A DNA stretch of 64,000 nt. Source: Anaerolineales bacterium. Its GTDB lineage: Bacteria; Chloroflexota; Anaerolineae; Anaerolineales; Villigracilaceae. How positions within the stretch are numbered: the stretch's first letter is position 1; the number at the start of each line of letters is the position of its first letter. Below the pieces are notes generated by a model. It was given only the letters and a program-made list of their open reading frames with translations, had not been told where the DNA came from and searched no databases. Both the position numbers and the translations under genes were made by a program. Positions 1-64,000 of the stretch are shown one piece after another. The stretch lies in assembly GCA_016932715.1 (NCBI GenBank), contig JAFGCG010000158.1, forward strand, positions 1-64,000, read 5' to 3'.

Positions 1-1
1 A

Positions 2-4393
<4,392 letters not shown>

Positions 4394-4395
<2 letters not shown>

Positions 4396-4456
4396 CACCC
4401 TCTCCCTAAAAGGGAGCCCCACAGGGGTGCTTCGCGAAGGGAAGGGTGAGGGTCAC
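4394..4456. repeat. Imperfect palindromic intergenic repeat (CCCTCTCCCT...AGGGTGAGGG type)
   Basis: The arms ACCCTCTCCCT and GAAGGGTGAGGGT flank an internal GGGAGCCCC/GGGGTGCTTC region that can fold again. This is an interspersed repeat type also seen, in another form, at 4851-4893. Together the two copies bracket the DUF559 gene. Confidence 0.6.
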
Positions 4457-4461
4457 CGCTC

Positions 4462-4845
4462 ATGGAAACAAGACATCGAATTCATCCGGTCATTCTGGCA
4501 CGCGCGCGTGAGATGCGCCATCCACAAACACTCGCAGAAACAACTCTCTGGCATGTGCTACGAAATCGGCAAACGGGCTTTAAGTTTAGGCGACAACATC
4601 CAATTGAGAGATTCATCGTCGACTTTTATTGTGCAGAAGCCAAGTTGTTGATCGAAGTTGATGGCGAATCACATCTTGAACTGAGCCAAGAAGAATATGA
4701 CCAGGCAAGAACTGAATATTTAGAAGAGCTTGGTTATAAAGTAATTCGATTTACAAACAACGATGTTAGATCCAATATTGATGCAGTTGCAAACAAAATT
4801 CTGCAAACCATTGAAATTAGAATTGCTGAACTAAAAAGCAAGTAA
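4462..4845 (+). CDS. DUF559 (VSR-like endonuclease fold) protein
   Basis: This is a small 127-residue DUF559 protein, a family related to very-short-patch-repair endonucleases. Visible hallmarks are LWHVLRNRQTGFKFRRQHPI, then FIVDFYCAEAKLLIEVDGE (the D...E-x-D core of a PD-(D/E)XK-like site), then GYKVIRFTNNDV. Family members occur widely as single genes; the substrate is unknown. The gene is flanked on both sides by palindromic repeats and is richer in A+T than its neighbours, which suggests it moved in as a cassette (inference). It is not an obvious partner of the methylase at 405-1493. Confidence 0.8.
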   Translation: METRHRIHPVILARAREMRHPQTLAETTLWHVLRNRQTGFKFRRQHPIERFIVDFYCAEAKLLIEVDGESHLELSQEEYDQARTEYLEELGYKVIRFTNNDVRSNIDAVANKILQTIEIRIAELKSK

Positions 4846-4850
4846 AGTAA

Positions 4851-4893
4851 CTTCCCCTCACCCCGGCCCTCTCCCCGAGGGGAGAGGGGGAAG
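4851..4893. repeat. Palindromic repeat abutting a ribosome binding site
   Basis: The hairpin CCCTCTCC-CCGA-GGGGAGAGGG lies within a larger palindrome. Its right arm runs directly into the purine-rich GGGGGAAGGA ahead of the ATG at 4896, so the repeat itself supplies or masks the ribosome binding site of the molybdenum hydroxylase gene. Confidence 0.65.
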
Positions 4894-4895
4894 GA

Positions 4896-7800
4896 ATGAA
4901 TATGATCATTACCCTCAAGATCAACGGCATCGAACACACGCTTGATACAACTCCATCCACAACCCTGCTCGCTGCCCTGCGCGGGCTGGGTTTCTACGGC
5001 ATCAAATTCGGCGACGAGCAGGGGCTCTCCGGCGCGGACACCGTACTGCTGGACGGGAAACCCGTCAACGCGGGGTCGATGCTCGCGGCGCAGGCTGAGG
5101 GACATAACATTGTCACCATCGAGGGCCTGGGCGAGCACCCCGAGCAGGGCTGGAAGAAGACTGAAGGCTTGCACCCCTTGCAGCAGGCGTTCGTCGAGAC
5201 GGGCGCGATCCAGTGCGGATACTGTACGCCCGCGCAGATCCTCGCAGCAAAGGCGCTGCTCGACAAGAATCCGAATCCAAGCGAAGAACAGGTTCGTGAA
5301 GCGATTGCGGGAGTCTTGTGCCGCTGTACCGGTTACCTCAAACCCGTCCAGGCCGTGTTGAAAGCTGCCGCCGTGATGCGCGGGGATGAGCCGATCGAAT
5401 GGGATTCGGTAAATTGGGATTTGGGGAATTGGGGCGAGCAGCCGCCTGCAGATCAACCGGACGCTTCACCGAACGAACAATTTGCAAATTTACTGACGCG
5501 ACCTAAAGTTGTGGTCACGCCAAAATCACAGACCTATCAAACGGTCGGCAAGCCCGAGAAGAAAGTGGACGCGGTCAAGCTGGTGCAAGGCAAGCCTGCC
5601 TTCACCGCGGACATGGATATGCGCGGCATGCTGTATGCGCGCGTGCTGCGCAGTCCGCATGCGCATGCGCGCATCAAAAACATCGACACAAGCAAAGCCA
5701 AAGACCTGAAAGGCGTCGCGGCGGTGCTGACGTGGCAGGACATCCCGCGCGTCGTCTATTCCACAGCCGGGCAGTCCGACCCGATCCCTGGTCCGCTCGA
5801 TTCGTTCTCGCTGGATCACAAAGTCCGTTTTGTGGGCGATCGCGTGGCGATGGTTGCGGCGGAGACGCCGGAGATCGCGGAGCAAGCCCTGAGCCTGATC
5901 GATGTCGAATACGAAACCCTGCCTATCATCCTTGACTCGCGCCAGGCGATGAACCCGGACGCGCCTCGTATTCACGACGAGCCGGAGTTCGTCAACTTCG
6001 CAGACTCGAACCCCGAAAAGAATCTCGCGGCAGAGATCCGCATCGACATCGGTGACGTGGAAAAAGGATTCGCCGAAGCAGACGAAATCTTCGAAGCAGA
6101 ATATGAAGTGCCAAAGGTCCAGCAGGCGCACATCGAGCCGCACGTCGCGGTGACCTACTGGGACGAAGATGACCGGCTGGTGATCCGTACCTCGACGCAG
6201 GTACCGTTCCACGTACGGCGGATGCTCGCGCCCGTGTTGGGACTGCCCGTCAAACGGATCCGCGTCATCAAGCCGCGCATCGGCGGCGGGTTTGGCGGCA
6301 AGCAGGAAGTGCTGATGGAAGATGTCCCCGCCCATCTGACGATTGCTACCCGGCGACCGGTCATTTACGAATACACACGTGAGGAAGAATTCATCGGGGC
6401 GCGCTCGCGTCACCCGATGAAGATCAAAATGAAGACGGGTGTCAAGCGCGATGGGACGATCACCGCCAACTCCATGTACGCCCTGTCAGATACGGGCGCG
6501 TACGGCTGTCACGCCCTGACTGTCACCGGCAACACCGGTCACAAGGCGATGGCTCTGTATGTGGGAGCGGACGAATATCGCAAGTCGCCCAACATCCGCT
6601 TTTATGCAGATGTGGTGTACACCAACACGCCGCCCGCGGGCGCGTTCCGCGGCTACGGCGTCCCACAGGGATACTGGCCCGTCGAGCGTCACATGGAAAA
6701 GATCGCCCACGCGTTGAATCTTGACCCGATCGAGTTTCGTTTGAAGAACGCAATTCACCCGGGCGAATATCATCCATTCTCCACTGCCTGGAATGAAGGC
6801 CGTGAGCCGCGACCCGAGATCATCCACACGGTTGGCTTGGAGCAATGTGTCGCCCAGGGCAAGGCAGCAATTGGGTGGGATGATAAATACAGAAACGAAG
6901 ACTGGCATTCTTTCCATCTTTCTTCTTTGGGCAAGCAGGAAACAGGAAAGAGGAAAGAGGGCAAATTGCGCAAAGGGATTGGGGTAGCGATGGTCATGCA
7001 AGGCACAGCCATTCCGTATCTGGACATGGGCGGCGCCTCGATCAAGATGAACGACGATGGCTCATTCAACCTGCTGGTCGGCGCGACCGACCTGGGCACC
7101 GGCTCGGATACCGTCCTGGCACAGATGGCGGCCGAGGTGCTGGGCGTCCCGATCGAAGACATGATTACGTATTCGTCAGACACAGACTTCACGCCGTTCG
7201 ACAAAGGCGCGTATGCCTCTTCGACAACCTATATCTCCGGCACCGCGGCAGTCAAAGCCGCGCAGATTGTCGCGGAGCGGATCAGGGTCCGCGCGGCGGC
7301 AATGCTGAATGCACGGAAACAAGTAGCAGGTATACAGGTAGATGGTACGCAGGTATACAAAGCTGAGGAGATAAAGTTGGTCCATCGGATGGCAGTTGCT
7401 TCCGATGGAGAACGTGTACCTTTCGCCGAAATTGCCTTGAACGCCCTGCACAAGGAAAACCAGGAACAGATCATGGGCGTGGCGAGTTACGTCTCGCCGG
7501 TCTCGCCGCCCCCCTTCGCGGCGCAGTTTGCCGAGGTCACGGTAGATACGGAGACCGGCGCGGTCACGGTGGACAGGCTCGTGATGGCGGTCGACTCGGG
7601 TGTGATCGTCAATCCGCTGACAGCCAGCGGCCAGATCGAAGGCGGCATGACGCAGGCGCTCGGCTACGCGGTCTGCGAAGAGATGCGCTACGACGAGAAA
7701 GGCAGTGCCATCGAGCGCGACCTCGACCGCTATCACATCTTCCGCGCCGACGAGATGCCTGAACTCGAAACCATCTTCGTCGAGACCTTCGAGCCGAGCC

Positions 7801-7946
7801 ATCCGTTTGGCGTCAAAGCGGTCGCCGAGATCCCCATGGATGGGGTCGCGCCCGCCGTGGGCAATGCAATCCTCGACGCCGTTGGCGCGAACGTGGACGA
7901 GATCCCCGTTACACCAGAGAAGGTGTGGAAGGAATTAGCAAAGTAA
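4896..7946 (+). CDS. Fused xanthine-dehydrogenase-type molybdenum hydroxylase (Fe-S + molybdopterin subunits)
   Basis: The protein has 1016 residues. Residues 1-165 are the small [2Fe-2S] subunit and about 220-1016 the Moco-binding large subunit; there is no FAD domain. The family hydroxylates purines or other N-heterocycles and aldehydes. Moco features are GGGFGGKQ at about 463-470, GAFRGYG at about 582, and a candidate catalytic Glu at 978 in VAEIPMDG. The second cluster is intact (C107, C110, C142, C144). The plant-type first cluster has lost all four cysteines: D40, S45, D48 and G60/S61 stand there. The N-terminus reads like E. coli XdhD and the selenium-dependent molybdenum hydroxylase group. 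Segments at about 664-690 and 807-838 look like lineage-specific insertions. Substrate unknown; an XdhC homologue lies three genes downstream. Confidence 0.88.
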   Translation: MNMIITLKINGIEHTLDTTPSTTLLAALRGLGFYGIKFGDEQGLSGADTVLLDGKPVNAGSMLAAQAEGHNIVTIEGLGEHPEQGWKKTEGLHPLQQAFVETGAIQCGYCTPAQILAAKALLDKNPNPSEEQVREAIAGVLCRCTGYLKPVQAVLKAAAVMRGDEPIEWDSVNWDLGNWGEQPPADQPDASPNEQFANLLTRPKVVVTPKSQTYQTVGKPEKKVDAVKLVQGKPAFTADMDMRGMLYARVLRSPHAHARIKNIDTSKAKDLKGVAAVLTWQDIPRVVYSTAGQSDPIPGPLDSFSLDHKVRFVGDRVAMVAAETPEIAEQALSLIDVEYETLPIILDSRQAMNPDAPRIHDEPEFVNFADSNPEKNLAAEIRIDIGDVEKGFAEADEIFEAEYEVPKVQQAHIEPHVAVTYWDEDDRLVIRTSTQVPFHVRRMLAPVLGLPVKRIRVIKPRIGGGFGGKQEVLMEDVPAHLTIATRRPVIYEYTREEEFIGARSRHPMKIKMKTGVKRDGTITANSMYALSDTGAYGCHALTVTGNTGHKAMALYVGADEYRKSPNIRFYADVVYTNTPPAGAFRGYGVPQGYWPVERHMEKIAHALNLDPIEFRLKNAIHPGEYHPFSTAWNEGREPRPEIIHTVGLEQCVAQGKAAIGWDDKYRNEDWHSFHLSSLGKQETGKRKEGKLRKGIGVAMVMQGTAIPYLDMGGASIKMNDDGSFNLLVGATDLGTGSDTVLAQMAAEVLGVPIEDMITYSSDTDFTPFDKGAYASSTTYISGTAAVKAAQIVAERIRVRAAAMLNARKQVAGIQVDGTQVYKAEEIKLVHRMAVASDGERVPFAEIALNALHKENQEQIMGVASYVSPVSPPPFAAQFAEVTVDTETGAVTVDRLVMAVDSGVIVNPLTASGQIEGGMTQALGYAVCEEMRYDEKGSAIERDLDRYHIFRADEMPELETIFVETFEPSHPFGVKAVAEIPMDGVAPAVGNAILDAVGANVDEIPVTPEKVWKELAK

Positions 7947-7955
7947 AATCTAGAT

Positions 7956-8037
7956 GTTACCCTGAGCACAGCGAAGGGTCTCCGCCGCAAAGCGGCAGGA
8001 TTCTTCGCTTCCCGCGGAGCGTGTCGCTCAGAATGAC
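7956..8037. repeat. Interspersed palindrome (GTCATTCTGAGCG... type)
   Basis: On the minus strand it begins GTCATTCTGAGCGACACGC and ends CTTCGCTGTGCTCAGGGTAAC, the arms of a widespread intergenic palindrome. The centre holds a nested CCGCCGCAAAGCGG hairpin. It separates the hydroxylase gene from the pyrophosphatase gene. Confidence 0.65.
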
Positions 8038-8064
8038 ATAATATTGGTACAGGAAAGAAATTTT

Positions 8065-9408
8065 ATGGCGGACAAAATCTATGTAATTGGACATGTGAAT
8101 CCCGATACCGACTCCATTGCCTCTGCCATGGGATATGCGTGGCTGCTGCGCGAACGCGATGAAGTGGATACGGTCGCGGCGCGCGCCGGCGCGCTCAATC
8201 CCCAGTCGGCCTGGGTGCTCAAGCAGCTCAAGCTCGATCCGCCTGTGCTGCTCACCGATGCCTCGCCGCGCTTCGAGTCGGTGATGCAACGGCTCGACAG
8301 CATCCGCCCGGAGGCACAGCTTGGACTGGCCTGGACTCTCGCCAGCCGGACAGGCGGCATTGCACCAGTGGTGGATGAAGACGGTAAACCCTATGGCATC
8401 ATCAACGGCTTTAGTCTCTTCAAATACTTTACCGAGGTGCTTGGTCCCCAGCCCGGCGATACGACCGTTCGCCAGATGATGTCAGCCCCGTGCAAAGAGG
8501 CAGCCAACACCCGCGTCGCGAAGTATCCTGCCAATGGGCACATCCGTGATTTTCTCAATCGGATCCTGCGCGATGAAGCGAATGAGCATTGGGTCATCGA
8601 CGAAAACGGACTCTACGCTGGTATCGCGCACCAGCGCGATCTTCTCAACCCGCCGCGCCTCAAGATCATCCTCGTGGATCACAACGAGCCGAGCCAGGCA
8701 ATCGCCGCGCTGGAAGAAGCTGAATTGTTGGAGATTTTGGACCATCATCGGCTCGGTAACCCGTACACGCATACACCCATCCGTTTCACGGTGGACATCG
8801 TCGGCTCGACTTCGACCCTCGTCTGCGAGCAGACTGCCGAGGCGGGCCTCTCCATGCCGCCTGCGCTGGCAGGAGCGCTGCTCGCGGGGCTCCTTGCTGA
8901 TACCCTGATCCTGACGTCTCCTACCACCACGCCGCGCGACAAGCAGGCGGCCGAACGACTGGCGCGCTGGGCATTCGTGGGAGGGGGCCCACTCAAAGGC
9001 GAGACGATCGAATCATACGGCAAAGCGGTCCTTGCCGCGGGCGCGGGATTGTCGAATCGCAACCCCGAAGAAGTCGTCAGCAACGATGTCAAGCTGTACG
9101 AAGCCGGTGGATTCAAACTCGCCATCGCGCAAGTAGAAGTGACGGATCTGGTGCAGCTTTCCGAGCACCTTGCGCCTCTCGTCGAAGCGCTTGACGAAAT
9201 GAAAGACAGGCGCGGGCTGGACTTTGCCATGCTGCTTGTCACCGACATCGTACGCGGCTCCAGCCGGCTGATCCTCTCCTCGAACGCGCCGCCCATCCTG
9301 GACAATCTGCCTTATCCTCCCCTCCCCGACAGCACGCGCGACGCTCCAGGCGTGGTATCGAGAAAGAAGCAGCTGCTGCCGGTTGTGCTTGGTTTACTGG
9401 AGAGCTAA
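8065..9408 (+). CDS. ppaC: Manganese-dependent inorganic pyrophosphatase (family II) with CBS domains
   Basis: This DHH-family pyrophosphatase hydrolyses PPi to phosphate in the cytoplasm. Metal-binding motifs are GHVNPDTDS (H10, D14, D16) and LDHHRLG (D226, H227, H228). A DHHA2 domain forms the C-terminus. Between the two DHH motifs, about residues 70-190, sits a CBS pair (GGIAPVVDEDGKPYGIINGFS; DENGLYAGIAHQRDL). In CBS-PPases this binds adenine nucleotides and tunes activity. There is no room for a DRTGG domain. I chose the ATG at 8065 over the upstream TTG at 8044 because AGGAAAG lies just before it and the family begins there. The stop codon overlaps the next start (TAATG). Confidence 0.93.
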   Translation: MADKIYVIGHVNPDTDSIASAMGYAWLLRERDEVDTVAARAGALNPQSAWVLKQLKLDPPVLLTDASPRFESVMQRLDSIRPEAQLGLAWTLASRTGGIAPVVDEDGKPYGIINGFSLFKYFTEVLGPQPGDTTVRQMMSAPCKEAANTRVAKYPANGHIRDFLNRILRDEANEHWVIDENGLYAGIAHQRDLLNPPRLKIILVDHNEPSQAIAALEEAELLEILDHHRLGNPYTHTPIRFTVDIVGSTSTLVCEQTAEAGLSMPPALAGALLAGLLADTLILTSPTTTPRDKQAAERLARWAFVGGGPLKGETIESYGKAVLAAGAGLSNRNPEEVVSNDVKLYEAGGFKLAIAQVEVTDLVQLSEHLAPLVEALDEMKDRRGLDFAMLLVTDIVRGSSRLILSSNAPPILDNLPYPPLPDSTRDAPGVVSRKKQLLPVVLGLLES

Positions 9409-9731
9409 TGGAACTTCAAAAAATAATCAACCGGGCGATGGACCTTCGCAGGCAGTATGAGAAAAAGGAGCAGCAGCTTTATGGCTCCCCATCCACGGAC
9501 GAAGATATCGCCCAGGGACTCCTGGCAGATGCAAACAACCTGGTCAAGCTGGTCATGGCAGAGCATGGCAAACGCGAGATTTTGCACAGCGCCGAAAAGC
9601 TCGGCTCTCATCTATCTCATTGCCTGTGGTCGGTGATCGTCCTGGCAAAGATGCAGGACGTCGACCTGGAACAGTCCTTTATGGAAACGATGGATAAGCT
9701 GGAGAACCATTTGCTGGAAACACAGGAATAA
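9408..9731 (+). CDS. Divergent MazG-like all-alpha NTP pyrophosphohydrolase fold protein
   Basis: This 107-residue helical protein has the MazG/dUTPase-like layout: a helix with LLADANNLVKLVMAEHG, then LSHCLWSVIVLAKMQDVDLEQSF, which matches the family's LADVLWYLLRLADELGIDLEEA pattern in position. The metal-binding acids expected in those helices (ExxE and ExxD) appear as D41xxN44 and H68xxH71, so pyrophosphohydrolase activity may be altered or lost (inference). It is translationally coupled to the pyrophosphatase gene by a 1-bp overlap, which makes functional sense for a PPi-producing enzyme. Confidence 0.6.
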   Translation: MELQKIINRAMDLRRQYEKKEQQLYGSPSTDEDIAQGLLADANNLVKLVMAEHGKREILHSAEKLGSHLSHCLWSVIVLAKMQDVDLEQSFMETMDKLENHLLETQE

Positions 9732-9738
9732 TATGCAC

Positions 9739-9841
9739 CGTCACTGCGAGCCCCGAGCCTCAAACGGCGAGCGGGCGAAGCAATCCCATGTATTGTTAAA
9801 GAGATTGCTCTGTCGGGGAGAACACCCTCCTCGCAATGACA
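9739..9841. repeat. Interspersed palindrome (GTCACTGCGAG...CTCGCAATGAC type)
   Basis: The outer arms are CGTCACTGCGAG and CTCGCAATGACAG; the inner arms are GGCGAAGCAATCCC and GAGATTGCTCTGTCGG. This is a recognisable REP-like intergenic palindrome found in many bacterial genomes, and a plausible RAYT-type substrate. Confidence 0.7.
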
Positions 9842-9893
9842 GAAAATCGTTTTGAAAATATGTTCCAGGAGACTCTAACGGTAAAATATAGCC

Positions 9894-10715
9894 ATGGATA
9901 GCATTTATCAAGCCCTCTCTGAAATCGAAAAGAACAACGAATCCGCCGCGCTGTGCACGGTGGTCAAGAGCGAAGGCTCAACACCCCGGCACGTGGGCAG
10001 CAAGATGCTCGTCTACCCGGACGGCAAGTTCATCGGCACGGTCGGCGGCGGCGACCTGGAGCATCGCGTCCTCGACGAAGCCTGGATCGCGATGGGCGAC
10101 GGCGAGTCGCGCCTGATCACCTATCGAATGTCCGATCCCTCGCGCGGCGACCCGGGCGTCTGCGGCGGGACCGTGGAGGTCTTTGTGGAACCGATCCTTC
10201 CCCCTGCAATGATTGTCGTCATCGGCGCCGGACACGTCGGCAAGGCTGTCGTCCACCTGGCGAAGTGGCTGGGATTCCGCGTCGCGGTCAGCGACGACCG
10301 CCCGGAGTTCTGCACCCCCGAGGCTGTGCCGGGGGCGGACGCGTATTATCCCGTCGCAATGGAAAATTTGTCGGAGCAACTGAAGATCAACAAACGGACC
10401 TACATCATCATCACCAGCCGCGGCTCGAATGTGGACCAGGAAGGACTTCCCAGCCTGCTCGAGTCGAAGGCGGGATACATCGGCGTGATCGGCTCGAGGC
10501 GGCGGTGGCTGACGACGGTCAAGGCATTGAAGGAAAAAGGCATCCCGGAGGACAAGATCGCGCGCGTCCATTCGCCGATGGGGCTTGAGTTGAATGCAGA
10601 AACACCCGAGGAGATCGCGGTGAGCATCATGGCGGAGGTCTTGATGCTAAAAGATAAAGGGACGGGCAAGCCGATGAAAGGGAAACAGGCTGAGGCAGGT
10701 GGCAGTGGTCAGTAG
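9894..10715 (+). CDS. XdhC/CoxI family molybdenum-hydroxylase maturation factor
   Basis: This 273-residue protein belongs to the XdhC family, which binds Moco and promotes its sulfuration and insertion into xanthine-dehydrogenase-type enzymes. The N-terminal XdhC_CoxI domain shows GSTPRHVGSKMLV (28-40) and GTVGGGDLEHRVLDEA (48-62). The C-terminal Rossmann-like domain starts at VVIGAGHVGKAVVHLA (about 107-122) and includes GVIGSRRRW. The likely client is the hydroxylase at 4896-7946. The last codons (GGSGQ) and the stop lie inside a CAGT-rich repeat, so the native C-terminus may have been rewritten by repeat insertion. Confidence 0.9.
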   Translation: MDSIYQALSEIEKNNESAALCTVVKSEGSTPRHVGSKMLVYPDGKFIGTVGGGDLEHRVLDEAWIAMGDGESRLITYRMSDPSRGDPGVCGGTVEVFVEPILPPAMIVVIGAGHVGKAVVHLAKWLGFRVAVSDDRPEFCTPEAVPGADAYYPVAMENLSEQLKINKRTYIIITSRGSNVDQEGLPSLLESKAGYIGVIGSRRRWLTTVKALKEKGIPEDKIARVHSPMGLELNAETPEEIAVSIMAEVLMLKDKGTGKPMKGKQAEAGGSGQ

Positions 10716-10735
10716 TCAGTCGTCAGTGGGCAGTG
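10702..10735. repeat. CAGT-rich short tandem repeat
   Basis: Irregular tandem copies of a (G)TCAGT/GGCAGT unit run from the end of the XdhC gene into the intergenic region, and the XdhC stop codon is part of the repeat. Confidence 0.6.
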
Positions 10736-10817
10736 TTTTGCGGAGGCATGAAACAAAAATGCTGGAAATCCGTATAAAAATAGGAAGAATGGTTCGGCGC
10801 AAAGCGCCATCTTCGAC

Positions 10818-10846
10818 TTGTAGCGCATTCACGCATGGACTATAAT
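10818..10846 (+). promoter_or_regulatory. Sigma70-type promoter for the SPFH gene
   Basis: TTGTAG (10818-10823), a 17-bp spacer and TATAAT (10841-10846) lie 32 bp before the ATG at 10879. AAAGGAG lies ahead of that ATG. Confidence 0.65.
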
Positions 10847-10878
10847 GAATTTGCTACCACTATCAAAGGAGAAATCTC

Positions 10879-11928
10879 ATGGCTAGAATTTTCGATGTCA
10901 TTGAATACCCCAGCGAGATGAAGGATGAAATCGTCCATCGTTTCCCGGAAAGCGGAATCGGTGATTATCGCATCGGCTCACAGGTGATCGTGCGCGAGTC
11001 ACAGGCGGCAGTGTTCTTCCGCGATGGACAGGCGCTCGATGTCTTCCGCGCCGGGCGTCACACCATCACAACCGCGAACATTCCGCTGTTGATCGATCTC
11101 ATTGGCAAGGCTTTCAATGATCGCACGCCCTTCCCCGCGGAAGTGTACTTCGTTTCCATGAAGGAATTTGCGAACGAAAAATGGGGCACGCCGCAGCCGA
11201 TCATCGTCCGCAACCCCGGCATGGGCCTGGGTGTCGCCTTGCTGCAAGGCTTCGGCACGTATTCCTTCCAGGTGAAGGACCCGCAGCAATTCGTCACGCA
11301 GGTGGTGGGCACGCAGGGCGCGTATCGCACAACTGATATCGAAGAACGCCTGAAGATGATGCTGCTTTCCAAGATCCAGGATGTATTGGGCGAGACCACA
11401 GCTGCCAGCAGCGTTGTGGAATTGATCGGCCTGACCGAGGAAGTCGGCGCGGCGGTGCGTGCCAAGGCGCAGGATGATTTCGAAGCCATCGGCATGCAGT
11501 TGAAGTCGTTCTATATCGGGAACCTCAAGCCATCCAGCAAGTCGGCTCAGGAACTGCGCGACATGGGCATGCTCGACATGGCAACCTACACCCAACTCCA
11601 GGCGGCGGATGCGATGCGCGACGCTGCTCAAAATCCGAGCGGCGGGGCGGGCCTCACCGCCGGGATCGGCGCCGGGATGGGCATCGGCAATCTGATGCAG
11701 CAAGCCACGTCCGGTGCGATGCAGCAGCAGCAACAATCCCAGAGTGGCGGCGGACAGGCAGCCGCAGGCATCCCTGATGTCATGACCCCGGCCGAGGCGG
11801 CTGCCATCCTGAAGGTCTCAGAGGAAGATGTGCTCGCCGCGATCAAGGATAAGAGCCTGAAAGCCAAGAAGATGGGCAACGCCTTCCGCATCAGCAAGTC
11901 AGCATTGGAAGAGTTCTTGAAGGGATAA
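10879..11928 (+). CDS. SPFH/band-7 domain protein with C-terminal helix-turn-helix
   Basis: Residues 1 to about 240 form an SPFH (stomatin/prohibitin/flotillin) domain of the YdjI or virion-core-like type, a family that forms membrane-associated or soluble oligomeric scaffolds. A Gly/Gln-rich linker follows (about 250-295, with a QQQQQ run). Residues about 300-349 read TPAEAAAILKVSEEDVLAAI ... NAFRISKSALEEFL, a MerR/excisionase-type helix-turn-helix. No transmembrane segment is evident. The gene has its own promoter and a strong terminator, so it is monocistronic. Combining a scaffold domain with a DNA-binding-type domain is unusual; the function is not known. Confidence 0.85.
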   Translation: MARIFDVIEYPSEMKDEIVHRFPESGIGDYRIGSQVIVRESQAAVFFRDGQALDVFRAGRHTITTANIPLLIDLIGKAFNDRTPFPAEVYFVSMKEFANEKWGTPQPIIVRNPGMGLGVALLQGFGTYSFQVKDPQQFVTQVVGTQGAYRTTDIEERLKMMLLSKIQDVLGETTAASSVVELIGLTEEVGAAVRAKAQDDFEAIGMQLKSFYIGNLKPSSKSAQELRDMGMLDMATYTQLQAADAMRDAAQNPSGGAGLTAGIGAGMGIGNLMQQATSGAMQQQQQSQSGGGQAAAGIPDVMTPAEAAAILKVSEEDVLAAIKDKSLKAKKMGNAFRISKSALEEFLKG

Positions 11929-11942
11929 AACAAACAGAACCG

Positions 11943-11976
11943 GAAGCGAGCCTGAAAATCAGGCTCGCTTCTTCAA
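11943..11976 (+). terminator. Intrinsic terminator after the SPFH gene
   Basis: A perfect 13-bp stem (GAAGCGAGCCTGA / TCAGGCTCGCTTC) with an AAA loop lies 15 bp after the stop codon. The trailing T tract is short. Confidence 0.7.
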
Positions 11977-11978
11977 TT

Positions 11979-12344
11979 ATGGAAAGAAAATATATGGGAA
12001 GTAGTAGTTGGAAACACCTGAAGCAGTTGCAGGATACAATGCGGGATGGTTATAACAATCTTTCCACTAAGGCAAAGGAGCCTGAGAATTCACTCGTTCA
12101 AGAACTTGGAGTGGATTTAATTTTGATAGGCATCGGTCTTGCCATTTATATTCAGTTCGATATAAAGCCGTTCTTGCCGTTTAGCCTGCCCGATGTCATC
12201 CAAAACGGGAGCCTTCGGCCCATTGTGGCAATGGTTGGATTGGCAATCGTGGCTTCCGGGGGAGTTAGAATGCTGTTTGCCCTGTTCGAAGCCGGGACAT
12301 GGCTGATCGCCAGTCTTTTCCCAAAAAAGAAAAACGAGGATTGA
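11979..12344 (+). CDS. Small membrane protein of unknown function
   Basis: This is a 121-residue protein I do not recognise. A charged, hydrophilic N-terminus (about 45 residues) precedes two predicted membrane helices, about residues 45-62 (DLILIGIGLAIYIQF) and about 80-110 (IVAMVGLAIVASGGVRMLFA), and a lysine-rich tail. The start could be the ATG at 11979 or the one at 11994 (MGSSSW). It lies between two terminator hairpins, so it is probably transcribed alone or by read-through from the SPFH gene. Confidence 0.6.
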   Translation: MERKYMGSSSWKHLKQLQDTMRDGYNNLSTKAKEPENSLVQELGVDLILIGIGLAIYIQFDIKPFLPFSLPDVIQNGSLRPIVAMVGLAIVASGGVRMLFALFEAGTWLIASLFPKKKNED

Positions 12345-12385
12345 AACGTTTTTGAAGGGATAGTTCAGAGTAAAAAGCAAGAAGT

Positions 12386-12416
12386 AAAAAGGAGACTGAT
12401 TTTCAGCCTCCTTTTT
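12386..12416 (+). terminator. Intrinsic terminator after the small membrane protein
   Basis: AAAAAGGAG-A-CTGA pairs with TCAG-C-CTCCTTTTT around a TTT loop (one mismatch). The A and T tracts make it usable in both directions, so it may also end the convergent nnr transcript. Confidence 0.65.
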
Positions 12417-12495
12417 CGTTCGTGCCGTGGGCAGATAGTCTGATCGTCGTGGATCACCGACCATTCGAATATTTGACCATAAGACTAACAGACTA

Positions 12496-14118
12496 CTATT
12501 CCAAATCGCTTAACACATCTGAAATAGAATCCAATATGTCGCCGGCCAGCACCGATGTGGTTGTGCCCAGATCATCCGCCGCGTAGAGACCTGCCTGGGC
12601 GTGGATCCACGCGCCCGCGACCGCCGCCTCGAACGCCTCGAGCCCCTGGGCGCGCAAGCCAACGATCAGGCCCGCCAGCACGTCACCTGTCCCGGCGCGC
12701 GCCAACGCGGGCGAAGCAACCGGGATGACCGTCAGGCGGCCGTCGGGCGCGGCGATGATAGTAAACGCACCTTTGAGGATCACCACATGCCCCCATTCTT
12801 TTGCATACCTGCCGGCAATCTCCTGCCGGTTTGCCTGGATCTCTTCCTTCGACAGGCCGGTCAGCACGGACATTTCGCCGGGGTGCGGAGTCAGAATGGC
12901 ATGCCCGGGAAGAAGCTTATGCCAATCCGGAATCCTGGCGAGCAGTTTCAATCCATCCGCATCGAAGATCATCGCTGGCAGCTGCGAATTCGTTTCTTCC
13001 TTCTTTTCGCTCTCCGGTTGTACGAAACCGATCCGTGAGGCGGCTCTCTTTGACGAGACTTTGCCTCTCAACAAATTCTCGATGAACTCCTTCGTCGTAT
13101 CTTCCATGCCAAAGCCGGGACCAAGCAACAGGGCGGTGGCGCGCTCGATGTTCTTTGCAAACACCTCCGCGGCATCCCGCGAGATCACACCCATTTCATG
13201 GGGGAGCAGGACCCAGGTCGCTTCCGAGAAACGACCGGAGAGGGCGGCATGTAGCGGCGCAGGGACCGCCAGCGTGACAAGTCCCGCGCCGGCGCGATAC
13301 GCCGCTTCTCCCGCCAGGAGGACGGCTCCCGTGTAATTAACGGAGCCCGCCGCGATCAGCGCGGTCCCGAACGTCCCTTTGTGGGAATCAAGAGCCCGTT
13401 CCGGCAAAAGCGCCGAAACGGAATCCTCATCTGCAACTTCTGTCTTCAAATCCCTGAAGGAAGATAGATCAGCGGGCAAACCGATCTCCACCACTTCCAG
13501 GTCACCGACATACTCGAAGGCCGGCAGTTTCAACAGGCCTTGCTTGACCGCCGCCATCGTGACCGTTAAATCCGCGGCGATGGCTTCCTCCGCGACCTCG
13601 CCGGTATCACAATCCACGCCGGAGGGACAATCCACCGCAATGATGAGCGGACCGCGTAGCGCGTCCAGCCCATCGAGAACATCATTGACTTCCGATAAAA
13701 GCTCGGCAATATCTTTCTTCAACGGCAGCTTGATCCCCGTGCCAAAGATGCCGTCCAGAAAAACGTCGGCGGTCTCGATTGCTTCCGCCAGTTGCTCGAA
13801 GGGGTTTTCCCTGGTGAGGACTTCTCCACCGGCTTCGAGAAAACGTTTGACCAGGTCGTCCTTCTTGCGTTTGACAAGATAGGCGCGCGCCTTCCAGCCT
13901 TCCGCGGCAAGCGCGGACAGCGTCACAAGCGTATCGCCGCCATTGTTCCCGGGACCAACCAGGCCGACAGCTTCTGCTTCCCCATCATCCGCATACAGAC
14001 TGAGAATGATATCTGCGAGTCCCTGGCCTGCATTCTCCATCATCTGGTCATAGGTGAGGCCGCCAGCATCGGCTTCTTTTTCAATTGCCTGCATTTGGGA
14101 TACCGTAACGAGTTTCAT
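12496..14118 (-). CDS. nnr: Bifunctional NAD(P)H-hydrate epimerase / ADP-dependent dehydratase
   Basis: This 540-residue enzyme repairs hydrated NADH and NADPH. The N-terminal YjeF_N (NnrE) domain, about residues 1-215, contains MMENAGQGLA and GPGNNGGDTLV. The C-terminal ribokinase-like NnrD domain, about 225-535, contains HKGTFGTALIAAGS, ILTPHPGEMSVL and the catalytic ARAGTGDVLAGLI. A hydrophilic insertion at about 350-380 (KVSSKRAAS...EKKEETNSQ) interrupts NnrD and looks like a lineage-specific loop. It stands alone on the minus strand between convergent and divergent neighbours. Confidence 0.95.
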   Translation of the reverse strand: MKLVTVSQMQAIEKEADAGGLTYDQMMENAGQGLADIILSLYADDGEAEAVGLVGPGNNGGDTLVTLSALAAEGWKARAYLVKRKKDDLVKRFLEAGGEVLTRENPFEQLAEAIETADVFLDGIFGTGIKLPLKKDIAELLSEVNDVLDGLDALRGPLIIAVDCPSGVDCDTGEVAEEAIAADLTVTMAAVKQGLLKLPAFEYVGDLEVVEIGLPADLSSFRDLKTEVADEDSVSALLPERALDSHKGTFGTALIAAGSVNYTGAVLLAGEAAYRAGAGLVTLAVPAPLHAALSGRFSEATWVLLPHEMGVISRDAAEVFAKNIERATALLLGPGFGMEDTTKEFIENLLRGKVSSKRAASRIGFVQPESEKKEETNSQLPAMIFDADGLKLLARIPDWHKLLPGHAILTPHPGEMSVLTGLSKEEIQANRQEIAGRYAKEWGHVVILKGAFTIIAAPDGRLTVIPVASPALARAGTGDVLAGLIVGLRAQGLEAFEAAVAGAWIHAQAGLYAADDLGTTTSVLAGDILDSISDVLSDLE

Positions 14119-14310
14119 TTATATTCTCTCCTGTGCTGTCAGGATTCTACTGCAAATGAAGTCCAAAAAATGGGTTCACAGAAAGTCCTCTAACAAAAAT
14201 CAAACGGCGGATCGGCCCCACGATCAGCGCGTACGCTCCCCAAAAAGGGACTAATTTTGGATGAGCTTTTTCTGTATAATGCTGGGTAATACCCTACAAG
14301 GAAACTTTAG

Positions 14311-14763
14311 ATGATCAGAATAATAAGAACCGACTCAGATAATCAGGATTTTATTCAACTCGTAAAACACCTTGACGCCGACCTGGCAGAAAGAGACAGG
14401 AAAGACCATTCCTTTTACGCGCAATTCAATAAAATCGACAAAATCAAATATGTGGTCCTTGCATATGAAAATGATAAACCCGTCGGCTGCGGGGCAATCA
14501 AAGAATACGCCTCGGACACGATGGAAATCAAAAGGATGTACACAGCGCCGAAAAGCAGAGGTAAAGGTATTGCCAGCCGGGTTTTACACGAACTGGAAGT
14601 GTGGACATCTGAATTGTCCTATAAAAAATGCATCCTGGAAACGGGAAAAAAGCAGCCGAAAGCAATAGGACTTTACAAAAAGAACGGATACAAAATTATT
14701 CCAAACTACGGACAATATGCCGAAATCGACAACAGTCTATGTTTCGAAAAACACATCGGCTAA
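14311..14763 (+). CDS. GNAT family N-acetyltransferase
   Basis: A complete 150-residue GNAT acetyltransferase, using acetyl-CoA to modify an unidentified amine. The acetyl-CoA-binding motif A is MYTAPKSRGKGIASRVLHEL (about 77-96), followed by CILETGKKQPKAIGLYKKNGY, the typical motif-B end. A TATAAT box at 14275-14280 lies 30 bp upstream, but I see no good -35. The gene is markedly richer in A+T and AAA/ATA-type codons than its neighbours, which suggests recent transfer. It heads the group with the RidA and PhzF genes. Confidence 0.88.
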   Translation: MIRIIRTDSDNQDFIQLVKHLDADLAERDRKDHSFYAQFNKIDKIKYVVLAYENDKPVGCGAIKEYASDTMEIKRMYTAPKSRGKGIASRVLHELEVWTSELSYKKCILETGKKQPKAIGLYKKNGYKIIPNYGQYAEIDNSLCFEKHIG

Positions 14764-14794
14764 TGGTGCAAATGCATAACTTTGGAGGGTTGCT

Positions 14795-15190
14795 GTGACA
14801 AATGCGGTAGAGACTTCCACACCGGCGAATACGCCAACGCCGATCGGACCCTACAACCACATCGCAAGGGTCGACAAGTTCATCAGCATCGGAGGCACTG
14901 CCGGCGTCGACCCGGCGACCGGCCAACTTGCCGGACCGGACGTATATTCACAGGCAAAGCAGATTCTCGAGTCATTTCGGGTGATGCTGGAATCGGTCGA
15001 TTCCGATCTAAATCACGTCTTGCATGTAAATGTCTTTTTGAAGGATATGCGGGACTTCGAGGAAATGAACCGCGCTTACGTTGACATGATAGGCAACCAC
15101 CGCCCCGCGCGTACCGTGATCGGAGTGGCGGAGCTTCCAAAGCCCGGTGTTCTGCTCACCATGAATCTGACTGCGGTTACAAAAGAATGA
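14795..15190 (+). CDS. RidA family reactive-intermediate deaminase
   Basis: A 131-residue YjgF/YER057c/UK114 protein. Members hydrolyse reactive enamines and imines released by PLP enzymes. Family features are TPIGPYNHIARVDKFISIGG near the start, NVFLKDMRDFEEMN, and the C-terminal HRPARTVIGVAELPKPG that carries the substrate-binding arginine. Translation starts at GTG 14795, with GGAGGG about 8 bases upstream. The gene lies 31 bp after the GNAT gene and 41 bp before the PhzF gene, so the three may be co-transcribed. Confidence 0.9.
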   Translation: MTNAVETSTPANTPTPIGPYNHIARVDKFISIGGTAGVDPATGQLAGPDVYSQAKQILESFRVMLESVDSDLNHVLHVNVFLKDMRDFEEMNRAYVDMIGNHRPARTVIGVAELPKPGVLLTMNLTAVTKE

Positions 15191-15231
15191 TATAAGTCTG
15201 CAGGAAAGATTCAAGGACATCGAGGCCAGCT

Positions 15232-16128
15232 ATGAAAAAACTAAAGTTTAAGAAAATTGACGCGTTCGCTTCCGGAAATTCGTCCGGGAATCCGGCAGCA
15301 GTTGTCTACCTCAACAGGCTGGATGAGCTATCTGAGGAGGAAAAGCTGCGGATCGCCAAAGAGTTGAAGGGGTTCGTGAGCGAAGTTGGGTATGCCGCTC
15401 CGGGAACGGAGACAGATTACGAATTATGCTACTTCTCTTCCGAGAGGGAGGTAGCTTTCTGCGGGCATGCAACCATCGCCATCCTGAATGATCTTGTGGC
15501 AAATAACAAAGCGCTGCACTCAAAAAGGACATTGTCCATCGCCACGCGGACCGCCCGCCTACAAGTCGAGAACCGTTACCGGGACGAGAAGAGCGTTTAC
15601 ATTTCGGCGCCGCCCCCCGGGTTTTCCACCAAAGAGGTTGGCACGGCGGAGATTGCGGCCGCACTCAACAGTCGCCTCGCCGACCTGGACGAATCTCGCC
15701 CGGTTCAGATCATTAACGCCGGCCTGGAGACGTTGATCGTCTCGATGGCGGGGCTGGGATCCATTCTCAAAGTCACTCCGGAGCTTGAGGTGCTGAAAGA
15801 ATTCTGCTTGCAGATCGGGGCAGACATTGTCCTGCTCTATTCCTCGGAAGTTGCATCGCAGGGCAGCCGGTACCGCACCCGTGTCTTTGCACCCACATTT
15901 GGATACCTGGAGGATCCTGCAACAGGCTCCGGAAACTCCGCTTTTGGTTACTACCTTCTGGCGCAAGGCATGTGGCAAGGGGAGCAGATAAAACTGGAGC
16001 AAAATGGATTCCGCCATGCGCCAAACTTTGTCCAGCTTTTTGCCCAAAGAACGGACACAGACGAGGTTCGGGTGTGGTTTGGGGGAGGCGCGGTTGTGAA
16101 GATCGAGGGGCAATATAATCTGGAATAG
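15232..16128 (+). CDS. PhzF family isomerase/epimerase-like protein
   Basis: This 298-residue PhzF-fold protein belongs to a family named for the phenazine enzyme that isomerises trans-2,3-dihydro-3-hydroxyanthranilate. Most members are of unknown substrate. Visible motifs are DAFASGNSSGNPAAVV at the N-terminus, GFVSEVGY with the conserved Glu, REVAFCGHATIA (about 80-91), and EDPATGSGNSAFGYYLL in the second half. No other phenazine genes are present, so phenazine synthesis is not implied. A role in modifying a small amine or acid with its GNAT and RidA neighbours is speculation. Confidence 0.88.
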   Translation: MKKLKFKKIDAFASGNSSGNPAAVVYLNRLDELSEEEKLRIAKELKGFVSEVGYAAPGTETDYELCYFSSEREVAFCGHATIAILNDLVANNKALHSKRTLSIATRTARLQVENRYRDEKSVYISAPPPGFSTKEVGTAEIAAALNSRLADLDESRPVQIINAGLETLIVSMAGLGSILKVTPELEVLKEFCLQIGADIVLLYSSEVASQGSRYRTRVFAPTFGYLEDPATGSGNSAFGYYLLAQGMWQGEQIKLEQNGFRHAPNFVQLFAQRTDTDEVRVWFGGGAVVKIEGQYNLE

Positions 16129-16185
16129 GAATTCAAGGCAGGAACGCAAAGCTTCAGTTTGCCGCGTCGCGGATGAACTGTGCTG

Positions 16186-18003
16186 CTAGCCCCATAAATC
16201 CTTTGCGATATCATCCAGCCCCAGTTGCAGCAACTTTTCGCGCGTCGGTTTGCCCGTCTCCTTATCCCAGCCGCGCGCCGCATAGTATGCAGACAACATC
16301 CCCTGAATATCCGGGATGAAGCCCGCCGAGCCGCCATCGGAGAAAGGTTCGAGCAGCGCCCTGGGCAGCTTGTCGTTTGCGCGTGTCAGGCCCATGCGAT
16401 GATTGATGGCGCGCTTGAGATTCCAGCCGCGCTCACCACATCTCAGCATATCTTCGATGGTCCAGTCCAAACCGCAGGCCGCATTGATCAGTTTGACCTG
16501 CAGTTCCGGTTCCGTATTCGCAAAGATACACATCACAATCGAGTTAAAGACCGTCCGCCAGTCCTGATGGCGCGCAACATTGGCAGCCTTCTCCGCCTGC
16601 GCGTGGCGCTCGAAGAAGGTAATGCCAAGAGTATCGTTCGTGTGGCCCCAATCCACGAAGAAATAATCCGACTGGTTGTGGCACGCGCCGCGCGGGCTGG
16701 TGGCATACGACAACGCCATGCCCGAAACGCCGCGCGGGTCATGGTACGCCACCTCGAGGCCGTTGACCTGCACCGCTTCCTCCTCCGCATCGAAGTGCGC
16801 GCCGAAGCAACGTGAGCCCTGCGCCAGAAGGTCGCCAATCCCCTCGCGGCGGCCGATCCGATGGACAAGCTGCTTGATCACCTCCACATCGCCCCACCCT
16901 AAAACAAGACCATCACTATCTTTGGTGGAGATAGTTCCCTTCTCAAACAAGTGGAAGGCAAGACCAATCGTATTCGCGCAGCTGATCGTGTCCATGCCGT
17001 AGCGATCGCAGAGTTCTCCAAGATCCACAATCGACTCAAGATCATCGTTCAACAGATTCGGGCCAAAACCGACGATCGTCTCATATTCCGGTCCCTTGCG
17101 CCTGGCCTGCTCTCCAATCTTCACGACGCGCCCACAGGCGATCACACAGCCCTGGCACGCGCTCCGGCCGACGAGAATCGTCTCGGTCATCTTTGCGCCT
17201 GAAACATTATCCACATTTTCGAACGAAGCGCGCCTGTAGTACTTGACCGGCATTGCGCCCATGTATTCCGAATAATTTGCTGCGCTTGCGGTGCCGAGTT
17301 CGCGCAACACGGTTGCTTCCATATCCTGTTTCAGGGCGCGATTCGCTTCAGACCGCAAGGGCGCGTACGTCGCGAGGTCGAACACGGGAATGGGATTCGT
17401 GCCGCGCACCGCGATCGCCTTGAGATTCTTGGCGCCCATCACCGCGCCCAGGCCTGTCCGCCCCGCCATCCGGCCATGGTCGCACAGGATGGAGGCGAAC
17501 CGGACCTGCTTCTCGCCCGCGGGTCCAATCACGCAGACCCGCGCGGACTTTTCGCCGACCTCTTCCTTGACTTTGTCCTGCGTAGTGTAGGTATCCTGCC
17601 CCCATAGATGCGCGGCATCCCGGACCTCGAGCCTGTTTCCGTTTAACCAAAGGTAGACCGGACCTTCAGCTTTCCCCGTGATCCACAAGCCATCGTAACC
17701 AGCCGCGCGCAGCTCAGGTCCCCAGAACCCACCGATATTGGACTCGGCCCAGAGGCCGGTGGCAGCTCCCTTTCCGCAGACGACGAAGCGGCCCGTGGTC
17801 GGACCGGATGTGCCCGTCAGGGGACCGGTCATGAAGAGCAGAGGCGCTTCCGGCGAGAGCGGATCCAATTCGCGCCTCAGGGATGAATACAAAATCCGGG
17901 CAGCCAGTGAGGCGCCGCCCAGAAAATCTCTCTCCCAGTCTTTAGGGATCTGATATTCTTCGGTCTTGCCGGTCGTAAGGTCTATTTTGAGGATAGGTTG
18001 CAT
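16186..18003 (-). CDS. Aldehyde ferredoxin oxidoreductase family (tungsten/molybdenum bis-pterin enzyme)
   Basis: This 605-residue AOR-family protein would oxidise an aldehyde, or reduce an acid, with ferredoxin. The N-terminal pterin-binding domain has FLGGASLAARILY, TGPLTGTSGPTTGRF and AESNIGGFWGPELRAAGYDG. The [4Fe-4S] ligands are C283, C286 and C290 in ACQGCVIACG and probably C510 in AACGLDW. The length matches hyperthermophile AOR (about 605). The substrate cannot be read from sequence. It lies 24 bp downstream of an SCP2-domain gene on the same strand, a pairing that suggests a hydrophobic or acyl substrate (inference). Confidence 0.9.
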   Translation of the reverse strand: MQPILKIDLTTGKTEEYQIPKDWERDFLGGASLAARILYSSLRRELDPLSPEAPLLFMTGPLTGTSGPTTGRFVVCGKGAATGLWAESNIGGFWGPELRAAGYDGLWITGKAEGPVYLWLNGNRLEVRDAAHLWGQDTYTTQDKVKEEVGEKSARVCVIGPAGEKQVRFASILCDHGRMAGRTGLGAVMGAKNLKAIAVRGTNPIPVFDLATYAPLRSEANRALKQDMEATVLRELGTASAANYSEYMGAMPVKYYRRASFENVDNVSGAKMTETILVGRSACQGCVIACGRVVKIGEQARRKGPEYETIVGFGPNLLNDDLESIVDLGELCDRYGMDTISCANTIGLAFHLFEKGTISTKDSDGLVLGWGDVEVIKQLVHRIGRREGIGDLLAQGSRCFGAHFDAEEEAVQVNGLEVAYHDPRGVSGMALSYATSPRGACHNQSDYFFVDWGHTNDTLGITFFERHAQAEKAANVARHQDWRTVFNSIVMCIFANTEPELQVKLINAACGLDWTIEDMLRCGERGWNLKRAINHRMGLTRANDKLPRALLEPFSDGGSAGFIPDIQGMLSAYYAARGWDKETGKPTREKLLQLGLDDIAKDLWG

Positions 18004-18027
18004 GAAGGTATCAGGTGCCAGGTCCGG

Positions 18028-18438
18028 CTACAAAGTCTCCGTCGTCACTTCCCGTGCCACGCGGACAAAATCCAAAACCGTTGGAACATTGCGCATCATA
18101 TAGCCCATACTGCCCTTCACCTTCAGCCTGGAGGTCATCATGGCGGTCATCGGGTTGAGGGTTCCCGTCAAAATGGCGGTAATGTCTTTGTAGGAAGCGG
18201 TCAATGTAAATGCCGGGTTTGGGTATGACTCAGGCGCCGGCTCATATTCAATTTTGCGGCAGCTGCCATGCCAAAGATCGATATAAAACGTGAGGCGCTC
18301 CTGCAGATTGCCTCCGGGTTCGACGAAAAACAGCAGATCCCCTTCCCAGTTTTTTGCGATCTGGTGATAGCGGTCATCCGAATTAAGTTTCTTCTCCAGA
18401 CCCTGGAGCCATTCTTCACTTGGGAAAATCGCAGCCAT
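18028..18438 (-). CDS. SCP2 sterol-carrier domain protein
   Basis: A 136-residue stand-alone SCP2 domain. Such proteins bind lipids or acyl chains in a hydrophobic tunnel. Visible features are GDLLFFVEPGGNLQERLTFYIDLWHG, PNPAFTLTASYKDITAILTG and the glycine-containing KVKGSMGYMMRNVPTVLDF at the end. It is the first gene of a two-gene minus-strand operon with the AOR-family oxidoreductase, so it may present or hold that enzyme's substrate. An inverted repeat at 18473-18490 lies upstream. Confidence 0.82.
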   Translation of the reverse strand: MAAIFPSEEWLQGLEKKLNSDDRYHQIAKNWEGDLLFFVEPGGNLQERLTFYIDLWHGSCRKIEYEPAPESYPNPAFTLTASYKDITAILTGTLNPMTAMMTSRLKVKGSMGYMMRNVPTVLDFVRVAREVTTETL

Positions 18439-18472
18439 GTAAATGCCTCTTGAAGGTGGGATAGGTTTATTT

Positions 18473-18490
18473 TACCATTCCAAAATGGTA
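18473..18490. promoter_or_regulatory. Inverted repeat upstream of the SCP2/AOR operon
   Basis: TACCATT and AATGGTA are separated by 4 bp. The right part, TCCAAAATGGT (18479-18489), recurs exactly at 18589-18599, between the -35 and -10 boxes of the divergent ABC promoter. A shared operator is plausible. Confidence 0.45.
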
Positions 18491-18577
18491 TAACCATTAA
18501 GCTAATCGACCGTTCTCCGCTCACGCCGGATCCCTGAGCCGCAATCGATCTGGCCGCCAATGAATTTTCCAATTCTC

Positions 18578-18606
18578 TTGCGCAATTATCCAAAATGGTC
18601 TATGCT
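18578..18606 (+). promoter_or_regulatory. Candidate promoter of the amino-acid ABC operon
   Basis: TTGCGC (18578-18583), a 17-bp spacer and TATGCT (18601-18606) lie about 108 bp before the ATG at 18715. Each hexamer matches the consensus at four of six positions. The spacer contains the TCCAAAATGGT motif. Confidence 0.45.
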
Positions 18607-18714
18607 TAATGCGTATGCTTTTGTGAGAGGAGGTGGCCCTGACGCCGATACTTCGCCCTGTACATGCCTGCAAGACAAAACTACTTTCACACAAGAATTT
18701 GGAGGAGATTTCTA

Positions 18715-19620
18715 ATGAAGAAGCTCTATAAAGTAATGGTCGTAGCCATCCTGGCTTCCCTGGTCCTGACCGCCTGTGGAGGAGGTGGTGCGAAGGCCGA
18801 TAACCTGCTGGACGACATCAAGCAGCGTGGTTACATTCTGGTCTCGACCGATCCCAATTATGAACCTCAGTCGTTCCTCGACACGGAAGGCAAGCGTCCC
18901 TCAGATACGAAGTGCCCGTCCGATGCCCTGACTACCGCCGAAATGCAGGGCTTCGATGTGGACGTGGCAAAAGCGATCGGTGACGCCCTGGGTGTTGAAA
19001 CCTGTTTCGCCACCCCGGCCTGGGATGCGATCACGGCCGGCAACTGGGCAGACAAATGGGATCTCAGCGTTGGCTCCATGACCATTACCACTGCCCGCCA
19101 GAAGATCCTTGATTTCAGTGTTCCGTATTACTATACCCCTGCGGTCATAGCGGTACGCGCTGACTCAGGCATTACCGACCTGGCTGGCTTGGAAGGCCAG
19201 GCACTCTGTGTTGGCGCTGCCACAACCTACGATCAGTGGCTGAACAAGGATATGGAAGGGCTGGGCTTGCCCGAGTCGTCCATCTATGCCCAGCCGCCTG
19301 CCGATATCACAGTCGTGCCACTGGAAACAGACCAGGAATGCGCTCAAGCCATTGCCGCGGGCCGTGAGGATTTCGTTGGCTATGTCACTTCAGGAACCGT
19401 TGTGGATGCCAACATTGCTGCGGGCTTCCCGGTTGTGAAACTTGGCTCGGCAGTTTATTCGGAAGACCTGGCGGCAGCATTTGATAAATCATCCAGCCTG
19501 CCCACCGACACACTGCGTGCCGAGGTGGATAAACTCTTCAATGCCATGCACGCCGATGGCCGCCTGTCCGAGATATCCAATAAATGGTTCGATGCCGATT
19601 TGACCCAAGCTCCAAAATAA
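18715..19620 (+). CDS. Amino-acid ABC transporter substrate-binding lipoprotein
   Basis: A 301-residue family 3 solute-binding protein. The lipoprotein signal MKKLYKVMVVAILASLVLTAC has its lipobox cysteine at residue 21, so the protein should be lipid-anchored outside the cytoplasmic membrane. Binding-protein motifs include GYILVSTDPNYEPQSF, EMQGFDVDVAKAIGDALG and a C-terminal ISNKWFDADL. I chose ATG 18715 because GGAGGAG precedes it and the signal peptide begins there; the upstream ATG at 18664 would add an implausible 17 residues. The downstream DDAH-like gene points to arginine or methylarginine as ligand (inference). Confidence 0.92.
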   Translation: MKKLYKVMVVAILASLVLTACGGGGAKADNLLDDIKQRGYILVSTDPNYEPQSFLDTEGKRPSDTKCPSDALTTAEMQGFDVDVAKAIGDALGVETCFATPAWDAITAGNWADKWDLSVGSMTITTARQKILDFSVPYYYTPAVIAVRADSGITDLAGLEGQALCVGAATTYDQWLNKDMEGLGLPESSIYAQPPADITVVPLETDQECAQAIAAGREDFVGYVTSGTVVDANIAAGFPVVKLGSAVYSEDLAAAFDKSSSLPTDTLRAEVDKLFNAMHADGRLSEISNKWFDADLTQAPK

Positions 19621-19637
19621 GGCTGTTTTGAATATTA

Positions 19638-19670
19638 GCATGGAAGCGGAAAATCCGCTTCCATGCTTTT
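19638..19670 (+). terminator. Intergenic attenuator/terminator hairpin after the binding-protein gene
   Basis: A perfect 13-bp stem GCATGGAAGCGGA / TCCGCTTCCATGC with an AAA loop is followed by TTTT. It sits between the binding-protein gene and the permease gene. Partial termination there would give more binding protein than membrane components. Confidence 0.75.
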
Positions 19671-19700
19671 CCATATCGTTCAGAGAGAGCAGGCTGCATA

Positions 19701-20543
19701 ATGGCTGAATCAACAATCGGACGAGACACGGCTGAGCAATTAGCAAAAGGCAATTTACTCTATGAGGCGCAACAGCGTCAAATTCGCCATTTCCGCGCGA
19801 ATGTTGCCATTTCCTGGGTAATACTCTTCGTTCTCCTTATTTACATGTTCAGTGGGCAGAGTTTTCTCGGGATCAAAACCGTCAAACTGGATACAGATTT
19901 CGTTTTGAATAATCTTGCTTTTATAGCAAGGGGCATCAATGAGACCCTGCTTGTTTCGATTCTCTCCATTTTGCTGGCAATGGTACTTGCTTTGCTGGCA
20001 GCGCTGGGGCGGTTATCTACAATCCCACCGATCTATGCTTTGAGCACATTCTATGTTTCGTTGATCCGTGGGACCCCGTTGTATCTTCAGATCTTTTTCT
20101 TCTTCCTGGCACTTCCCCAGATGGGGATCATCCTTTCCGGTCTCTCGGCCGGTGTGCTGGCACTTGGGCTCAACTATGGCGCGTACATGAGTGAAATCTT
20201 CCGCGCCGGGCTGGCATCTGTGGGCCGGGGCCAGCGCGAGGCCGCCATCGCCATTGGCATGACCCCGCGCCAAACCATGCAGAGGATTGTCCTGCCGCAG
20301 GCACTGCGCTTTGCCATCCCACCCATTGGCAACGATTTCATCGCCATGACCAAGGATTCTGCGCTGATCGCCGGAACCGGTTTTGTCCACGAGATCATGT
20401 GGCGCGCCACCAGAGTCGGGCGCGCCCAGTTTCACAGCCTGGAAGCGTTGATCATGGCGGCAATCTTTTACTGGATGATAACGCTGATCCTCTCCTACAT
20501 TCAGAGCATCATCGAGGCACGCCTCTCCAGAGGAGAGCGCTAA
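19701..20543 (+). CDS. Amino-acid ABC transporter permease (HisM/GlnP type)
   Basis: A 280-residue polar-amino-acid permease. After a cytoplasmic stretch come a first helix (about 33-50, [17 protein letters not shown]) and the conserved core with [23 protein letters not shown] and [19 protein letters not shown]. The ATPase-coupling EAA loop is [23 protein letters not shown] followed by [18 protein letters not shown]. It forms the membrane channel with the ATPase encoded 1 bp downstream. Confidence 0.93.
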
Positions 20544-20544
20544 A

Positions 20545-21306
20545 ATGGAACCCATCGTACGAATATCCGATCTCGATAAGTATTTTGGGCAGCTGCATGT
20601 CCTGAAGCAAATCTCGCTGGAAGTAGCGCCGCGTGAAGTGATTTGCATCATCGGCCGCAGCGGCTCCGGCAAGAGCACCCTGCTCCGCTGCATCAACTTT
20701 CTCGAAGAGCCTTCGTACGGCACCATCGAAGTGGATGGTCTAAAGGTGGCGGCAGGTGGCCGGGGCAAGGAACATCGCCAGCTCGTTCACGAGGTGCGTT
20801 TGAAAACCGGCATGGTCTTTCAGGAGTTCAACCTCTTCCCGCATATGAACGTATTGGAAAACGTGCTCGAGGGTCCCGTCACCGTCAAAGGCATGGAACG
20901 CACCAGGGCGATTGCGCTGGCTGAGCAAAACCTTGACAGCGTTGGCTTGTTATTCAAGAAGGATGAATATCCAAATCGCCTGTCGGGCGGGCAGAAACAA
21001 CGTGTCGCCATCGCACGTGCCCTCACGATGGAACCAAAAGTGATGCTCTTCGATGAACCCACGTCAGCACTCGACCCGGAACTGATCGGCGAAGTGCTGA
21101 ACGTCATGAAGAAGGTCGCCAAGGATGGGATGACCATGCTCGTCGTGACACATGAGATGGGCTTTGCCCGTGAGGTGGCGGACCGTGTGCTGGTCATGGC
21201 AGATGGGGAGATCATTGAAGATGCGAAACCAGATGACCTGTTCAACAATCCCAGGGATCCGCGCACACAAGCATTGATCGATCGCTATCGCACCGGCAGC
21301 GGTTAG
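20545..21306 (+). CDS. Amino-acid ABC transporter ATP-binding protein (GlnQ type)
   Basis: A 253-residue nucleotide-binding subunit. Walker A is GRSGSGKST (about 37-45), the Q-loop is [12 protein letters not shown], the signature is [15 protein letters not shown], and Walker B is [14 protein letters not shown]; the H-loop follows in [12 protein letters not shown]. An insertion after Walker A ([20 protein letters not shown]) is typical of polar-amino-acid systems. It lies between the permease gene and the DDAH-like gene with 1-bp and 6-bp gaps, so all four genes form one operon. Confidence 0.95.
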
Positions 21307-21312
21307 AGGCAG

Positions 21313-22074
21313 ATGGTCATTGCAATTACGCGCCAGGTCAGTCCGCGCTTCGCGGAGTGCGAGATCACTCACATTGAGCGCAGACCGCTCGACCTGAATA
21401 CCGCGCGCGCCCAGCATTCCGCCTATGTAAATACTCTCAAGCAACTTGGGTGTCAGGTCATTGAACTGCCTGCCGAGGCGGATACCCCCGACTCGGTTTT
21501 TGTTGAAGATACCGCTTTTGTTCTGCCGGAGCTGGCGGTCATTACCCGACCCGGAGCTGATTCGCGCAGGCCCGAGACGGAATCCATCATCCAGGCTTTA
21601 TCTCCTCATATCGATCTCGTCCATGTTTGCGAGCCAGCCACGCTTGACGGCGGCGATGTCCTCGTGCTTGGAAAGAGCATTTATGTGGGTTTATCCACGC
21701 GCAGCAATCCGGCGGCAATCGATCAATTGACCGATCTGCTGCAGGGATATGGATATACTGTCAGCGGCGTGAAGACGGATGGCTGCCTGCATTTGAAGAG
21801 CGCCGTCACCCGCGTGGATGAGAAGACCCTGCTCATCAACCCAAATTGGGTGGATGCAAATCACTTCGCAGCATTTGATCGCGTGGAGGTGGATCCCTCT
21901 GAACCGTTCGCGGCAAACTGTCTCCCGGTTGGAGATTCGATTATCTTTCCTCTGGCGTTCCCAAGGACACGCGCAAAGCTTGAGGCAAGGGGCTATCAAG
22001 TGGCAGCCGTCGATGTCTCGGAACTGGCAAAGGCCGAGGGCGCGGTCACCTGCTGTAGTTTGATTATCTCGTAA
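21313..22074 (+). CDS. Dimethylarginine dimethylaminohydrolase-like amidinotransferase-fold enzyme
   Basis: A 253-residue member of the DDAH branch of the guanidine-modifying superfamily, which hydrolyses N-omega-methylated arginines to citrulline and a methylamine. The substrate-binding segment is DSVFVEDTAFV (D60, E65, D66), followed by TLDGGDVLVLG. The catalytic His is H160 in CLHLKSAVT and the nucleophile is C247 in EGAVTCCSLI. The length matches bacterial DDAH (about 254). It is the last gene of the amino-acid importer operon, so uptake and hydrolysis of methylarginine or a related guanidine compound is a coherent proposal. Arginine-deiminase activity cannot be excluded. Confidence 0.85.
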   Translation: MVIAITRQVSPRFAECEITHIERRPLDLNTARAQHSAYVNTLKQLGCQVIELPAEADTPDSVFVEDTAFVLPELAVITRPGADSRRPETESIIQALSPHIDLVHVCEPATLDGGDVLVLGKSIYVGLSTRSNPAAIDQLTDLLQGYGYTVSGVKTDGCLHLKSAVTRVDEKTLLINPNWVDANHFAAFDRVEVDPSEPFAANCLPVGDSIIFPLAFPRTRAKLEARGYQVAAVDVSELAKAEGAVTCCSLIIS

Positions 22075-22075
22075 A

Positions 22076-22108
22076 AGACGTCACAGATTTAGAAAACCTG
22101 TGACGTCT
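22076..22108 (+). terminator. Hairpin after the DDAH-like gene
   Basis: AGACGTCACAG pairs with CTGTGACGTCT immediately after the stop codon. There is no T tract, so it may act together with the next hairpin. Confidence 0.5.
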
Positions 22109-22121
22109 GAACAACCAAAAC

Positions 22122-22151
22122 AAAAATCCCCGGCAAAATCCGGGGATTTTT
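22122..22151. terminator. Bidirectional intrinsic terminator
   Basis: AAAAATCCCCGG pairs with CCGGGGATTTTT. The flanking A and T tracts let it end both the + strand ABC/DDAH operon and the minus-strand tRNA-Leu transcript. Confidence 0.8.
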
Positions 22152-22184
22152 CTCAGTCTCCCGAAGAGCACCGGGATTATTGTA

Positions 22185-22269
22185 TGGTGCGCTGGAGAGG
22201 ACTTGAACCTCCACGCCTTTCGGCACATGGCCCTCAACCATGCCTGTCTGCCAGTTCCAGCACCAGCGC
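22185..22269 (-). tRNA. tRNA-Leu (anticodon GAG)
   Basis: Read on the minus strand, the acceptor stem GCGCTGG pairs with CCAGCGC, and the 3' CCA is encoded (22185-22187). The anticodon arm CATGG-TTGAGGG-CCATG gives anticodon GAG, which reads CUC/CUU. A long variable arm precedes the T arm GGAGG-TTCAAGT-CCTCT, as expected of a class II tRNA-Leu. The length with CCA is 85 nt. Confidence 0.93.
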
Positions 22270-22282
22270 TCGAGCACGGCGT

Positions 22283-22310
22283 ATTATAATCGGCTTGCCT
22301 TGCTTGTCAA
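22283..22310 (-). promoter_or_regulatory. Consensus promoter of tRNA-Leu
   Basis: On the minus strand TTGACA (22310-22305), a 16-bp spacer and TATAAT (22288-22283) lie directly upstream of the tRNA. It is divergent to plsX. Confidence 0.8.
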
Positions 22311-22333
22311 GCAAAATTCGATCAGGAGACATC

Positions 22334-23350
22334 ATGACCAGAATTGTTGTGGATGCAATGGGGAGTGACAACTATCCGACTCCGGATGTGGAGGGCGCAG
22401 TGCTGGCCGCCCGGGAATATGGAGTGGAGGTAATCCTTGTTGGCGACGCTGCAAAGATCCAGCCGATCCTTGATTCCACAGGTGCAGCGGACCTGCCCGT
22501 AGGCGTGGTTCACGCGCCCGAAATGCTGACGATGCACGATAAAGGCGAAGAGCTTCTCATGAAAGCGCGTCATAAGGACGCGCAGAACTCGATGGCGGTC
22601 GGGCTCGACCTCGTCAAGAAAGGCGAGGCGGATGCATTTATTACGATGGGCAACACGGGCGCAATCATGGCTACCTCCCTGTTCAGGCTGGGCCGCATCC
22701 GCGGCGTGGACCGCCCGGGACTGGCAGGTCCCTTCCCGACCGCGACCGGGATTTGCACCGTTCTGGACATCGGAGTGAACCCCGATTGCAAGCCCGAAAA
22801 TCTTTTGCAGTTCGGCATCATGGGCAGCGTCTATGCAGCGAAAGTGCGCGGCATCCAGAAGCCGCGGATTGGTTTGATCTCAAACGGCGAAGAGGCTGGG
22901 AAAGGAAGCGAGCTGGTCAGGGAAGCGTACCCGCTGCTTGCCAGTGCAAAACTCAATTTTGTTGGGAATGTCGAGGGCAAGGAAATCTTCAACGGCGGCG
23001 TGGACGTGGCGGTTACGGATGGGTTCACCGGGAATGTCTTCCTGAAATCCACGGAAGCGGTTGCAAAGTTATTGATCGAAAAAATCCGCGCAGCCATCAA
23101 AGGCGGAGGTCCCCTCGTTCTGGCCGGCGGAATGCTGATCCGCCCGGCGATGGGCAAGGTGCGCAAGCTGCTCGACCCAGCGGAGGAAGGCGCGGCTCCC
23201 CTGCTCGGCGTGAACGGACTGGTGTTCATTGGTCACGGCCGCTCGGATGCACTTGCCATGAAGAGCGCCGTGCGGGTGGCAAAGGAAGCCGTGGAAGCCA
23301 ATGTGCTCGACGCAATCAAGTCGGCGATCGAGGAAAGTTTGAAGAAGTAG
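22334..23350 (+). CDS. plsX: Phosphate acyltransferase PlsX
   Basis: A 338-residue PlsX, which makes acyl-phosphate from acyl-ACP for phospholipid synthesis at the membrane. The family start is MTRIVVDAMGSDNYPTPDVEGA; further motifs are GNTGAIMATSLFRLGRIRGV, DIGVNPDCKPENLLQFG, GLISNGEEAGKGS and DGFTGNVFLKSTEA. The frame stays open to 22100, but that extension would translate through the terminator and the antisense of tRNA-Leu. The ATG at 22334, with AGGAG just upstream, is the correct start. The usual neighbours fabH and fabD are absent here. Confidence 0.95.
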   Translation: MTRIVVDAMGSDNYPTPDVEGAVLAAREYGVEVILVGDAAKIQPILDSTGAADLPVGVVHAPEMLTMHDKGEELLMKARHKDAQNSMAVGLDLVKKGEADAFITMGNTGAIMATSLFRLGRIRGVDRPGLAGPFPTATGICTVLDIGVNPDCKPENLLQFGIMGSVYAAKVRGIQKPRIGLISNGEEAGKGSELVREAYPLLASAKLNFVGNVEGKEIFNGGVDVAVTDGFTGNVFLKSTEAVAKLLIEKIRAAIKGGGPLVLAGGMLIRPAMGKVRKLLDPAEEGAAPLLGVNGLVFIGHGRSDALAMKSAVRVAKEAVEANVLDAIKSAIEESLKK

Positions 23351-23351
23351 A

Positions 23352-23395
23352 TTCACCGCGAAGACGAAAGAGGAAAGAAGAAAGAGTCTTCGCGA
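23352..23395. repeat. Interspersed repeat fragment (TTCACCGCGAAGAC...GTCTTCGCG)
   Basis: Short inverted arms CGCGAAGAC/GTCTTCGCG around a purine-rich centre. It resembles the ends of the repeat at 39632-39740 but is much shorter. Confidence 0.5.
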
Positions 23396-23410
23396 TACAA
23401 AAAGGAACTC

Positions 23411-24100
23411 ATGAAAACCATCAAAAACGAAAAACTCATTAAACGCAATGGAACGATTGCCAGCGGGACGACCCTCGCCGCGCTCGCGGTGCTTGGCTTG
23501 GGTATGTACATTTCCTTCACGCGGACAGAATTATATGTTTACTCCCTTGCTGCTCTGCTCCTTGGCTTTACGTTGACACAGATCGGTATGTACATGGGCA
23601 ACAAGTTTGGACGTTCCCCTCGTCCGGATGAAAAACTGGATGCAGGTTTCAAGGGCCTGCAAAATGAGTTCGTGATGTACCATTACATGACCCCGGTTTC
23701 ACACCTGCTGGTCGGTCCGGCGGGGGTTTGGGTGATCAAGCCCTATCATCAGCGTGGACAGATTACATTCCAAAAAAATCGCTGGCGCGTCAGTGGTGGA
23801 GGCTTCCTGCAATCGTATATGCGCATCTTTGGACAGGAAGGTTTGGGCCGCCCGGACATCGAGATCGAGGGGGAAGTCCAATCGCTGAAGAAATATTTAT
23901 CCAGGAAAATGGATGAATCTGAGATTCCCGAGATCAACGCCCTGATGGTGTTTACCAACGACAATGTTGAGCTTGACGTAGAAAATGCGCCCGTCCCAGC
24001 CCTGAAATCGAAGCAGCTCAAAGAATTCATGCGGCAGAAGGCAAAGGAGAAGAGGCTTTCGGCAGAGAGACTCGCCCAATTAAAGAACGTGCTCGAATAA
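23411..24100 (+). CDS. Membrane protein with NERD-like domain
   Basis: A 229-residue protein with two N-terminal membrane helices (about 20-38 and 44-62), then a cytoplasmic domain. The segment VSHLLVGPAGVWVIKPYHQRGQITF matches the first strands of NERD (nuclease-related) domains, whose usual form is a GP.GVFVIE-x-K core; here the Glu position is Lys, so nuclease activity is doubtful. A charged coiled stretch ends the protein. It is separated from plsX by a repeat and lies 30 bp before the glycosyltransferase-like gene. Function unknown. Confidence 0.6.
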   Translation: MKTIKNEKLIKRNGTIASGTTLAALAVLGLGMYISFTRTELYVYSLAALLLGFTLTQIGMYMGNKFGRSPRPDEKLDAGFKGLQNEFVMYHYMTPVSHLLVGPAGVWVIKPYHQRGQITFQKNRWRVSGGGFLQSYMRIFGQEGLGRPDIEIEGEVQSLKKYLSRKMDESEIPEINALMVFTNDNVELDVENAPVPALKSKQLKEFMRQKAKEKRLSAERLAQLKNVLE

Positions 24101-24130
24101 GAAGAACAAGCTTTTTCGGGACATCCATCC

Positions 24131-25696
24131 ATGAGTTCTGCCTTCGACTCAAAAACAGACGTGTATTCCAAAGTCAGGGAGATCATTGTTCCAGCCTGCG
24201 CGTCGCTGGTGGGGACAGTTGTTGCCTTGTTTCCCAGCAACCCCCACAATCTGACGCTGCCCTCCCGTGATTCCGGCGTGTTCCTTTATGTAGCCTGGAG
24301 ATTCCTGAATGGTGAGATCCCCTATCGTGATGTCTGGGATCATAAGCCGCCTCTGATCTATTTTGTGGATGCTCTTGGATTGACCCTGACTCCTGATTCG
24401 CTATGGGGCGTCTGGTTTCTCCAAACGATTTTTATTTTCTTCACTCTTTTTCTTGTCTATAAACTTCTGGACAGGGAGTTTGGAATTTATGCTGCACTGG
24501 CAGGCGCCATTGTTTTGACATCCGGCCTCCTGACGATCCTCGCACGGGGCAACGTAACGGAAGAATATGCCCTGGTGTTTCAGGCTTTGGGGTTTTGGTT
24601 GTTCATCAGCGCCTGGAAGAAGGATTTCCCGGTCCGCGCTTCATTTTGGGTCGGGCTATGGGGCGGGTTCGCTTTCAACTTCAAACAAACAACTATCGGG
24701 ATATGGGTGGCATATGCCCTGATCCTGCTTGTCATCCGAGTTTCTCAACGAAGATTTCCCCTCAAGGATCTTCTGTCCCTGCTGGCAGGATGGCTGGTTC
24801 CCTCCATCGTTTTCATCATCTATTTTGCCAGTCAGAATGCACTGGCAGATTATTGGGAACAAGCCTATCTCTATAACTTTATTTATATAGGCAAACACGA
24901 AGGGATTCGACATTTGATCCCGGTCTTCATCAAAGGATTTGCCTATCTGCGGAATGGCTGGGTTCTCTATACAGCCGGCCTGGGCTGGCTGACGGGCCTC
25001 AGCTACGTCTGGCTCAAACGAAAAGCGTTTGCAGAAATCCGTCCCCTGATTCTGATCGCACTGGTCAATCTGCCCCTTGAGATACTTCTGATCACCATTT
25101 CAGGACGTTCCATTCTTCATTACTACCTCACCCCGCTGCCGGTCATGGCAATTCTAAGCGGCGTGTTGGTTTACACAGCGCCATTCCTGGTCGGCCAAAT
25201 CTCCCGTATGTCTTCTGAAAAGATTCAGACATGGGCTCCATGGATCGTACTGGCGGTAATCGTGCTTGGTCAATTTGGACAGATCAAGTATTACCCGGAG
25301 TATGTCCGGGGATTGCAGGATGACGATAAGGCTCCTGTCATTGATTACATCCTGCAAAACACGGAGGAGGATGACAAGGTCTTGATCATTGGTGCGGAAA
25401 GTGTTGTGAATTTTCTGGCGCGTCGCGCGGCGCCCACGCGTTATGTCTACCAATATCCGCTTGCACTGCTGGGACGGCGCCCGATGTTCGAGGAATATTT
25501 CGGTCAGATCCTGGCGAACAAACCCACACTGATCATCGACACGCGCGGGCGCGCCCGTCTGGACGAAAAGCTTTATACACCTTTACAAAAACGGTCGCAG
25601 ATTGTGCGCGATGGGGTGAAATATCTGGGTAAAAATTACGAACAGGTCGCGCAGTTCGGCGAGTGGTTTGTATATAGACTAGCCGCAAGCGATTAA
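24131..25696 (+). CDS. GT39/PMT-like integral membrane glycosyltransferase
   Basis: A 521-residue GT-C-fold protein. Near the N-terminus, SGVFLYVAWRFLNGEIPYRD then DHKPPLIYFVDA is the extracytoplasmic loop typical of PMT_2/GT39 enzymes, which transfer sugars from polyprenyl-phosphate donors. About nine to eleven hydrophobic segments follow up to about residue 385. A soluble C-terminal domain of about 130 residues (DKAPVIDYILQNTEEDDKVLIIG...) ends the protein. The acceptor (protein, lipid or cell-wall glycan) is unknown. A hairpin with T tract follows at 25837-25876. Confidence 0.82.
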   Translation: MSSAFDSKTDVYSKVREIIVPACASLVGTVVALFPSNPHNLTLPSRDSGVFLYVAWRFLNGEIPYRDVWDHKPPLIYFVDALGLTLTPDSLWGVWFLQTIFIFFTLFLVYKLLDREFGIYAALAGAIVLTSGLLTILARGNVTEEYALVFQALGFWLFISAWKKDFPVRASFWVGLWGGFAFNFKQTTIGIWVAYALILLVIRVSQRRFPLKDLLSLLAGWLVPSIVFIIYFASQNALADYWEQAYLYNFIYIGKHEGIRHLIPVFIKGFAYLRNGWVLYTAGLGWLTGLSYVWLKRKAFAEIRPLILIALVNLPLEILLITISGRSILHYYLTPLPVMAILSGVLVYTAPFLVGQISRMSSEKIQTWAPWIVLAVIVLGQFGQIKYYPEYVRGLQDDDKAPVIDYILQNTEEDDKVLIIGAESVVNFLARRAAPTRYVYQYPLALLGRRPMFEEYFGQILANKPTLIIDTRGRARLDEKLYTPLQKRSQIVRDGVKYLGKNYEQVAQFGEWFVYRLAASD

Positions 25697-25699
25697 AAA

Positions 25700-25876
25700 A
25701 ATGACACTACCGCAAGCCCTCAGGTGTCCACCCAAACGGGGTAACTCCACTTCAGGCAGACCCGGAAGCTCTCTATTGGCTCGGCAGTGATCGCGGGACC
25801 AGAACCCGTCGGGGCCGCCCCGCGAAATTTCGATAGACAGTACCCTGGAATAGGTTCCAGGGTACTGTTTGCTTTT
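25700..25876 (+). ncRNA. Candidate structured RNA or 3' UTR with serial hairpins
   Basis: After the glycosyltransferase stop codon the + strand can form hairpins in series: 25718-25756 (CCT-c-AGGTG / CACTT-c-AGG with an inner ACCC/GGGT stem), a CCG...CGG hairpin around 25761-25783, CGGG/CCCG at about 25794-25808, CGGGG/CCCCG at about 25810-25822, and the terminator at 25837. No convincing ORF is present. I could not match it to SRP RNA, 6S RNA, tmRNA, RNase P RNA or a known riboswitch. It may be only a structured 3' UTR. Confidence 0.3.
25837..25876 (+). terminator. Intrinsic terminator
   Basis: A 13-bp perfect stem ACAGTACCCTGGA / TCCAGGGTACTGT with a 6-nt loop is followed by TTGCTTTT. Confidence 0.75.
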
Positions 25877-26032
25877 CAACCAAATGAAAAAGAATCGCCG
25901 CCAAAGTTTTACTGAATTGGAAATATGGTCAGCTTTGCCTGCAGGCGCTCTGTGGCTACAGCCAATGTCGCCAGGGGTGCCAGGTTCGATCCCCCACTGG
26001 ATGATTAACTGATGTTACGCAGGCAAAGTACC

Positions 26033-26135
26033 TTCACCACAGAGAGCACAGAGTCCACAGAGATTTTTAAAGGGTTTTCTCTGTGTTCTCCCCCGGCACC
26101 TGCACCCAGGGCAGGTGAGTGTGCTCCGTGGTGAA
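26033..26135. repeat. TTCACCAC...GTGGTGAA palindromic repeat with internal insert
   Basis: The outer arms TTCACCACAGAG and CTCCGTGGTGAA enclose CACAGAGAT/TCTCTGTGTTCTC. The right half carries an extra CCCCCGGCACC ... GGCAGGTG block. The same kind of block occurs in the repeat at 39632-39740 but not in the one at 61861-61926. It lies just beyond the 3' end of the eCIS locus. Confidence 0.65.
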
Positions 26136-26153
26136 ACTGCGTAAGGTGAGTGA

Positions 26154-27440
26154 TTAATGCTGAATTTCCACGCGTCCATTGGGGAACAGGTTGTATTGCT
26201 GTTCGTCAACGATAATGTATACGCGGCCGGCGCTTTCATCGTAGGACCATTCGTGTGGACCAAAGGGACGCAGCCCCTCCGGATAGGATTCGCCTCTGGG
26301 TTCCCAATGCCAGCCTGTTATTGCGCCGCCGTCTCGGGCGACAAAGATAACAGTCTCCGGGGAAAGTCTGAGTCCCTCCGGCGTAACGCGGCTGGCAGGC
26401 GCCGATGTTGGTGTAGTCTCTTGAGCTGCCTGGCAGCCAATGACCCACCAGGTAGGAAAGCTGGCTGCCCCCAGCATTCCAGGCGGCGAACTGGGCGGGT
26501 TATTGATGTACCCGCCGAGGGATTGGAAAATCCTGTGAACTCCTTCTCCGGGCACATGTCGGGCACCAGTGGGGACTGACCAGCGGGCAGGAGTTCCGCG
26601 TGGGACCTCATCGCTGGGCCATGAATCACCCGGATGACGTTCCCGCCAGAGGGCGCGCAGGCTATCCCGACTGGCGGGCTGCGAAGGGGTCAGGGTGCCC
26701 GATTCGAGGTCCCGGATGATCTCATCCAGATGCCCAACGAGCTCCTGAAGCGCGGTGTGTCGCTCAAGGATGAGTCCGGTTTGCGGATCGCTCAACTCCT
26801 CATCGCCCTGCAGTAACATTTCATCCTCGAAATACCAGGTACGGCCCTCCTCAACCCCTCTCTGGATCTCCGCGATCGTTTCGCAGGCCACCCGGATATA
26901 GTCCTGGCGAAGCTGGGATGCACCCGCGCCTGGAGCGGCGGTCTGGCGCTGGATCAAGCCTTGCGGTGTGCCGCCCGGCCGGCTCTGTTGAACGACGTGG
27001 GTCAATTCATGCGCCAGCAGCGAGCGGCTGGCTTGCGAACCGGGCGTATATTGGCTGGCTCCAAAGACGATATGGTTTCCGATGGTAAAGGCGCGCGCCT
27101 CGGCTGTTGCAGCCGATTTCGCCGCCTGGGCATCACTATGAATTCGCACTCGGCTAAAGTCGAAACCAAAACGAGGCTCCATGAAACTTCTGGTCGAGGC
27201 ATCCAGTGGCTGACCTGCCTGACCGAGTGTTTCAGCGATTGTTGGCGGTGTCTTCGTCGCGGTCAAAGAATAAGACGAATCGGGCATGACTTGCAAAGAT
27301 GGCAGTTGTGGTTCCGGCATCCGCATCACCTGGTCTGCGAGACGATCAGCCTCCTGCTCATACCTGTCTCCTCGAGTGCTGAACGTGGGCTTCGGCTGGT
27401 TGGGTTGGTTTGTTTTTGGTGTCGGGGCAAAGGTGTGCAT
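26154..27440 (-). CDS. DUF4157 (eCIS core domain) protein, terminal cargo candidate
   Basis: A 428-residue protein at the far 3' end of the eCIS locus. Residues 24-39 have the DRYEQEADRLADQVM motif, and about 67-152 form the DUF4157 domain (LDASTRSFMEPRFGFDFS, VRIHSD, and HELTHVVQQ with H144, E145, H148). DUF4157 marks proteins associated with or loaded into extracellular contractile injection systems, and often precedes a toxin domain. The C-terminal 270 residues (TWWVIGCQAAQE; PETVIFVARDGGAITGWHW; VYIIVDEQQYNLFPNGRVEIQ) match nothing I recognise and are the putative effector part. The HExxH could also bind zinc. Confidence 0.82.
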   Translation of the reverse strand: MHTFAPTPKTNQPNQPKPTFSTRGDRYEQEADRLADQVMRMPEPQLPSLQVMPDSSYSLTATKTPPTIAETLGQAGQPLDASTRSFMEPRFGFDFSRVRIHSDAQAAKSAATAEARAFTIGNHIVFGASQYTPGSQASRSLLAHELTHVVQQSRPGGTPQGLIQRQTAAPGAGASQLRQDYIRVACETIAEIQRGVEEGRTWYFEDEMLLQGDEELSDPQTGLILERHTALQELVGHLDEIIRDLESGTLTPSQPASRDSLRALWRERHPGDSWPSDEVPRGTPARWSVPTGARHVPGEGVHRIFQSLGGYINNPPSSPPGMLGAASFPTWWVIGCQAAQETTPTSAPASRVTPEGLRLSPETVIFVARDGGAITGWHWEPRGESYPEGLRPFGPHEWSYDESAGRVYIIVDEQQYNLFPNGRVEIQH

Positions 27441-27453
27441 AACTGAAACGAGC

Positions 27454-28134
27454 TCAACTTTTGCGCTGGCTTGTTTTGTCTTTTGTTGTTGATCTGCTTT
27501 TCTCGCTGCTCACCCTACTTTGTTTGCCTAAACGTATGGCAAAATATTCCGATTTCCCTGCATTGAAACGGGCACTCTCGCGCGTCGAATAGAGGGTTTT
27601 CCCGGATGCATCTGACACCATGACATACAATTCGGGAAGGTTTTCGTTTGTTTCGGCAAAATCACGCTCGTGATAGATGGCAGAGAAGTCCCCATTCTCG
27701 TCAGTCTCCGTTTCGCCCAACAGGTCATCGTACTTGCGGTCGCGGTCGAAAACGCGCACGTTCAAACCTGCCGCGGGCTGCCCGTCCACATCGGTCACCG
27801 TGCCGAAAACCATCCATTCATTGGCGCGCGGTTTCGGCCATTTTTTCAGGCGCGTCCTCTGTGTGTCCAGGTGAGTTTTAAGCTCGGACAGTGATTTGGC
27901 CGTGTTCTCCAGCGCGATCACCTGTGGATGCTCCTCGCCCAGTTTTTCGCGAAGCGCTTGCGCGGTTGCCGCCATTCGGTCGGCGCGGCGCTGCTGTAAC
28001 TGGGTGAAGGTTTCCAGCGCGGGCGCGCCGACATCTGCGGTGTGCCGCAGGACATTTTCCAAACTCTGGCGAAGCTGCTCGGCATCGATCTCCGGTCCAG
28101 GAATACCACTAAAAGATCGTTCTTTCTGTTCCAT
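27454..28134 (-). CDS. Coiled-coil protein with carboxypeptidase-regulatory/transthyretin-like domain
   Basis: A 226-residue protein. Residues about 15-100 are helical and likely coiled coil (ALETFTQLQQRRADRMAATA; SLSELKTHLDTQRTRLKKW). Residues about 105-205 form a beta-sandwich of the carboxypeptidase-regulatory/transthyretin type: MVFGTVTDVDGQPAAGLNV, VFDRDRKYDDLLGETETDENGDFS, PELYVMVSDASGK. A basic Ser/Lys-rich tail ends it. It sits between the beta-helix protein and the last DUF4157 protein, so it may be a structural accessory of the baseplate or fibre, or a carrier for the neighbouring cargo (inference). Confidence 0.65.
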   Translation of the reverse strand: MEQKERSFSGIPGPEIDAEQLRQSLENVLRHTADVGAPALETFTQLQQRRADRMAATAQALREKLGEEHPQVIALENTAKSLSELKTHLDTQRTRLKKWPKPRANEWMVFGTVTDVDGQPAAGLNVRVFDRDRKYDDLLGETETDENGDFSAIYHERDFAETNENLPELYVMVSDASGKTLYSTRESARFNAGKSEYFAIRLGKQSRVSSEKSRSTTKDKTSQRKS

Positions 28135-28180
28135 GACTACCTCCGAATTCTATTAAACCCAATATCCAGGAAAAAATCAA

Positions 28181-31100
28181 TTAGGGTATCAGGCTGAGAT
28201 TATTCGCGTCTGCCTTCTTGGGGGCACTGGCGACGAACAGATGGGTGGCTTCATTGCTGGTGGTCAGGTTCATCGCCATGGCATTGGAAACGTACGAGAC
28301 ATAATTGGAGAAGATTCTCTCGGTCAGGCCATTGCTCGTCGCGCGAACTGTCAGGGCCGAAGAGCCCACGTGTATGAACTTTAGCAGATAAGCCCATAAT
28401 TCTTCCGCCGCTATCTCCCCGGCCTGGTATTTTTGCAGTCCCTCCAACACGTAGGGCGGCACGGCGGCCTGGAACTGGTTGCCGTTCAATGAAATATCAT
28501 CCAGTGAAATGAACAGGACTGAGAAGAAGGCCGCGTCCCAGGCACGTTTGAACCATTGCGCATCGATCTTTCCCAGGCTTGTGACTTCCTCCTGTTGTTC
28601 GGTGTTGTAGGTCACCTGGTTGTTGTGGAAAAGTACGCGCCCATCGGGGAAGTTGGCAAAATATGGATTGACCATTTCAGCTCCTTCCAGATGGATGTTC
28701 GTCTGCCCGCTGGCCATCATTTGCAGCAGCACGATCAATTCCGGGAGCCAGAGAGGCAGCCCCAGATCCAGGATCGCGACGCAACGGCCTTTTTCACCAA
28801 AGTTAAGCGGGACGGTCGGTTGTTTTTGCGATTCGCGCGAGACCAGTGTATTGCCATCGATCGCGACGCTGCCGAGCGCGCTGACCGTCAGCGCCTGCGC
28901 CGCGGGGCAGATCACTTCATTGCCGTGAACGCGCAGGGCCGGATATCCTGTCATTCCCATCCCTTTCAGTCCCGTGTTCGCAGCAAAGGTGCCAGGGGCG
29001 TTGGCGAACACGAAGTGCGCGGCGATCCCGGCCTGATAGGCATCGGGTTCGTCCTTGTCCCCCACGACGCCATTCTCGACGATGACATTTCCGTCAACGA
29101 CGATGTCACTGCCATCGAGAACGAAAACACCGCAGGCAGGCGCCTTGCCCTGTCCGTTGGCAGCGATGAAGTTATCGGTGATCTGCAGGCTGAATACTGC
29201 CATCAACGCGATCCCGCCGCCCACGCGCGTCCTGTCGCTCAGGAGGACGTCTGGCTGATTGCAGCAGCTAATGATCTGGTTGTCGCTGATCGTCAGGAAT
29301 TCCACGTCGCTCATCTGGGCCAGGTCTTTGAGTACCGTCTGGGTGACAATGCCGCTGCCGGTCATCTGGGCGATCAGATTGAGTCTGATCGTTGTCAATC
29401 GAATGCCTGCCAGGGCGCTCCTGGCCTTGACTTCGGCCGAGGCAGAACCCTCCTTGGATACCCATGTCGCCGAATCGGCGGCGATGTTATCTGCACCCAG
29501 GCGAATGCCCGGCCCGGCGCCCTGCAGGATCATGTTGTCTTCAATCTGGACGATGAGCGATGGCGGCACGATCTGGATCCCGCCGCCGCGGATGCGGTTG
29601 CGGATGATGGAGATATCCCGCGCGCTTGCCATGACCGCGGGCAGGCCGACCAGATCATTGTCCCGGATCGCGACCTGTTCGCAGTTCTTGATCAGGATCA
29701 ACAGACCAGGTGTGCCCAGTTTTTGTTTCGCCGCTCCCGTCAGGTTGGGAGATGTTGGGGTCAGGATGTTCGTCAGCACATTATTTTCGATCACGATCGC
29801 TTCCGTTTCCGAGAACACGAGCGCGCCATCCTGTGTGGAAGCCTCGAGCCAGAGACTATCAAGTTGAATGCCATTTCCATTGGTAAAGACGAAGGCTGGT
29901 TTTCCCTGCGGGGCGATCACGCGTGTCTGACGGCCGCACCCGCTGATGGTCAGCCCCAGCGCGCCGTTGACCGTGATCGTAGTGTTGAGTTTATGTTCAC
30001 CCGCCAGCAGGCAGATCCGCCATTCCATCGCGTCGGCAGGGCGGGCTGCGAGCGCAGACTCGATGTCGGGATGGTCGCCGCCCTGCCCGACCGAGACGGA
30101 ACAACAACATTGACCTCCAACGGGTAACTCCGTCAGCGGCGGGAATTTCTCACGGCAGTCATCCACATCCACGATCGTTTCGCCATCGAAGGTGATGACC
30201 GCAAGCGTGCAGTAATGATGCTGGATGCCGAACGGCAGGAGCGCGGCAGGGTCGCTGCCATCCTTGGGCCATTCGATATCACCAAATTGACCTGGCACCG
30301 TGCGGGCCGGGATCAGCCAGTAATCGCCTGTGTGGAGGGTGTCGATCTCAAACTTGATCTCGATGCCGTCTTCGATCTTGATGTAACCGTCATTGGTGGC
30401 CGGCACCGTGACGGCGATCTCGCCGTCCGAGTCCCAGCGCCGGACTTTGGGATGCCCATTGAGGTCGTACCCGCTGACGGGGAGGGAGAGCGTCAGAATG
30501 TTATCGGGATCGATCTTCGTGATTTGCGCCAGAGTCCCGGGCAGTCCGGCCAGTTCGGTGGCGTCATCCAGAACTTCCACCCAATCGTTTTCGTGCAGAC
30601 CCAGCACATCATCGCGCCCGAGGCTGGTCGTGCGGATCTTGTCGTTCGCGCCGTCCACGGCGAACTCAGCGATCGCCACCACCACCGAACCGTTATCCCG
30701 CGACCATTTGAAGGTCGGGCCGCCCGAGGCATTGCTGTCCCGATGGATCTCCACGCGGTACAACTGGTTCTCGAGACGCTTGTAACCCGCGCCCGGAGGC
30801 ACCACACATGGATCGTCGGGCTGGTCCTCGGGATGCGTGCGTGCGCGCAACCGGCCTTTGCTTGCCTCCGGCCAGGGAGAAAGATCATCGGCACAACTGA
30901 TCTGATCGCCCTGCTCACCGACCTTTGCCAGCACCGCCTGCCAGACGGTTTGCATGCGCGTGGTCGTATCGGGGCCGCCCAGCGCCACTTCGCGAATGGA
31001 CGGATCTTCGAGGGCGGTAATGTGCCTTTGCCAGACATCCAGATAAAGCCAATAGATACCTTCTTCTTCCATCAGCCCCTGGCCGGGCGGCAGGACAAAA

Positions 31101-31456
31101 GGCTGCTGGCTGAATGGCAGGGTGTTGTCGTTCTCGACCTGAATGCCATCCACGTAGGCGCGGCCTTTTGTGAGATAAAAATCTCCGCCTGGCAATGTGT
31201 CAAAGCCGTGATCCGTCAGCCAGTCCTGTTCCTCCTGGGAGAGCGTGGTGAGGTCGGTCACGACACCAAAGGCAGCGTCATGGATCGGTACACCGCACTT
31301 GCCAATCACATCAATGGTTTCCGTCTCGATGCGCCGCAGGAGGATGTCCAGGTTTTCGTTCCAATCCGCGTCCAGCTGCACGCGTCCCTGCTGCATCCGC
31401 ACCCCGCTGTAATGTTTGCGGGGATCGAACGTCGATCGTGAAAAATCACCTTTCAT
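28181..31456 (-). CDS. DUF6519 protein with right-handed beta-helix (fibre/receptor-binding candidate)
   Basis: A 1091-residue protein. The N-terminus MKGDFSRSTFDPRKHYSGV followed by MQQGRVQLDADWNE is the hallmark of DUF6519 proteins of eCIS-type loci. A domain to about residue 450 includes WSRDNGSVVVAIAEF. From about 455 onward, repeated units such as GLTISGCGRQTRV, IVIENNVLTNILT, VAIRDNDLVGLPAV and LQITDNFIAANGQ are the coils of a parallel beta-helix (NosD/pectate-lyase-like). Such helices often form trimeric fibres or glycan-binding tailspikes, so this may bind the target surface. The last 200 residues are less regular. Confidence 0.75.
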   Translation of the reverse strand: MKGDFSRSTFDPRKHYSGVRMQQGRVQLDADWNENLDILLRRIETETIDVIGKCGVPIHDAAFGVVTDLTTLSQEEQDWLTDHGFDTLPGGDFYLTKGRAYVDGIQVENDNTLPFSQQPFVLPPGQGLMEEEGIYWLYLDVWQRHITALEDPSIREVALGGPDTTTRMQTVWQAVLAKVGEQGDQISCADDLSPWPEASKGRLRARTHPEDQPDDPCVVPPGAGYKRLENQLYRVEIHRDSNASGGPTFKWSRDNGSVVVAIAEFAVDGANDKIRTTSLGRDDVLGLHENDWVEVLDDATELAGLPGTLAQITKIDPDNILTLSLPVSGYDLNGHPKVRRWDSDGEIAVTVPATNDGYIKIEDGIEIKFEIDTLHTGDYWLIPARTVPGQFGDIEWPKDGSDPAALLPFGIQHHYCTLAVITFDGETIVDVDDCREKFPPLTELPVGGQCCCSVSVGQGGDHPDIESALAARPADAMEWRICLLAGEHKLNTTITVNGALGLTISGCGRQTRVIAPQGKPAFVFTNGNGIQLDSLWLEASTQDGALVFSETEAIVIENNVLTNILTPTSPNLTGAAKQKLGTPGLLILIKNCEQVAIRDNDLVGLPAVMASARDISIIRNRIRGGGIQIVPPSLIVQIEDNMILQGAGPGIRLGADNIAADSATWVSKEGSASAEVKARSALAGIRLTTIRLNLIAQMTGSGIVTQTVLKDLAQMSDVEFLTISDNQIISCCNQPDVLLSDRTRVGGGIALMAVFSLQITDNFIAANGQGKAPACGVFVLDGSDIVVDGNVIVENGVVGDKDEPDAYQAGIAAHFVFANAPGTFAANTGLKGMGMTGYPALRVHGNEVICPAAQALTVSALGSVAIDGNTLVSRESQKQPTVPLNFGEKGRCVAILDLGLPLWLPELIVLLQMMASGQTNIHLEGAEMVNPYFANFPDGRVLFHNNQVTYNTEQQEEVTSLGKIDAQWFKRAWDAAFFSVLFISLDDISLNGNQFQAAVPPYVLEGLQKYQAGEIAAEELWAYLLKFIHVGSSALTVRATSNGLTERIFSNYVSYVSNAMAMNLTTSNEATHLFVASAPKKADANNLSLIP

Positions 31457-31474
31457 AGTACATCCTCCAGAGTT

Positions 31475-31530
31475 GTAGTAGCGACTTCAGTCGCTTTTCG
31501 TTGTACGCAAACGGCTGAAGCCGTTACTAC
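31475..31530. repeat. Palindromic repeat inside the eCIS operon
   Basis: GTAGTAGCGACTTCAGTCGC and AACGGCTGAAGCCGTTACTAC form nested arms in the 78-bp gap between the tail-I-like and DUF6519 genes. It is one of the two repeat insertions that interrupt the otherwise tightly packed operon. Confidence 0.7.
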
Positions 31531-31534
31531 GAAT

Positions 31535-33676
31535 TTATGTAACAAAAATAATTCCTGCTTCCAAACCAAAACGTAAATATTCATCCAAGGCAATCCTTAA
31601 ATTTGCTTCGCGCTGCGGCCCTTGTAACAGACTGAACACACCCATCTCCGAGCCGTCTTCCGCTCCGGTCCTGATCTCGTGCGCGCAGGCCGAGGAGAGT
31701 TGAGCATAGGCAGGCTGGCCATAGCGTTTGCTTGTGAACTGCGGACGCACGCGCAGGATGATCTCCTCGCGCTCTGCGTTCGACAGTGGGGCGGGATCGA
31801 GTTCCTTCTCGCGGTCCGAGATCGCCAGGTCGGGCTGGCAAAGATAGCGACGCGGCGTCTGCGATCCTTGCGGGACATAACTGAAACGTACGCAGCCTGT
31901 CTGCCGCCGCTCCGCTGTGACGGTGTGGACAAAGATCACTTCGGATGCCAGGGTCAGTTCCTTGACGAATACTTCTCCAAAGATCGTGACGCGCTCGAGC
32001 GTCGTGACCGGACCCGCGAGGGTCGCGCCCGCATCGGCCGCGATCGTCGCCCGCGCCGGATCATTCGCGTCCTTAGCGAGGGGCGCGTCCACAATGCTGT
32101 CGCTGACCGTCAGAGCCCGGCATTCTGTCGGCAGTTCCAGCGGACCAAGGATGCTGCGTGAGATCGAGAGGCTTGTGTCTGTCACATCACTCCCGCTGAC
32201 AACGATGCTTGCCTCGTCAGCATGTTCGGGATAACCATCTTCATCCAATGTGCGGCCAGGGATCAACGTACAATCGCTGATCGTTAGATCGATCTTTCCG
32301 CTGAGCTCAAGGCTGCCCTCGATCAATAACCCGTTCAGGGTGAATGCGGCAGTCTCTTCGGCGCTGGTCGCGGCGGAGGTAACTGTCAGCGGAGCGGCAT
32401 TGACCAGCGTGGGTCGCTCGCCGTTCTCGCAGTCGATCACCAGCATTCCGTTCTTGGGGAGGTTGATCGTAAGGTTCGCGTCGTAGGTGGCACTGTCATA
32501 CACGCGAATGATGGCAGGTGGTTTTTGCTGTGTATCCCAATCAGCCAGCGCGGCGGAAAGAGTGGCATAGGTCTTTCCCACCCCGACCTGGAATTCCACA
32601 ATATTCGGCGTGACCTCTGCCATTCGTTCGCGGCGATCGTAGGGCCCGCCGCCGATGTCCGCGCTGAAGCCATAGTTGTACGATACGGTCAGCTCCTGTG
32701 TGGGCTCCTCACCAACTGCAAATGTGATGCGACCGCGCTCCACATCCACCGCGACCTTGCCTGCAGGCGGGCGATCCCAGGCGCTTAGATTCTTGCACAT
32801 CACATCCTTCGGGGGCACAGGCGTTCCATCTTTGACGATCTGCAGGCTGCGCTCGGGCCCATAATAGCGACTGTTCTCCGGCGGGTTGGGGTCGGAGGCA
32901 AATTTGTCCACATAATGTTTCAGATCGAAGTGGAAATCCAGCGGGCGGAGCGGCGCCGGGACCAATTGCTCGTCAGGCGATCCGGATCCCGCGGGCGCGT
33001 TGAAGAGCGGGGCGGGATTTCCAATCGTGCTAAAGTGGTAGCCATAGGTATGCGGCGCCAGTGCCTTGCGCGGCGTCACAGCCAGGAGCGGATAATTTTG
33101 CAGCCGCCACAGGAACAAACCGATGTTGGGAATGTTATGTTTCCCGCGGCGGTTGTTGATATGCCGAATGTCCACCGTGTGCGGCAGTTTATCGAAGGGC
33201 GTGTCCAACAGGTCCAGTGCATTGACATCGCGCAGATCGGGCATGGTATTGAATAAACGGCGATGGTTGAGATACTGAGTGGTTTGAAGGATTTGAAAAA
33301 ATTCAACAGCCTGGGCGTGCCAACCCGTTACATCTTTGGCAAGGAGTTCGAGGACATGCGCCGTCCCTTTACGGCGGCGATAAAAGAGCGTATTGGCAAC
33401 ATAAGCACGCTGACTGAAGGCGGTGGTTTTGATCGCGTTGAGTCCGCGCACAGCCAGCAGGTCGCCGATGTACGGCACGACCCACTCATCGCTGGTCTCG
33501 ATGAACCAGTTTTCATAGAGCCCTGTGATATCGGCTTCGACCGATGCGAGTTCATCATTGATGATCGAGAGCAGCGCCCGCAGAGGTTCACCCTGTTCGG
33601 CATCTCGCAGGCGATAGACCACAGGCAGCAGATTGTAGAGTCGGTCAGAAGCCCGGAGCGAAGACAAAGGGGTCAT
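31535..33676 (-). CDS. Phage tail-like protein (tail protein I-like N-terminus, beta-helix middle)
   Basis: A 713-residue protein. The N-terminus SDRLYNLLPVVYRLRDAEQGEPLRALL, then DEWVVPYIGDLLAVRG, matches phage tail proteins of the gpI/baseplate-wedge group found at the end of eCIS baseplate modules. Residues about 350-610 contain a periodic beta-rich region (VGVGKTYATLSAALADW, IDCENGERPTLVNAA, LTISDCTLIPGRTL, LTVSDSIVDA) that resembles a short parallel beta-helix. It may therefore join the baseplate rim to a fibre. Its start overlaps the previous J-like gene by 4 bp. Confidence 0.75.
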   Translation of the reverse strand: MTPLSSLRASDRLYNLLPVVYRLRDAEQGEPLRALLSIINDELASVEADITGLYENWFIETSDEWVVPYIGDLLAVRGLNAIKTTAFSQRAYVANTLFYRRRKGTAHVLELLAKDVTGWHAQAVEFFQILQTTQYLNHRRLFNTMPDLRDVNALDLLDTPFDKLPHTVDIRHINNRRGKHNIPNIGLFLWRLQNYPLLAVTPRKALAPHTYGYHFSTIGNPAPLFNAPAGSGSPDEQLVPAPLRPLDFHFDLKHYVDKFASDPNPPENSRYYGPERSLQIVKDGTPVPPKDVMCKNLSAWDRPPAGKVAVDVERGRITFAVGEEPTQELTVSYNYGFSADIGGGPYDRRERMAEVTPNIVEFQVGVGKTYATLSAALADWDTQQKPPAIIRVYDSATYDANLTINLPKNGMLVIDCENGERPTLVNAAPLTVTSAATSAEETAAFTLNGLLIEGSLELSGKIDLTISDCTLIPGRTLDEDGYPEHADEASIVVSGSDVTDTSLSISRSILGPLELPTECRALTVSDSIVDAPLAKDANDPARATIAADAGATLAGPVTTLERVTIFGEVFVKELTLASEVIFVHTVTAERRQTGCVRFSYVPQGSQTPRRYLCQPDLAISDREKELDPAPLSNAEREEIILRVRPQFTSKRYGQPAYAQLSSACAHEIRTGAEDGSEMGVFSLLQGPQREANLRIALDEYLRFGLEAGIIFVT

Positions 33677-36378
33677 GCCTGCACCTCCTGGAGAGTGATC
33701 CCAAACGTGTTGATCAATAACAGTTGAGCCGGCTGGATCAGGTTGTTTTCCACGTGAGCGATGTTCGCGGTCAGGATCTGGTTCAGGTCTTCGCTATCAC
33801 TGGAAAGATGGAGCGATTCAATATCCACAAAGATCACACCTGCGATCTTCTGGGTGATCGTGATCACTTCCGCCGTGGTGACGCCCTGCCCGAAGCCGCG
33901 CTTGGGAAAGGAAAAGGACTCTGCCAACGCAGTCTCCACCTGCGCAAACACATCTTTGATAACGTAACGGCTGTCTACGGCGAGGTTGATCTTCAGGTTG
34001 AACAGGAGTTGGCTGAGTGTATCCACCTTGATGAGCTGGGTTGGATCGCGCGCTTCGTCGAGAGCATCCATGAAATTTTTCAGGAAGTCGGAATTCGTGA
34101 TCGGTTTGCCGTCCTCGCCCGCGATGGTCAGATGGACCAGATGGTATTCGCCGCTCCACATGTCCACCGCCTGGGCTTTGCCAATTCCCGCGAACGCCGC
34201 GGCAAAGTCTTCGTAGTCTTCGCGTGAGACGATCCGATCCAGCGTGCGGACAGTGAGCGGAGCGTTCTCGCGCGCCCCATCCATCGTCTCCGGGTCGCCT
34301 GCTCCGCTGGCAGCCAGCGGATTGGTCACACCTTTCACGCCCAGGGGCCGGCTCTGTAAAATGGTCAGGCTGTCCGCCTGCACCTGACCGGCCAGGCCGA
34401 TCCCGCTGCGATAGGTGGCAACAACATTGTTCACGCCGGTCGGCAGGCGCGCGCCTTTCACACCATCGCCAAAGATAATGAGGGGCTTGCCGTCATCGTC
34501 GAGGCGGACGGTGTAATGCTGATCGTTCGGTTCAAGCTCGTAGAGTGATGGCGACTCACCCCAGAGCAGGTTGTTGACGCGCAACTGGAGTGTGCTGGCC
34601 GAGCCGCTGGGAGTCGAGGCGGCGGTGTGGGTCAGCGGCGTTTTTCGGAGCGTGAACTTTTGATTGCTCTGTGCACCATTGCCATTGCCGAGGATCTCGC
34701 TGACCGTCTCTCCATGGGTGGCCGGGGCAACATTGGCATTGAGCGTGACGGTTGTACGTTTATAAGAATACTGCCGCCCAGACTCGAACGTTAGCACAGT
34801 AAAGCCGCCGATGTGATCGATGGTTTTGATGGTCAGGATCTCGCTCGCAGTCACGCCAGGCGTGTCGATGCGTTCGCCGATCAGCGCCACAGATTGTCCC
34901 ACTTGCAGCCCAAGGACCAGCCCATTCAGTTCCAGCATGGATGGATCGGAGTCGAGCTCTTCGTCGATCGGCAGCTCGACCAGGTCCAGTTCCTCACTCT
35001 GCAAATAGGCACTCGTTTCGCGAATGTCGAAACTGTCCGGCTTGTCGGTGGTATTGTCATTCAGCAGCGCGCCGGCCGGGGTCTTGAGTGTAATGCCCGT
35101 GAACTTCCCGCTGATGGCGAAGGCTGCCCCCCCATATTGGATCAGCGACGAGATCTTGTAAATGCGCGGGGTGTCGCCAACCGAATCAAGGCAGATCCAC
35201 GAATCCGGGACCAGTCCATCGATCACACGTTCGAGATAGATATCGGCAGAGGAGTAGTAACTGTTCGTCTGTTGCGACTTCCAGATCGACCAACCGTTAT
35301 CCCAATTCTGTCCCGGGTATGTCGTAACACTGCTGCTATTCTTCGGCAGGCTGGCGTACAGAGGCGCGTTGTTACCGAAAATTCCAACCATTGTCCGTAA
35401 GGCATGGACGCTTCCACTGGAAACCGGGTTGGCAGCGCGATCGCTCGACAAATATTTGAGCAGTTGCTTCTGATCCCACTGATTGAAGTTCAGGAAGGCA
35501 TTCAATTCGCCATCGGTCCACTGAAGACCCCGGATATAGGTGTTGATGCTGGACTCGCCTAATGGGATTTGCATCGTGATGTCCAATTGTCCCTGGGATA
35601 GAGATGAAGGCGTGAACGAGGGCGGGGTTGTGCCATCCAGTGTCACCAGTGTGCGCTTCTGCGCCATTTGGACTTCCAGGTTGAGGATGCGCGCCAGTTT
35701 TTGTGACCCGCCGCTGTCGATCAACAGGCGGTCGCCCTTTTTGAGTCCGGTCGCTGTGCCCTGAAGGTACAGCTTCTGCGACGTAGTGGTCACCTGTTGT
35801 GGATGAGTCTGGCGCGGCAGAAGCGCGTTCCATTCCGGACGAGCCAGGATCGTCTTCGAGGTCTCGAAGGGCTGCGGTAACTGTCCCTGCGGGGGGATGC
35901 TCTGTACTTTCGTCCCGGCCGGGATCTCGGCCGACTCCGGCGCGCCGGGCGCATCTTCAAGCGTGAATGCCAGATAGGTTGAAGCCGCCACGCCCGGGTT
36001 CAATTCGTAGCCGATCGCGCGTGCCATCTCCAAGATCGAACGGCGTTCGGTGGAGGTGCGGATAAAACCTTCGTTCGCAATGCGCTCCTGGTAGAACGTC
36101 AACACATCAGCCACGACCGCGCTGGCGTCGAGCAGAGCGATCGCAGGATCATCAGAGGAGCGCGTCGTCAGAGAGGTGAGAGGCCGCGTCCCGCCGTGGT
36201 CCCCATCAGGCAGCGTCAAGGTTCCCAGGCGTGAGAGCATCCGGCGGAAGAACGTCGCGTAGATCCCGCTGCGATAGGAAAGCGCGGGCAGGCCCGGGCG
36301 GTTGTAGATCGGCGAGGGAGTCGGCTCGGGCTCGCAGCAGCCACAGTTGTCGAGAGATGAATTAATCGGCTCGCTCAC
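33673..36378 (-). CDS. Baseplate J-like wedge protein (large)
   Basis: A 901-residue putative baseplate assembly protein of the J/gp6 type. The N-terminal part has GIYATFFRRMLSRLGTLTLP, DDPAIALLDASAVVADVLTFYQERIANEGF and RSILEMARAIGYELNPGVAASTYLAF, the signature of these large eCIS/phage-like wedge proteins. The C-terminal half has LPTGVNNVVATYRSG and ENAPLTVRTLDRIVSREDYEDFA. A cysteine pair (NCGCCEPEP) lies near the start. It should form the baseplate ring with the second J protein and gp25. It overlaps both neighbours by 4 bp. Confidence 0.88.
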   Translation of the reverse strand: MSEPINSSLDNCGCCEPEPTPSPIYNRPGLPALSYRSGIYATFFRRMLSRLGTLTLPDGDHGGTRPLTSLTTRSSDDPAIALLDASAVVADVLTFYQERIANEGFIRTSTERRSILEMARAIGYELNPGVAASTYLAFTLEDAPGAPESAEIPAGTKVQSIPPQGQLPQPFETSKTILARPEWNALLPRQTHPQQVTTTSQKLYLQGTATGLKKGDRLLIDSGGSQKLARILNLEVQMAQKRTLVTLDGTTPPSFTPSSLSQGQLDITMQIPLGESSINTYIRGLQWTDGELNAFLNFNQWDQKQLLKYLSSDRAANPVSSGSVHALRTMVGIFGNNAPLYASLPKNSSSVTTYPGQNWDNGWSIWKSQQTNSYYSSADIYLERVIDGLVPDSWICLDSVGDTPRIYKISSLIQYGGAAFAISGKFTGITLKTPAGALLNDNTTDKPDSFDIRETSAYLQSEELDLVELPIDEELDSDPSMLELNGLVLGLQVGQSVALIGERIDTPGVTASEILTIKTIDHIGGFTVLTFESGRQYSYKRTTVTLNANVAPATHGETVSEILGNGNGAQSNQKFTLRKTPLTHTAASTPSGSASTLQLRVNNLLWGESPSLYELEPNDQHYTVRLDDDGKPLIIFGDGVKGARLPTGVNNVVATYRSGIGLAGQVQADSLTILQSRPLGVKGVTNPLAASGAGDPETMDGARENAPLTVRTLDRIVSREDYEDFAAAFAGIGKAQAVDMWSGEYHLVHLTIAGEDGKPITNSDFLKNFMDALDEARDPTQLIKVDTLSQLLFNLKINLAVDSRYVIKDVFAQVETALAESFSFPKRGFGQGVTTAEVITITQKIAGVIFVDIESLHLSSDSEDLNQILTANIAHVENNLIQPAQLLLINTFGITLQEVQA

Positions 36379-38897
36379 ATTCCACCTTCCATGATGAAAT
36401 CGATCCGGCCGTTTTCAGGCAGGCTCGGGTTGTTATCCAGGCGAGGGATTTCCAGGCGGTCAAAGGCGATCTTGCCCGCGTCGAATTCTCCGTTCGCAGG
36501 TTTGCCCCAGCGGCGGAAACGATTCGGTTTGCCGGAGACATCCTCCGCATCCACCCACTGCACGCCGGGCACGTCCATGACCAGCGCGATCATCTGGCTC
36601 AGATAAAGCGGCTGTCCGAACGTGAAACGATCGGGATGGAAGAAACCGCGCCGCCCGTCTGGCAGGTCGCTGCTGCTGAAGATCTTCAGCAAATCGGCTT
36701 TGACCTGGGCGCGGTAATAGCCGGGCTTGACGCACACTGTGAAGACGATCTCCAGCGGCACAAAGCGCGGCGCATCCACTTCGATGTCCTGCCCCGCCAT
36801 GCGGAAGCGCTCGAGGAAGGTCAGCAGTTCGCTCTCGAATTGATCATCGACCAGACGCCCGCCCGTGCGGTCGACGGTGTCGAAGACGGTGTACCAGCTC
36901 CCGGTCCAGCGCAGGGTGGCCGCGGCTTTCTGGACCTCGGGATGGCGTTCCGTTACCCTGGCGTAATCCTCGGCGGTGACGGCGCGCTCCTGCACGCGGA
37001 AAGCTTGCGGCGCATACTGCCGCACCTGTTCCAGCGACTCGGGTTCCGTCCCGCCCGAAGCGGGCAGCGGATTGCGCACGGCCTGGATCCCGGCAACGGG
37101 CAGCACAACTCGATGGATGGAGTCTGTACCAACATTACCTGAGGTCCCGTTGCCCACGCGGTAGATCGCCTCGAACGTTGAATCAGGTTTCGGCATGGCT
37201 GCATGAAAACCATCGCCAAAGCGCAAGTGCGCGCGACCGTTATTATCCACCTCGACGGTGAAATGTGAGTCGAAACGATTGCTGGCAAGCAGATCGTGAC
37301 GCGGCCGCCAGGGACGGGTTGCATCGGCGTTCTCGATCAATCGAATGGCGGGCAGCGTATCGCGGATCTGCCATTGGAACGCAGAGACAGCCGGAGCCTG
37401 CGGGTCAAAGACGACCGACTCGTTTTCATCGTCGCGCACCAGTTCGCCGAAGCGGTCATGCGCATGGGCTTGTTGGGTCAAAGGAGCATTTTGAAGCACG
37501 GGTTGAACGAGACGTCCCGCTGTATCCGCACCGATCTTTCCGATCGCCTCATTTGGGATCGTCTGACCATGATCGGCGAGGACGATGTTCCCGCGCGCCA
37601 CGCTCAGATCGAGCAGCAGCTTGGGACCGGTTTCCGTTTCGATTTTCGCGGAGACGCATAACGGGAATGGCAATGCATCTTCCGCATCCCAGCTGATCTC
37701 AGTGATGGGTGTGCCATGCAGAGGGTCAAGCAATGGATCGCCATTAGAATTTTCCGTCATCACTCCTGTCAGGCGGACCGCGTGACGATGAGCCGGATCG
37801 GCGTCGGCAGCCAAGCCTGTGGACGGGCTGATGACTTCTTCGAAGAGGATGACATCTCCGACCCGAAGATCGAGCTGCGGGTCGTTGAGAAGCGTGGCAT
37901 GCGTCGCGCCTTTCGGCAGGCAGCATTCCGTGTCATCCCAGGTGTAGAGGTTGATGGCATTGTGTGCGCTGTGAAGTGTAATGTCATGCAGTGTTTCAAA
38001 GACAACGGGAGACTCGTCTCGCAGAATCTTCTCGTATTCTGCCGGATCGATCGTGCTGGCATCCACCAGGCCGCGCGTCAGCAATGGCGTTCCTGTGGGA
38101 ACAAGCCAGCCGTCCGCGGCAGAACCAGGCTCGACCTCGAAGTGCACCCAGGCGCGGGCATTGCTGCCATCGTGCATGAAGTAATCCAGCAGGCGCGCGT
38201 GACGGCGCAGCGAAATGCGCTGCCGGGCTGTGCCAAGATAAGCTTCGGTCCCCACGGCATCCTGATAGTAGCTCAGATAATCAGCAACATAAGCGACTGC
38301 CTCCACCAACGCGATCTGCAGATCGGCGGGATTGTGTTCGCGCCAATCGGGCATGATCGTGGCGAGACGGTCGAGCATCAGGCGGTGGAAACTGCCGTAG
38401 TCCTTCGCCAGATAATCGATCAACGGCGCGGGCAGATTTTCGGGTGGGCATTCCTCTTCAGGTTTGCAATCGAAATCACTCGGGCATTCCACTTTGAAGG
38501 AAAAGGTCACTGCGGAAAGCTGCGGGTCAAAGCCCGAGGGCGGATCTTCGATCTCTTCACCGACGACGAGGCGCAAGACGTAGTTGGAATAATCACCAGC
38601 CTCGCTCACCTGCAATGTGGCAACGTTATCCGCCACGGTCAATATCTCCACTTCGATGCCTTGAATGCGCACCCCGCCTTCGATCGCAAAATTGTTTTTG
38701 GTCAGCGCAGGAGAAGCAGGCACGCCGTCTGTTTCACCCGGCAGGTTGTGAATGAAATGGACCTCGAGGGTTTTCTGATCTGCCGAGACGACCTCAAGGT
38801 AGTCGATCCCATTCAGGATTGGCGTACCTCCGCTTCCGACTGTGAAGCGGACTGCGTCCCGTCGGTTTTCATTTGAATAGCGATATTGAGTACCCAT
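36375..38897 (-). CDS. Baseplate J-like wedge protein (second copy)
   Basis: An 840-residue J-type baseplate protein, distinct from its downstream neighbour. It has PLIDYLAKDYGSFHRLMLDRLA, HNPADLQIALVEAVAYVADYLSYYQD, RRHARLLDYFMHDG, then ARLRFGDGF-like HLRFGDGFHAAMPKPDSTFEA and QEVRAVTAEDYARV-like QERAVTAEDYARVTERHPE. These match the baseplate assembly family paired with the larger J protein. An extra N-terminal domain of about 130 residues (VGSGGTPILNGIDYLEVV) and a CPSDFDCKPEEECPPEN cysteine-rich segment precede the core. It lies 5 bp after the gp25-like gene. Confidence 0.88.
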   Translation of the reverse strand: MGTQYRYSNENRRDAVRFTVGSGGTPILNGIDYLEVVSADQKTLEVHFIHNLPGETDGVPASPALTKNNFAIEGGVRIQGIEVEILTVADNVATLQVSEAGDYSNYVLRLVVGEEIEDPPSGFDPQLSAVTFSFKVECPSDFDCKPEEECPPENLPAPLIDYLAKDYGSFHRLMLDRLATIMPDWREHNPADLQIALVEAVAYVADYLSYYQDAVGTEAYLGTARQRISLRRHARLLDYFMHDGSNARAWVHFEVEPGSAADGWLVPTGTPLLTRGLVDASTIDPAEYEKILRDESPVVFETLHDITLHSAHNAINLYTWDDTECCLPKGATHATLLNDPQLDLRVGDVILFEEVISPSTGLAADADPAHRHAVRLTGVMTENSNGDPLLDPLHGTPITEISWDAEDALPFPLCVSAKIETETGPKLLLDLSVARGNIVLADHGQTIPNEAIGKIGADTAGRLVQPVLQNAPLTQQAHAHDRFGELVRDDENESVVFDPQAPAVSAFQWQIRDTLPAIRLIENADATRPWRPRHDLLASNRFDSHFTVEVDNNGRAHLRFGDGFHAAMPKPDSTFEAIYRVGNGTSGNVGTDSIHRVVLPVAGIQAVRNPLPASGGTEPESLEQVRQYAPQAFRVQERAVTAEDYARVTERHPEVQKAAATLRWTGSWYTVFDTVDRTGGRLVDDQFESELLTFLERFRMAGQDIEVDAPRFVPLEIVFTVCVKPGYYRAQVKADLLKIFSSSDLPDGRRGFFHPDRFTFGQPLYLSQMIALVMDVPGVQWVDAEDVSGKPNRFRRWGKPANGEFDAGKIAFDRLEIPRLDNNPSLPENGRIDFIMEGGM

Positions 38898-38902
38898 AAA
38901 AA

Positions 38903-39259
38903 CTATACCTGTCTTTCGAACTGCGCCGTTTGCGTTTGCTGTGTGCGCCGCAAGGTGTAACTGACGTTGACGCGCAGAGTTGAATCCTGGCTTTCGATGG
39001 TCACTGCATTCACCTGGATCACGTCACCCAGCCATTGCTGGAGTGAACCCTGCACGATGTATTGCGTGGCCGCCGCCAGTTCGTTGCTGTTCGGCGCGAA
39101 CACAAGCTGCAATAATCCACAGCCAAATGTCGGCCGGTTGACCCGTTCACCGGGGGCGGTAAACAACACTTCCTCGATCATGTCGCGCACGTGATCCTCA
39201 TAACTGGTCGCGGCCGTGCGGCCGCGTGCATCGGTGTGAAATGGAAAGTCAATATTCAT
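38903..39259 (-). CDS. GPW/gp25-like baseplate wedge protein
   Basis: A 118-residue gp25/gpW family protein. The family start IDFPFHTDARGRTAATSYEDH and the core VRDMIEEVLFTAPGERVNRP with FGCGLLQLVFAPNSNELAAA are clear. In phage T4, gp25 nucleates the sheath on the baseplate, and the counterpart here should join sheath and wedge. It is tightly packed with the PAAR-like gene (7 bp) and the J-like gene (5 bp). Confidence 0.92.
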   Translation of the reverse strand: MNIDFPFHTDARGRTAATSYEDHVRDMIEEVLFTAPGERVNRPTFGCGLLQLVFAPNSNELAAATQYIVQGSLQQWLGDVIQVNAVTIESQDSTLRVNVSYTLRRTQQTQTAQFERQV

Positions 39260-39266
39260 CGGGTCC

Positions 39267-39587
39267 TCACATTCCGATCACACGCGGCTGGGTAAAGACA
39301 ACCGTAACGGGTGTGCCGTTGGGCACACAAACCGCCTGGCTGTCCATCAACAGCACAGGCGCTCCCATCGCCAGCACGCGCGTCGCGCCGACGACCCAGT
39401 TCGCGGTGATACACGGGCTGGGCGAACCCGACACATTGAACGGGCAGCCTGTCACCGTGTGCGGAGCTGCCAGGGTCACGGCGGGCTGTCCGCTCAAAAG
39501 CACGCGTGGGACGGGTGCGGTCGGCATGGCGGGCGCACCGTGTGCACAAAGGATGATCGAGCCAGCGTTCAGTAAAGGTCCAGGCAT
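39267..39587 (-). CDS. PAAR-like spike-tip protein
   Basis: A 106-residue Gly/Pro/Val-rich protein made of short beta segments, in the place where eCIS loci encode the spike tip. It has MPGPLLNAGSIILCAHGA at the start and TGCPFNVSGSPSPCITANW in the middle. C14, H16, H43 and C48 (also C59 and C87) could bind a metal ion as in PAAR proteins, which use His and Cys to hold zinc or iron at the tip. The match to canonical PAAR repeats is weak, so the call rests on size, composition and position. Confidence 0.65.
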   Translation of the reverse strand: MPGPLLNAGSIILCAHGAPAMPTAPVPRVLLSGQPAVTLAAPHTVTGCPFNVSGSPSPCITANWVVGATRVLAMGAPVLLMDSQAVCVPNGTPVTVVFTQPRVIGM

Positions 39588-39631
39588 TGTTCACTCTCTA
39601 ACTCACCTGTACAAAAAGGTGCCAATCTAAA

Positions 39632-39740
39632 CCGCGAAGGCACAAAGGGCGCGAAGATTTTTCCTCCTTCGCGAAGAAAGAAACTTCTTTGGGTTCTCCC
39701 CGGCACCGAACCACCGGGGCGGTGTCGCGTCTTCGCGGTG
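39632..39740. repeat. Palindromic repeat inside the eCIS operon with CCCCGGCACC insert
   Basis: The outer arms CCGCGAAGG and CTTCGCGG surround GGGCGCGAAG/CTTCGCGAAG. The right half carries TCTCCCCGGCACC...CCGGGGCGGTG, the same kind of insert as at 26093-26120. It fills the 180-bp gap between the PAAR-like and spike genes. Confidence 0.7.
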
Positions 39741-39767
39741 AAAAAGTGTGACTGCATGAACATATCC

Positions 39768-40313
39768 TCAGGTAATCGTCAACGCACCGGCGTTGATATC
39801 CACGGCCGGACCGACCATCGAGAGGATGGCACCCTTGCCATTCGAGATGGTGATGCCTACATCGGTCACCATGATCATCGCGCCCGTGGTCGTTTTGATC
39901 GTAATGCCAATGGCCGGGTTGTCGCTGATGATGATGCTATTCTGCAATGGTGTTTGCAGGGTGATGGCTGGGACGGGCGGTGGAGAAAGCAGAGCCGTCG
40001 CTGGGACCTCCGCCGCCGATCCCCAGTAGCATCCGGTCCAGATGGGGTGATCGGGGTCGCCGTGCTCGAACTCGACCCACACGCCCGCTCCGATGATCGG
40101 GACTGCGAACACGCCCATCTGGATCCCGCCTACCGGCAGGCAGGGCATTGCCCAACTGGTTGGAGCCACGCTCGAAACATCCGGGACGATTACCTGGATG
40201 CGACCCATCTGCATGGGGTCGATATTGTTGAGTACTGTGCCGCGATATTTTCCAAAATATCGTTTTGGAAGCTGGGTTTCAACGGCCAGATTTGCCTGAG
40301 ATTCTGTCGCCAT
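39768..40313 (-). CDS. Spike protein, gp5/VgrG-type OB-fold (phage baseplate assembly protein V)
   Basis: A 181-residue short spike. Residues about 17-100 form the gp5/VgrG OB-fold: KRYFGKYRGTVLNNIDPMQMG, RIQVIVPDVSS, WAMPCLPVGG, GVWVEFEHGDPDHPIWTGCYWG. The remaining 70 residues have alternating hydrophobic beta strands (SIIISDNPAIGITIKTTTGA, MIMVTDVGITISNGKGA) like the start of a trimeric needle. No lysozyme domain is present, unlike T4 gp5, so it pierces without visible cell-wall hydrolysis. It sits 10 bp after the gpD-like gene, its structural partner. Confidence 0.88.
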   Translation of the reverse strand: MATESQANLAVETQLPKRYFGKYRGTVLNNIDPMQMGRIQVIVPDVSSVAPTSWAMPCLPVGGIQMGVFAVPIIGAGVWVEFEHGDPDHPIWTGCYWGSAAEVPATALLSPPPVPAITLQTPLQNSIIISDNPAIGITIKTTTGAMIMVTDVGITISNGKGAILSMVGPAVDINAGALTIT

Positions 40314-40323
40314 ATTCCTCCGA

Positions 40324-41451
40324 TCAGACCGGCACGACTGGTACTGTGGACACCAGTCCGTTGCGGGCCAGTTTGAAATCCTGTTTGTATTCGCCGCGCT
40401 TGATCTTATGTTTGACTTCCGTCACGTAATACAGACCGTCGAAGGCCGTTCCCGCGCCGCGCACGCCGACAAGCTGGCGCGCCTTGAGGACACGTCCATA
40501 GCGCAGCACATCCAGTGAACCGGAACCAAAGACCGCGTCCGAGCTTTGGGCAGCCTTGGTCAACCCGATCACCGCCGCCTGGAGAGGATTGAGGTTGGCG
40601 GTCTCGGAGATGAAGTCAAAATTTTTCGGGAATGGGATAATGGCGCCGAGAGGTGGATTTAGCGGCGTGATATCGGGAACGGGGATTGGGATGGGAGCTT
40701 TCGAGTTGGGCTCCTGGATCATCAGGATCGGCATGCGCTTCTTTTCCGGGTCGAAGGTGAAGCTCAACGACTCGACGTTGGTCAGTGCATCCATGTTCGT
40801 GTTCAAGGCGGGCTGCGGCGCGCCCACTTTGATCTCCGGGCCCCAGTAGGCGGTGTTCATGCCGGGCATGGGCCCGGGCTCGAGATAGAAAACATAACCG
40901 ACGCGGTCCGCCAGGGCTTTGACGTATTCCAGGTCCTTGCCCTGATGACGCGGAATCTCGAAGACCGGGATAGGCACATCGATCAGGATGCTGGGGATAA
41001 CCAGCGGGATGATGCCCAGAAAGGCATACTTTGCCAGGATCACCAGCACGCGCGCCTCCGGCGGCATGGCCGGGTACGGGAAGCCGCTGAAGTCGATGTA
41101 GTTCATCACGGCGGTCAGGTCTTCGCCGGTGAGGGTCAGCGTGGCTTTGCCGTTTTCGGTGCCCGGCGTGACCTCGTGATTGGTGATCACACCGTCCATC
41201 AGCACATTGGGAGAACCGTTGATCGTGGCGATCAGAATCACGCGCATGATCGGAGGAAGGCTCCCGCCGCTCAGCAGGAAGATCGTTTGCAGCGGGGAAC
41301 GGGTGCTGATCGAAAACGACAACTGGAATCCACTGGCGCGCCCCGAGGCAGTGGTGATCTCGACGCTGGTGAGCGCATCGAGCACGTCCGGGGGGACCGG
41401 CACCGGCACACCGGGACCAACCATGAGCGTCAGATTGATTCCCTTAATCAC
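40324..41451 (-). CDS. Late control protein D-like baseplate hub (gpD/gp27)
   Basis: A 375-residue protein of the phage late control gene D family, the hub that links the inner tube to the spike. Features include PPDVLDALTSVEITTASGRASGFQLSF, MDGVITNHEVTPG, TLTLTGEDLTAVM, a GKDLEYVKALADRVGYVFYLEPGP segment typical of gpD, and a C-terminal YGRVLKARQLVGVRGAGTAFDGLYYV. It overlaps the LysM gene by 8 bp and is followed by the spike gene, giving the usual hub-spike order. Confidence 0.88.
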   Translation of the reverse strand: MIKGINLTLMVGPGVPVPVPPDVLDALTSVEITTASGRASGFQLSFSISTRSPLQTIFLLSGGSLPPIMRVILIATINGSPNVLMDGVITNHEVTPGTENGKATLTLTGEDLTAVMNYIDFSGFPYPAMPPEARVLVILAKYAFLGIIPLVIPSILIDVPIPVFEIPRHQGKDLEYVKALADRVGYVFYLEPGPMPGMNTAYWGPEIKVGAPQPALNTNMDALTNVESLSFTFDPEKKRMPILMIQEPNSKAPIPIPVPDITPLNPPLGAIIPFPKNFDFISETANLNPLQAAVIGLTKAAQSSDAVFGSGSLDVLRYGRVLKARQLVGVRGAGTAFDGLYYVTEVKHKIKRGEYKQDFKLARNGLVSTVPVVPV

Positions 41452-41806
41452 CCTGACCTCCGGGGATGCCTTCTGGCAGGGTAATACGGATCTTGCGCCC
41501 GAGGGTCTCTGTCAGTTCATCGGGTTTCATCGCACCGTTGGAGTCACAGAGCTGCCAGAACAGTTCGGGGTCGCCGATCAGGCGCGCCGCGAGATTGTCG
41601 AGGCGGTCGCCCTCGGTAACGGTGTACTCCTGAAGCAGGGCAAACCGCTCGGGAGACGGGACCCAGCGCCGGCGCAGGTAGATCGTCACGTTCCCATCGG
41701 GAGTTTCCAGCGTTGCCGTCTGGATATTGCTGTAGCGGCTGTTGGGCGGGAAGGGATTGACCCTGACCGCGCCGAACCCCAATAGATTTTGGATCGGGTC
41801 GCTCAC
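41444..41806 (-). CDS. LysM-domain baseplate adaptor (tail protein X-like)
   Basis: A 120-residue protein whose C-terminal half is LysM-like: EYTVTEGDRLDNLAARLIGD, PELFWQLCDSNGAMKP, and a closing RIRITLPEG. Small proteins of this type (phage gpX, T4 gp53) clamp the hub or wedges. The N-terminal 55 residues (YSNIQTATLETPDGNVTIYLRRRW) are beta-rich. It overlaps both neighbours (4 and 8 bp), so its amount is likely tied to theirs. Confidence 0.8.
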   Translation of the reverse strand: MSDPIQNLLGFGAVRVNPFPPNSRYSNIQTATLETPDGNVTIYLRRRWVPSPERFALLQEYTVTEGDRLDNLAARLIGDPELFWQLCDSNGAMKPDELTETLGRKIRITLPEGIPGGQGD

Positions 41807-42462
41807 GGGATACCTCCTAAACCTAACGTCGCCAATGAACCGCTCTGGCTCAGTGCCGCCAACGCTTCCTTTTGCTGCTGGTAAACCATGAACAGGCTGC
41901 CGCCTTTGGCGTCAAAGCCAAGATCATCGATACTCAGCACGCGCATCCCCAGGCTCACCTTGGCGCGGATAGGGTTGAGGGATGGATCGAATGCCTCCTC
42001 CGTGATGCTGAAATCCGTGATGCGAACCGGCAGGACGCGGTTCTTGCTCCAGATGAAAAGCGCCAGCGGAGCCTGCATGGGCGCAATTTCCAGCGTGCCC
42101 GATTGCGCCAACGCGTTGGTCGCCTGCAACTGGGCGCTGGTGGGATAGACGATCAATTCCAGCGCGGCGAGCTGCGGATGGATGCCAACCTGCCCAGCCG
42201 ATGAGTCGCCGCGTTCGAGTTGGTCGGTGGCGTCGATCTCTGCGTCCAGCTTGAGCGTTTCCACCGGCGGGCCTTTGAGCCGCATCGCGTCGGACCGATC
42301 GCCGCCTTCGCTGGCGGTCTGTAGTGTCTTCGGCTGCAGCGTACGGCTCAACGTGTCCGGGTTGTATTGCAGCACGATGACGCGCTGGATCGCAGAGGAT
42401 TCCGGGTCGATCAAAACGATCCCGCCTTTGAGCACGGGAGGAGAACCGGGGAATGTGGTCAT
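41803..42462 (-). CDS. CIS tube protein (Afp7/Pvc7-like)
   Basis: A 219-residue protein of the contractile-injection-system tube/baseplate family. It has KGGIVLIDPESSAIQRVIVLQYNPDTLSRTL at the start, ETLKLDAEIDATDQLE and a C-terminal VLPVRITDFSITEEAFDPSLNPIRAKVSLGM. These segments are the standard hallmarks. The protein connects inner tube and hub. No LysM follows in the same chain; LysM is supplied by the next gene, which overlaps by 4 bp. Confidence 0.88.
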   Translation of the reverse strand: MTTFPGSPPVLKGGIVLIDPESSAIQRVIVLQYNPDTLSRTLQPKTLQTASEGGDRSDAMRLKGPPVETLKLDAEIDATDQLERGDSSAGQVGIHPQLAALELIVYPTSAQLQATNALAQSGTLEIAPMQAPLALFIWSKNRVLPVRITDFSITEEAFDPSLNPIRAKVSLGMRVLSIDDLGFDAKGGSLFMVYQQQKEALAALSQSGSLATLGLGGIP

Positions 42463-42498
42463 AAGTATGTCCTTTGTATCATTTCAATTCTTCCAAGC

Positions 42499-44442
42499 TC
42501 ATTTGACAATCGATATAACTTTCATCCAGACAGCCTCGAACCCGGCTTGACCAGCCTTGTCAATAATAGTTTTGGTGTATCCTAACGATTCGAGATACGC
42601 CATCCATTTCTGATTGACCACAGTATGGACGATGACCTGAGCTTCTTTCGCTCCGGCTTCCTTGGCCACCTGGACAGCAGCCTGTTCCAGAGCGACCTGC
42701 ATCGCTCTTCCCTGCCCGGCCACCCGGCCCACGTTCTGGATAAATGTGTATTCGACCGCCAGTGTCCCTCCCCTGCGGCTGACGATTACTTTGCCAAATG
42801 AAACACCTCCAACAATGATTTCTTCCACTGCGCCGCCTTTGGACAACACCGCGGAAAGTTTCTCGACCATTTTGGCTAGCAGTCCCTCGGAAGCCGAGGC
42901 AGATTTGGTCGCGGCAGCTTTTGCAAGAGCACCACCCGGGAGGAAACTGTAGATTTCCAATACCCTCTTGAACGCTGTGAAGACTTTGACTCCTCCCTTG
43001 GATGTCTCGTCCATCAGCTTGCCATATTCCTTTTCGGACTGCATCAGCATCTGGCACAGGATGGGCGCGGTGCGGGTATTGACCTGGGTCGGCACGATCC
43101 GTTTGCTGGCAGACTCGACTTTGAAGGTCACGGTTCGCGTCAACTGATCAAGCACTTCACTGGATTTCGTGCCGGCTGGCGGCTTAACCTCCATGCCTCT
43201 TGGAATATATTTGAATGTGCCGGGTTCATCTGAAACGACGCCGATGTGACTCGTACTCGGTGTACGGTAGTCCACCCCTTCGAATGGAGCCTTGACATAT
43301 GGTGGGACAAGTCCCAGTTCCAGTTTGCTGCCATCCTCGTAAAAAACGTGCGCTTCCTGGGCAGCGTAAAATTCCATCCTCTTTATGTTGTTGTCGATAT
43401 ACTTGTCGTCCGCCATGATCTCGTTGGCAGATCTCTTGAGCGGGTCGACGGCTCCGCCAGCCTGTTTCTGAGGTTCGGCCTTTTGAGGTACAGGAGCGGG
43501 CGCACACTTTGTGCGGTCGAACGGTTTTGCGCCCGGGTTGACCTTCAGGTAATCCGGCTCGGTCAGCAGGGCAACGTTCGAACAGGGACCGACACCCGGT
43601 CCATTGACCGCGGCCTTGTGCAGTTCGGCGATCAGTCTCGGATCGCCCAGGTCTTTCAACCTCGCACGGATTGTCTTTGTGGACTCGCCGTTGAGATGTC
43701 TGGCAGCCGTGTACCAATCGCGCGGCTTCTGGTTCATGGCTTTGAGATAGGTTTCGATGCTGCGCTGCACTAACCTGGGTTGTGCAGGTGGTATGCCTGC
43801 TGCGCCGCTTTGCTGCACAACATGCGTCAATTCATGAGCTAATAATTGCCTCCCGGTCTGTGTAGCGGGAGCATATCTGCCTGGACCAAAAACAATATCC
43901 TGTCCAACGGTGTACGCCAGGGCATTGACCGCCTGGGCCGATTCAGCAGCACGTGCATCGCTGTGCACTCGCACACCACCAAATTGATGTCCGAGGCGGC
44001 TCTCGAAGAACTCGCGCGTCCCCGGGTCCAGCGGCCGACCGGAGGAACGCAGGACATCCTCCACAAGCGGTGGCGCTTCCTGCAAGCCTGCCTGCGCATC
44101 CATCACGCGTCCCTGCACCGCGCGTGGACTCTGTTTGAGGAAAGCATCCGGAGATTTTTGTGTTTGCATGACTTCGTTACTGATCTGTTCGGCTTCGCGT
44201 TCATAGGGATCGTCTGGCTGGTTAATCTGAAGCTTGGGTTGAACGATAATGGGAGGTCGCGAACCGGGGTGGATGCTGATGTTGCTGAAGTTGTGACCCG
44301 AGCGCGGTTCTATGCTGGATCGCGTCGCCATGTCCAGCGGCCGGCCCGGTGAGCTCAATACATCCCGGACAATGGCTGGTACGCGGTCCGTGAAGGCAGG
44401 CGCGTGCGAAAGGAATCGATGGAGGAGCCGAAACATGCTCAT
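42499..44442 (-). CDS. DUF4157 protein with duplicated domain and GNAT-like C-terminus (cargo candidate)
   Basis: I take the ATG at 44442, which overlaps the upstream stop as ATGA, giving 647 residues; a longer frame exists but its extra 35 residues overlap the preceding gene. Residues 21-59 are a degenerate first DUF4157 start (VRDVLSSPGRPLDMAT, NISIHPG), then DPYEREAEQISNEVM, then a complete DUF4157 at about 125-212 with HELTHVVQQ (H203). The middle (about 215-520) is unassigned. The last 110 residues (GGTLAVEYTFIQNVG, ALEQAAVQVAKEAGA, HTVVNQKWMAYLESLGY) read like the C-terminal half of a GNAT fold. It may be an injected enzyme; that is inference. Confidence 0.78.
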   Translation of the reverse strand: MSMFRLLHRFLSHAPAFTDRVPAIVRDVLSSPGRPLDMATRSSIEPRSGHNFSNISIHPGSRPPIIVQPKLQINQPDDPYEREAEQISNEVMQTQKSPDAFLKQSPRAVQGRVMDAQAGLQEAPPLVEDVLRSSGRPLDPGTREFFESRLGHQFGGVRVHSDARAAESAQAVNALAYTVGQDIVFGPGRYAPATQTGRQLLAHELTHVVQQSGAAGIPPAQPRLVQRSIETYLKAMNQKPRDWYTAARHLNGESTKTIRARLKDLGDPRLIAELHKAAVNGPGVGPCSNVALLTEPDYLKVNPGAKPFDRTKCAPAPVPQKAEPQKQAGGAVDPLKRSANEIMADDKYIDNNIKRMEFYAAQEAHVFYEDGSKLELGLVPPYVKAPFEGVDYRTPSTSHIGVVSDEPGTFKYIPRGMEVKPPAGTKSSEVLDQLTRTVTFKVESASKRIVPTQVNTRTAPILCQMLMQSEKEYGKLMDETSKGGVKVFTAFKRVLEIYSFLPGGALAKAAATKSASASEGLLAKMVEKLSAVLSKGGAVEEIIVGGVSFGKVIVSRRGGTLAVEYTFIQNVGRVAGQGRAMQVALEQAAVQVAKEAGAKEAQVIVHTVVNQKWMAYLESLGYTKTIIDKAGQAGFEAVWMKVISIVK

Positions 44443-45485
44443 GGATTCGGCCCTCTTCCGCCATTTCCGGATGGAACGCTCCCGGCAGGCTTCGAACTCT
44501 GACACTTGCGTTTCGTCAGGACCAGATCGCGTTCCGGTCCGACGCACTTATAGTCGTACCAGCACAAGGGACGGTCGGGCGGCGGGTTCATGGTATTGAT
44601 CGGAGCCACACTGACAATGATCTCGGTCTTTTTCACGAGCACCCGGATCGGGGTCCCGTCGCTGAAGTGCGCCGTGCAGGCGAACTCGCCTGTGGGGAGG
44701 AAGAGGTCACATTCGATCCTCTCCACGACACCGCGGTCGCCAGCCAGTTCTGTCCGCACATAAAGCTCCGCGGCTCGCTTGGTTGTGCTTTCGCGATCGC
44801 TAAGCCAGCCTGCACACAGATCTTCCGAGTCTTTCGTGCCACTACCGGTTTGTGGAATGGCCTCTTCCACGGCTCGCTGTAAGGTGTTGGCCGTTTGTGC
44901 CCATCCTGCAAGCGGATTGGCGCTTCCGATCGAATGCGCGCTGGCTTCAGCCTGGTGTTCGAACAAATCGTCCGGCGCGCCCACGCGCAGCGCGCTGCCG
45001 GGCTGAAATGCCACGCCGCGCTGTTGCGCAACATGGGTCAGTTCGTGTGCCAGCAGTCTTTGTCCCTGTGGAGTTGCAGGAGCATACTGTCCCGCGCCAA
45101 AGACCACGTCGCGTCCGACCGTGTAAGCCAGCGCGTTCACCGCCCGCGCGGACTCAGCGGCTCTGGCATCCGTATGCACCCGCACCTGGCTGAAGTCGTG
45201 GCCGAAGCGCGGCTCCATGAAAGCGCGCGTCTGTGCATCGAGCGATTGACCGGGGAAACGCAGCACATCATGCACAATGACTGGCGCCATGTTGATCGGC
45301 CGCAGATCTGCCGCGGCGCGCTGAACAGTGCCCTGTCGCTTTTTGCGGCATTCCTCACACTCCCCGGAGTGTCCGGGCGTGCCTCCACAGACACACTTGC
45401 GCTGGAGAAGATGCGCAGGTCGGGGCGCGCCTGGGGGAGGTTGCGTCTCGAAAATCCTGGAATATGGCTGCATTTGCATAGTCAT
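44439..45485 (-). CDS. DUF4157 protein with CxC...CxxC N-terminal tag (cargo candidate)
   Basis: A 348-residue protein from the ATG at 45485, preceded by GGAGA. An upstream in-frame ATG at 45530 would run into the previous gene. The N-terminal tag LLQRKCVCGG...GECEECRKKR has C31, C33, C43 and C46. DUF4157 spans about 68-155 with HELTHVAQQ (H147). After it comes DDLFEHQAEASAHSIG, the EAD-type helix. The C-terminal 150 residues include GWLSDRESTTKRAAELYVR, IECDLFLPTGEFACTAHF and a cysteine-containing tail (CWYDYKCV, KRKCQSS). No known toxin motif is visible. Confidence 0.8.
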   Translation of the reverse strand: MTMQMQPYSRIFETQPPPGAPRPAHLLQRKCVCGGTPGHSGECEECRKKRQGTVQRAAADLRPINMAPVIVHDVLRFPGQSLDAQTRAFMEPRFGHDFSQVRVHTDARAAESARAVNALAYTVGRDVVFGAGQYAPATPQGQRLLAHELTHVAQQRGVAFQPGSALRVGAPDDLFEHQAEASAHSIGSANPLAGWAQTANTLQRAVEEAIPQTGSGTKDSEDLCAGWLSDRESTTKRAAELYVRTELAGDRGVVERIECDLFLPTGEFACTAHFSDGTPIRVLVKKTEIIVSVAPINTMNPPPDRPLCWYDYKCVGPERDLVLTKRKCQSSKPAGSVPSGNGGRGPNP

Positions 45486-45495
45486 TCTCCAGACC

Positions 45496-47871
45496 TCAAT
45501 CAGGGAAAGGCATGAAGTAGTCCTTGGCAAACTCGTGGATACGGTTGCGCGCTTCCAGCCTCAGTTTGGCAATCCACCCCCACCAATCCTTGGCCTGGTG
45601 CGGATCGACGAGGGGCGGGTAGATGCGGTTCTCCTTCAGGGCCTCGAACTCGATGTCGACCGCCTTGTTGACATCTTCCTGGGTCAGGAAGGTATGGTCG
45701 CGTTGCTGCTTGCGCAGGAACTCGAGGGCTTTGCAACTGATTGTCCCACCCAGGCAGAAAACGAGTGGCTTGCTCGGCGCAGGTGCCGGGCCGATCGATG
45801 GACCCTCGTACTCGGGCGCCGGGAGCGGTACTTGTTTCGGCTTGGGAGGAGGCTTTGGTTCGGGCTCCTTCTTGGGCGGAGGCGGCTCCGGTGGCGGCTT
45901 GGGTGGTGGCGGTTTTGGCGGCGGCGGTTTGGAGCGCGTTAAATCAGCCTCGACGACCCAGCTGCTCCACGATCCGATCTCGACCGAGCGCATGCGGGCG
46001 TCGACCGGGCCGCCGCGGAACTCGAAGCGGAGACGACAGTGCTCGCCGGGTTTCACATTTTCCATCCCGGGAGAGTCCGAGCCCTTGTACTCGCAACCTG
46101 TGGCGCGGTCGGGAAGGAACTGATCAGGATCCGTGTTTCCAATCGGCTCCGAGCGCCAGCCATAGCGAGCTACACCGCCGCGCAGGTCTTCCTGGTACTT
46201 CGTGCGATCCAGTGCGAGTCCGGGCGGGTCGGCGTTCCGCATGACGCCGGTGGCATCGTCGCGCTCGGCAAAGCCTCGCACCATCTGTCGGTACTCGCCC
46301 AGGTAACAACGACAACCGATATCCGGGTTCTCCTCGAAAGCGATCCCCATGTTGAAGCCTGCCAGCAGGAACCCACCAAGGAGCTTCGCCTTGATCGTGC
46401 CGGACGGCAGACTGACCTTGATTGGACACGGGCGTTCCCCTTTCTTCTTTTTATCTTTATCTTTTTCCGGTTCCCCTGGCCCGCCCGGCGGGGGCGGCGG
46501 GAGAATGGGGATCTTGGGCAGACAGGCAGCCGGGTTCATAATGCAGAACAGGATCGCCGCCCCGCCTGCGCCAATCCCGGCGCAGATCAACGGATGCTTC
46601 ACGCAGAAGAATGGATCTTCCTCCTCCTCGCCCGGCGGTTCTTTGCCGGGCGGCGGCTCCTTTGGAGGTGGTTCCTTAGGTGGCGGTTCTTTGCCGGGCG
46701 GCGGTTCGATTTCGGGCTCCTCCGGCACCGGCGGCTTCTTCTTCTCGGGTTCTTCCTCCACCGGCGGGACGGGCGGCTTCTTCTCCTCGGGTTTTTCCTC
46801 CGGCGGTTTCACTCCGCCGATTGGCAGGAAGTGGATATCCACCCGGCGATTGCGGCTCCGTCCGTCAACCGTGTCGTTCGTGTCGGCCGGATTGGTATCG
46901 CCGGCCCAGTGGGCAGCGATCCTCCTGCCGGTCAGGGACTCCAATTCCTTCTTCATGTCATTCGCCCTGCGCTTCGAAAGCGGCTGGTTGACCTTCGGCG
47001 AACCGGTCGAGTCTGCGTGGCCAACGAGGATGACGCTCACCTTGCCCGCGTCGGCGCTCTTGATCAGGTCGGCGACCTCGGCCAGCACGGCTTTGTGCTC
47101 GGACTTGAGTGTGCTGGAGTTGATGGCGAAATTGTAGAGCGAGATGACCGGCGGCTTGGCCGTCCCACCGATGGCACCCGGCGAAGTGCGCGAGAGTTCG
47201 ATCTCTTCGGCCCGCGTCAGCGGTTTCTCGGCCGGTTCTTCTTCATCTTCCGGCTCGTTTCGCTGGACGGCTGCGATGCTCAACGGTACGATGCGCGGTA
47301 TTTCTAGCCCCGACATAATCCGATCGGCAGCATTGTCCGCTTCAGCCTCTGAGGGATCGCCCCTTTGAGTCATGGTTAGGCTGTACTGCGGCGCGCCTTG
47401 AATACTACTCTGCTGGACGACGTGTGCCAGTTCATGCGCCAACAATTTTTTCCCCGCGGCTGCATTTGGCATATAGCGTCCTGCAGCAAACGCAATATCG
47501 TATCCCACAGTGTATGCCAGCGCATGTACCGCTTTTGCCGATTCGGCAGCTCTGGTATCGGTGTGCACCCGCACCTGGCTGAAATCATGTCCGAAGCGCG
47601 GTTCCATGAACGCGCGAGTCTGCACATCGAGCGACTGGCCGGGCGAACGCAAGACATCCTGGACAATTGGTGGCGCTGCATTACCAGTCAGACCCCCGCC
47701 GAGCGCCGCACGCTGTAAAGTGCCCTGCCGTTTCTTACGACATTCTTCACACTCGCCCGATGGACCGGGCGTGCCTCCACAGGCGCACTTGCGTTGTAGC
47801 AAATTGCTGTGTGTTGCTGAGAGGACCGGCATCGGCGTGGCCTTGGCTTGAGTCTGAACAGCAGTTGTCAT
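45496..47871 (-). CDS. DUF4157-OmpA-like fusion with long proline-rich linkers
   Basis: This 791-residue protein starts with the same Cys tag as its downstream neighbour (C29, C31, C41, C44). DUF4157 follows at about 68-153 (HELAHVVQQ, H146), then GDPSEAEADNAADRIM. Residues 242-348 are an OmpA-C-like peptidoglycan-binding domain (VILVGHADSTG, LSKRRANDMKKEL, GRSRNRRVDI). A Lys/Glu/Pro repeat linker (354-416) leads to a cysteine-containing hydrophobic stretch at about 421-460 (GIGAGGAAILFCIM), a soluble domain at about 480-615, a second Pro-rich linker at about 615-665, and a C-terminal helical domain. It could anchor the particle to cell wall or be a wall-targeting effector. Confidence 0.82.
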   Translation of the reverse strand: MTTAVQTQAKATPMPVLSATHSNLLQRKCACGGTPGPSGECEECRKKRQGTLQRAALGGGLTGNAAPPIVQDVLRSPGQSLDVQTRAFMEPRFGHDFSQVRVHTDTRAAESAKAVHALAYTVGYDIAFAAGRYMPNAAAGKKLLAHELAHVVQQSSIQGAPQYSLTMTQRGDPSEAEADNAADRIMSGLEIPRIVPLSIAAVQRNEPEDEEEPAEKPLTRAEEIELSRTSPGAIGGTAKPPVISLYNFAINSSTLKSEHKAVLAEVADLIKSADAGKVSVILVGHADSTGSPKVNQPLSKRRANDMKKELESLTGRRIAAHWAGDTNPADTNDTVDGRSRNRRVDIHFLPIGGVKPPEEKPEEKKPPVPPVEEEPEKKKPPVPEEPEIEPPPGKEPPPKEPPPKEPPPGKEPPGEEEEDPFFCVKHPLICAGIGAGGAAILFCIMNPAACLPKIPILPPPPPGGPGEPEKDKDKKKKGERPCPIKVSLPSGTIKAKLLGGFLLAGFNMGIAFEENPDIGCRCYLGEYRQMVRGFAERDDATGVMRNADPPGLALDRTKYQEDLRGGVARYGWRSEPIGNTDPDQFLPDRATGCEYKGSDSPGMENVKPGEHCRLRFEFRGGPVDARMRSVEIGSWSSWVVEADLTRSKPPPPKPPPPKPPPEPPPPKKEPEPKPPPKPKQVPLPAPEYEGPSIGPAPAPSKPLVFCLGGTISCKALEFLRKQQRDHTFLTQEDVNKAVDIEFEALKENRIYPPLVDPHQAKDWWGWIAKLRLEARNRIHEFAKDYFMPFPD

Positions 47872-48191
47872 GAACGACTGCCTTTATTTATCGAATTCAG
47901 TCCGCCATGGACCGCCTGTGCAATTTCCATGCCGACCAAAGCTGGCTTTGCCTTCGGTGAAACTGTAATTTGATCGGTACGGAGTACACGGATATGACCT
48001 TCCTTGATGACAGATGAATCGAGATTCACCTCTCCAAGCAAGAGCTCTAACTCGTGCGAGAACGCGTCGCCGATGTCATACCGGTTGGAAGCGAAGAGCC
48101 CGTGCAGGATCAATTCATCGATCTGCACTTCGACGTTGGCGAACTTGCTTTGCATCTTCTGAACATTGGCTGCGCGTCGCGCCCTTCTCAT
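47868..48191 (-). CDS. Small eCIS-locus protein of unknown function
   Basis: A 107-residue protein with a basic N-terminus (MRRARRAANVQKM) and a central segment VQIDELILHGLFASNRYDIG followed by FSHELELLLGE. The pattern IDEL-LHG-F...RY-IGDA is one I associate with small genes next to DUF4157 genes, so a chaperone or loading partner is possible (inference). It overlaps the ATPase gene and the DUF4157-OmpA gene by 4 bp on each side, implying coupled synthesis with both. Confidence 0.65.
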   Translation of the reverse strand: MRRARRAANVQKMQSKFANVEVQIDELILHGLFASNRYDIGDAFSHELELLLGEVNLDSSVIKEGHIRVLRTDQITVSPKAKPALVGMEIAQAVHGGLNSINKGSRS

Positions 48192-50158
48192 GCCCAGCCT
48201 CCGATCTCTGATTCAGTCAGGGGTTTTTCCAGCTTGGCAAATTCGACGCGCGCCCCGCGCAGCAGATGATCCATGCGCACGGGTTGGTTGGAATCAGCAG
48301 CCAGGAACGCCGCGTGCAATGCGATGTTGCGGATGTTCCCTCCGGTAACGTTCAACTTTGCCAGACGGTAGACATCCAGGCCCTCTGTTGGTGTCTGAGA
48401 TGGAAAGGCGCGCTTCCAGATCTCGCTGCGCTGATTGATGTCTGGGAAAGGAAATTGAATTACGAAACGAATGCGGCGCAGGAAAGCCTGGTCGAGCGCT
48501 TCCTTCATGTTGGTCGTCAGGATTGCCAGGCCGCGATATTCTTCCATCCGCTGCAGGAGATAACTGACCTCGATGTTGGCATAACGGTCGTGGCTGTCCT
48601 TGACCTCGCTGCGTTTGCCGAACAAGGCATCGGCTTCATCGAACAGCAGAACGGCGCTGCTCTCCTCCGCTGCATCGAAGACGCGCCGCAGGTTTTTCTC
48701 GGTCTCGCCGATGTACTTGCTGATCACCTGACTCAGGTCGATGCGGTAGAGTTCCAGTCCAAGCTCATTCGCCAGGACTTCTGCGGACATGGTTTTGCCC
48801 GTACCGCTCACACCGGCAAACAGCGCGCTGATACCGAGTCCGCGCGCGCTCTTGCTGGCGAAACCCCAGGTTTCATAGACCTTCAAGCGCTGGCGGATTT
48901 GGCGCGCAATATCATGCAGCGATTGGAGTTGGGTCTCCGGAAGCACCAGATCCTCCCAGCGAGCCATGGGGCGGATGTGCTGTGCCAGCTCACCCAGGCG
49001 CGGATGAGCCTGATTACTGCAGGCTTCCCACAGGGCACGCCCAAGCTCGTTCGGATCAGCCGTTTGTTTTTGAAGCGCCTCCGCCGCGATGGAATAAATG
49101 GTGCGGGAGTCCAGGTTGAAATGCGAGACGAGTGCTTCCAGGCGGCCGTTGAGCAGCGCGGCGGCCGGACCGAGCGCGTTCTGCCAAAGTTGCTGCTGCT
49201 CCAGTGTGGTTGGCTTGTGAACGTCAAAACTAATCACATGTTTCAGCCCGATCAATCTGCGCTCGCGGCTGGAAACGATCAGTGGATAATCCGAATTCTC
49301 GATCCAGCGTTGGATGGCAGCATTCTGGGCAGGCTCGTTGTCAAGCTCATTGCAGTCCAGCAGCAGCGCGTTCGAATTCAACGCACTCTCCCGCTGCCAG
49401 AGTCTGCGAAGCGACTCGCTCTCGAATGGATTGGAGGGAACGGCATGGGCAGGCAACACATATAAATTCATGCCAAGCCTGGCACAGCTATTGACCGCAG
49501 TGTTGTGTTTACTGGATATATCGCTGCCACACAACTGAATAATCGGTAGTTGTTCGCGTCCCGGGTGCTCTGACCAGATCTTTACAATTCGCTGAGCCAG
49601 GGCAGCATGTGAATCAGGTAACTCGCCATCACTGACAACCGGTCGAACGTACCCTGCCAGACGTTCATCGAGATAGGATGTCCCGGTGAGATAGTGCAGA
49701 ATACGTTCATCGATGCGCAGGGGAATCTGTGAGGCGATGTTGCCCGATCCGACTTCGATCAGCCGCCAGTAGCGCAGCGGGCGGACCTGGGAAAGGGCGC
49801 TCCAGTGCACATCCGACAACACAGATAATGCCAGGCTGAACGTGGGATACGGTTTCGACGGATCATTTTGTATAGCCGCACAAAGCATTGAAAAGCGAGA
49901 GTCAAGCTCGGCACCTGCGCACAACAGCAGGATATCCCTCTCGAACGGCGTGAGCTTGAATACATTGCACAGGGAGATCAGAGCCGGCAAGGTAGATTCA
50001 AAAGCCTCGCTCGGTTCCAGCGCTGTTCCACTTGCAGATTGGCGCGCTGGACTATCTCCGTGCAGACGCTGCTCCAAACGCGCACGGATGCGCTCCAGTT
50101 CGGCGGAGAGATAACGCTGATTCGTTTCGAGCCAGTTAAGAGAAACAGAAATGTCCAT
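48188..50158 (-). CDS. eCIS-associated AAA+ ATPase
   Basis: A 656-residue AAA+ ATPase. The N-terminal region starts with SLNWLETNQRYLSAELERIR and forms a winged-helix and degenerate ATPase-like part (to about 380). The AAA core has Walker A GVSGTGKT (449-456), Walker B VLLFDEADALFG (about 505-516), a sensor-1-like AILTTNMKEALDQAFLRRI and the second-region RRIRFVIQFPFPD. ATPases of this kind are nearly universal in eCIS loci (Afp15/Pvc15) and are thought to help assembly or cargo loading. The gene overlaps the Pvc16-like gene by 1 bp. Confidence 0.9.
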   Translation of the reverse strand: MDISVSLNWLETNQRYLSAELERIRARLEQRLHGDSPARQSASGTALEPSEAFESTLPALISLCNVFKLTPFERDILLLCAGAELDSRFSMLCAAIQNDPSKPYPTFSLALSVLSDVHWSALSQVRPLRYWRLIEVGSGNIASQIPLRIDERILHYLTGTSYLDERLAGYVRPVVSDGELPDSHAALAQRIVKIWSEHPGREQLPIIQLCGSDISSKHNTAVNSCARLGMNLYVLPAHAVPSNPFESESLRRLWQRESALNSNALLLDCNELDNEPAQNAAIQRWIENSDYPLIVSSRERRLIGLKHVISFDVHKPTTLEQQQLWQNALGPAAALLNGRLEALVSHFNLDSRTIYSIAAEALQKQTADPNELGRALWEACSNQAHPRLGELAQHIRPMARWEDLVLPETQLQSLHDIARQIRQRLKVYETWGFASKSARGLGISALFAGVSGTGKTMSAEVLANELGLELYRIDLSQVISKYIGETEKNLRRVFDAAEESSAVLLFDEADALFGKRSEVKDSHDRYANIEVSYLLQRMEEYRGLAILTTNMKEALDQAFLRRIRFVIQFPFPDINQRSEIWKRAFPSQTPTEGLDVYRLAKLNVTGGNIRNIALHAAFLAADSNQPVRMDHLLRGARVEFAKLEKPLTESEIGGWA

Positions 50159-51465
50159 CAGATCGTAACCAAAGGTCCGGCGTACTTCGGGGCATCGGGG
50201 TCGGGACCGGGGTCCAGCAGGCTTTCGGCGCCATCTACCTGGACGCGCAGCAGGTAATCTCCGGCGGCTACACCCTTAACAGGTGCATCCACGTGACTCA
50301 GAGTATCGGGCGGCGTCTCGGGCAGTTTGATTTCGAAACGATAAGCTCGGGGAGTGCGATCGAGAGGTGGGTTGTATTCATTCAGCAAAAGCACAAGTTT
50401 CTGGTTTACACCGATCTTGGGAACCAGGTCGATCCCGATGGTGGCATCGTGATACGTGACGCCGTCGATCACGGTGGACGAGTCGATCGTCACTGAGCCC
50501 ACAATCACCGCCGGCCGCAGGACGAATGCAGCCACATTGGATTCAAATCCCTGATGCGGGGTGGCAGGCGTTCCCATGTTGATCCGGTGAATGACCTGCA
50601 CACCTGATACGCCCGCTCGCAAAGCGTCAACCAGAAAAGGTGGGGCCGCGAGCGGAACTTTGATCTGCACGTCGGAGACCTCATCGGGCGTGACCTCCAG
50701 GCCGTTCAGGCTCACGCGCGTGACCTCGCCGCGCAATCCCTTGCCGGCCAACACCAGGATGTCGCCTGCCACGATCGGTTGATCGGGAAGGATCGGGCCC
50801 GTCGACGTCTTCTGGGAAAGGGTCTGCTCGATCACTGGCTGATAGATGGGACGCACATAAAGGTTACGGCTTCGTACGGGCAGGGCCGGACCGGGTGTCT
50901 CTTTGCCATCGATGAAGAGCACGGAAGCCTGCAGTGCGATCGAGATGCTGTACGTAGTTTGAAAGAACACAGACCACAGTTTGGAAAATTCTTCCAGCCC
51001 CAGCGACAGCATCGAGAACTTGATCGACTCCACTTCGGTATCGAGATTGTTATCAGCGAGCACACCGAAGGTGGCGTCCTTGATCATGGCCTTCGTCAGG
51101 ATCGGCTCGGCCGCCAGCCGGCGCAGGAGCGCGCCCAGCACCCGTTGCGGTTCGAACTGAATATCATCGCCATAGCATGTCACCAGGAAATACAGGTCGT
51201 AAGGGGAGCGTGTGGCCTTCACGAGTGAACCGTCGCTGCGGCGGTTGGGGACATCTGTGTTGCGCCAGTGCGTGTTGGGTGTGATCTGATACGGGTACAG
51301 ACCGACAAAGACATTGGGATGACCTGTCGGGTGGCCGCCTGTCAGATTGGAAGACGGCCGCAGGACCATCGCTTCCGCGCCCGCGAAACCCGCGTCGCGC
51401 GCGCCCGCCTGCAGATGCTGGCGCAATGCCTCGGTCACAGTGGCGATCGTCAGAGAATTGCTCAT
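50158..51465 (-). CDS. Pvc16-like (DUF4255) tube/sheath cap protein
   Basis: A 435-residue protein. The N-terminal DUF4255/Pvc16_N domain, about 1-190, has NSLTIATVTEALRQHLQ, PNVFVGLYPYQITPNTHWRN and SPYDLYFLVTCYGDD. In Afp and PVC this protein caps the distal end and stops tube and sheath growth. The remaining 240 residues are immunoglobulin-like or IPT-type beta domains (GDILVLAGKGLRGEVTRVSL, TIDSSTVIDGVTYHDATIGI, DYLLRVQVDGAESLLDPGP), an extension longer than the simple cap. Confidence 0.87.
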   Translation of the reverse strand: MSNSLTIATVTEALRQHLQAGARDAGFAGAEAMVLRPSSNLTGGHPTGHPNVFVGLYPYQITPNTHWRNTDVPNRRSDGSLVKATRSPYDLYFLVTCYGDDIQFEPQRVLGALLRRLAAEPILTKAMIKDATFGVLADNNLDTEVESIKFSMLSLGLEEFSKLWSVFFQTTYSISIALQASVLFIDGKETPGPALPVRSRNLYVRPIYQPVIEQTLSQKTSTGPILPDQPIVAGDILVLAGKGLRGEVTRVSLNGLEVTPDEVSDVQIKVPLAAPPFLVDALRAGVSGVQVIHRINMGTPATPHQGFESNVAAFVLRPAVIVGSVTIDSSTVIDGVTYHDATIGIDLVPKIGVNQKLVLLLNEYNPPLDRTPRAYRFEIKLPETPPDTLSHVDAPVKGVAAGDYLLRVQVDGAESLLDPGPDPDAPKYAGPLVTI

Positions 51466-52190
51466 CGCTTGCCCTCGTTTCGACGCAGCAGGTATTCGTC
51501 CAGCGTCATCTTTGGCCGCTGAGGCGTGGAAGCACGCGCAGGCGGAGAAGGCTGCGTCACTGCACGCACCTCGATCCGCCCGATGCTGATACGCACGGTC
51601 GGAGATCTATCCTCGAATGGAAATATTTTTGCATCCATGTTGTTTTCAGTTTGAGGGATCGAGTGAGGCGATTCCAGCTTCGGGATAACAGGGACAAGGC
51701 GCGCCGCGCTTTCCTGAACTGATTCCGATTTGTCGTTCTCTCTGGCCGATTGAGTCAGCGCTTCGCTGCGCGGACCGTCAGCCTGCTTCCGTTCATCAGG
51801 CGCGGCCTCGGCCCTGACGGTTTGCACCGCGCTGACGTGCTCCTCGCTCTGCATCTTGACCGTCGTGCGCGCTGCTTCGTCTGGCACAAAGGGCAGGATG
51901 GTCTGAGCCGCCGCGCGATATCTTTCAGGTGCTTCACTGATTGGTTCGGCTTGAGGAGTTGCAGCGTGCACGTTTTCAGGCGCGCTGTATCTCTCCAGCC
52001 GCGAACGACGGACAGCAGGTGAAAGCGGAACTGCTTCAAGCGTCTCTTCATGTGTGTTGATACCCGGTGACTCAGACAGGACTGGTTCACCGCCCGCAGG
52101 CGCTTCGAACAAGGACGGCAACTTTGGCCGCAGCACGTCAGGAGCAGGAGCAAAACTGCGCGCCACCAGGTTGGTCAGGAAATCGCTCAT
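51462..52190 (-). CDS. Disordered eCIS-locus protein with conserved-looking C-terminal motif
   Basis: A 242-residue, Ala/Pro/Glu/Ser-rich protein that looks mostly disordered. The N-terminus MSDFLTNLVARSF is amphipathic. The only ordered-looking part is the C-terminal 60 residues: DRSPTVRISIGRIEVRAV and RPKMTLDEYLLRR. I recall similar tails in proteins of other eCIS loci, but cannot confirm this here. It could be a scaffold, a minimal tape measure or an adaptor. It overlaps the cap gene and the hub-chaperone-like gene by 4 bp each. Confidence 0.6.
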   Translation of the reverse strand: MSDFLTNLVARSFAPAPDVLRPKLPSLFEAPAGGEPVLSESPGINTHEETLEAVPLSPAVRRSRLERYSAPENVHAATPQAEPISEAPERYRAAAQTILPFVPDEAARTTVKMQSEEHVSAVQTVRAEAAPDERKQADGPRSEALTQSARENDKSESVQESAARLVPVIPKLESPHSIPQTENNMDAKIFPFEDRSPTVRISIGRIEVRAVTQPSPPARASTPQRPKMTLDEYLLRRNEGKR

Positions 52191-52945
52191 GTGCCAACCA
52201 TTTCCAAATAACGCTGGCGCCGCCAGGCGCTCATCGCCAGGATATCGGCTTCGCGCCAGCCGTAGGCTGAAGCCAGGACATGGACTTCGCGCATCAATCG
52301 TCCGGCCCAGGCCTGGATCTCATCCCAGAAGTACGAGACGATATCGAATACGATCCGCCAGGTGTGCCCGCAGGCCGGACAGATTGCCAGCAGGGTCAGA
52401 TCGGCAAGCGGATCAACCTGTCCCATCTTTTCAACAATGGCATTCGCGACTTCTGCCGGCAGGGAATTGACAGGGATCGTCTCTCTATCTTTTTTGACGG
52501 AAGTTAAACAGGCTTCAAGAAGCCCTCGCTGAGCCTGGCTCATATCTGTTTGCATAATGAGAGCCCTCAGGTCAGCGCTGGTGGGAAGGCGGAAGGACAA
52601 TTCGTAGTCGTCGAGCTTGAATGATGATTCGGTGGGGATCGGCTTCATCGTCTCGAAATCAAGCGACGGGGCAGCCTGACCGCGCAGGTCATGGGCGTCA
52701 AATGCCAGTTCGAGGCGATCGCCGCAGGCCGGGCAGTTCGCCAGTCCCTTCAACTGCGCGCCAAAGGTCAACTCGCGCAAATACAACAAACAGGCATCGC
52801 GCTGCCCGATCGTCAATTGCCACAGATCCGCAGCTGGGACGTGCGGCGAGGCAAACCCCAGGATTGCCAGGGCCTGTTCAATAGGCGTTTTACCCCTGCC
52901 ATGTTCCCAGATCTGGAGGAGATCGGAAGCCGAGAGCGCGCGCAT
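52187..52945 (-). CDS. T4-like baseplate hub assembly/chaperone-like protein with zinc knuckles
   Basis: A 252-residue protein located between the tube gene and the cap module, where eCIS and phage loci encode proteins related to T4 baseplate hub components. It has LLQIWEHGRGKTPIEQALAIL at the start. Two CPxCG knuckles, C71/C74 (NCPACGDRLELAF) and C189/C192 (ICPACGHTWRIVF), could form one zinc ribbon. A C-terminal helix YGWREADILAMSAWRRQRYL is typical of the group. The zinc site suggests a folding or assembly role. Confidence 0.7.
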   Translation of the reverse strand: MRALSASDLLQIWEHGRGKTPIEQALAILGFASPHVPAADLWQLTIGQRDACLLYLRELTFGAQLKGLANCPACGDRLELAFDAHDLRGQAAPSLDFETMKPIPTESSFKLDDYELSFRLPTSADLRALIMQTDMSQAQRGLLEACLTSVKKDRETIPVNSLPAEVANAIVEKMGQVDPLADLTLLAICPACGHTWRIVFDIVSYFWDEIQAWAGRLMREVHVLASAYGWREADILAMSAWRRQRYLEMVGT

Positions 52946-52951
52946 GGATGA

Positions 52952-53479
<528 letters not shown>

Positions 53480-53489
53480 GTCTACCTCC

Positions 53490-55790
53490 TTATGCCTGGA
53501 TCTGGCCAGCGATCTGCTGGATCTGGATAATGACGAACTCGGCGGGTTTGAGCGGGGCGAAGCCCACCAGGATGTTGACTACGCCGCGATTGATGTCATC
53601 CTGCGTGGTGGTTTCTTTGTCGCATTTGACAAAGTATGCATCGCGCGGTGTGCTGCCCTGGAACGCGCCCTGGCGGAAGAGGGTGTGCATGAACGCGCCG
53701 AGATTCAAGCGGATCTGAGACCAGAGAGGTTCGTCGTTGGGTTCGAACACCACCCATTGCGTGCCTCGGAAGAGGCTCTCTTCAATGTAGAGCGCCAGCC
53801 TGCGGACAGGAATATATTTCCATTCGGAGCCCTGCTGGTCATTGCCTTCCAGAGTGCGCGCACCCCAGGCAACGCGTCCATAGACCGGGAATTGCCTGAG
53901 ACAATTGATCCCCAGTTTATTGAGCGCGCCGCATTCGGGGTCGGTCAGGTTGTAGGCGAGGCCTTGCACGTTGGCGAGTGTGGCTTCGGTCCCAGCCGGA
54001 GCCTTCCAGACGCCGCGATTGCTGTCGGTGCGGGCGTACAAACCTGCCAGGATGCCCGAGGGTGGAAAGGCGTTCAGGCGGAAGTTATCCAGCGGATCGG
54101 GCGCCATCACGAAGGGGAAATACAGCGCCGAATTTTTATCGGGTGTGAGCTGGTTGGTGTTCCAATCCTGGATCTGCGCGAGGGAATTCCGACTGCGCGG
54201 TGGGTCGACGATGTAAAAGGCACGGCGTGCCCGGCAATACGCCTGGGCTGTGCTGATCACACTCAGGGCAGACGTATCGTCCATGTCTGCCACCAGGGGG
54301 ATGCAGAGCAGGTTGAAGATGTCCACGTCTTCGAGCGCATAAATGCCTTTTTTGTCATCGAGGTTACCGATGATCTCGGTCGCGCTGGGCGGTGTGCCGT
54401 TGTCACCTGCCGCGGCGTCGACCTGCGCGGCGAGGTTCACACCTGTCCCCAGCGAATAGCGCTGGACATTTTCGAACGCGCTGGCTCCGTCGATGCCGAT
54501 ATCCGCTGCAAGACTGCCTGCGCCCACATCGGTGAATGTGACCGTCGCGTCAGTGGTCTCAGTGCCGGAGACGACGCGCAAGCTGTTTCCATTCACCTGG
54601 ACGATGGCCTGGGAAAGGGCCGGATTGGTGGATGAAATTGCCCGGATCTTTTCCTGGACTTTGGCCGCCAGCGCGCTCAACGAGCTGACTGCGTCCGTCA
54701 GCTTGAACTTGCCTGTGCCAATATTGGTCGCGCCATCGACGACGTCAACCTGGACTTCCTCGGTTAAGCTGAGCGTTGTCAGATCCAGGTCGGAAAGATC
54801 CGCGCCCAGGGTGCCGGTCACGGCCGGTCGCAGGCCTGCCGCACCGCCGCCTTCGCGCCCGCGGTTGCCGAGACCCAGTTTCAACAGTTTCGCTGCATCG
54901 TTTTTGGAGGCATTGAACACCCGCACAGACGACTGCTCACGTGCGGCCGTCGATCCTGTATTCGAGGTCAGCGTGAGCACGGTGCCCACGGAGGAAACCG
55001 TCACCGGGACTCCCGCGGCGTTCAGCTGAGCCTGGAATTTTGTTACCAGGTCAGCCAGACTGGTTGCAGGCGAACCAGAAGGGAACAAAGCGACTTCAAA
55101 CGGTCCGCTGCCATCGACGACCACTGATACAAAACGGGTTGTCTCCGCGAGCGGGTATACCACCCCGGCTGTGTCGCTCTGACTCCACCCCTGGCTGAGT
55201 GCGCTCAGCGTAGGGGTATCCACAGCCGCGTGTCTGACGGCGCTGAGCAACTGTGACCCGGAGTTGATCACATTCGGGGCATACTGCGCGGACTTCGAGT
55301 CCATGCTCAGGTTTTGGAAGACTTCCTTGCGGCCAATCTCCAATTCGGTGCCCTTCGGAACGTATTCGGTGACGGTCAGGTTGAAAGTGCTGTCCGGGTT
55401 GGTGGTGGCGTAATCCACATCGACTTTGAGATAGTTGCCCCAGTTTCCCTCGCTGCTGGCAGCCAGGGTCAGCATCCTTTTTCCATCGCTGGCGCGGGAC
55501 AATGTAATTGCGGACCTCGTCGCGCCGCTGGCTTCGCGTACCACCCAGGCTTCAGACCCGCCGTTCATGAAGAACATCTGAACGGCGTAACCAAGTTCAC
55601 TGTCCCTGGAAAGCCCGCCGAAGTTGCGTGTGTAATCACCAAAGTTGAAAATGTGGACAGGTTTGTCAACAGGTCCCTTGGGTGTGAAACCAATGAACGC
55701 CGTTACCGAAGTGCTGACTCCGGTGATCGTGCGTACACCGCTGGGGATCTCCTCGATGTAGACGCCAGGATAAGTGGGTGTGACAGGCAT
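53490..55790 (-). CDS. Contractile tail sheath protein
   Basis: A 766-residue sheath protein. The N-terminus PVTPTYPGVYIEEIPSGVRTI with VSTSVTAFIGFTPKGPVDKP, and the C-terminal part (SLAQIQDWNTNQLTPDKN; WKAPAGTEATLANVQGL; INCLRQFPVYGRVAWGARTL; WVVFEPNDEPLWSQIRLNL) are classic sheath signatures. It is much longer than Afp sheaths (about 350-450), because residues about 170-480 form an inserted beta-rich region (VVVDGSGPFEVALFPSG, DLTTLSLTEEVQVDVVDG) that probably decorates the outside. Only one sheath gene is present. Confidence 0.95.
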   Translation of the reverse strand: MPVTPTYPGVYIEEIPSGVRTITGVSTSVTAFIGFTPKGPVDKPVHIFNFGDYTRNFGGLSRDSELGYAVQMFFMNGGSEAWVVREASGATRSAITLSRASDGKRMLTLAASSEGNWGNYLKVDVDYATTNPDSTFNLTVTEYVPKGTELEIGRKEVFQNLSMDSKSAQYAPNVINSGSQLLSAVRHAAVDTPTLSALSQGWSQSDTAGVVYPLAETTRFVSVVVDGSGPFEVALFPSGSPATSLADLVTKFQAQLNAAGVPVTVSSVGTVLTLTSNTGSTAAREQSSVRVFNASKNDAAKLLKLGLGNRGREGGGAAGLRPAVTGTLGADLSDLDLTTLSLTEEVQVDVVDGATNIGTGKFKLTDAVSSLSALAAKVQEKIRAISSTNPALSQAIVQVNGNSLRVVSGTETTDATVTFTDVGAGSLAADIGIDGASAFENVQRYSLGTGVNLAAQVDAAAGDNGTPPSATEIIGNLDDKKGIYALEDVDIFNLLCIPLVADMDDTSALSVISTAQAYCRARRAFYIVDPPRSRNSLAQIQDWNTNQLTPDKNSALYFPFVMAPDPLDNFRLNAFPPSGILAGLYARTDSNRGVWKAPAGTEATLANVQGLAYNLTDPECGALNKLGINCLRQFPVYGRVAWGARTLEGNDQQGSEWKYIPVRRLALYIEESLFRGTQWVVFEPNDEPLWSQIRLNLGAFMHTLFRQGAFQGSTPRDAYFVKCDKETTTQDDINRGVVNILVGFAPLKPAEFVIIQIQQIAGQIQA

Positions 55791-55842
55791 AACAACTCTC
55801 CTTTATTTGATGGTTACCAGTTGGATGAACTGAAAATAAACC

Positions 55843-56097
55843 TTACTCTTTCAAGTAAGACTGAATGAACGCGGCAATGATTTTTAAGTCGGTGAAATGT
55901 TGATGTTCGCTGCTCGGGATATGCATGATCCGGCCGCGCCAGATTGCAGGGCGCGCTTTTTCGTCTGATTGCTCCAGCCACATTCGAATGACAAAAGAAT
56001 GAATCGTGAATTTGCTGTTGATGCCATCCGAGGGGTCAGATGCCATTTCCGACAAAGTAAACTCCTCTACCTCTGAAGTAAGAGTCAATGGTTCCAT
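55843..56097 (-). CDS. Small protein at the head of the eCIS operon
   Basis: An 84-residue protein, the first gene after the eCIS promoter region. The sequence FVIRMWLEQSDEKARPAIWRG, RIMHIPSSEHQHFTDLKII, AAFIQSYLKE resembles short proteins whose typical form is WRGxITHVPSGE...F.DL; their function is unknown to me. No membrane segment or signal peptide is visible. It lies 52 bp upstream of the sheath gene, a wider gap than most others in the operon. Confidence 0.6.
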   Translation of the reverse strand: MEPLTLTSEVEEFTLSEMASDPSDGINSKFTIHSFVIRMWLEQSDEKARPAIWRGRIMHIPSSEHQHFTDLKIIAAFIQSYLKE

Positions 56098-56121
56098 TAT
56101 GCAAATTACGCTCTCTTCACG

Positions 56122-56153
56122 CGTCTATTTTCCGTCTCCTGAGCGTCTCCTGA
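56122..56153 (-). promoter_or_regulatory. Candidate SARP-type operator and promoter of the eCIS operon
   Basis: On the minus strand TCAGGAG occurs twice (56153-56147 and 56142-56136) with a 4-bp spacer, so the repeats have an 11-bp period; the identical part extends to 10 bp (TCAGGAGACG). Exactly 8 bp after the second copy lies TAGACG (56127-56122), a possible -10 box. Heptamer repeats with 11-bp period, 8 bp from the -10, are the known layout of SARP binding sites. The start codon is at 56097. Confidence 0.55.
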
Positions 56154-56165
56154 TATGGAAATAAA

Positions 56166-56194
56166 AACGGTCTGCATGTGTCATGCAGACCGTT
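56166..56194 (-). terminator. Terminator of the BTAD regulator gene
   Basis: A perfect 13-bp stem AACGGTCTGCATG / CATGCAGACCGTT with a TGT loop is followed, on the minus strand, by a T-rich tract. It separates the regulator transcript from the eCIS operon. Confidence 0.8.
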
Positions 56195-56215
56195 ACCACA
56201 TTAATCGTGAGTTGG

Positions 56216-57148
56216 CTATTCAGGCGTTGATGATGTGCTTCCGAGCGCTGTAGATTCCTTCTCGATCCGGAATCGGATCTTGTTCAGTTCGTCCGAGAAA
56301 TGTTCGAGGCGATTGAGTATTCTGGATAAGGTTTGAGCAGGTTCCATGATTTCGTGGATAGCTTCTTTGCCGGAGGGCAGGGAAGAGTCGAAGGTGTCCG
56401 AACGAATTTCTTCATAAAGCTGCTTTGTCGATTCAGAGGGCTCGATATCCAGTTCGTTGCGGAGCGCAGTCACGCAACGTTGATACTGATGGAGCGCCTG
56501 AGTGCGGTTACCGGCCATGGAATAGAGGCGCATCATCTGGCGGTGGGTACGTTCATAGGCGTGGTCATGGCGCAAGATATCTGTTCCGTATGCCAGCCCG
56601 GCTGCATAATGGCCATGCATCTCGCAGTACTGGACCAGTTTATCCAGCAACGTCAGATGCATGATCTGGAATCGTTCACGCTCGAACAGACACCAGTCCT
56701 GATACCAGCCCTCCAGAAGATCACCGCGATAGAGATTGATCGCAGATCGAATGGTTTTGAAATCCTTTGAAGAAAGGTCGCGCGGGTCTTTGTCGTTAAA
56801 CGCGTTGAAGACCTGCCCGAATTCACTAATATCCAACCGGAAACTTGCAGATGGGCTGATCTGTATCCAGTCGCTGTCAGCTACTATGTCGGGTTTATTT
56901 GCATTGGCAGCATCGTTCAGGGCCAACTGTAAGCGCCATAATGTCTGGCGTAGATACTTCCTGGCTTTCGACGCTGGCTGATTTCCCCACAGAACTTCAC
57001 ATAGCACCTCGCGTGGTTGAGGGTGATTCCTGAATATCAACAGATAACTAAACAACTCCTGAACCTTGCGCGCCTGAATGCCCTCTATGATTCTGCCATT
57101 GCGCTCCGCATCGAATTTTCCAAAGAGTCTAACTCTAAATTCCGCCAT
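56216..57148 (-). CDS. SARP/BTAD-family transcriptional regulator
   Basis: A 310-residue regulator. Residues about 1-95 form an OmpR/SARP-type winged helix (FRVRLFGKFDAERNGRIIEG, RKVQELFSYLLIF, KARKYLRQTLWRLQLALND). Residues about 105-255 form the bacterial transcriptional activator domain with TPR-like helices (YRGDLLEGWYQDWCLFERERF, RTHRQMMRLYSMAGNRTQAL, CVTALRNELDIEPSESTKQL). SARP proteins activate secondary-metabolite and other operons by binding direct heptamer repeats near the -35 site. It lies directly upstream of the eCIS operon on the same strand, whose leader contains such repeats, so it is the likely activator. Confidence 0.88.
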   Translation of the reverse strand: MAEFRVRLFGKFDAERNGRIIEGIQARKVQELFSYLLIFRNHPQPREVLCEVLWGNQPASKARKYLRQTLWRLQLALNDAANANKPDIVADSDWIQISPSASFRLDISEFGQVFNAFNDKDPRDLSSKDFKTIRSAINLYRGDLLEGWYQDWCLFERERFQIMHLTLLDKLVQYCEMHGHYAAGLAYGTDILRHDHAYERTHRQMMRLYSMAGNRTQALHQYQRCVTALRNELDIEPSESTKQLYEEIRSDTFDSSLPSGKEAIHEIMEPAQTLSRILNRLEHFSDELNKIRFRIEKESTALGSTSSTPE

Positions 57149-57606
57149 GACTGTTGCCCTTTTTTACACTAAAAAATGAGGATAACGTACTGGGAACCAG
57201 ATGACTACATACATTTTATCCAAAACGTCATGTTTTTGTATCACCAAAATTTCCTATGTCAGGGCTGTGCGGGCTGCTTGATTTATCCGTCAGCCTCTCG
57301 GAAAATTTTAACAGGAATTTCGCCGCTCAGGGGTGCCTCTGAAAGTTTGCCCATCATGCAACTCCCGGGCAATTATGAGATGAGGGTAAAATACCATGAT
57401 CCCCCGCCTTCCTTTGTTTTATCCCAAAATCGGGCGGATGAACGATGTAGCCGGTACAGGGACTCGCCGCGCGAAAAAGGAGTACACTGGGCTCAAGTCG
57501 GTTCCGTCAAAGCGGCTGGGTCCGGTTCCGGCGACAAGATTGTCCTCGCAATCTTGCGCTGCTATAAGTCGGCTGAATTCATTGTCATTCTAACTCAGGA
57601 GAAAAC
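57149..57606. other. Intergenic region between the regulator and GH5 genes
   Basis: This 458-bp stretch is AT-richer near the regulator. It must hold the divergent promoters of the BTAD regulator and the GH5 gene. The open frame at 57176-57640 has no recognisable protein character and I do not call it. I see no clear -35/-10 pair, palindrome or RNA fold. CTCAGGAG lies just before the GH5 start and serves as its ribosome binding site. Confidence 0.5.
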
Positions 57607-59034
57607 ATGGACCTGCTACAAGTTAACGGAAATCAAGTGATTACCGCCAATGGCCAGCCCATCTATCTGCGGGGAGTATGCATAGGCGGCTGGATGAATA
57701 TGGAAGAATTCATCAACGGCTACCCGGGTTCTGAGCATGGCGTGCGCGCCAGCCTGGCTAAGAAATTCGGTGCAGAGACGGCGCGGTTCTTCTTCGACCG
57801 TATGCTGGATTACTTCTTCGCCGAGGACGACGTCATCTATCTCAAATCTCTGGGATGCACGGTAGTACGCCTGCCGTTGAACTACCGCCACTTTGAAACC
57901 GATACGAAGCCGTTTGAATACCTGGAGTCTGGCTTTGCCCGCCTGGACCAGGCGCTCGGCTGGTGCGAAAAGCACGGCGTGCATGTCATCCTGGACATGC
58001 ACGCTGTCCCCGGCTGGCAGAACACCGACTGGCATAGCGACAATTCCACCCGTCACACTTTCTTCTGGCAGCAGGCTCACTATCAGGATCGCTTTGTGGC
58101 GCTGTGGGAGGAGTTTGCCCGGCGCTACAAAGGTCGCGCAGTGATCGCCGGATACAACGTGATGAATGAGCCAGTGACCAATGCTCCCTACGGGCGCTTC
58201 AGCAACCAGTACGAGCCGGACTGGGATGCGATTAACCGCGTCTACCGCCGCGTCACCACGGCGATCCGCGCCATCGATCCCGACCACATCATCTTTCTGG
58301 AAGGCGATTACTTTTCCTCCCAGTTCGACGGGTTCGAGCCTCCCTTCGCCCCCAATCTGGTCTATAGCAGCCACAACTACACCACCGGCGGCTTCGGTCC
58401 CGGTCCCTATCCCGGCTTGATCCGGGGCGAGGAGTGGAACTACCAGAAGCAGGAGCAAGTCTTCCTGAACCACAGCGGGACGCGCTTCACCCGGAAGTAT
58501 AACGTCCCCTTGTGGGTGGGCGAATTCGGCGCGGCTTACAACGGTCCCGCCCAGGAAATCCCCGACCGTCTGCGCGCTCTCGACGATCAGCTTGCCATCT
58601 TCAACAAGCATGGCGCGCACTGGACGATGTGGACCTACAAGGATATCCATGTTATGGGCTGGGTGCAGCTTGCCCCCGAGTCGCCCTACGTGCAGGCCAT
58701 CCGCCACATCCTGGAAGCGAAGCGCGACCTTTCCACCGATTTCTGGATGGGCTGGATCGCTCCGACCCCTGCCAAGGAAAAAGTCTTCGAACTGGCAGAG
58801 TTGATCGAGAAAACGCTGGAAGACGAAACGATCGACTCAAAAGCAAACCGCCATTTCCTGGCTCAGGCCGCCTTGTCCGGCTACACTGCCGCGCTGATGC
58901 AGCCCCTCTACGCCCGCTCCTTCGAAGGCATGAGCCAGACCCAACTCGATCAGATTCTGCAGTCCTTTGCCTTCAGGCAGTGCCGTCCGCATTCTGGGCT
59001 GATTGATGTCATTCGGAAACATCTGGCCGCCTGA
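57607..59034 (+). CDS. Glycoside hydrolase family 5 (cellulase/exo-glucanase-like)
   Basis: A 475-residue GH5 (beta/alpha)8 enzyme that retains configuration when hydrolysing beta-glycosides. The start GQPIYLRGVCIGGWMNMEEF and VVRLPLNYRHF match the fungal-exoglucanase-like subfamily. H134-type DMHAVPGWQNTDWHS follows, the acid/base is E188 in NVMNEP, and the nucleophile is E306 in WVGEFGA. A C-terminal helical tail of about 80 residues follows the barrel. There is no signal peptide, so it should act in the cytoplasm on imported oligosaccharides. Substrate (glucan, glucosylceramide-like, or other) is not readable. Confidence 0.88.
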   Translation: MDLLQVNGNQVITANGQPIYLRGVCIGGWMNMEEFINGYPGSEHGVRASLAKKFGAETARFFFDRMLDYFFAEDDVIYLKSLGCTVVRLPLNYRHFETDTKPFEYLESGFARLDQALGWCEKHGVHVILDMHAVPGWQNTDWHSDNSTRHTFFWQQAHYQDRFVALWEEFARRYKGRAVIAGYNVMNEPVTNAPYGRFSNQYEPDWDAINRVYRRVTTAIRAIDPDHIIFLEGDYFSSQFDGFEPPFAPNLVYSSHNYTTGGFGPGPYPGLIRGEEWNYQKQEQVFLNHSGTRFTRKYNVPLWVGEFGAAYNGPAQEIPDRLRALDDQLAIFNKHGAHWTMWTYKDIHVMGWVQLAPESPYVQAIRHILEAKRDLSTDFWMGWIAPTPAKEKVFELAELIEKTLEDETIDSKANRHFLAQAALSGYTAALMQPLYARSFEGMSQTQLDQILQSFAFRQCRPHSGLIDVIRKHLAA

Positions 59035-59120
59035 CAGTTTGTTATAAAAGTTAACCGTTGGTCGAGTAGGCAGACTCGCGCTGAACGAAGTGAGCGTATG
59101 ACGGATTGCTAAAAATCTCT

Positions 59121-61802
59121 ATGCTAACTATTTCCCACTTGACCTGTGAATATCGAACCAATCCTCTTGGGATCGATGTGCTCCAGCCTCGTTTGAGCTG
59201 GCAGATGCAAAGCGACCGCCGCGGCGCACGCCAGACAGCCTATCAGATCATTGCTGCTCCATCGGAGGCAAGTTTGGATGGCAGCATAGGCATTTTATGG
59301 GATGGCGGAAAAATCGAATCGGACCAATCCATTCATGTACCTTATCGCGGTCCGGCACTTGCCTCCAGTCAGCGCGTTTATTGGAAGGTCCGCGTGTGGG
59401 ATGAATCCGGAAGCAAAGTTGAAAGCTCATCCGCCTGGTGGGAAATGGGTCTGCTGGAGCGCGCCGATTGGCAGGCACAGTGGATCGGCGCTCCATTTTG
59501 GGGTGGACCGCGAACGTCCAGTCCTGCTCCCTATCTGCGTCAGGAATTCACACTTCAAAAAGGATTCGTTACTGCCAGGCTGTATGCAACTGCGATTGGT
59601 CTTTATGAATGTTACTTAAACGGCGTCCAAGTCGGAGATGCACTTTTCACCCCTGGCTGGACGGATTATTTCCGGCGCATTCAATACCAGGCGTACGATG
59701 TAACTGAACTCCTGCGATCGGGAACGAATGCATTCGGAGCGATCCTCGGCGACGGCTGGGGCGTGGGGCATATTGCCTGGCTGGGCCGTCAGCACTATGC
59801 CGACCGCCCTCGATTCCTGGCACAAATCGTTCTTACCTATCCTGATGGCAGTAAAGAAATCATCTCAACCGATAAGAATTGGAAAGTAACCCAGGGTCCC
59901 ATCCTGGAGTCGGACATGCTGATGGGAGAAAGCTACGATGCGCGGCGAGAATTAACGGGTTGGTCGGAGCCAGGCTGCAATGACGCCTCCTGGTGGCCCG
60001 TGGAAGTTTTTGCAGATAACGATGCAGCCCTGGTGGCCACAAATGGTCCTACAGTCAGACGCCAGGAAGAATTGCAGCCAGTGTCCATACATAAAGTTCC
60101 TGCCCTGCGGCCGCGCTGGATCTTCGACCTGGGGCAGAACATGGTCGGCTGGGTGCGATTGCGCGTCCGAGGAGAGAAAGGCACGACCATCACCATTCGC
60201 TATGCAGAAGCGCTTAACTCCGATGGGACTTTGTATACAACGAACCTGCGCACTGCTCGGGGCACCGATCATTACACGTTGAAAGGGGACGCGCAGGAAG
60301 CCTGGGAACCGCGTTTTACCTTCCACGGTTTCCGCTATGTGGAACTATCCGGCTTCCCCGGCACTCCAACCGAAGAAACGGTAACGGGGATTGTTGTCCA
60401 TTCTGAGATACCCTCAATTGCTGCATTTGAATGTTCTGATCCATTGATCAACCAACTGCAGCACAATATCGTCTGGGGGCAAAAGGGCAACTTCCTGGAT
60501 GTGCCCACCGACTGTCCCCAGCGGGATGAGCGGCTGGGCTGGACCGGAGATGCCCAGGTCTTTGTCCGCACTGCCGCCTTCAACCGGAACGTCGCCGGTT
60601 TCTTTACGAAGTGGACGCGCGACCTGGAAGATGCCCAATCTCCTGAGGGAGCCTACCCGCCGGTCGCGCCCAACCCAGCCTGGTCCATCGGAAAAGACGG
60701 CGGACCGGCCTGGGCCGATGCTGGCCTGATCTGTCCCTGGGCGATTTACCAGTCCTACAGCGATGTCCGTCTGCTCGAAGAACGTTACGCCTCGATGCAG
60801 CGTTACATCGAATTTCTGTCCCGGACCAGCCGGGATGGAATCCGCTGTTATGCCGAATATACAGGCTGGCGTGGTTTTGGTGACTGGCTCGCCCTGGATG
60901 GCAGCGATCGACGTGAAGGTGGAACTTCCAAGGAGTTGATCGGGACGGCCTTTTTTGCATATAGTTCCGATTTGCTGGCAAAGGTCGCCCGCGTTTTGAG
61001 CCAGGAGGAAGATGCGCTACATTACGAAGCTCTGTCCAATGAAGCGCGGGAGGCATTTATCAAACGCTTTGTCCTTGCGGATGGAACGATCGAGGGCGGG
61101 ACGCAAACCTCCTATGTGCTGGCCCTGGAATTCGATTTACTTCCCGAGGAACTTCGTCCCGTAGCCGCGTCCGAACTGGTGCGCGATATTCGAGAGCGAG
61201 AGGATCATCTTAGCACGGGTTTTGTGGGTACACCGTATATCAATTGGGTTTTGAGTAAGACAGGCCATCTGGAGACTGCCTATGCCCTGCTCAAACAGAC
61301 TACCTGGCCCTCCTGGTTGTACTCCGTCACGCAGGGGGCGACCACGATCTGGGAACGCTGGGATGGCTGGACTCACGACAAGGGTTTTCAGGATCCGAAG
61401 ATGAACTCTTTCAACCATTACGCGTACGGCGCCATTGGTGCCTGGATGTATGCAGTCATCGGCGGGATCGATCTCGATCCGAATCAACCCGGCTATAAGC
61501 ATATCGTCATGCATCCGCGTCCGGGAGGTGGATTGACCTACGCCGCCGCCGAACTGCATTCGATGTATGGAACCATTCGAAGCGCCTGGACTCAGAAGAA
61601 CGATCGTTTTGATTGGAAGATTACGGTTCCGCCAAATACAGCCGCTACCATTTACATCCCTGCGAAAGATGTGTCGTATGTGACGGAAAGCCGGCAACCA
61701 TTGGAAAGTGCAAACGGGGTGACTTTTCTGCGCATGAAAGACGGTTTCGCGGTGGTTTGCCTTGCGTCAGGTACGTACAATTTTTCCAGTCACGTGGAAT
61801 AA
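59121..61802 (+). CDS. Alpha-L-rhamnosidase (GH78)
   Basis: An 893-residue GH78 protein that cleaves terminal alpha-L-rhamnose by inversion. N-terminal beta domains have PLGIDVLQPRLSWQM and YGLYECYLNG-like LYECYLNGVQVGDALFTPGW. The (alpha/alpha)6 barrel has VPTDCPQRDERLGWTGDAQ, where E470 is the probable general acid, FFTKWTRDLEDAQ and GGPAWADAGLICPW. It has TTIWERWDGW in the barrel and a C-terminal beta domain. There is no signal peptide. The start is ATG 59121; a TTG at 59106 is in frame, and neither has a good ribosome binding site. It probably acts with the GH5 enzyme on a rhamnosylated plant glycan or glycoside. Confidence 0.92.
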   Translation: MLTISHLTCEYRTNPLGIDVLQPRLSWQMQSDRRGARQTAYQIIAAPSEASLDGSIGILWDGGKIESDQSIHVPYRGPALASSQRVYWKVRVWDESGSKVESSSAWWEMGLLERADWQAQWIGAPFWGGPRTSSPAPYLRQEFTLQKGFVTARLYATAIGLYECYLNGVQVGDALFTPGWTDYFRRIQYQAYDVTELLRSGTNAFGAILGDGWGVGHIAWLGRQHYADRPRFLAQIVLTYPDGSKEIISTDKNWKVTQGPILESDMLMGESYDARRELTGWSEPGCNDASWWPVEVFADNDAALVATNGPTVRRQEELQPVSIHKVPALRPRWIFDLGQNMVGWVRLRVRGEKGTTITIRYAEALNSDGTLYTTNLRTARGTDHYTLKGDAQEAWEPRFTFHGFRYVELSGFPGTPTEETVTGIVVHSEIPSIAAFECSDPLINQLQHNIVWGQKGNFLDVPTDCPQRDERLGWTGDAQVFVRTAAFNRNVAGFFTKWTRDLEDAQSPEGAYPPVAPNPAWSIGKDGGPAWADAGLICPWAIYQSYSDVRLLEERYASMQRYIEFLSRTSRDGIRCYAEYTGWRGFGDWLALDGSDRREGGTSKELIGTAFFAYSSDLLAKVARVLSQEEDALHYEALSNEAREAFIKRFVLADGTIEGGTQTSYVLALEFDLLPEELRPVAASELVRDIREREDHLSTGFVGTPYINWVLSKTGHLETAYALLKQTTWPSWLYSVTQGATTIWERWDGWTHDKGFQDPKMNSFNHYAYGAIGAWMYAVIGGIDLDPNQPGYKHIVMHPRPGGGLTYAAAELHSMYGTIRSAWTQKNDRFDWKITVPPNTAATIYIPAKDVSYVTESRQPLESANGVTFLRMKDGFAVVCLASGTYNFSSHVE

Positions 61803-61860
61803 ATCAGGTTATGGACTCACCAGCCTAAAAGTGATTGCCTCAAATTTGAAGAGCGCCTAA

Positions 61861-61926
61861 TTCACCACGGAGCACACGGAGAAGACCTTTTTTAAATCTC
61901 CGTGAACTCCGTGTTCTCAGTGGTGA
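61861..61926. repeat. TTCACCAC...GTGGTGAA-type palindromic repeat
   Basis: The left arm is TTCACCACGGAGCACACGGAG and the right arm CTCCGTGTTCTCAGTGGTGAA. It is a short form of the 26033-26135 repeat, without the CCCCGGCACC insert. The rest of the 427-bp gap holds the LacI promoter and operator. Confidence 0.7.
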
Positions 61927-62092
61927 AAATCGTTTGGACTCACTCTTGTGGACATTTCCCAATTTGGCGGGTCTTGAAAGATGAATTGCACCCGGGCCAA
62001 ATAGTACACATAAAGAAGTGCAAATCCTTCTCGCGGGAGTGAGAAATATTCCAGTAGGGGGCAAAAGAAGGAACAAGACATGTGTCCACATT

Positions 62093-62121
62093 TTGACAAG
62101 AAAAGAAGTACATGTTATTAT
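62093..62121 (+). promoter_or_regulatory. Near-consensus sigma70 promoter of the LacI gene
   Basis: TTGACA (62093-62098), a 17-bp spacer and TATTAT (62116-62121). The likely start site is about 62128, just before the palindromic operator. Confidence 0.75.
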
Positions 62122-62132
62122 CTGTATTATAC

Positions 62133-62146
62133 ATTACACGTGTAAT
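62133..62146. promoter_or_regulatory. Palindromic operator for the LacI-family regulator
   Basis: ATTACACGTGTAAT is a perfect 14-bp palindrome with a central CG, the shape of LacI-family sites. It lies 12 bp after the -10 box, where bound repressor would block transcription, so it is probably autoregulatory. Confidence 0.65.
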
Positions 62147-62229
62147 ACTGTAAGTGACAGTTTGCACCCCCCAGACACCCGTTTCGCCGATTTTCTTCCG
62201 ATATTTGATCGACTCTACTGAAAAAAACT

Positions 62230-63273
62230 ATGAAACGACCATCTCAAGCTGATGTCGCTCGATTAGCAGGGGTTTCAAGGGTGACGGTTTCTTATGTGGT
62301 GAATAACCAAACGGATGGGTGGATACACATTTCTGAAGAGACTCGCCAGCGGGTGCAGGATGCCATCGCAAAGCTGGGCTATGTGCCAGATGCCAGCGCC
62401 CGGGCGCTGCGGTCGGGCAGCACAAAAACGATCGGTCTCATCATACCGGACATTCATAATCCCCATTTTTGGCAGGTTGCCGATGGCGTAGAACAGGAAG
62501 CCGACGCGGCCGGTTACCACATTCTGCTCTCCAGCATTCCCCCCGAAAACAAATTTGCCGAGGATATTTTCAAGAGCCTGTCAAACCGACGCATTGATGG
62601 GCTGGTGATGATACCGAGTTTTATTTACCAATCGGATGAAGCCCAGAAAACACTGGCGCATCTGCTCGAGCGGCGCTTCCCAATTGTGGGAATGATGGCC
62701 GAGCGCGGGGATATGTTTCGCAATATCGATCGGGTAATATCGGATTATCGAGACATAACAGTGGATGCAATGACGCACTTGCTGTCATTGGGGCACCAGC
62801 GCATCGGATTCATCTTTGGTATCGCCGTGCCCAATTTGGGGACAGATCGCCTGTTCGCCTACCAGGACAGTTTACGAGCTGCAGGATTGCCGGTCGATCC
62901 CGGCTTGGTTGTTGAATGCGGACCAACCATCGAAGATAGTTATCAGGCTGCCCTGCAATTGCTTGAATTGCCTTCTCGCCCGACAGCCTTGCTGGCGATT
63001 AATGATTTGCTGGCCGTTGGCGCGCTGCGGGCAATCAAAGATCTAGGACTGGATGTGCCTCGAGATGTTTCTTTGTTTGGCTATGATGATATGCCTATGT
63101 CAAAATATCTCGTCCCTCGGTTAAGTACTGCTTCTAAAGATGGGGAAAAAATGGGACGGGAAGCAGTCCGGCTATTGTTAGCCCGCTTGCAAGACCCTGA
63201 CCGGCCGCCCCAGCAAGTCAAGCTTCCAGCACGCTTGATCCTTCGTGAGTCCACCGGACCAGCCCCTTTTTGA
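62230..63273 (+). CDS. LacI family transcriptional regulator
   Basis: A 347-residue LacI/GalR regulator. The helix-turn-helix is [21 protein letters not shown] (5-25) and the hinge helix [13 protein letters not shown]. The periplasmic-binding-protein-like sensor has [66 protein letters not shown] and [16 protein letters not shown]. The effector is probably a sugar released from the glycans processed by the upstream GH5 and GH78 enzymes. Its promoter contains a palindromic site. It precedes a sugar ABC permease gene. Confidence 0.93.
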
Positions 63274-63514
63274 CAATATCGGTATGAGCAGCATTGAATG
63301 CGCTAAGGAGATGCGGATGGTTTGATCTTGTGGACGGTAGTTTCCAAAAGAGCGTTTCGCACAAGGCACGCGCTTGAAAGAGAGATTATTGCCGATTTAA
63401 CTGAAAAGCCCTCTACGATAGCAAACCGCGTATGTCCTGGTATGCACGGATACGGCCTGAAGTGGTCCTCTCCTGGCAGGAAATCCAAAGGTGCGCGCTG
63501 CGAGCATTGAAGCC

Positions 63515-64000
63515 ATGACCAAGACATCGACCAGATTATTCACGGGAAGCAATTTCTTTATGAGCAAAATGTCGGGTATCGTCAAGTTTATCAGGCGTAA
63601 CGGCGCTGCCTATTTGTTCATCACGCCGTGGCTCCTGGGTTTCTTCGTACTTACGGTGTACCCGATGGTGTACTCGCTGTGGCTTGGTTTCACGGATTAT
63701 GACTTCACCAAGCCCGATGCGACGCAATGGATCTGGTTTGGGAATTATCTAAAAATGTTTGGGGCAGTGTTCAATCTGTCCCAGTTCACCGCCTCCACGG
63801 GCGAGGTGATGCGCGTGGACCCGTACTACCTGAAATCGCTGTCCGTGACGTTTATCTATGTATTCGTGTCTGTGCCGCTGAAGCTGATCTTCGCCCTCGC
63901 GGTGGCAATGCTGCTGAATCAGAAACTGCGGGGGGTGCCGTTCTACCGCGCCGTGTACTATATCCCCACCCTCCTCGGCGGCTCGGTGGCCATCGCAGTG
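63515..64000 (+). CDS. Sugar ABC transporter permease (MalF/UgpA type), cut by window end
   Basis: The frame is open to the right edge (162 codons seen). The start is ATG 63515 or ATG 63560; the latter has GGGAAG about 10 bases upstream. It reads AAYLFITPWLLGFFVLTVYPMVYSLWLGF (first helix, about 30-55), DYDFTKPDATQWIWFGNYLKMF, then SLSVTFIYVFVSVPLKLIFALAVAMLLNQ and GVPFYRAVYYIPTLLGGSVAIA. This is the usual N-terminal half of carbohydrate-importer permeases. No binding-protein gene precedes it, so that gene is probably downstream or elsewhere. Confidence 0.9.
   Translation, partial: MTKTSTRLFTGSNFFMSKMSGIVKFIRRNGAAYLFITPWLLGFFVLTVYPMVYSLWLGFTDYDFTKPDATQWIWFGNYLKMFGAVFNLSQFTASTGEVMRVDPYYLKSLSVTFIYVFVSVPLKLIFALAVAMLLNQKLRGVPFYRAVYYIPTLLGGSVAIAV

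Follow-up and report, generated by a model that had tools for sequence, protein, structure and literature searches.

A contractile injection system locus in an Anaerolineales-related Chloroflexota bacterium, with a hub cassette whose history differs from that of the flanking genes

An array of 23 genes, all on the minus strand, occupies positions 26154-56097 of the window (the whole stretch of 64,000 nucleotides that we analysed) and forms a complete contractile injection system (CIS) locus. From high to low coordinates, the array and the features just upstream of it are:

56216..57148, minus: BTAD (SARP-type) transcriptional regulator (PF03704, E 9e-22)
56166..56194, minus: intrinsic-terminator-like hairpin, 13 pairs followed by a T run (pattern match only)
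55843..56097, minus: 84-aa protein, first gene of the array (no Pfam or PHROG match)
53490..55790, minus: contractile sheath, 766 aa (PF04984, PF17482)
52952..53479, minus: inner tube (PF06841, E 6e-47; PDB 7b5h, E 3e-17)
52187..52945, minus: gp26-like baseplate/hub chaperone (PF12322, E 4e-12)
51462..52190, minus: 242-aa protein rich in Pro, Glu and Ala; a C-terminal tail of some 45 aa is conserved
50158..51465, minus: cap/terminator of the Afp16/Pvc16 family (PF14065, E 6e-34)
48188..50158, minus: AAA+ ATPase at the Afp15/Pvc15 position (PF00004, E 3e-27; PF22977, E 8e-22)
47868..48191, minus: 107-aa protein (no Pfam, NCBIfam or PHROG match)
45496..47871, minus: cargo candidate 1, eCIS_core with an OmpA-like domain and Pro-rich stretches (PF13699, E 4e-31; PF00691, E 9e-15)
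44439..45530, minus: cargo candidate 2, eCIS_core, start codon uncertain (PF13699, E 2e-34; HELTH)
42499..44547, minus: cargo candidate 3, eCIS_core, start codon uncertain (PF13699, E 3e-35; HELTH)
41803..42462, minus: hub cassette, CIS_tube protein (PF19266, E 3e-7)
41444..41806, minus: hub cassette, putative LysM-like protein (PHROG baseplate wedge/hub, E about 1e-4, weak)
40324..41451, minus: hub cassette, putative gpD/gp27-like hub protein (synteny; homologues in 38 of 41 loci)
39768..40313, minus: hub cassette, gp5-type OB-fold spike (PF04717, E 3e-20)
39588..39767, minus: 180-bp gp5-PAAR gap with a dispersed repeat in it, bordering the hub cassette on the right
39267..39587, minus: putative PAAR-like spike tip (DUF4280, E 2e-4; PAAR, E 0.058; both below cut-off)
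38903..39259, minus: gp25 baseplate wedge (PF04965, E 8e-20)
36375..38897, minus: baseplate J protein, Afp11-like (TIGR02243, 309 bits against a cut-off of 156)
33673..36378, minus: baseplate J protein, Afp12-like (TIGR02243, 240 bits against a cut-off of 156)
31535..33676, minus: large, putative tail-I-like baseplate protein (TIGR02242, E 3e-4, a weak match below cut-off)
28181..31456, minus: DUF6519 (eBAP5 class) fibre or baseplate-anchoring protein with a C-terminal beta-helix (PF20129, PF13229)
27454..28134, minus: transthyretin/CarboxypepD_reg-like protein (PF01060, E 2e-5, 25.8 bits against a cut-off of 24.9)
26154..27440, minus: cargo candidate 4, eCIS_core, 3' end of the array (PF13699, E 2e-33; HELTH)

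A preliminary description of this DNA had called the locus complete and confined to one strand, with many overlaps of 1-8 bp and four DUF4157 proteins. All of this is borne out: profile searches recover the structural families, 9 of the 22 junctions within the array overlap by 1-8 bp, and each of the four DUF4157 proteins matches PF13699 and carries an HExxH motif. The families at the locus are Phage_sheath_1/1C, Phage_T4_gp19, T4_baseplate, Pvc16_N, AAA with a WHD domain, CIS_tube, Phage_base_V, GPW_gp25, TIGR02243 (twice), DUF6519 with Beta_helix, and eCIS_core (DUF4157, four times). The core set (sheath, tube, CIS_tube, gp5 spike, gp25, PAAR-like protein, two J proteins, ATPase, Pvc16 cap and DUF6519) lies within 30 kb, as judged with Pfam/NCBIfam profiles against criteria given in PMC8213781, with the PAAR-like score below cut-off. 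These profile searches, together with the comparison with relatives' loci, confirm the CIS identity. The earlier list of parts holds for the core families. The gpD-like and LysM-like proteins have no Pfam match (for gpD, NCBIfam VgrG_rel gives E 0.006, below cut-off), and for these two synteny and homologues take the place of profiles; LysM-like homologues are found in 41 of 41 loci. The PAAR-like gene had been placed in the wrong frame (39256-39594), and the true gene, at 39267-39587 in another frame, has homologues in 40 of 41 loci. Overall, the tail-I, PAAR, LysM and gpD assignments combine synteny with weak or absent profile scores and are best read as putative. Four genes were added to the original list: those for the 84-, 107- and 242-aa proteins and the transthyretin-like gene.

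The sheath profile has one match in the whole genome, one gp19-type tube was found among the locus genes that were profile-scanned, and all four eCIS_core matches in the genome fall inside the locus. The array thus has a single sheath and a single tube, unlike the multi-paralogue Afp/PVC arrangement, and the preliminary description had regarded this as an unusual, simplified particle. We reject that view: using tblastn with the window proteins, we found the same order from sheath to DUF6519, with one sheath and one tube place and a homologue of each gene, in all 10 bacterial and archaeal relatives examined. The 242-aa and 107-aa genes are exceptions that some relatives lack; tail-I-like homologues are present in all 10. 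Large beta-helix proteins at the fibre position are not unusual either, as DUF6519 with beta-helix ends is the published fibre class eBAP5 (PMC12923769). The window protein scores 245.5 bits for PF20129 (cut-off 22.4) and 31.8 bits for PF13229 (cut-off 25.9).

By phmmer, the best PDB matches of the sheath are 9ezm (E 9e-79) and 8bky (E 9e-78), with the Pvc and Afp sheaths next. In the alignment, residues about 185-455 of the sheath form an insertion about 270 aa long. It seems to be built from a domain of some 100 aa that occurs twice: hhalign gave a probability of 94.6% for its two halves, and BLAST between them gave nothing convincing (best E 0.064 among the matches listed). The insertion had no credible match to a known Pfam domain. 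(The sheath and DUF6519 alignments leave out L023, L031 and the L117 row.) The gp26-like protein has a zinc-ribbon match at E 6e-4, below cut-off. For the tube, PDB entries 7b5h and 7adz, which we take to be tCIS and AlgoCIS, match better than 8bl4. We liken the CIS_tube protein to the N-terminal part of Afp7. No tape-measure family is among the Pfam matches of the locus genes (Pfam profiles, with remote homology outside their scope). We considered the 107-aa gene as an immunity gene, which is disfavoured by its distribution: in 6 of 10 loci a homologue is the next gene after the ATPase, and blastp finds one in 19 of 41.

The BTAD gene is probably the regulator of the CIS locus. Homologues lie upstream of the sheath in two relatives, G021/L002 (58% identity) and L003 (49%). 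Homologues of the 84-aa protein upstream of the sheath were found only in the same two relatives (36% and 35-36%), and the transthyretin-like gene, among 10 loci, only there. The terminator-like hairpin stands between the regulator and the array; its pattern was found at 2 sites, against a mean of 1.5 in shuffled sequence. No sigma-70 promoter pattern was found upstream (55700-57400), and Rfam gave no match at gathering score between 25600 and 57400.

The genes of the hub cassette (CIS_tube, LysM, gpD and gp5) were inherited separately from their neighbours. Between the window locus and L003, identity is 58% for cap and ATPase, 71% for PAAR, gp25 and J, and 44% for the hub between them. The window locus, L003 and G021 form a clade in the trees of both flanking blocks (SH-aLRT 99-100), and the hub data reject this clade (p-AU 1.3e-4, lnL difference 421). 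Correlations that use no type labels agree, at 0.42 between the two flanks, 0.34 between hub and PAAR+gp25+J, and 0.11 between cap+ATPase and hub. (Trees and correlations cover the window and 36 relatives out of 41 loci; the divergent G477, G500, G466 and G473 were dropped, as was G072, which has no J gene in the fetched piece. The A and B hub types were taken from the hub tree, and per-gene counts by type are partly circular.) This indicates that the cassette was horizontally exchanged as one unit between distantly related microbes, having probably either entered the window lineage or been replaced in L003; the particle would then be a mosaic because its hub came by exchange. At the right edge of the cassette, the repeat in the gp5-PAAR gap has 23 matches in its own genome counting itself, the others partial; in G021/L002 the spike and PAAR matches are about 12 bp apart, versus 180 bp in the window locus.

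Hidden paralogy, a binning error or fast evolution in L003 could mimic such an exchange, and the L003 locus (from a MAG) is indeed split over two contigs, with cap and ATPase on one and the hub on the other. However, the L003 hub shares contig L134 with PAAR, gp25, both J genes, tail-I and DUF6519, so the discordance between hub and wedge does not depend on binning. Nor is the L003 hub merely fast: it groups with Methanoperedens and others in a clade of 10 rows (100/99), and its identity is 59% with Methanoperedens, versus 44% with the window locus. Furthermore, the DUF6519 matches in the L003 genome are all in one gene. We consider an artefact very unlikely. Other results count against hub exchange. 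In the per-gene label-free analysis (657 of 666 pairs), the sheath tracks no other gene (largest correlation 0.16), and the tube tracks CIS_tube (0.41) and gpD (0.27), not the genes next to it. In 499 of 500 subsamples the weakest joint between adjacent genes was tube/gp26 or sheath/tube; as best single split, PAAR/gp25 was chosen in 460 of 500 and the cargo island in 36 of 500. Similar Afp8 and Afp11 trees, as reported in PMC8213781, are also a point against exchange.

Taking these results together, we propose, with a probability of about 0.85, that this Chloroflexota (Anaerolineales-related) host carries a complete and probably functional CIS with a horizontally exchanged hub, belonging to a lineage that is widespread and bears DUF6519. 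By itself, the locus is one more well-formed CIS for the Chloroflexota; published accounts already exist of DUF6519 fibres, of DUF4157 cargo and of BTAD regulators. What seems to be new is a hub cassette with a history unlike that of its neighbours. We would give slightly less than an even chance to a broader proposal: that the hub-spike block behaves as a unit of exchange, passing between bacteria and archaea while the cap/ATPase and wedge genes follow their own course, with cargo at its upstream seam, in the tape-measure slot. If so, CIS would gain new payload capacity by in-place replacement of hub and cargo inside an old particle, and trees of the Afp8 (spike) gene would give a false picture of how the system as a whole evolved. 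An eCIS phylogeny was built on Afp8 joined to Afp11 (PMC8213781), and another on Afp8 alone, which was termed proven reliable for eCIS (PMC12923769). For the window locus and L003, the equivalents of Afp8 (gpD and gp5) and of Afp11 disagree, so subtype trees and fibre-class inferences deserve a block-by-block test.

It also becomes testable whether eCIS_core cargoes recognise a particular hub allele. Three of the four cargo candidate genes lie between the ATPase and the hub, a position that we take for the phage tape-measure slot. The same placement of eCIS_core, between ATPase and CIS_tube, occurs in 34 of 41 loci, to which L003 can be added across its contig break, and accounts for 71 of the 74 placeable eCIS_core genes. 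Candidate 1 has the motif HELAH and an OmpA-bearing counterpart in G021/L002, and candidate 2 has a 61% homologue in L003. Similarity of cargo domains follows that of hubs weakly (partial correlation 0.207, permutation p 0.023; 83 domains, 35 genomes with eCIS_core, 586 of 595 pairs after dropping 9 near-kin pairs), and mean cargo identity is the same whether hub types match (54.3%) or differ (54.8%). Strict co-inheritance of cargo and hub is thus unsupported beyond this weak correlation. In AlgoCIS, the DUF4157 proteins Cgo1/2 fill the tube (PMC8894135); for Sle2, tests were made against the tube initiator, the hub and the spike (PMC13277306); and Tme elutes together with the tip, the spike and the tube initiator (PMC11126660).

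From published relatives we infer how the particle may load, dock its cargo, contract and inject. Tube and sheath would polymerise from the baseplate (hub, gp25, two J proteins and tail-I) up to the Pvc16-type cap. By analogy, the AAA+ ATPase may assist the loading of eCIS_core proteins, which would dock inside the tube at the hub/spike end. A trigger passed via the tail-I and DUF6519 proteins would contract the sheath, and contraction would drive spike and cargo through a membrane.

The particle could be released by cell lysis and use DUF6519 as a receptor-binding fibre for foreign cells, a possibility that we rate somewhat below even odds. DUF6519 is a published fibre-anchoring domain, whose structural group frequently has beta-helix pectin-lyase folds at the C-terminus (PMC12923769); the window protein combines the two. 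Furthermore, cargo sets vary among close relatives (OmpA-bearing, M35-peptidase-bearing and other) while the structural genes are conserved, as would be expected for effectors. However, DUF6519 also occurs in both Calidithermus genomes that we searched, and C. chliarophilus particles are reported to lie unattached in the cytoplasm (PMC12998442), so we reject DUF6519 as proof of an extracellular particle. The genes of the cargo island overlap or sit within 36 bp of each other, which leaves no room for a separate same-strand immunity gene if the longest frames are right (start codons are uncertain), although this matters little if the targets are non-kin. No immunity genes are apparent in the locus, and this would suit a cytoplasmic CIS (cCIS) that stays in the producer and, under stress, fires on the producer's membrane to bring about regulated cell death. 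We consider this doubtful but far from negligible. Among the closest solved sheaths, 8bky is Cis2 of S. coelicolor (PMC11566945), the best match of the window J protein is 9gtp, an entry with the same sheath chain as 8bky, and intracellular, probably cytoplasmic action is described for a Chloroflexota/Deinococcota lineage (PMC12998442). On the other hand, the window, L003 and G021 group with a Bacteroidetes MAG and Methanothrix in the cap+ATPase tree and with Verrucomicrobia in the PAAR+gp25+J tree, not specifically with Calidithermus, and the tube matches named above favour other systems. Cytoplasmic subtype IId is defined by grouping with Streptomyces and Roseiflexus CIS in a sheath+Afp11 tree, and our block trees include Calidithermus and leave out the Roseiflexus and Streptomyces loci.

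T6SS-like firing from a membrane anchor, of the kind described for the haloarchaeal CIS, is unlikely. The code of the best sheath match, 9ezm, occurs once in PMC11566945, and the haloarchaeal cluster described there likewise has a mid-cluster cargo region and no reported plug, tape-measure or crown homologues. However, no anchor gene was recognised at the locus, and the bacterial T6SS trans-envelope family TssM/IcmF (PF06761) had 0 matches in the genome (94.67% complete; E. coli control positive), in a search whose scope did not take in the haloarchaeal anchor gene. The latter result agrees with the preliminary description, which had noted a lack of T6SS membrane genes. It had also noted a lack of phage head genes and had named terminase, portal or capsid genes nearby as grounds for abandoning the CIS reading. 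Besides the BTAD regulator, we scanned 16 flanking genes (part of the flanking ORFs) with Pfam: 14 belong to metabolic, transport or regulatory families, 2 have no match, and none matches a head, capsid, portal, terminase, lysis or integrase family. A prophage, a prophage remnant or an R-type tailocin would share the ancestry of sheath, tube and baseplate, and the tube and J proteins do match PHROG tail families, but the Pvc16 cap, the AAA+ ATPase, the eCIS_core proteins and a single conserved layout across phyla make such an origin hardly credible.

Among known systems, the CIS of Halogeometricum borinquense (an archaeal T6SS; PMC11566945) resembles the window locus in having two structural subclusters around a region of DUF4157 genes; plug, tape-measure and crown homologues are reported as not found there. 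It differs in its demonstrated toxin-immunity pairs, as the window locus has no obvious immunity genes, and in particles that bind the membrane, as the window locus, read from its genes, has no known anchor. AlgoCIS shares DUF4157 cargo with the window locus, having two such proteins, and differs in its plug, cap adaptor and cage (PMC8894135), none of which we identified here. AlgoCIS and the thylakoid-anchored CIS (PMC8894136) are also close by their tubes: the best PDB matches of the window tube are 7b5h and 7adz, entries that we take to belong to these systems.

The Roseiflexus CIS (PMC12998442) comes from the same phylum, Chloroflexota, as the window host. The C. chliarophilus locus has the same gene order through DUF6519, but its sheath is about 260 aa shorter, with the window sheath longer by its insertion in the alignment, and the two loci are not sisters in any of three block trees. 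The Streptomyces CIS (8bky, 9gtp) has a similar sheath and J protein. DUF4157 cargo is associated there with tube initiator and spike (PMC11126660, PMC13277306), and one cargo, Tme, is very long, related to tape measures and the largest ORF of its cluster (PMC11126660). In contrast, the window locus has three shorter cargo genes before the hub, with no tape-measure family matched by Pfam. The Pvc16-family cap and the ATPase are common to PVC/Afp and the window locus. The two J proteins, gp25 and the PAAR tip presumably correspond as well. However, Afp and PVC have several sheaths (Afp2/3/4, Pvc2/3/4) and tubes (Afp1/5, Pvc1/5), where the window locus has one of each.

The locus comprises 23 genes on the minus strand, from 56097 down to 26154, on contig C21; the whole assembly has 195 contigs and totals 4.94 Mb. 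Profile searches identified sheath, tube, gp26-like, Pvc16-type cap, AAA+ ATPase, CIS_tube, gp5 spike, gp25, two J proteins, DUF6519 with a beta-helix, and four eCIS_core (DUF4157) genes; the tail-I, LysM, gpD, and PAAR genes had weak or absent profile scores and are named mainly from their position and from relatives. This bears out the complete contractile injection system (CIS) proposed in a preliminary description. Judged by Pfam and NCBIfam, the locus qualifies as an eCIS-type locus under the published criteria (PMC8213781), and it adds a member to an already known kind of CIS. The many 1-8 bp overlaps that had been noted do exist, at 9 of the 22 gene junctions, and a PAAR-like gene is present as described, but at other coordinates:

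39267-39587, minus strand, PAAR-like gene; replaces 39256-39594, a longer frame that is the wrong one
56216-57148, BTAD regulator, upstream of the locus, with a terminator-like hairpin in between

BTAD is reported as an eCIS "shell" domain (PMC8213781). A 242-aa Pro/Glu/Ala-rich protein (51462-52190) is encoded between the gp26 and cap genes, and its last ~45 residues are kept across several phyla. A 107-aa protein (47868-48191) has no Pfam, NCBIfam, or PHROG match; its homologues are present in 19 of 41 loci, in 6 of 10 loci they come right after the ATPase gene, and it is possibly an undescribed loading factor.

In its own genome, the sheath has one match and eCIS_core has four, every one inside the locus (in 14 control genomes, sheath matched in 3 and eCIS_core in 0). 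Of three Baseplate_J matches, two fall inside the locus; the third is on contig C161 (31670-31954, within a 499-aa frame). As had been claimed, type VI secretion membrane genes and phage head genes were not found: IcmF had 0 matches in the genome, and of the 16 flanking genes scanned besides BTAD, 14 matched non-phage Pfam families and 2 had no match.

The nearest sheaths in the collection searched are from a Chloroflexi MAG (L002, genome G021) and an Anaerolineales MAG (L003); G021 and G463, a genome whose sheath position agrees with that of L003, are placed in the window's family. The system is patchy close to the host and common at greater distance, as the sheath matched in 5 of 61 genomes (the host, itself among the 5, and 60 relatives) and in 0 of 17 other genomes of the genus, versus 84 of 400 genomes drawn from the phylum, a count that may include phages. 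All 10 relatives examined, from both Bacteria and Archaea, have the same gene order, sheath-tube-gp26-cap-ATPase-cargo-CIS_tube-LysM-gpD-gp5-PAAR-gp25-J-J-tail-I-DUF6519 (in L003 it spans two contigs). DUF6519 occurs in each of the 19 CIS genomes searched, the two Calidithermus genomes among them. Thus, the single sheath, the single tube, and the beta-helix protein, which had been considered unusual, are ordinary in this lineage. Among the 10 relatives, the 84-aa and transthyretin-like genes were detected in L002 and L003 alone; a BTAD homologue is found in these two and, more distantly (29%), in a further relative (G074). In L002, the closest relative, the DUF6519 gene (L117) contains one in-frame stop (TAG).

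Residues ~185-455 of the window's sheath (53490-55790) are missing from shorter sheaths, and a comparable insertion is found in 10 of 16 aligned rows, with archaeal, verrucomicrobial, and planctomycete sheaths among them. Comparing the halves of the insertion gave a probability of 94.6% and an E-value of 6.7e-8 (valid for a single pair); from its sequence, the insertion looks like two copies of one ~100 aa domain.

We compared 41 loci and built trees from 36 of them plus the window. L003 and the window are 58% identical in the cap and ATPase, 44% in the hub (CIS_tube, LysM, gpD, and gp5), and 71% in PAAR, gp25, and J. By identity to the window (n = 36), L003 ranks 2nd for the cap and 3rd for the ATPase; 16th, 19th, 23rd, and 28th for the four hub genes in order; 6th for both PAAR and gp25; and 2nd for J. 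The trees of both flanking blocks group the window with G021 and L003 in one clade (SH-aLRT 99-100). In the hub tree, L003 lies in a separate 10-row clade with Methanoperedens, another archaeon, Methanothrix, a Bacteroidetes MAG, and cyanobacteria, and forcing the trio together lowers the log-likelihood by 421 units (p-AU = 1.3e-4, which is optimistic because the trio was picked after the identities were seen; the effect is nonetheless large). The pattern points to exchange of the hub. Binning error does not explain its hub-wedge side, as these genes of L003 are on one contig.

We labeled as A the hub clade of 17 rows to which the window belongs; as a unit, it is rejected by each of the flanking blocks (p = 4e-49 and 5e-8; 10 and 4 A/B changes). 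Gene by gene, there are 10, 12, 11, 9, and 10 changes from sheath to ATPase, 2, 1, 1, and 2 in the hub, and 3, 7, and 5 in PAAR, gp25, and J; shuffled labels gave means of 12.3-12.8 and minima of 6-9. Low values in the hub are expected because A was defined there; the informative part is that the upstream genes follow A little and that its signal fades downstream.

A label-free check used correlations of distances, which were 0.49-0.68 within the hub, 0.49 for cap-ATPase, and 0.57 for gp25-J, versus 0.09 across the cargo island (the interval between the ATPase and CIS_tube genes) and 0.16 at PAAR-gp25. Between blocks, cap and ATPase correlated at 0.42 with PAAR, gp25, and J and at 0.11 with the hub; the hub correlated at 0.34 with PAAR, gp25, and J. 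Several results go against a simple picture of two halves. The sheath tracks no gene (largest 0.16), and the tube tracks CIS_tube (0.41) and gpD (0.27) more than its own neighbors; across 500 subsamples, the weakest adjacent joint was tube-gp26 or sheath-tube in 499, and the best single split was at PAAR-gp25 in 460 and at the cargo island in 36. These block correlations and subsamples show that the hub is a coherent unit and that the cargo island is neither the sole nor the weakest joint. A dispersed repeat at 39588-39767 (minus strand), between the gp5 and PAAR genes, lies at the cassette's right edge, a position that may be coincidental; it has 23 matches in its own genome (itself counted; the others partial). 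In L002, the gp5 and PAAR matches are just ~12 bp apart.

Of the 41 loci, 34 carry eCIS_core genes in the cargo island and 6 lack them in this interval; in L003, they flank a contig break within it. Of 74 placeable eCIS_core genes, 71 fall in the island (54/57 in one set and 17/17 in five loci), although for most loci coverage ended at the J gene, so that a cargo gene placed as the window's fourth copy is, at the 3' end, would go undetected there. Cargo domains follow hub similarity weakly (partial correlation 0.207, p = 0.023), and mean cargo identity is equal within and between hub types (54.3 vs. 54.8%). Close kin differ in cargo: an OmpA-bearing protein is present in both the window and L002, an M35-peptidase-bearing protein in both L002 and L003, and the window's 363-aa cargo candidate has a homologue of 61% identity in L003. 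The window's OmpA-type fusion to eCIS_core (45496-47871) could be cargo that grips a cell wall.

The locus most likely encodes an injection particle, into which eCIS_core cargo would be loaded with help from the ATPase and which would hold it docked at the hub; ATPase-assisted loading has published support in PVC (PMC11495950). All four eCIS_core copies contain HExxH, but we do not assume catalysis, because growth inhibition by Cgo1 of AlgoCIS did not depend on this motif (PMC8894135). The particle may be released, may stay in the cytoplasm, or may dock at the membrane; a published report warns that predictions of the mode from sequence alone can be unreliable (PMC12998442).

In phages, the tape measure gene directly precedes the hub genes, and we infer that cargo took over this slot. 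PMC11126660, a partial source for that gene order, describes Tme of Streptomyces davawensis, a tape-measure-related cargo that associates with the tube initiator and spike. We found no description of exchange of the CIS hub as a cassette among the open-access papers listed or in the excerpts examined. PMC8213781 describes the Afp8 and Afp11 trees as similar; taken over all eCIS, this similarity is contrary to our finding, and over that range it may still hold. The Halogeometricum cluster, described in PMC11566945 as having no plug, tape measure, or crown homologues, resembles the window's lineage in its cargo island, there termed the "interspacing region."
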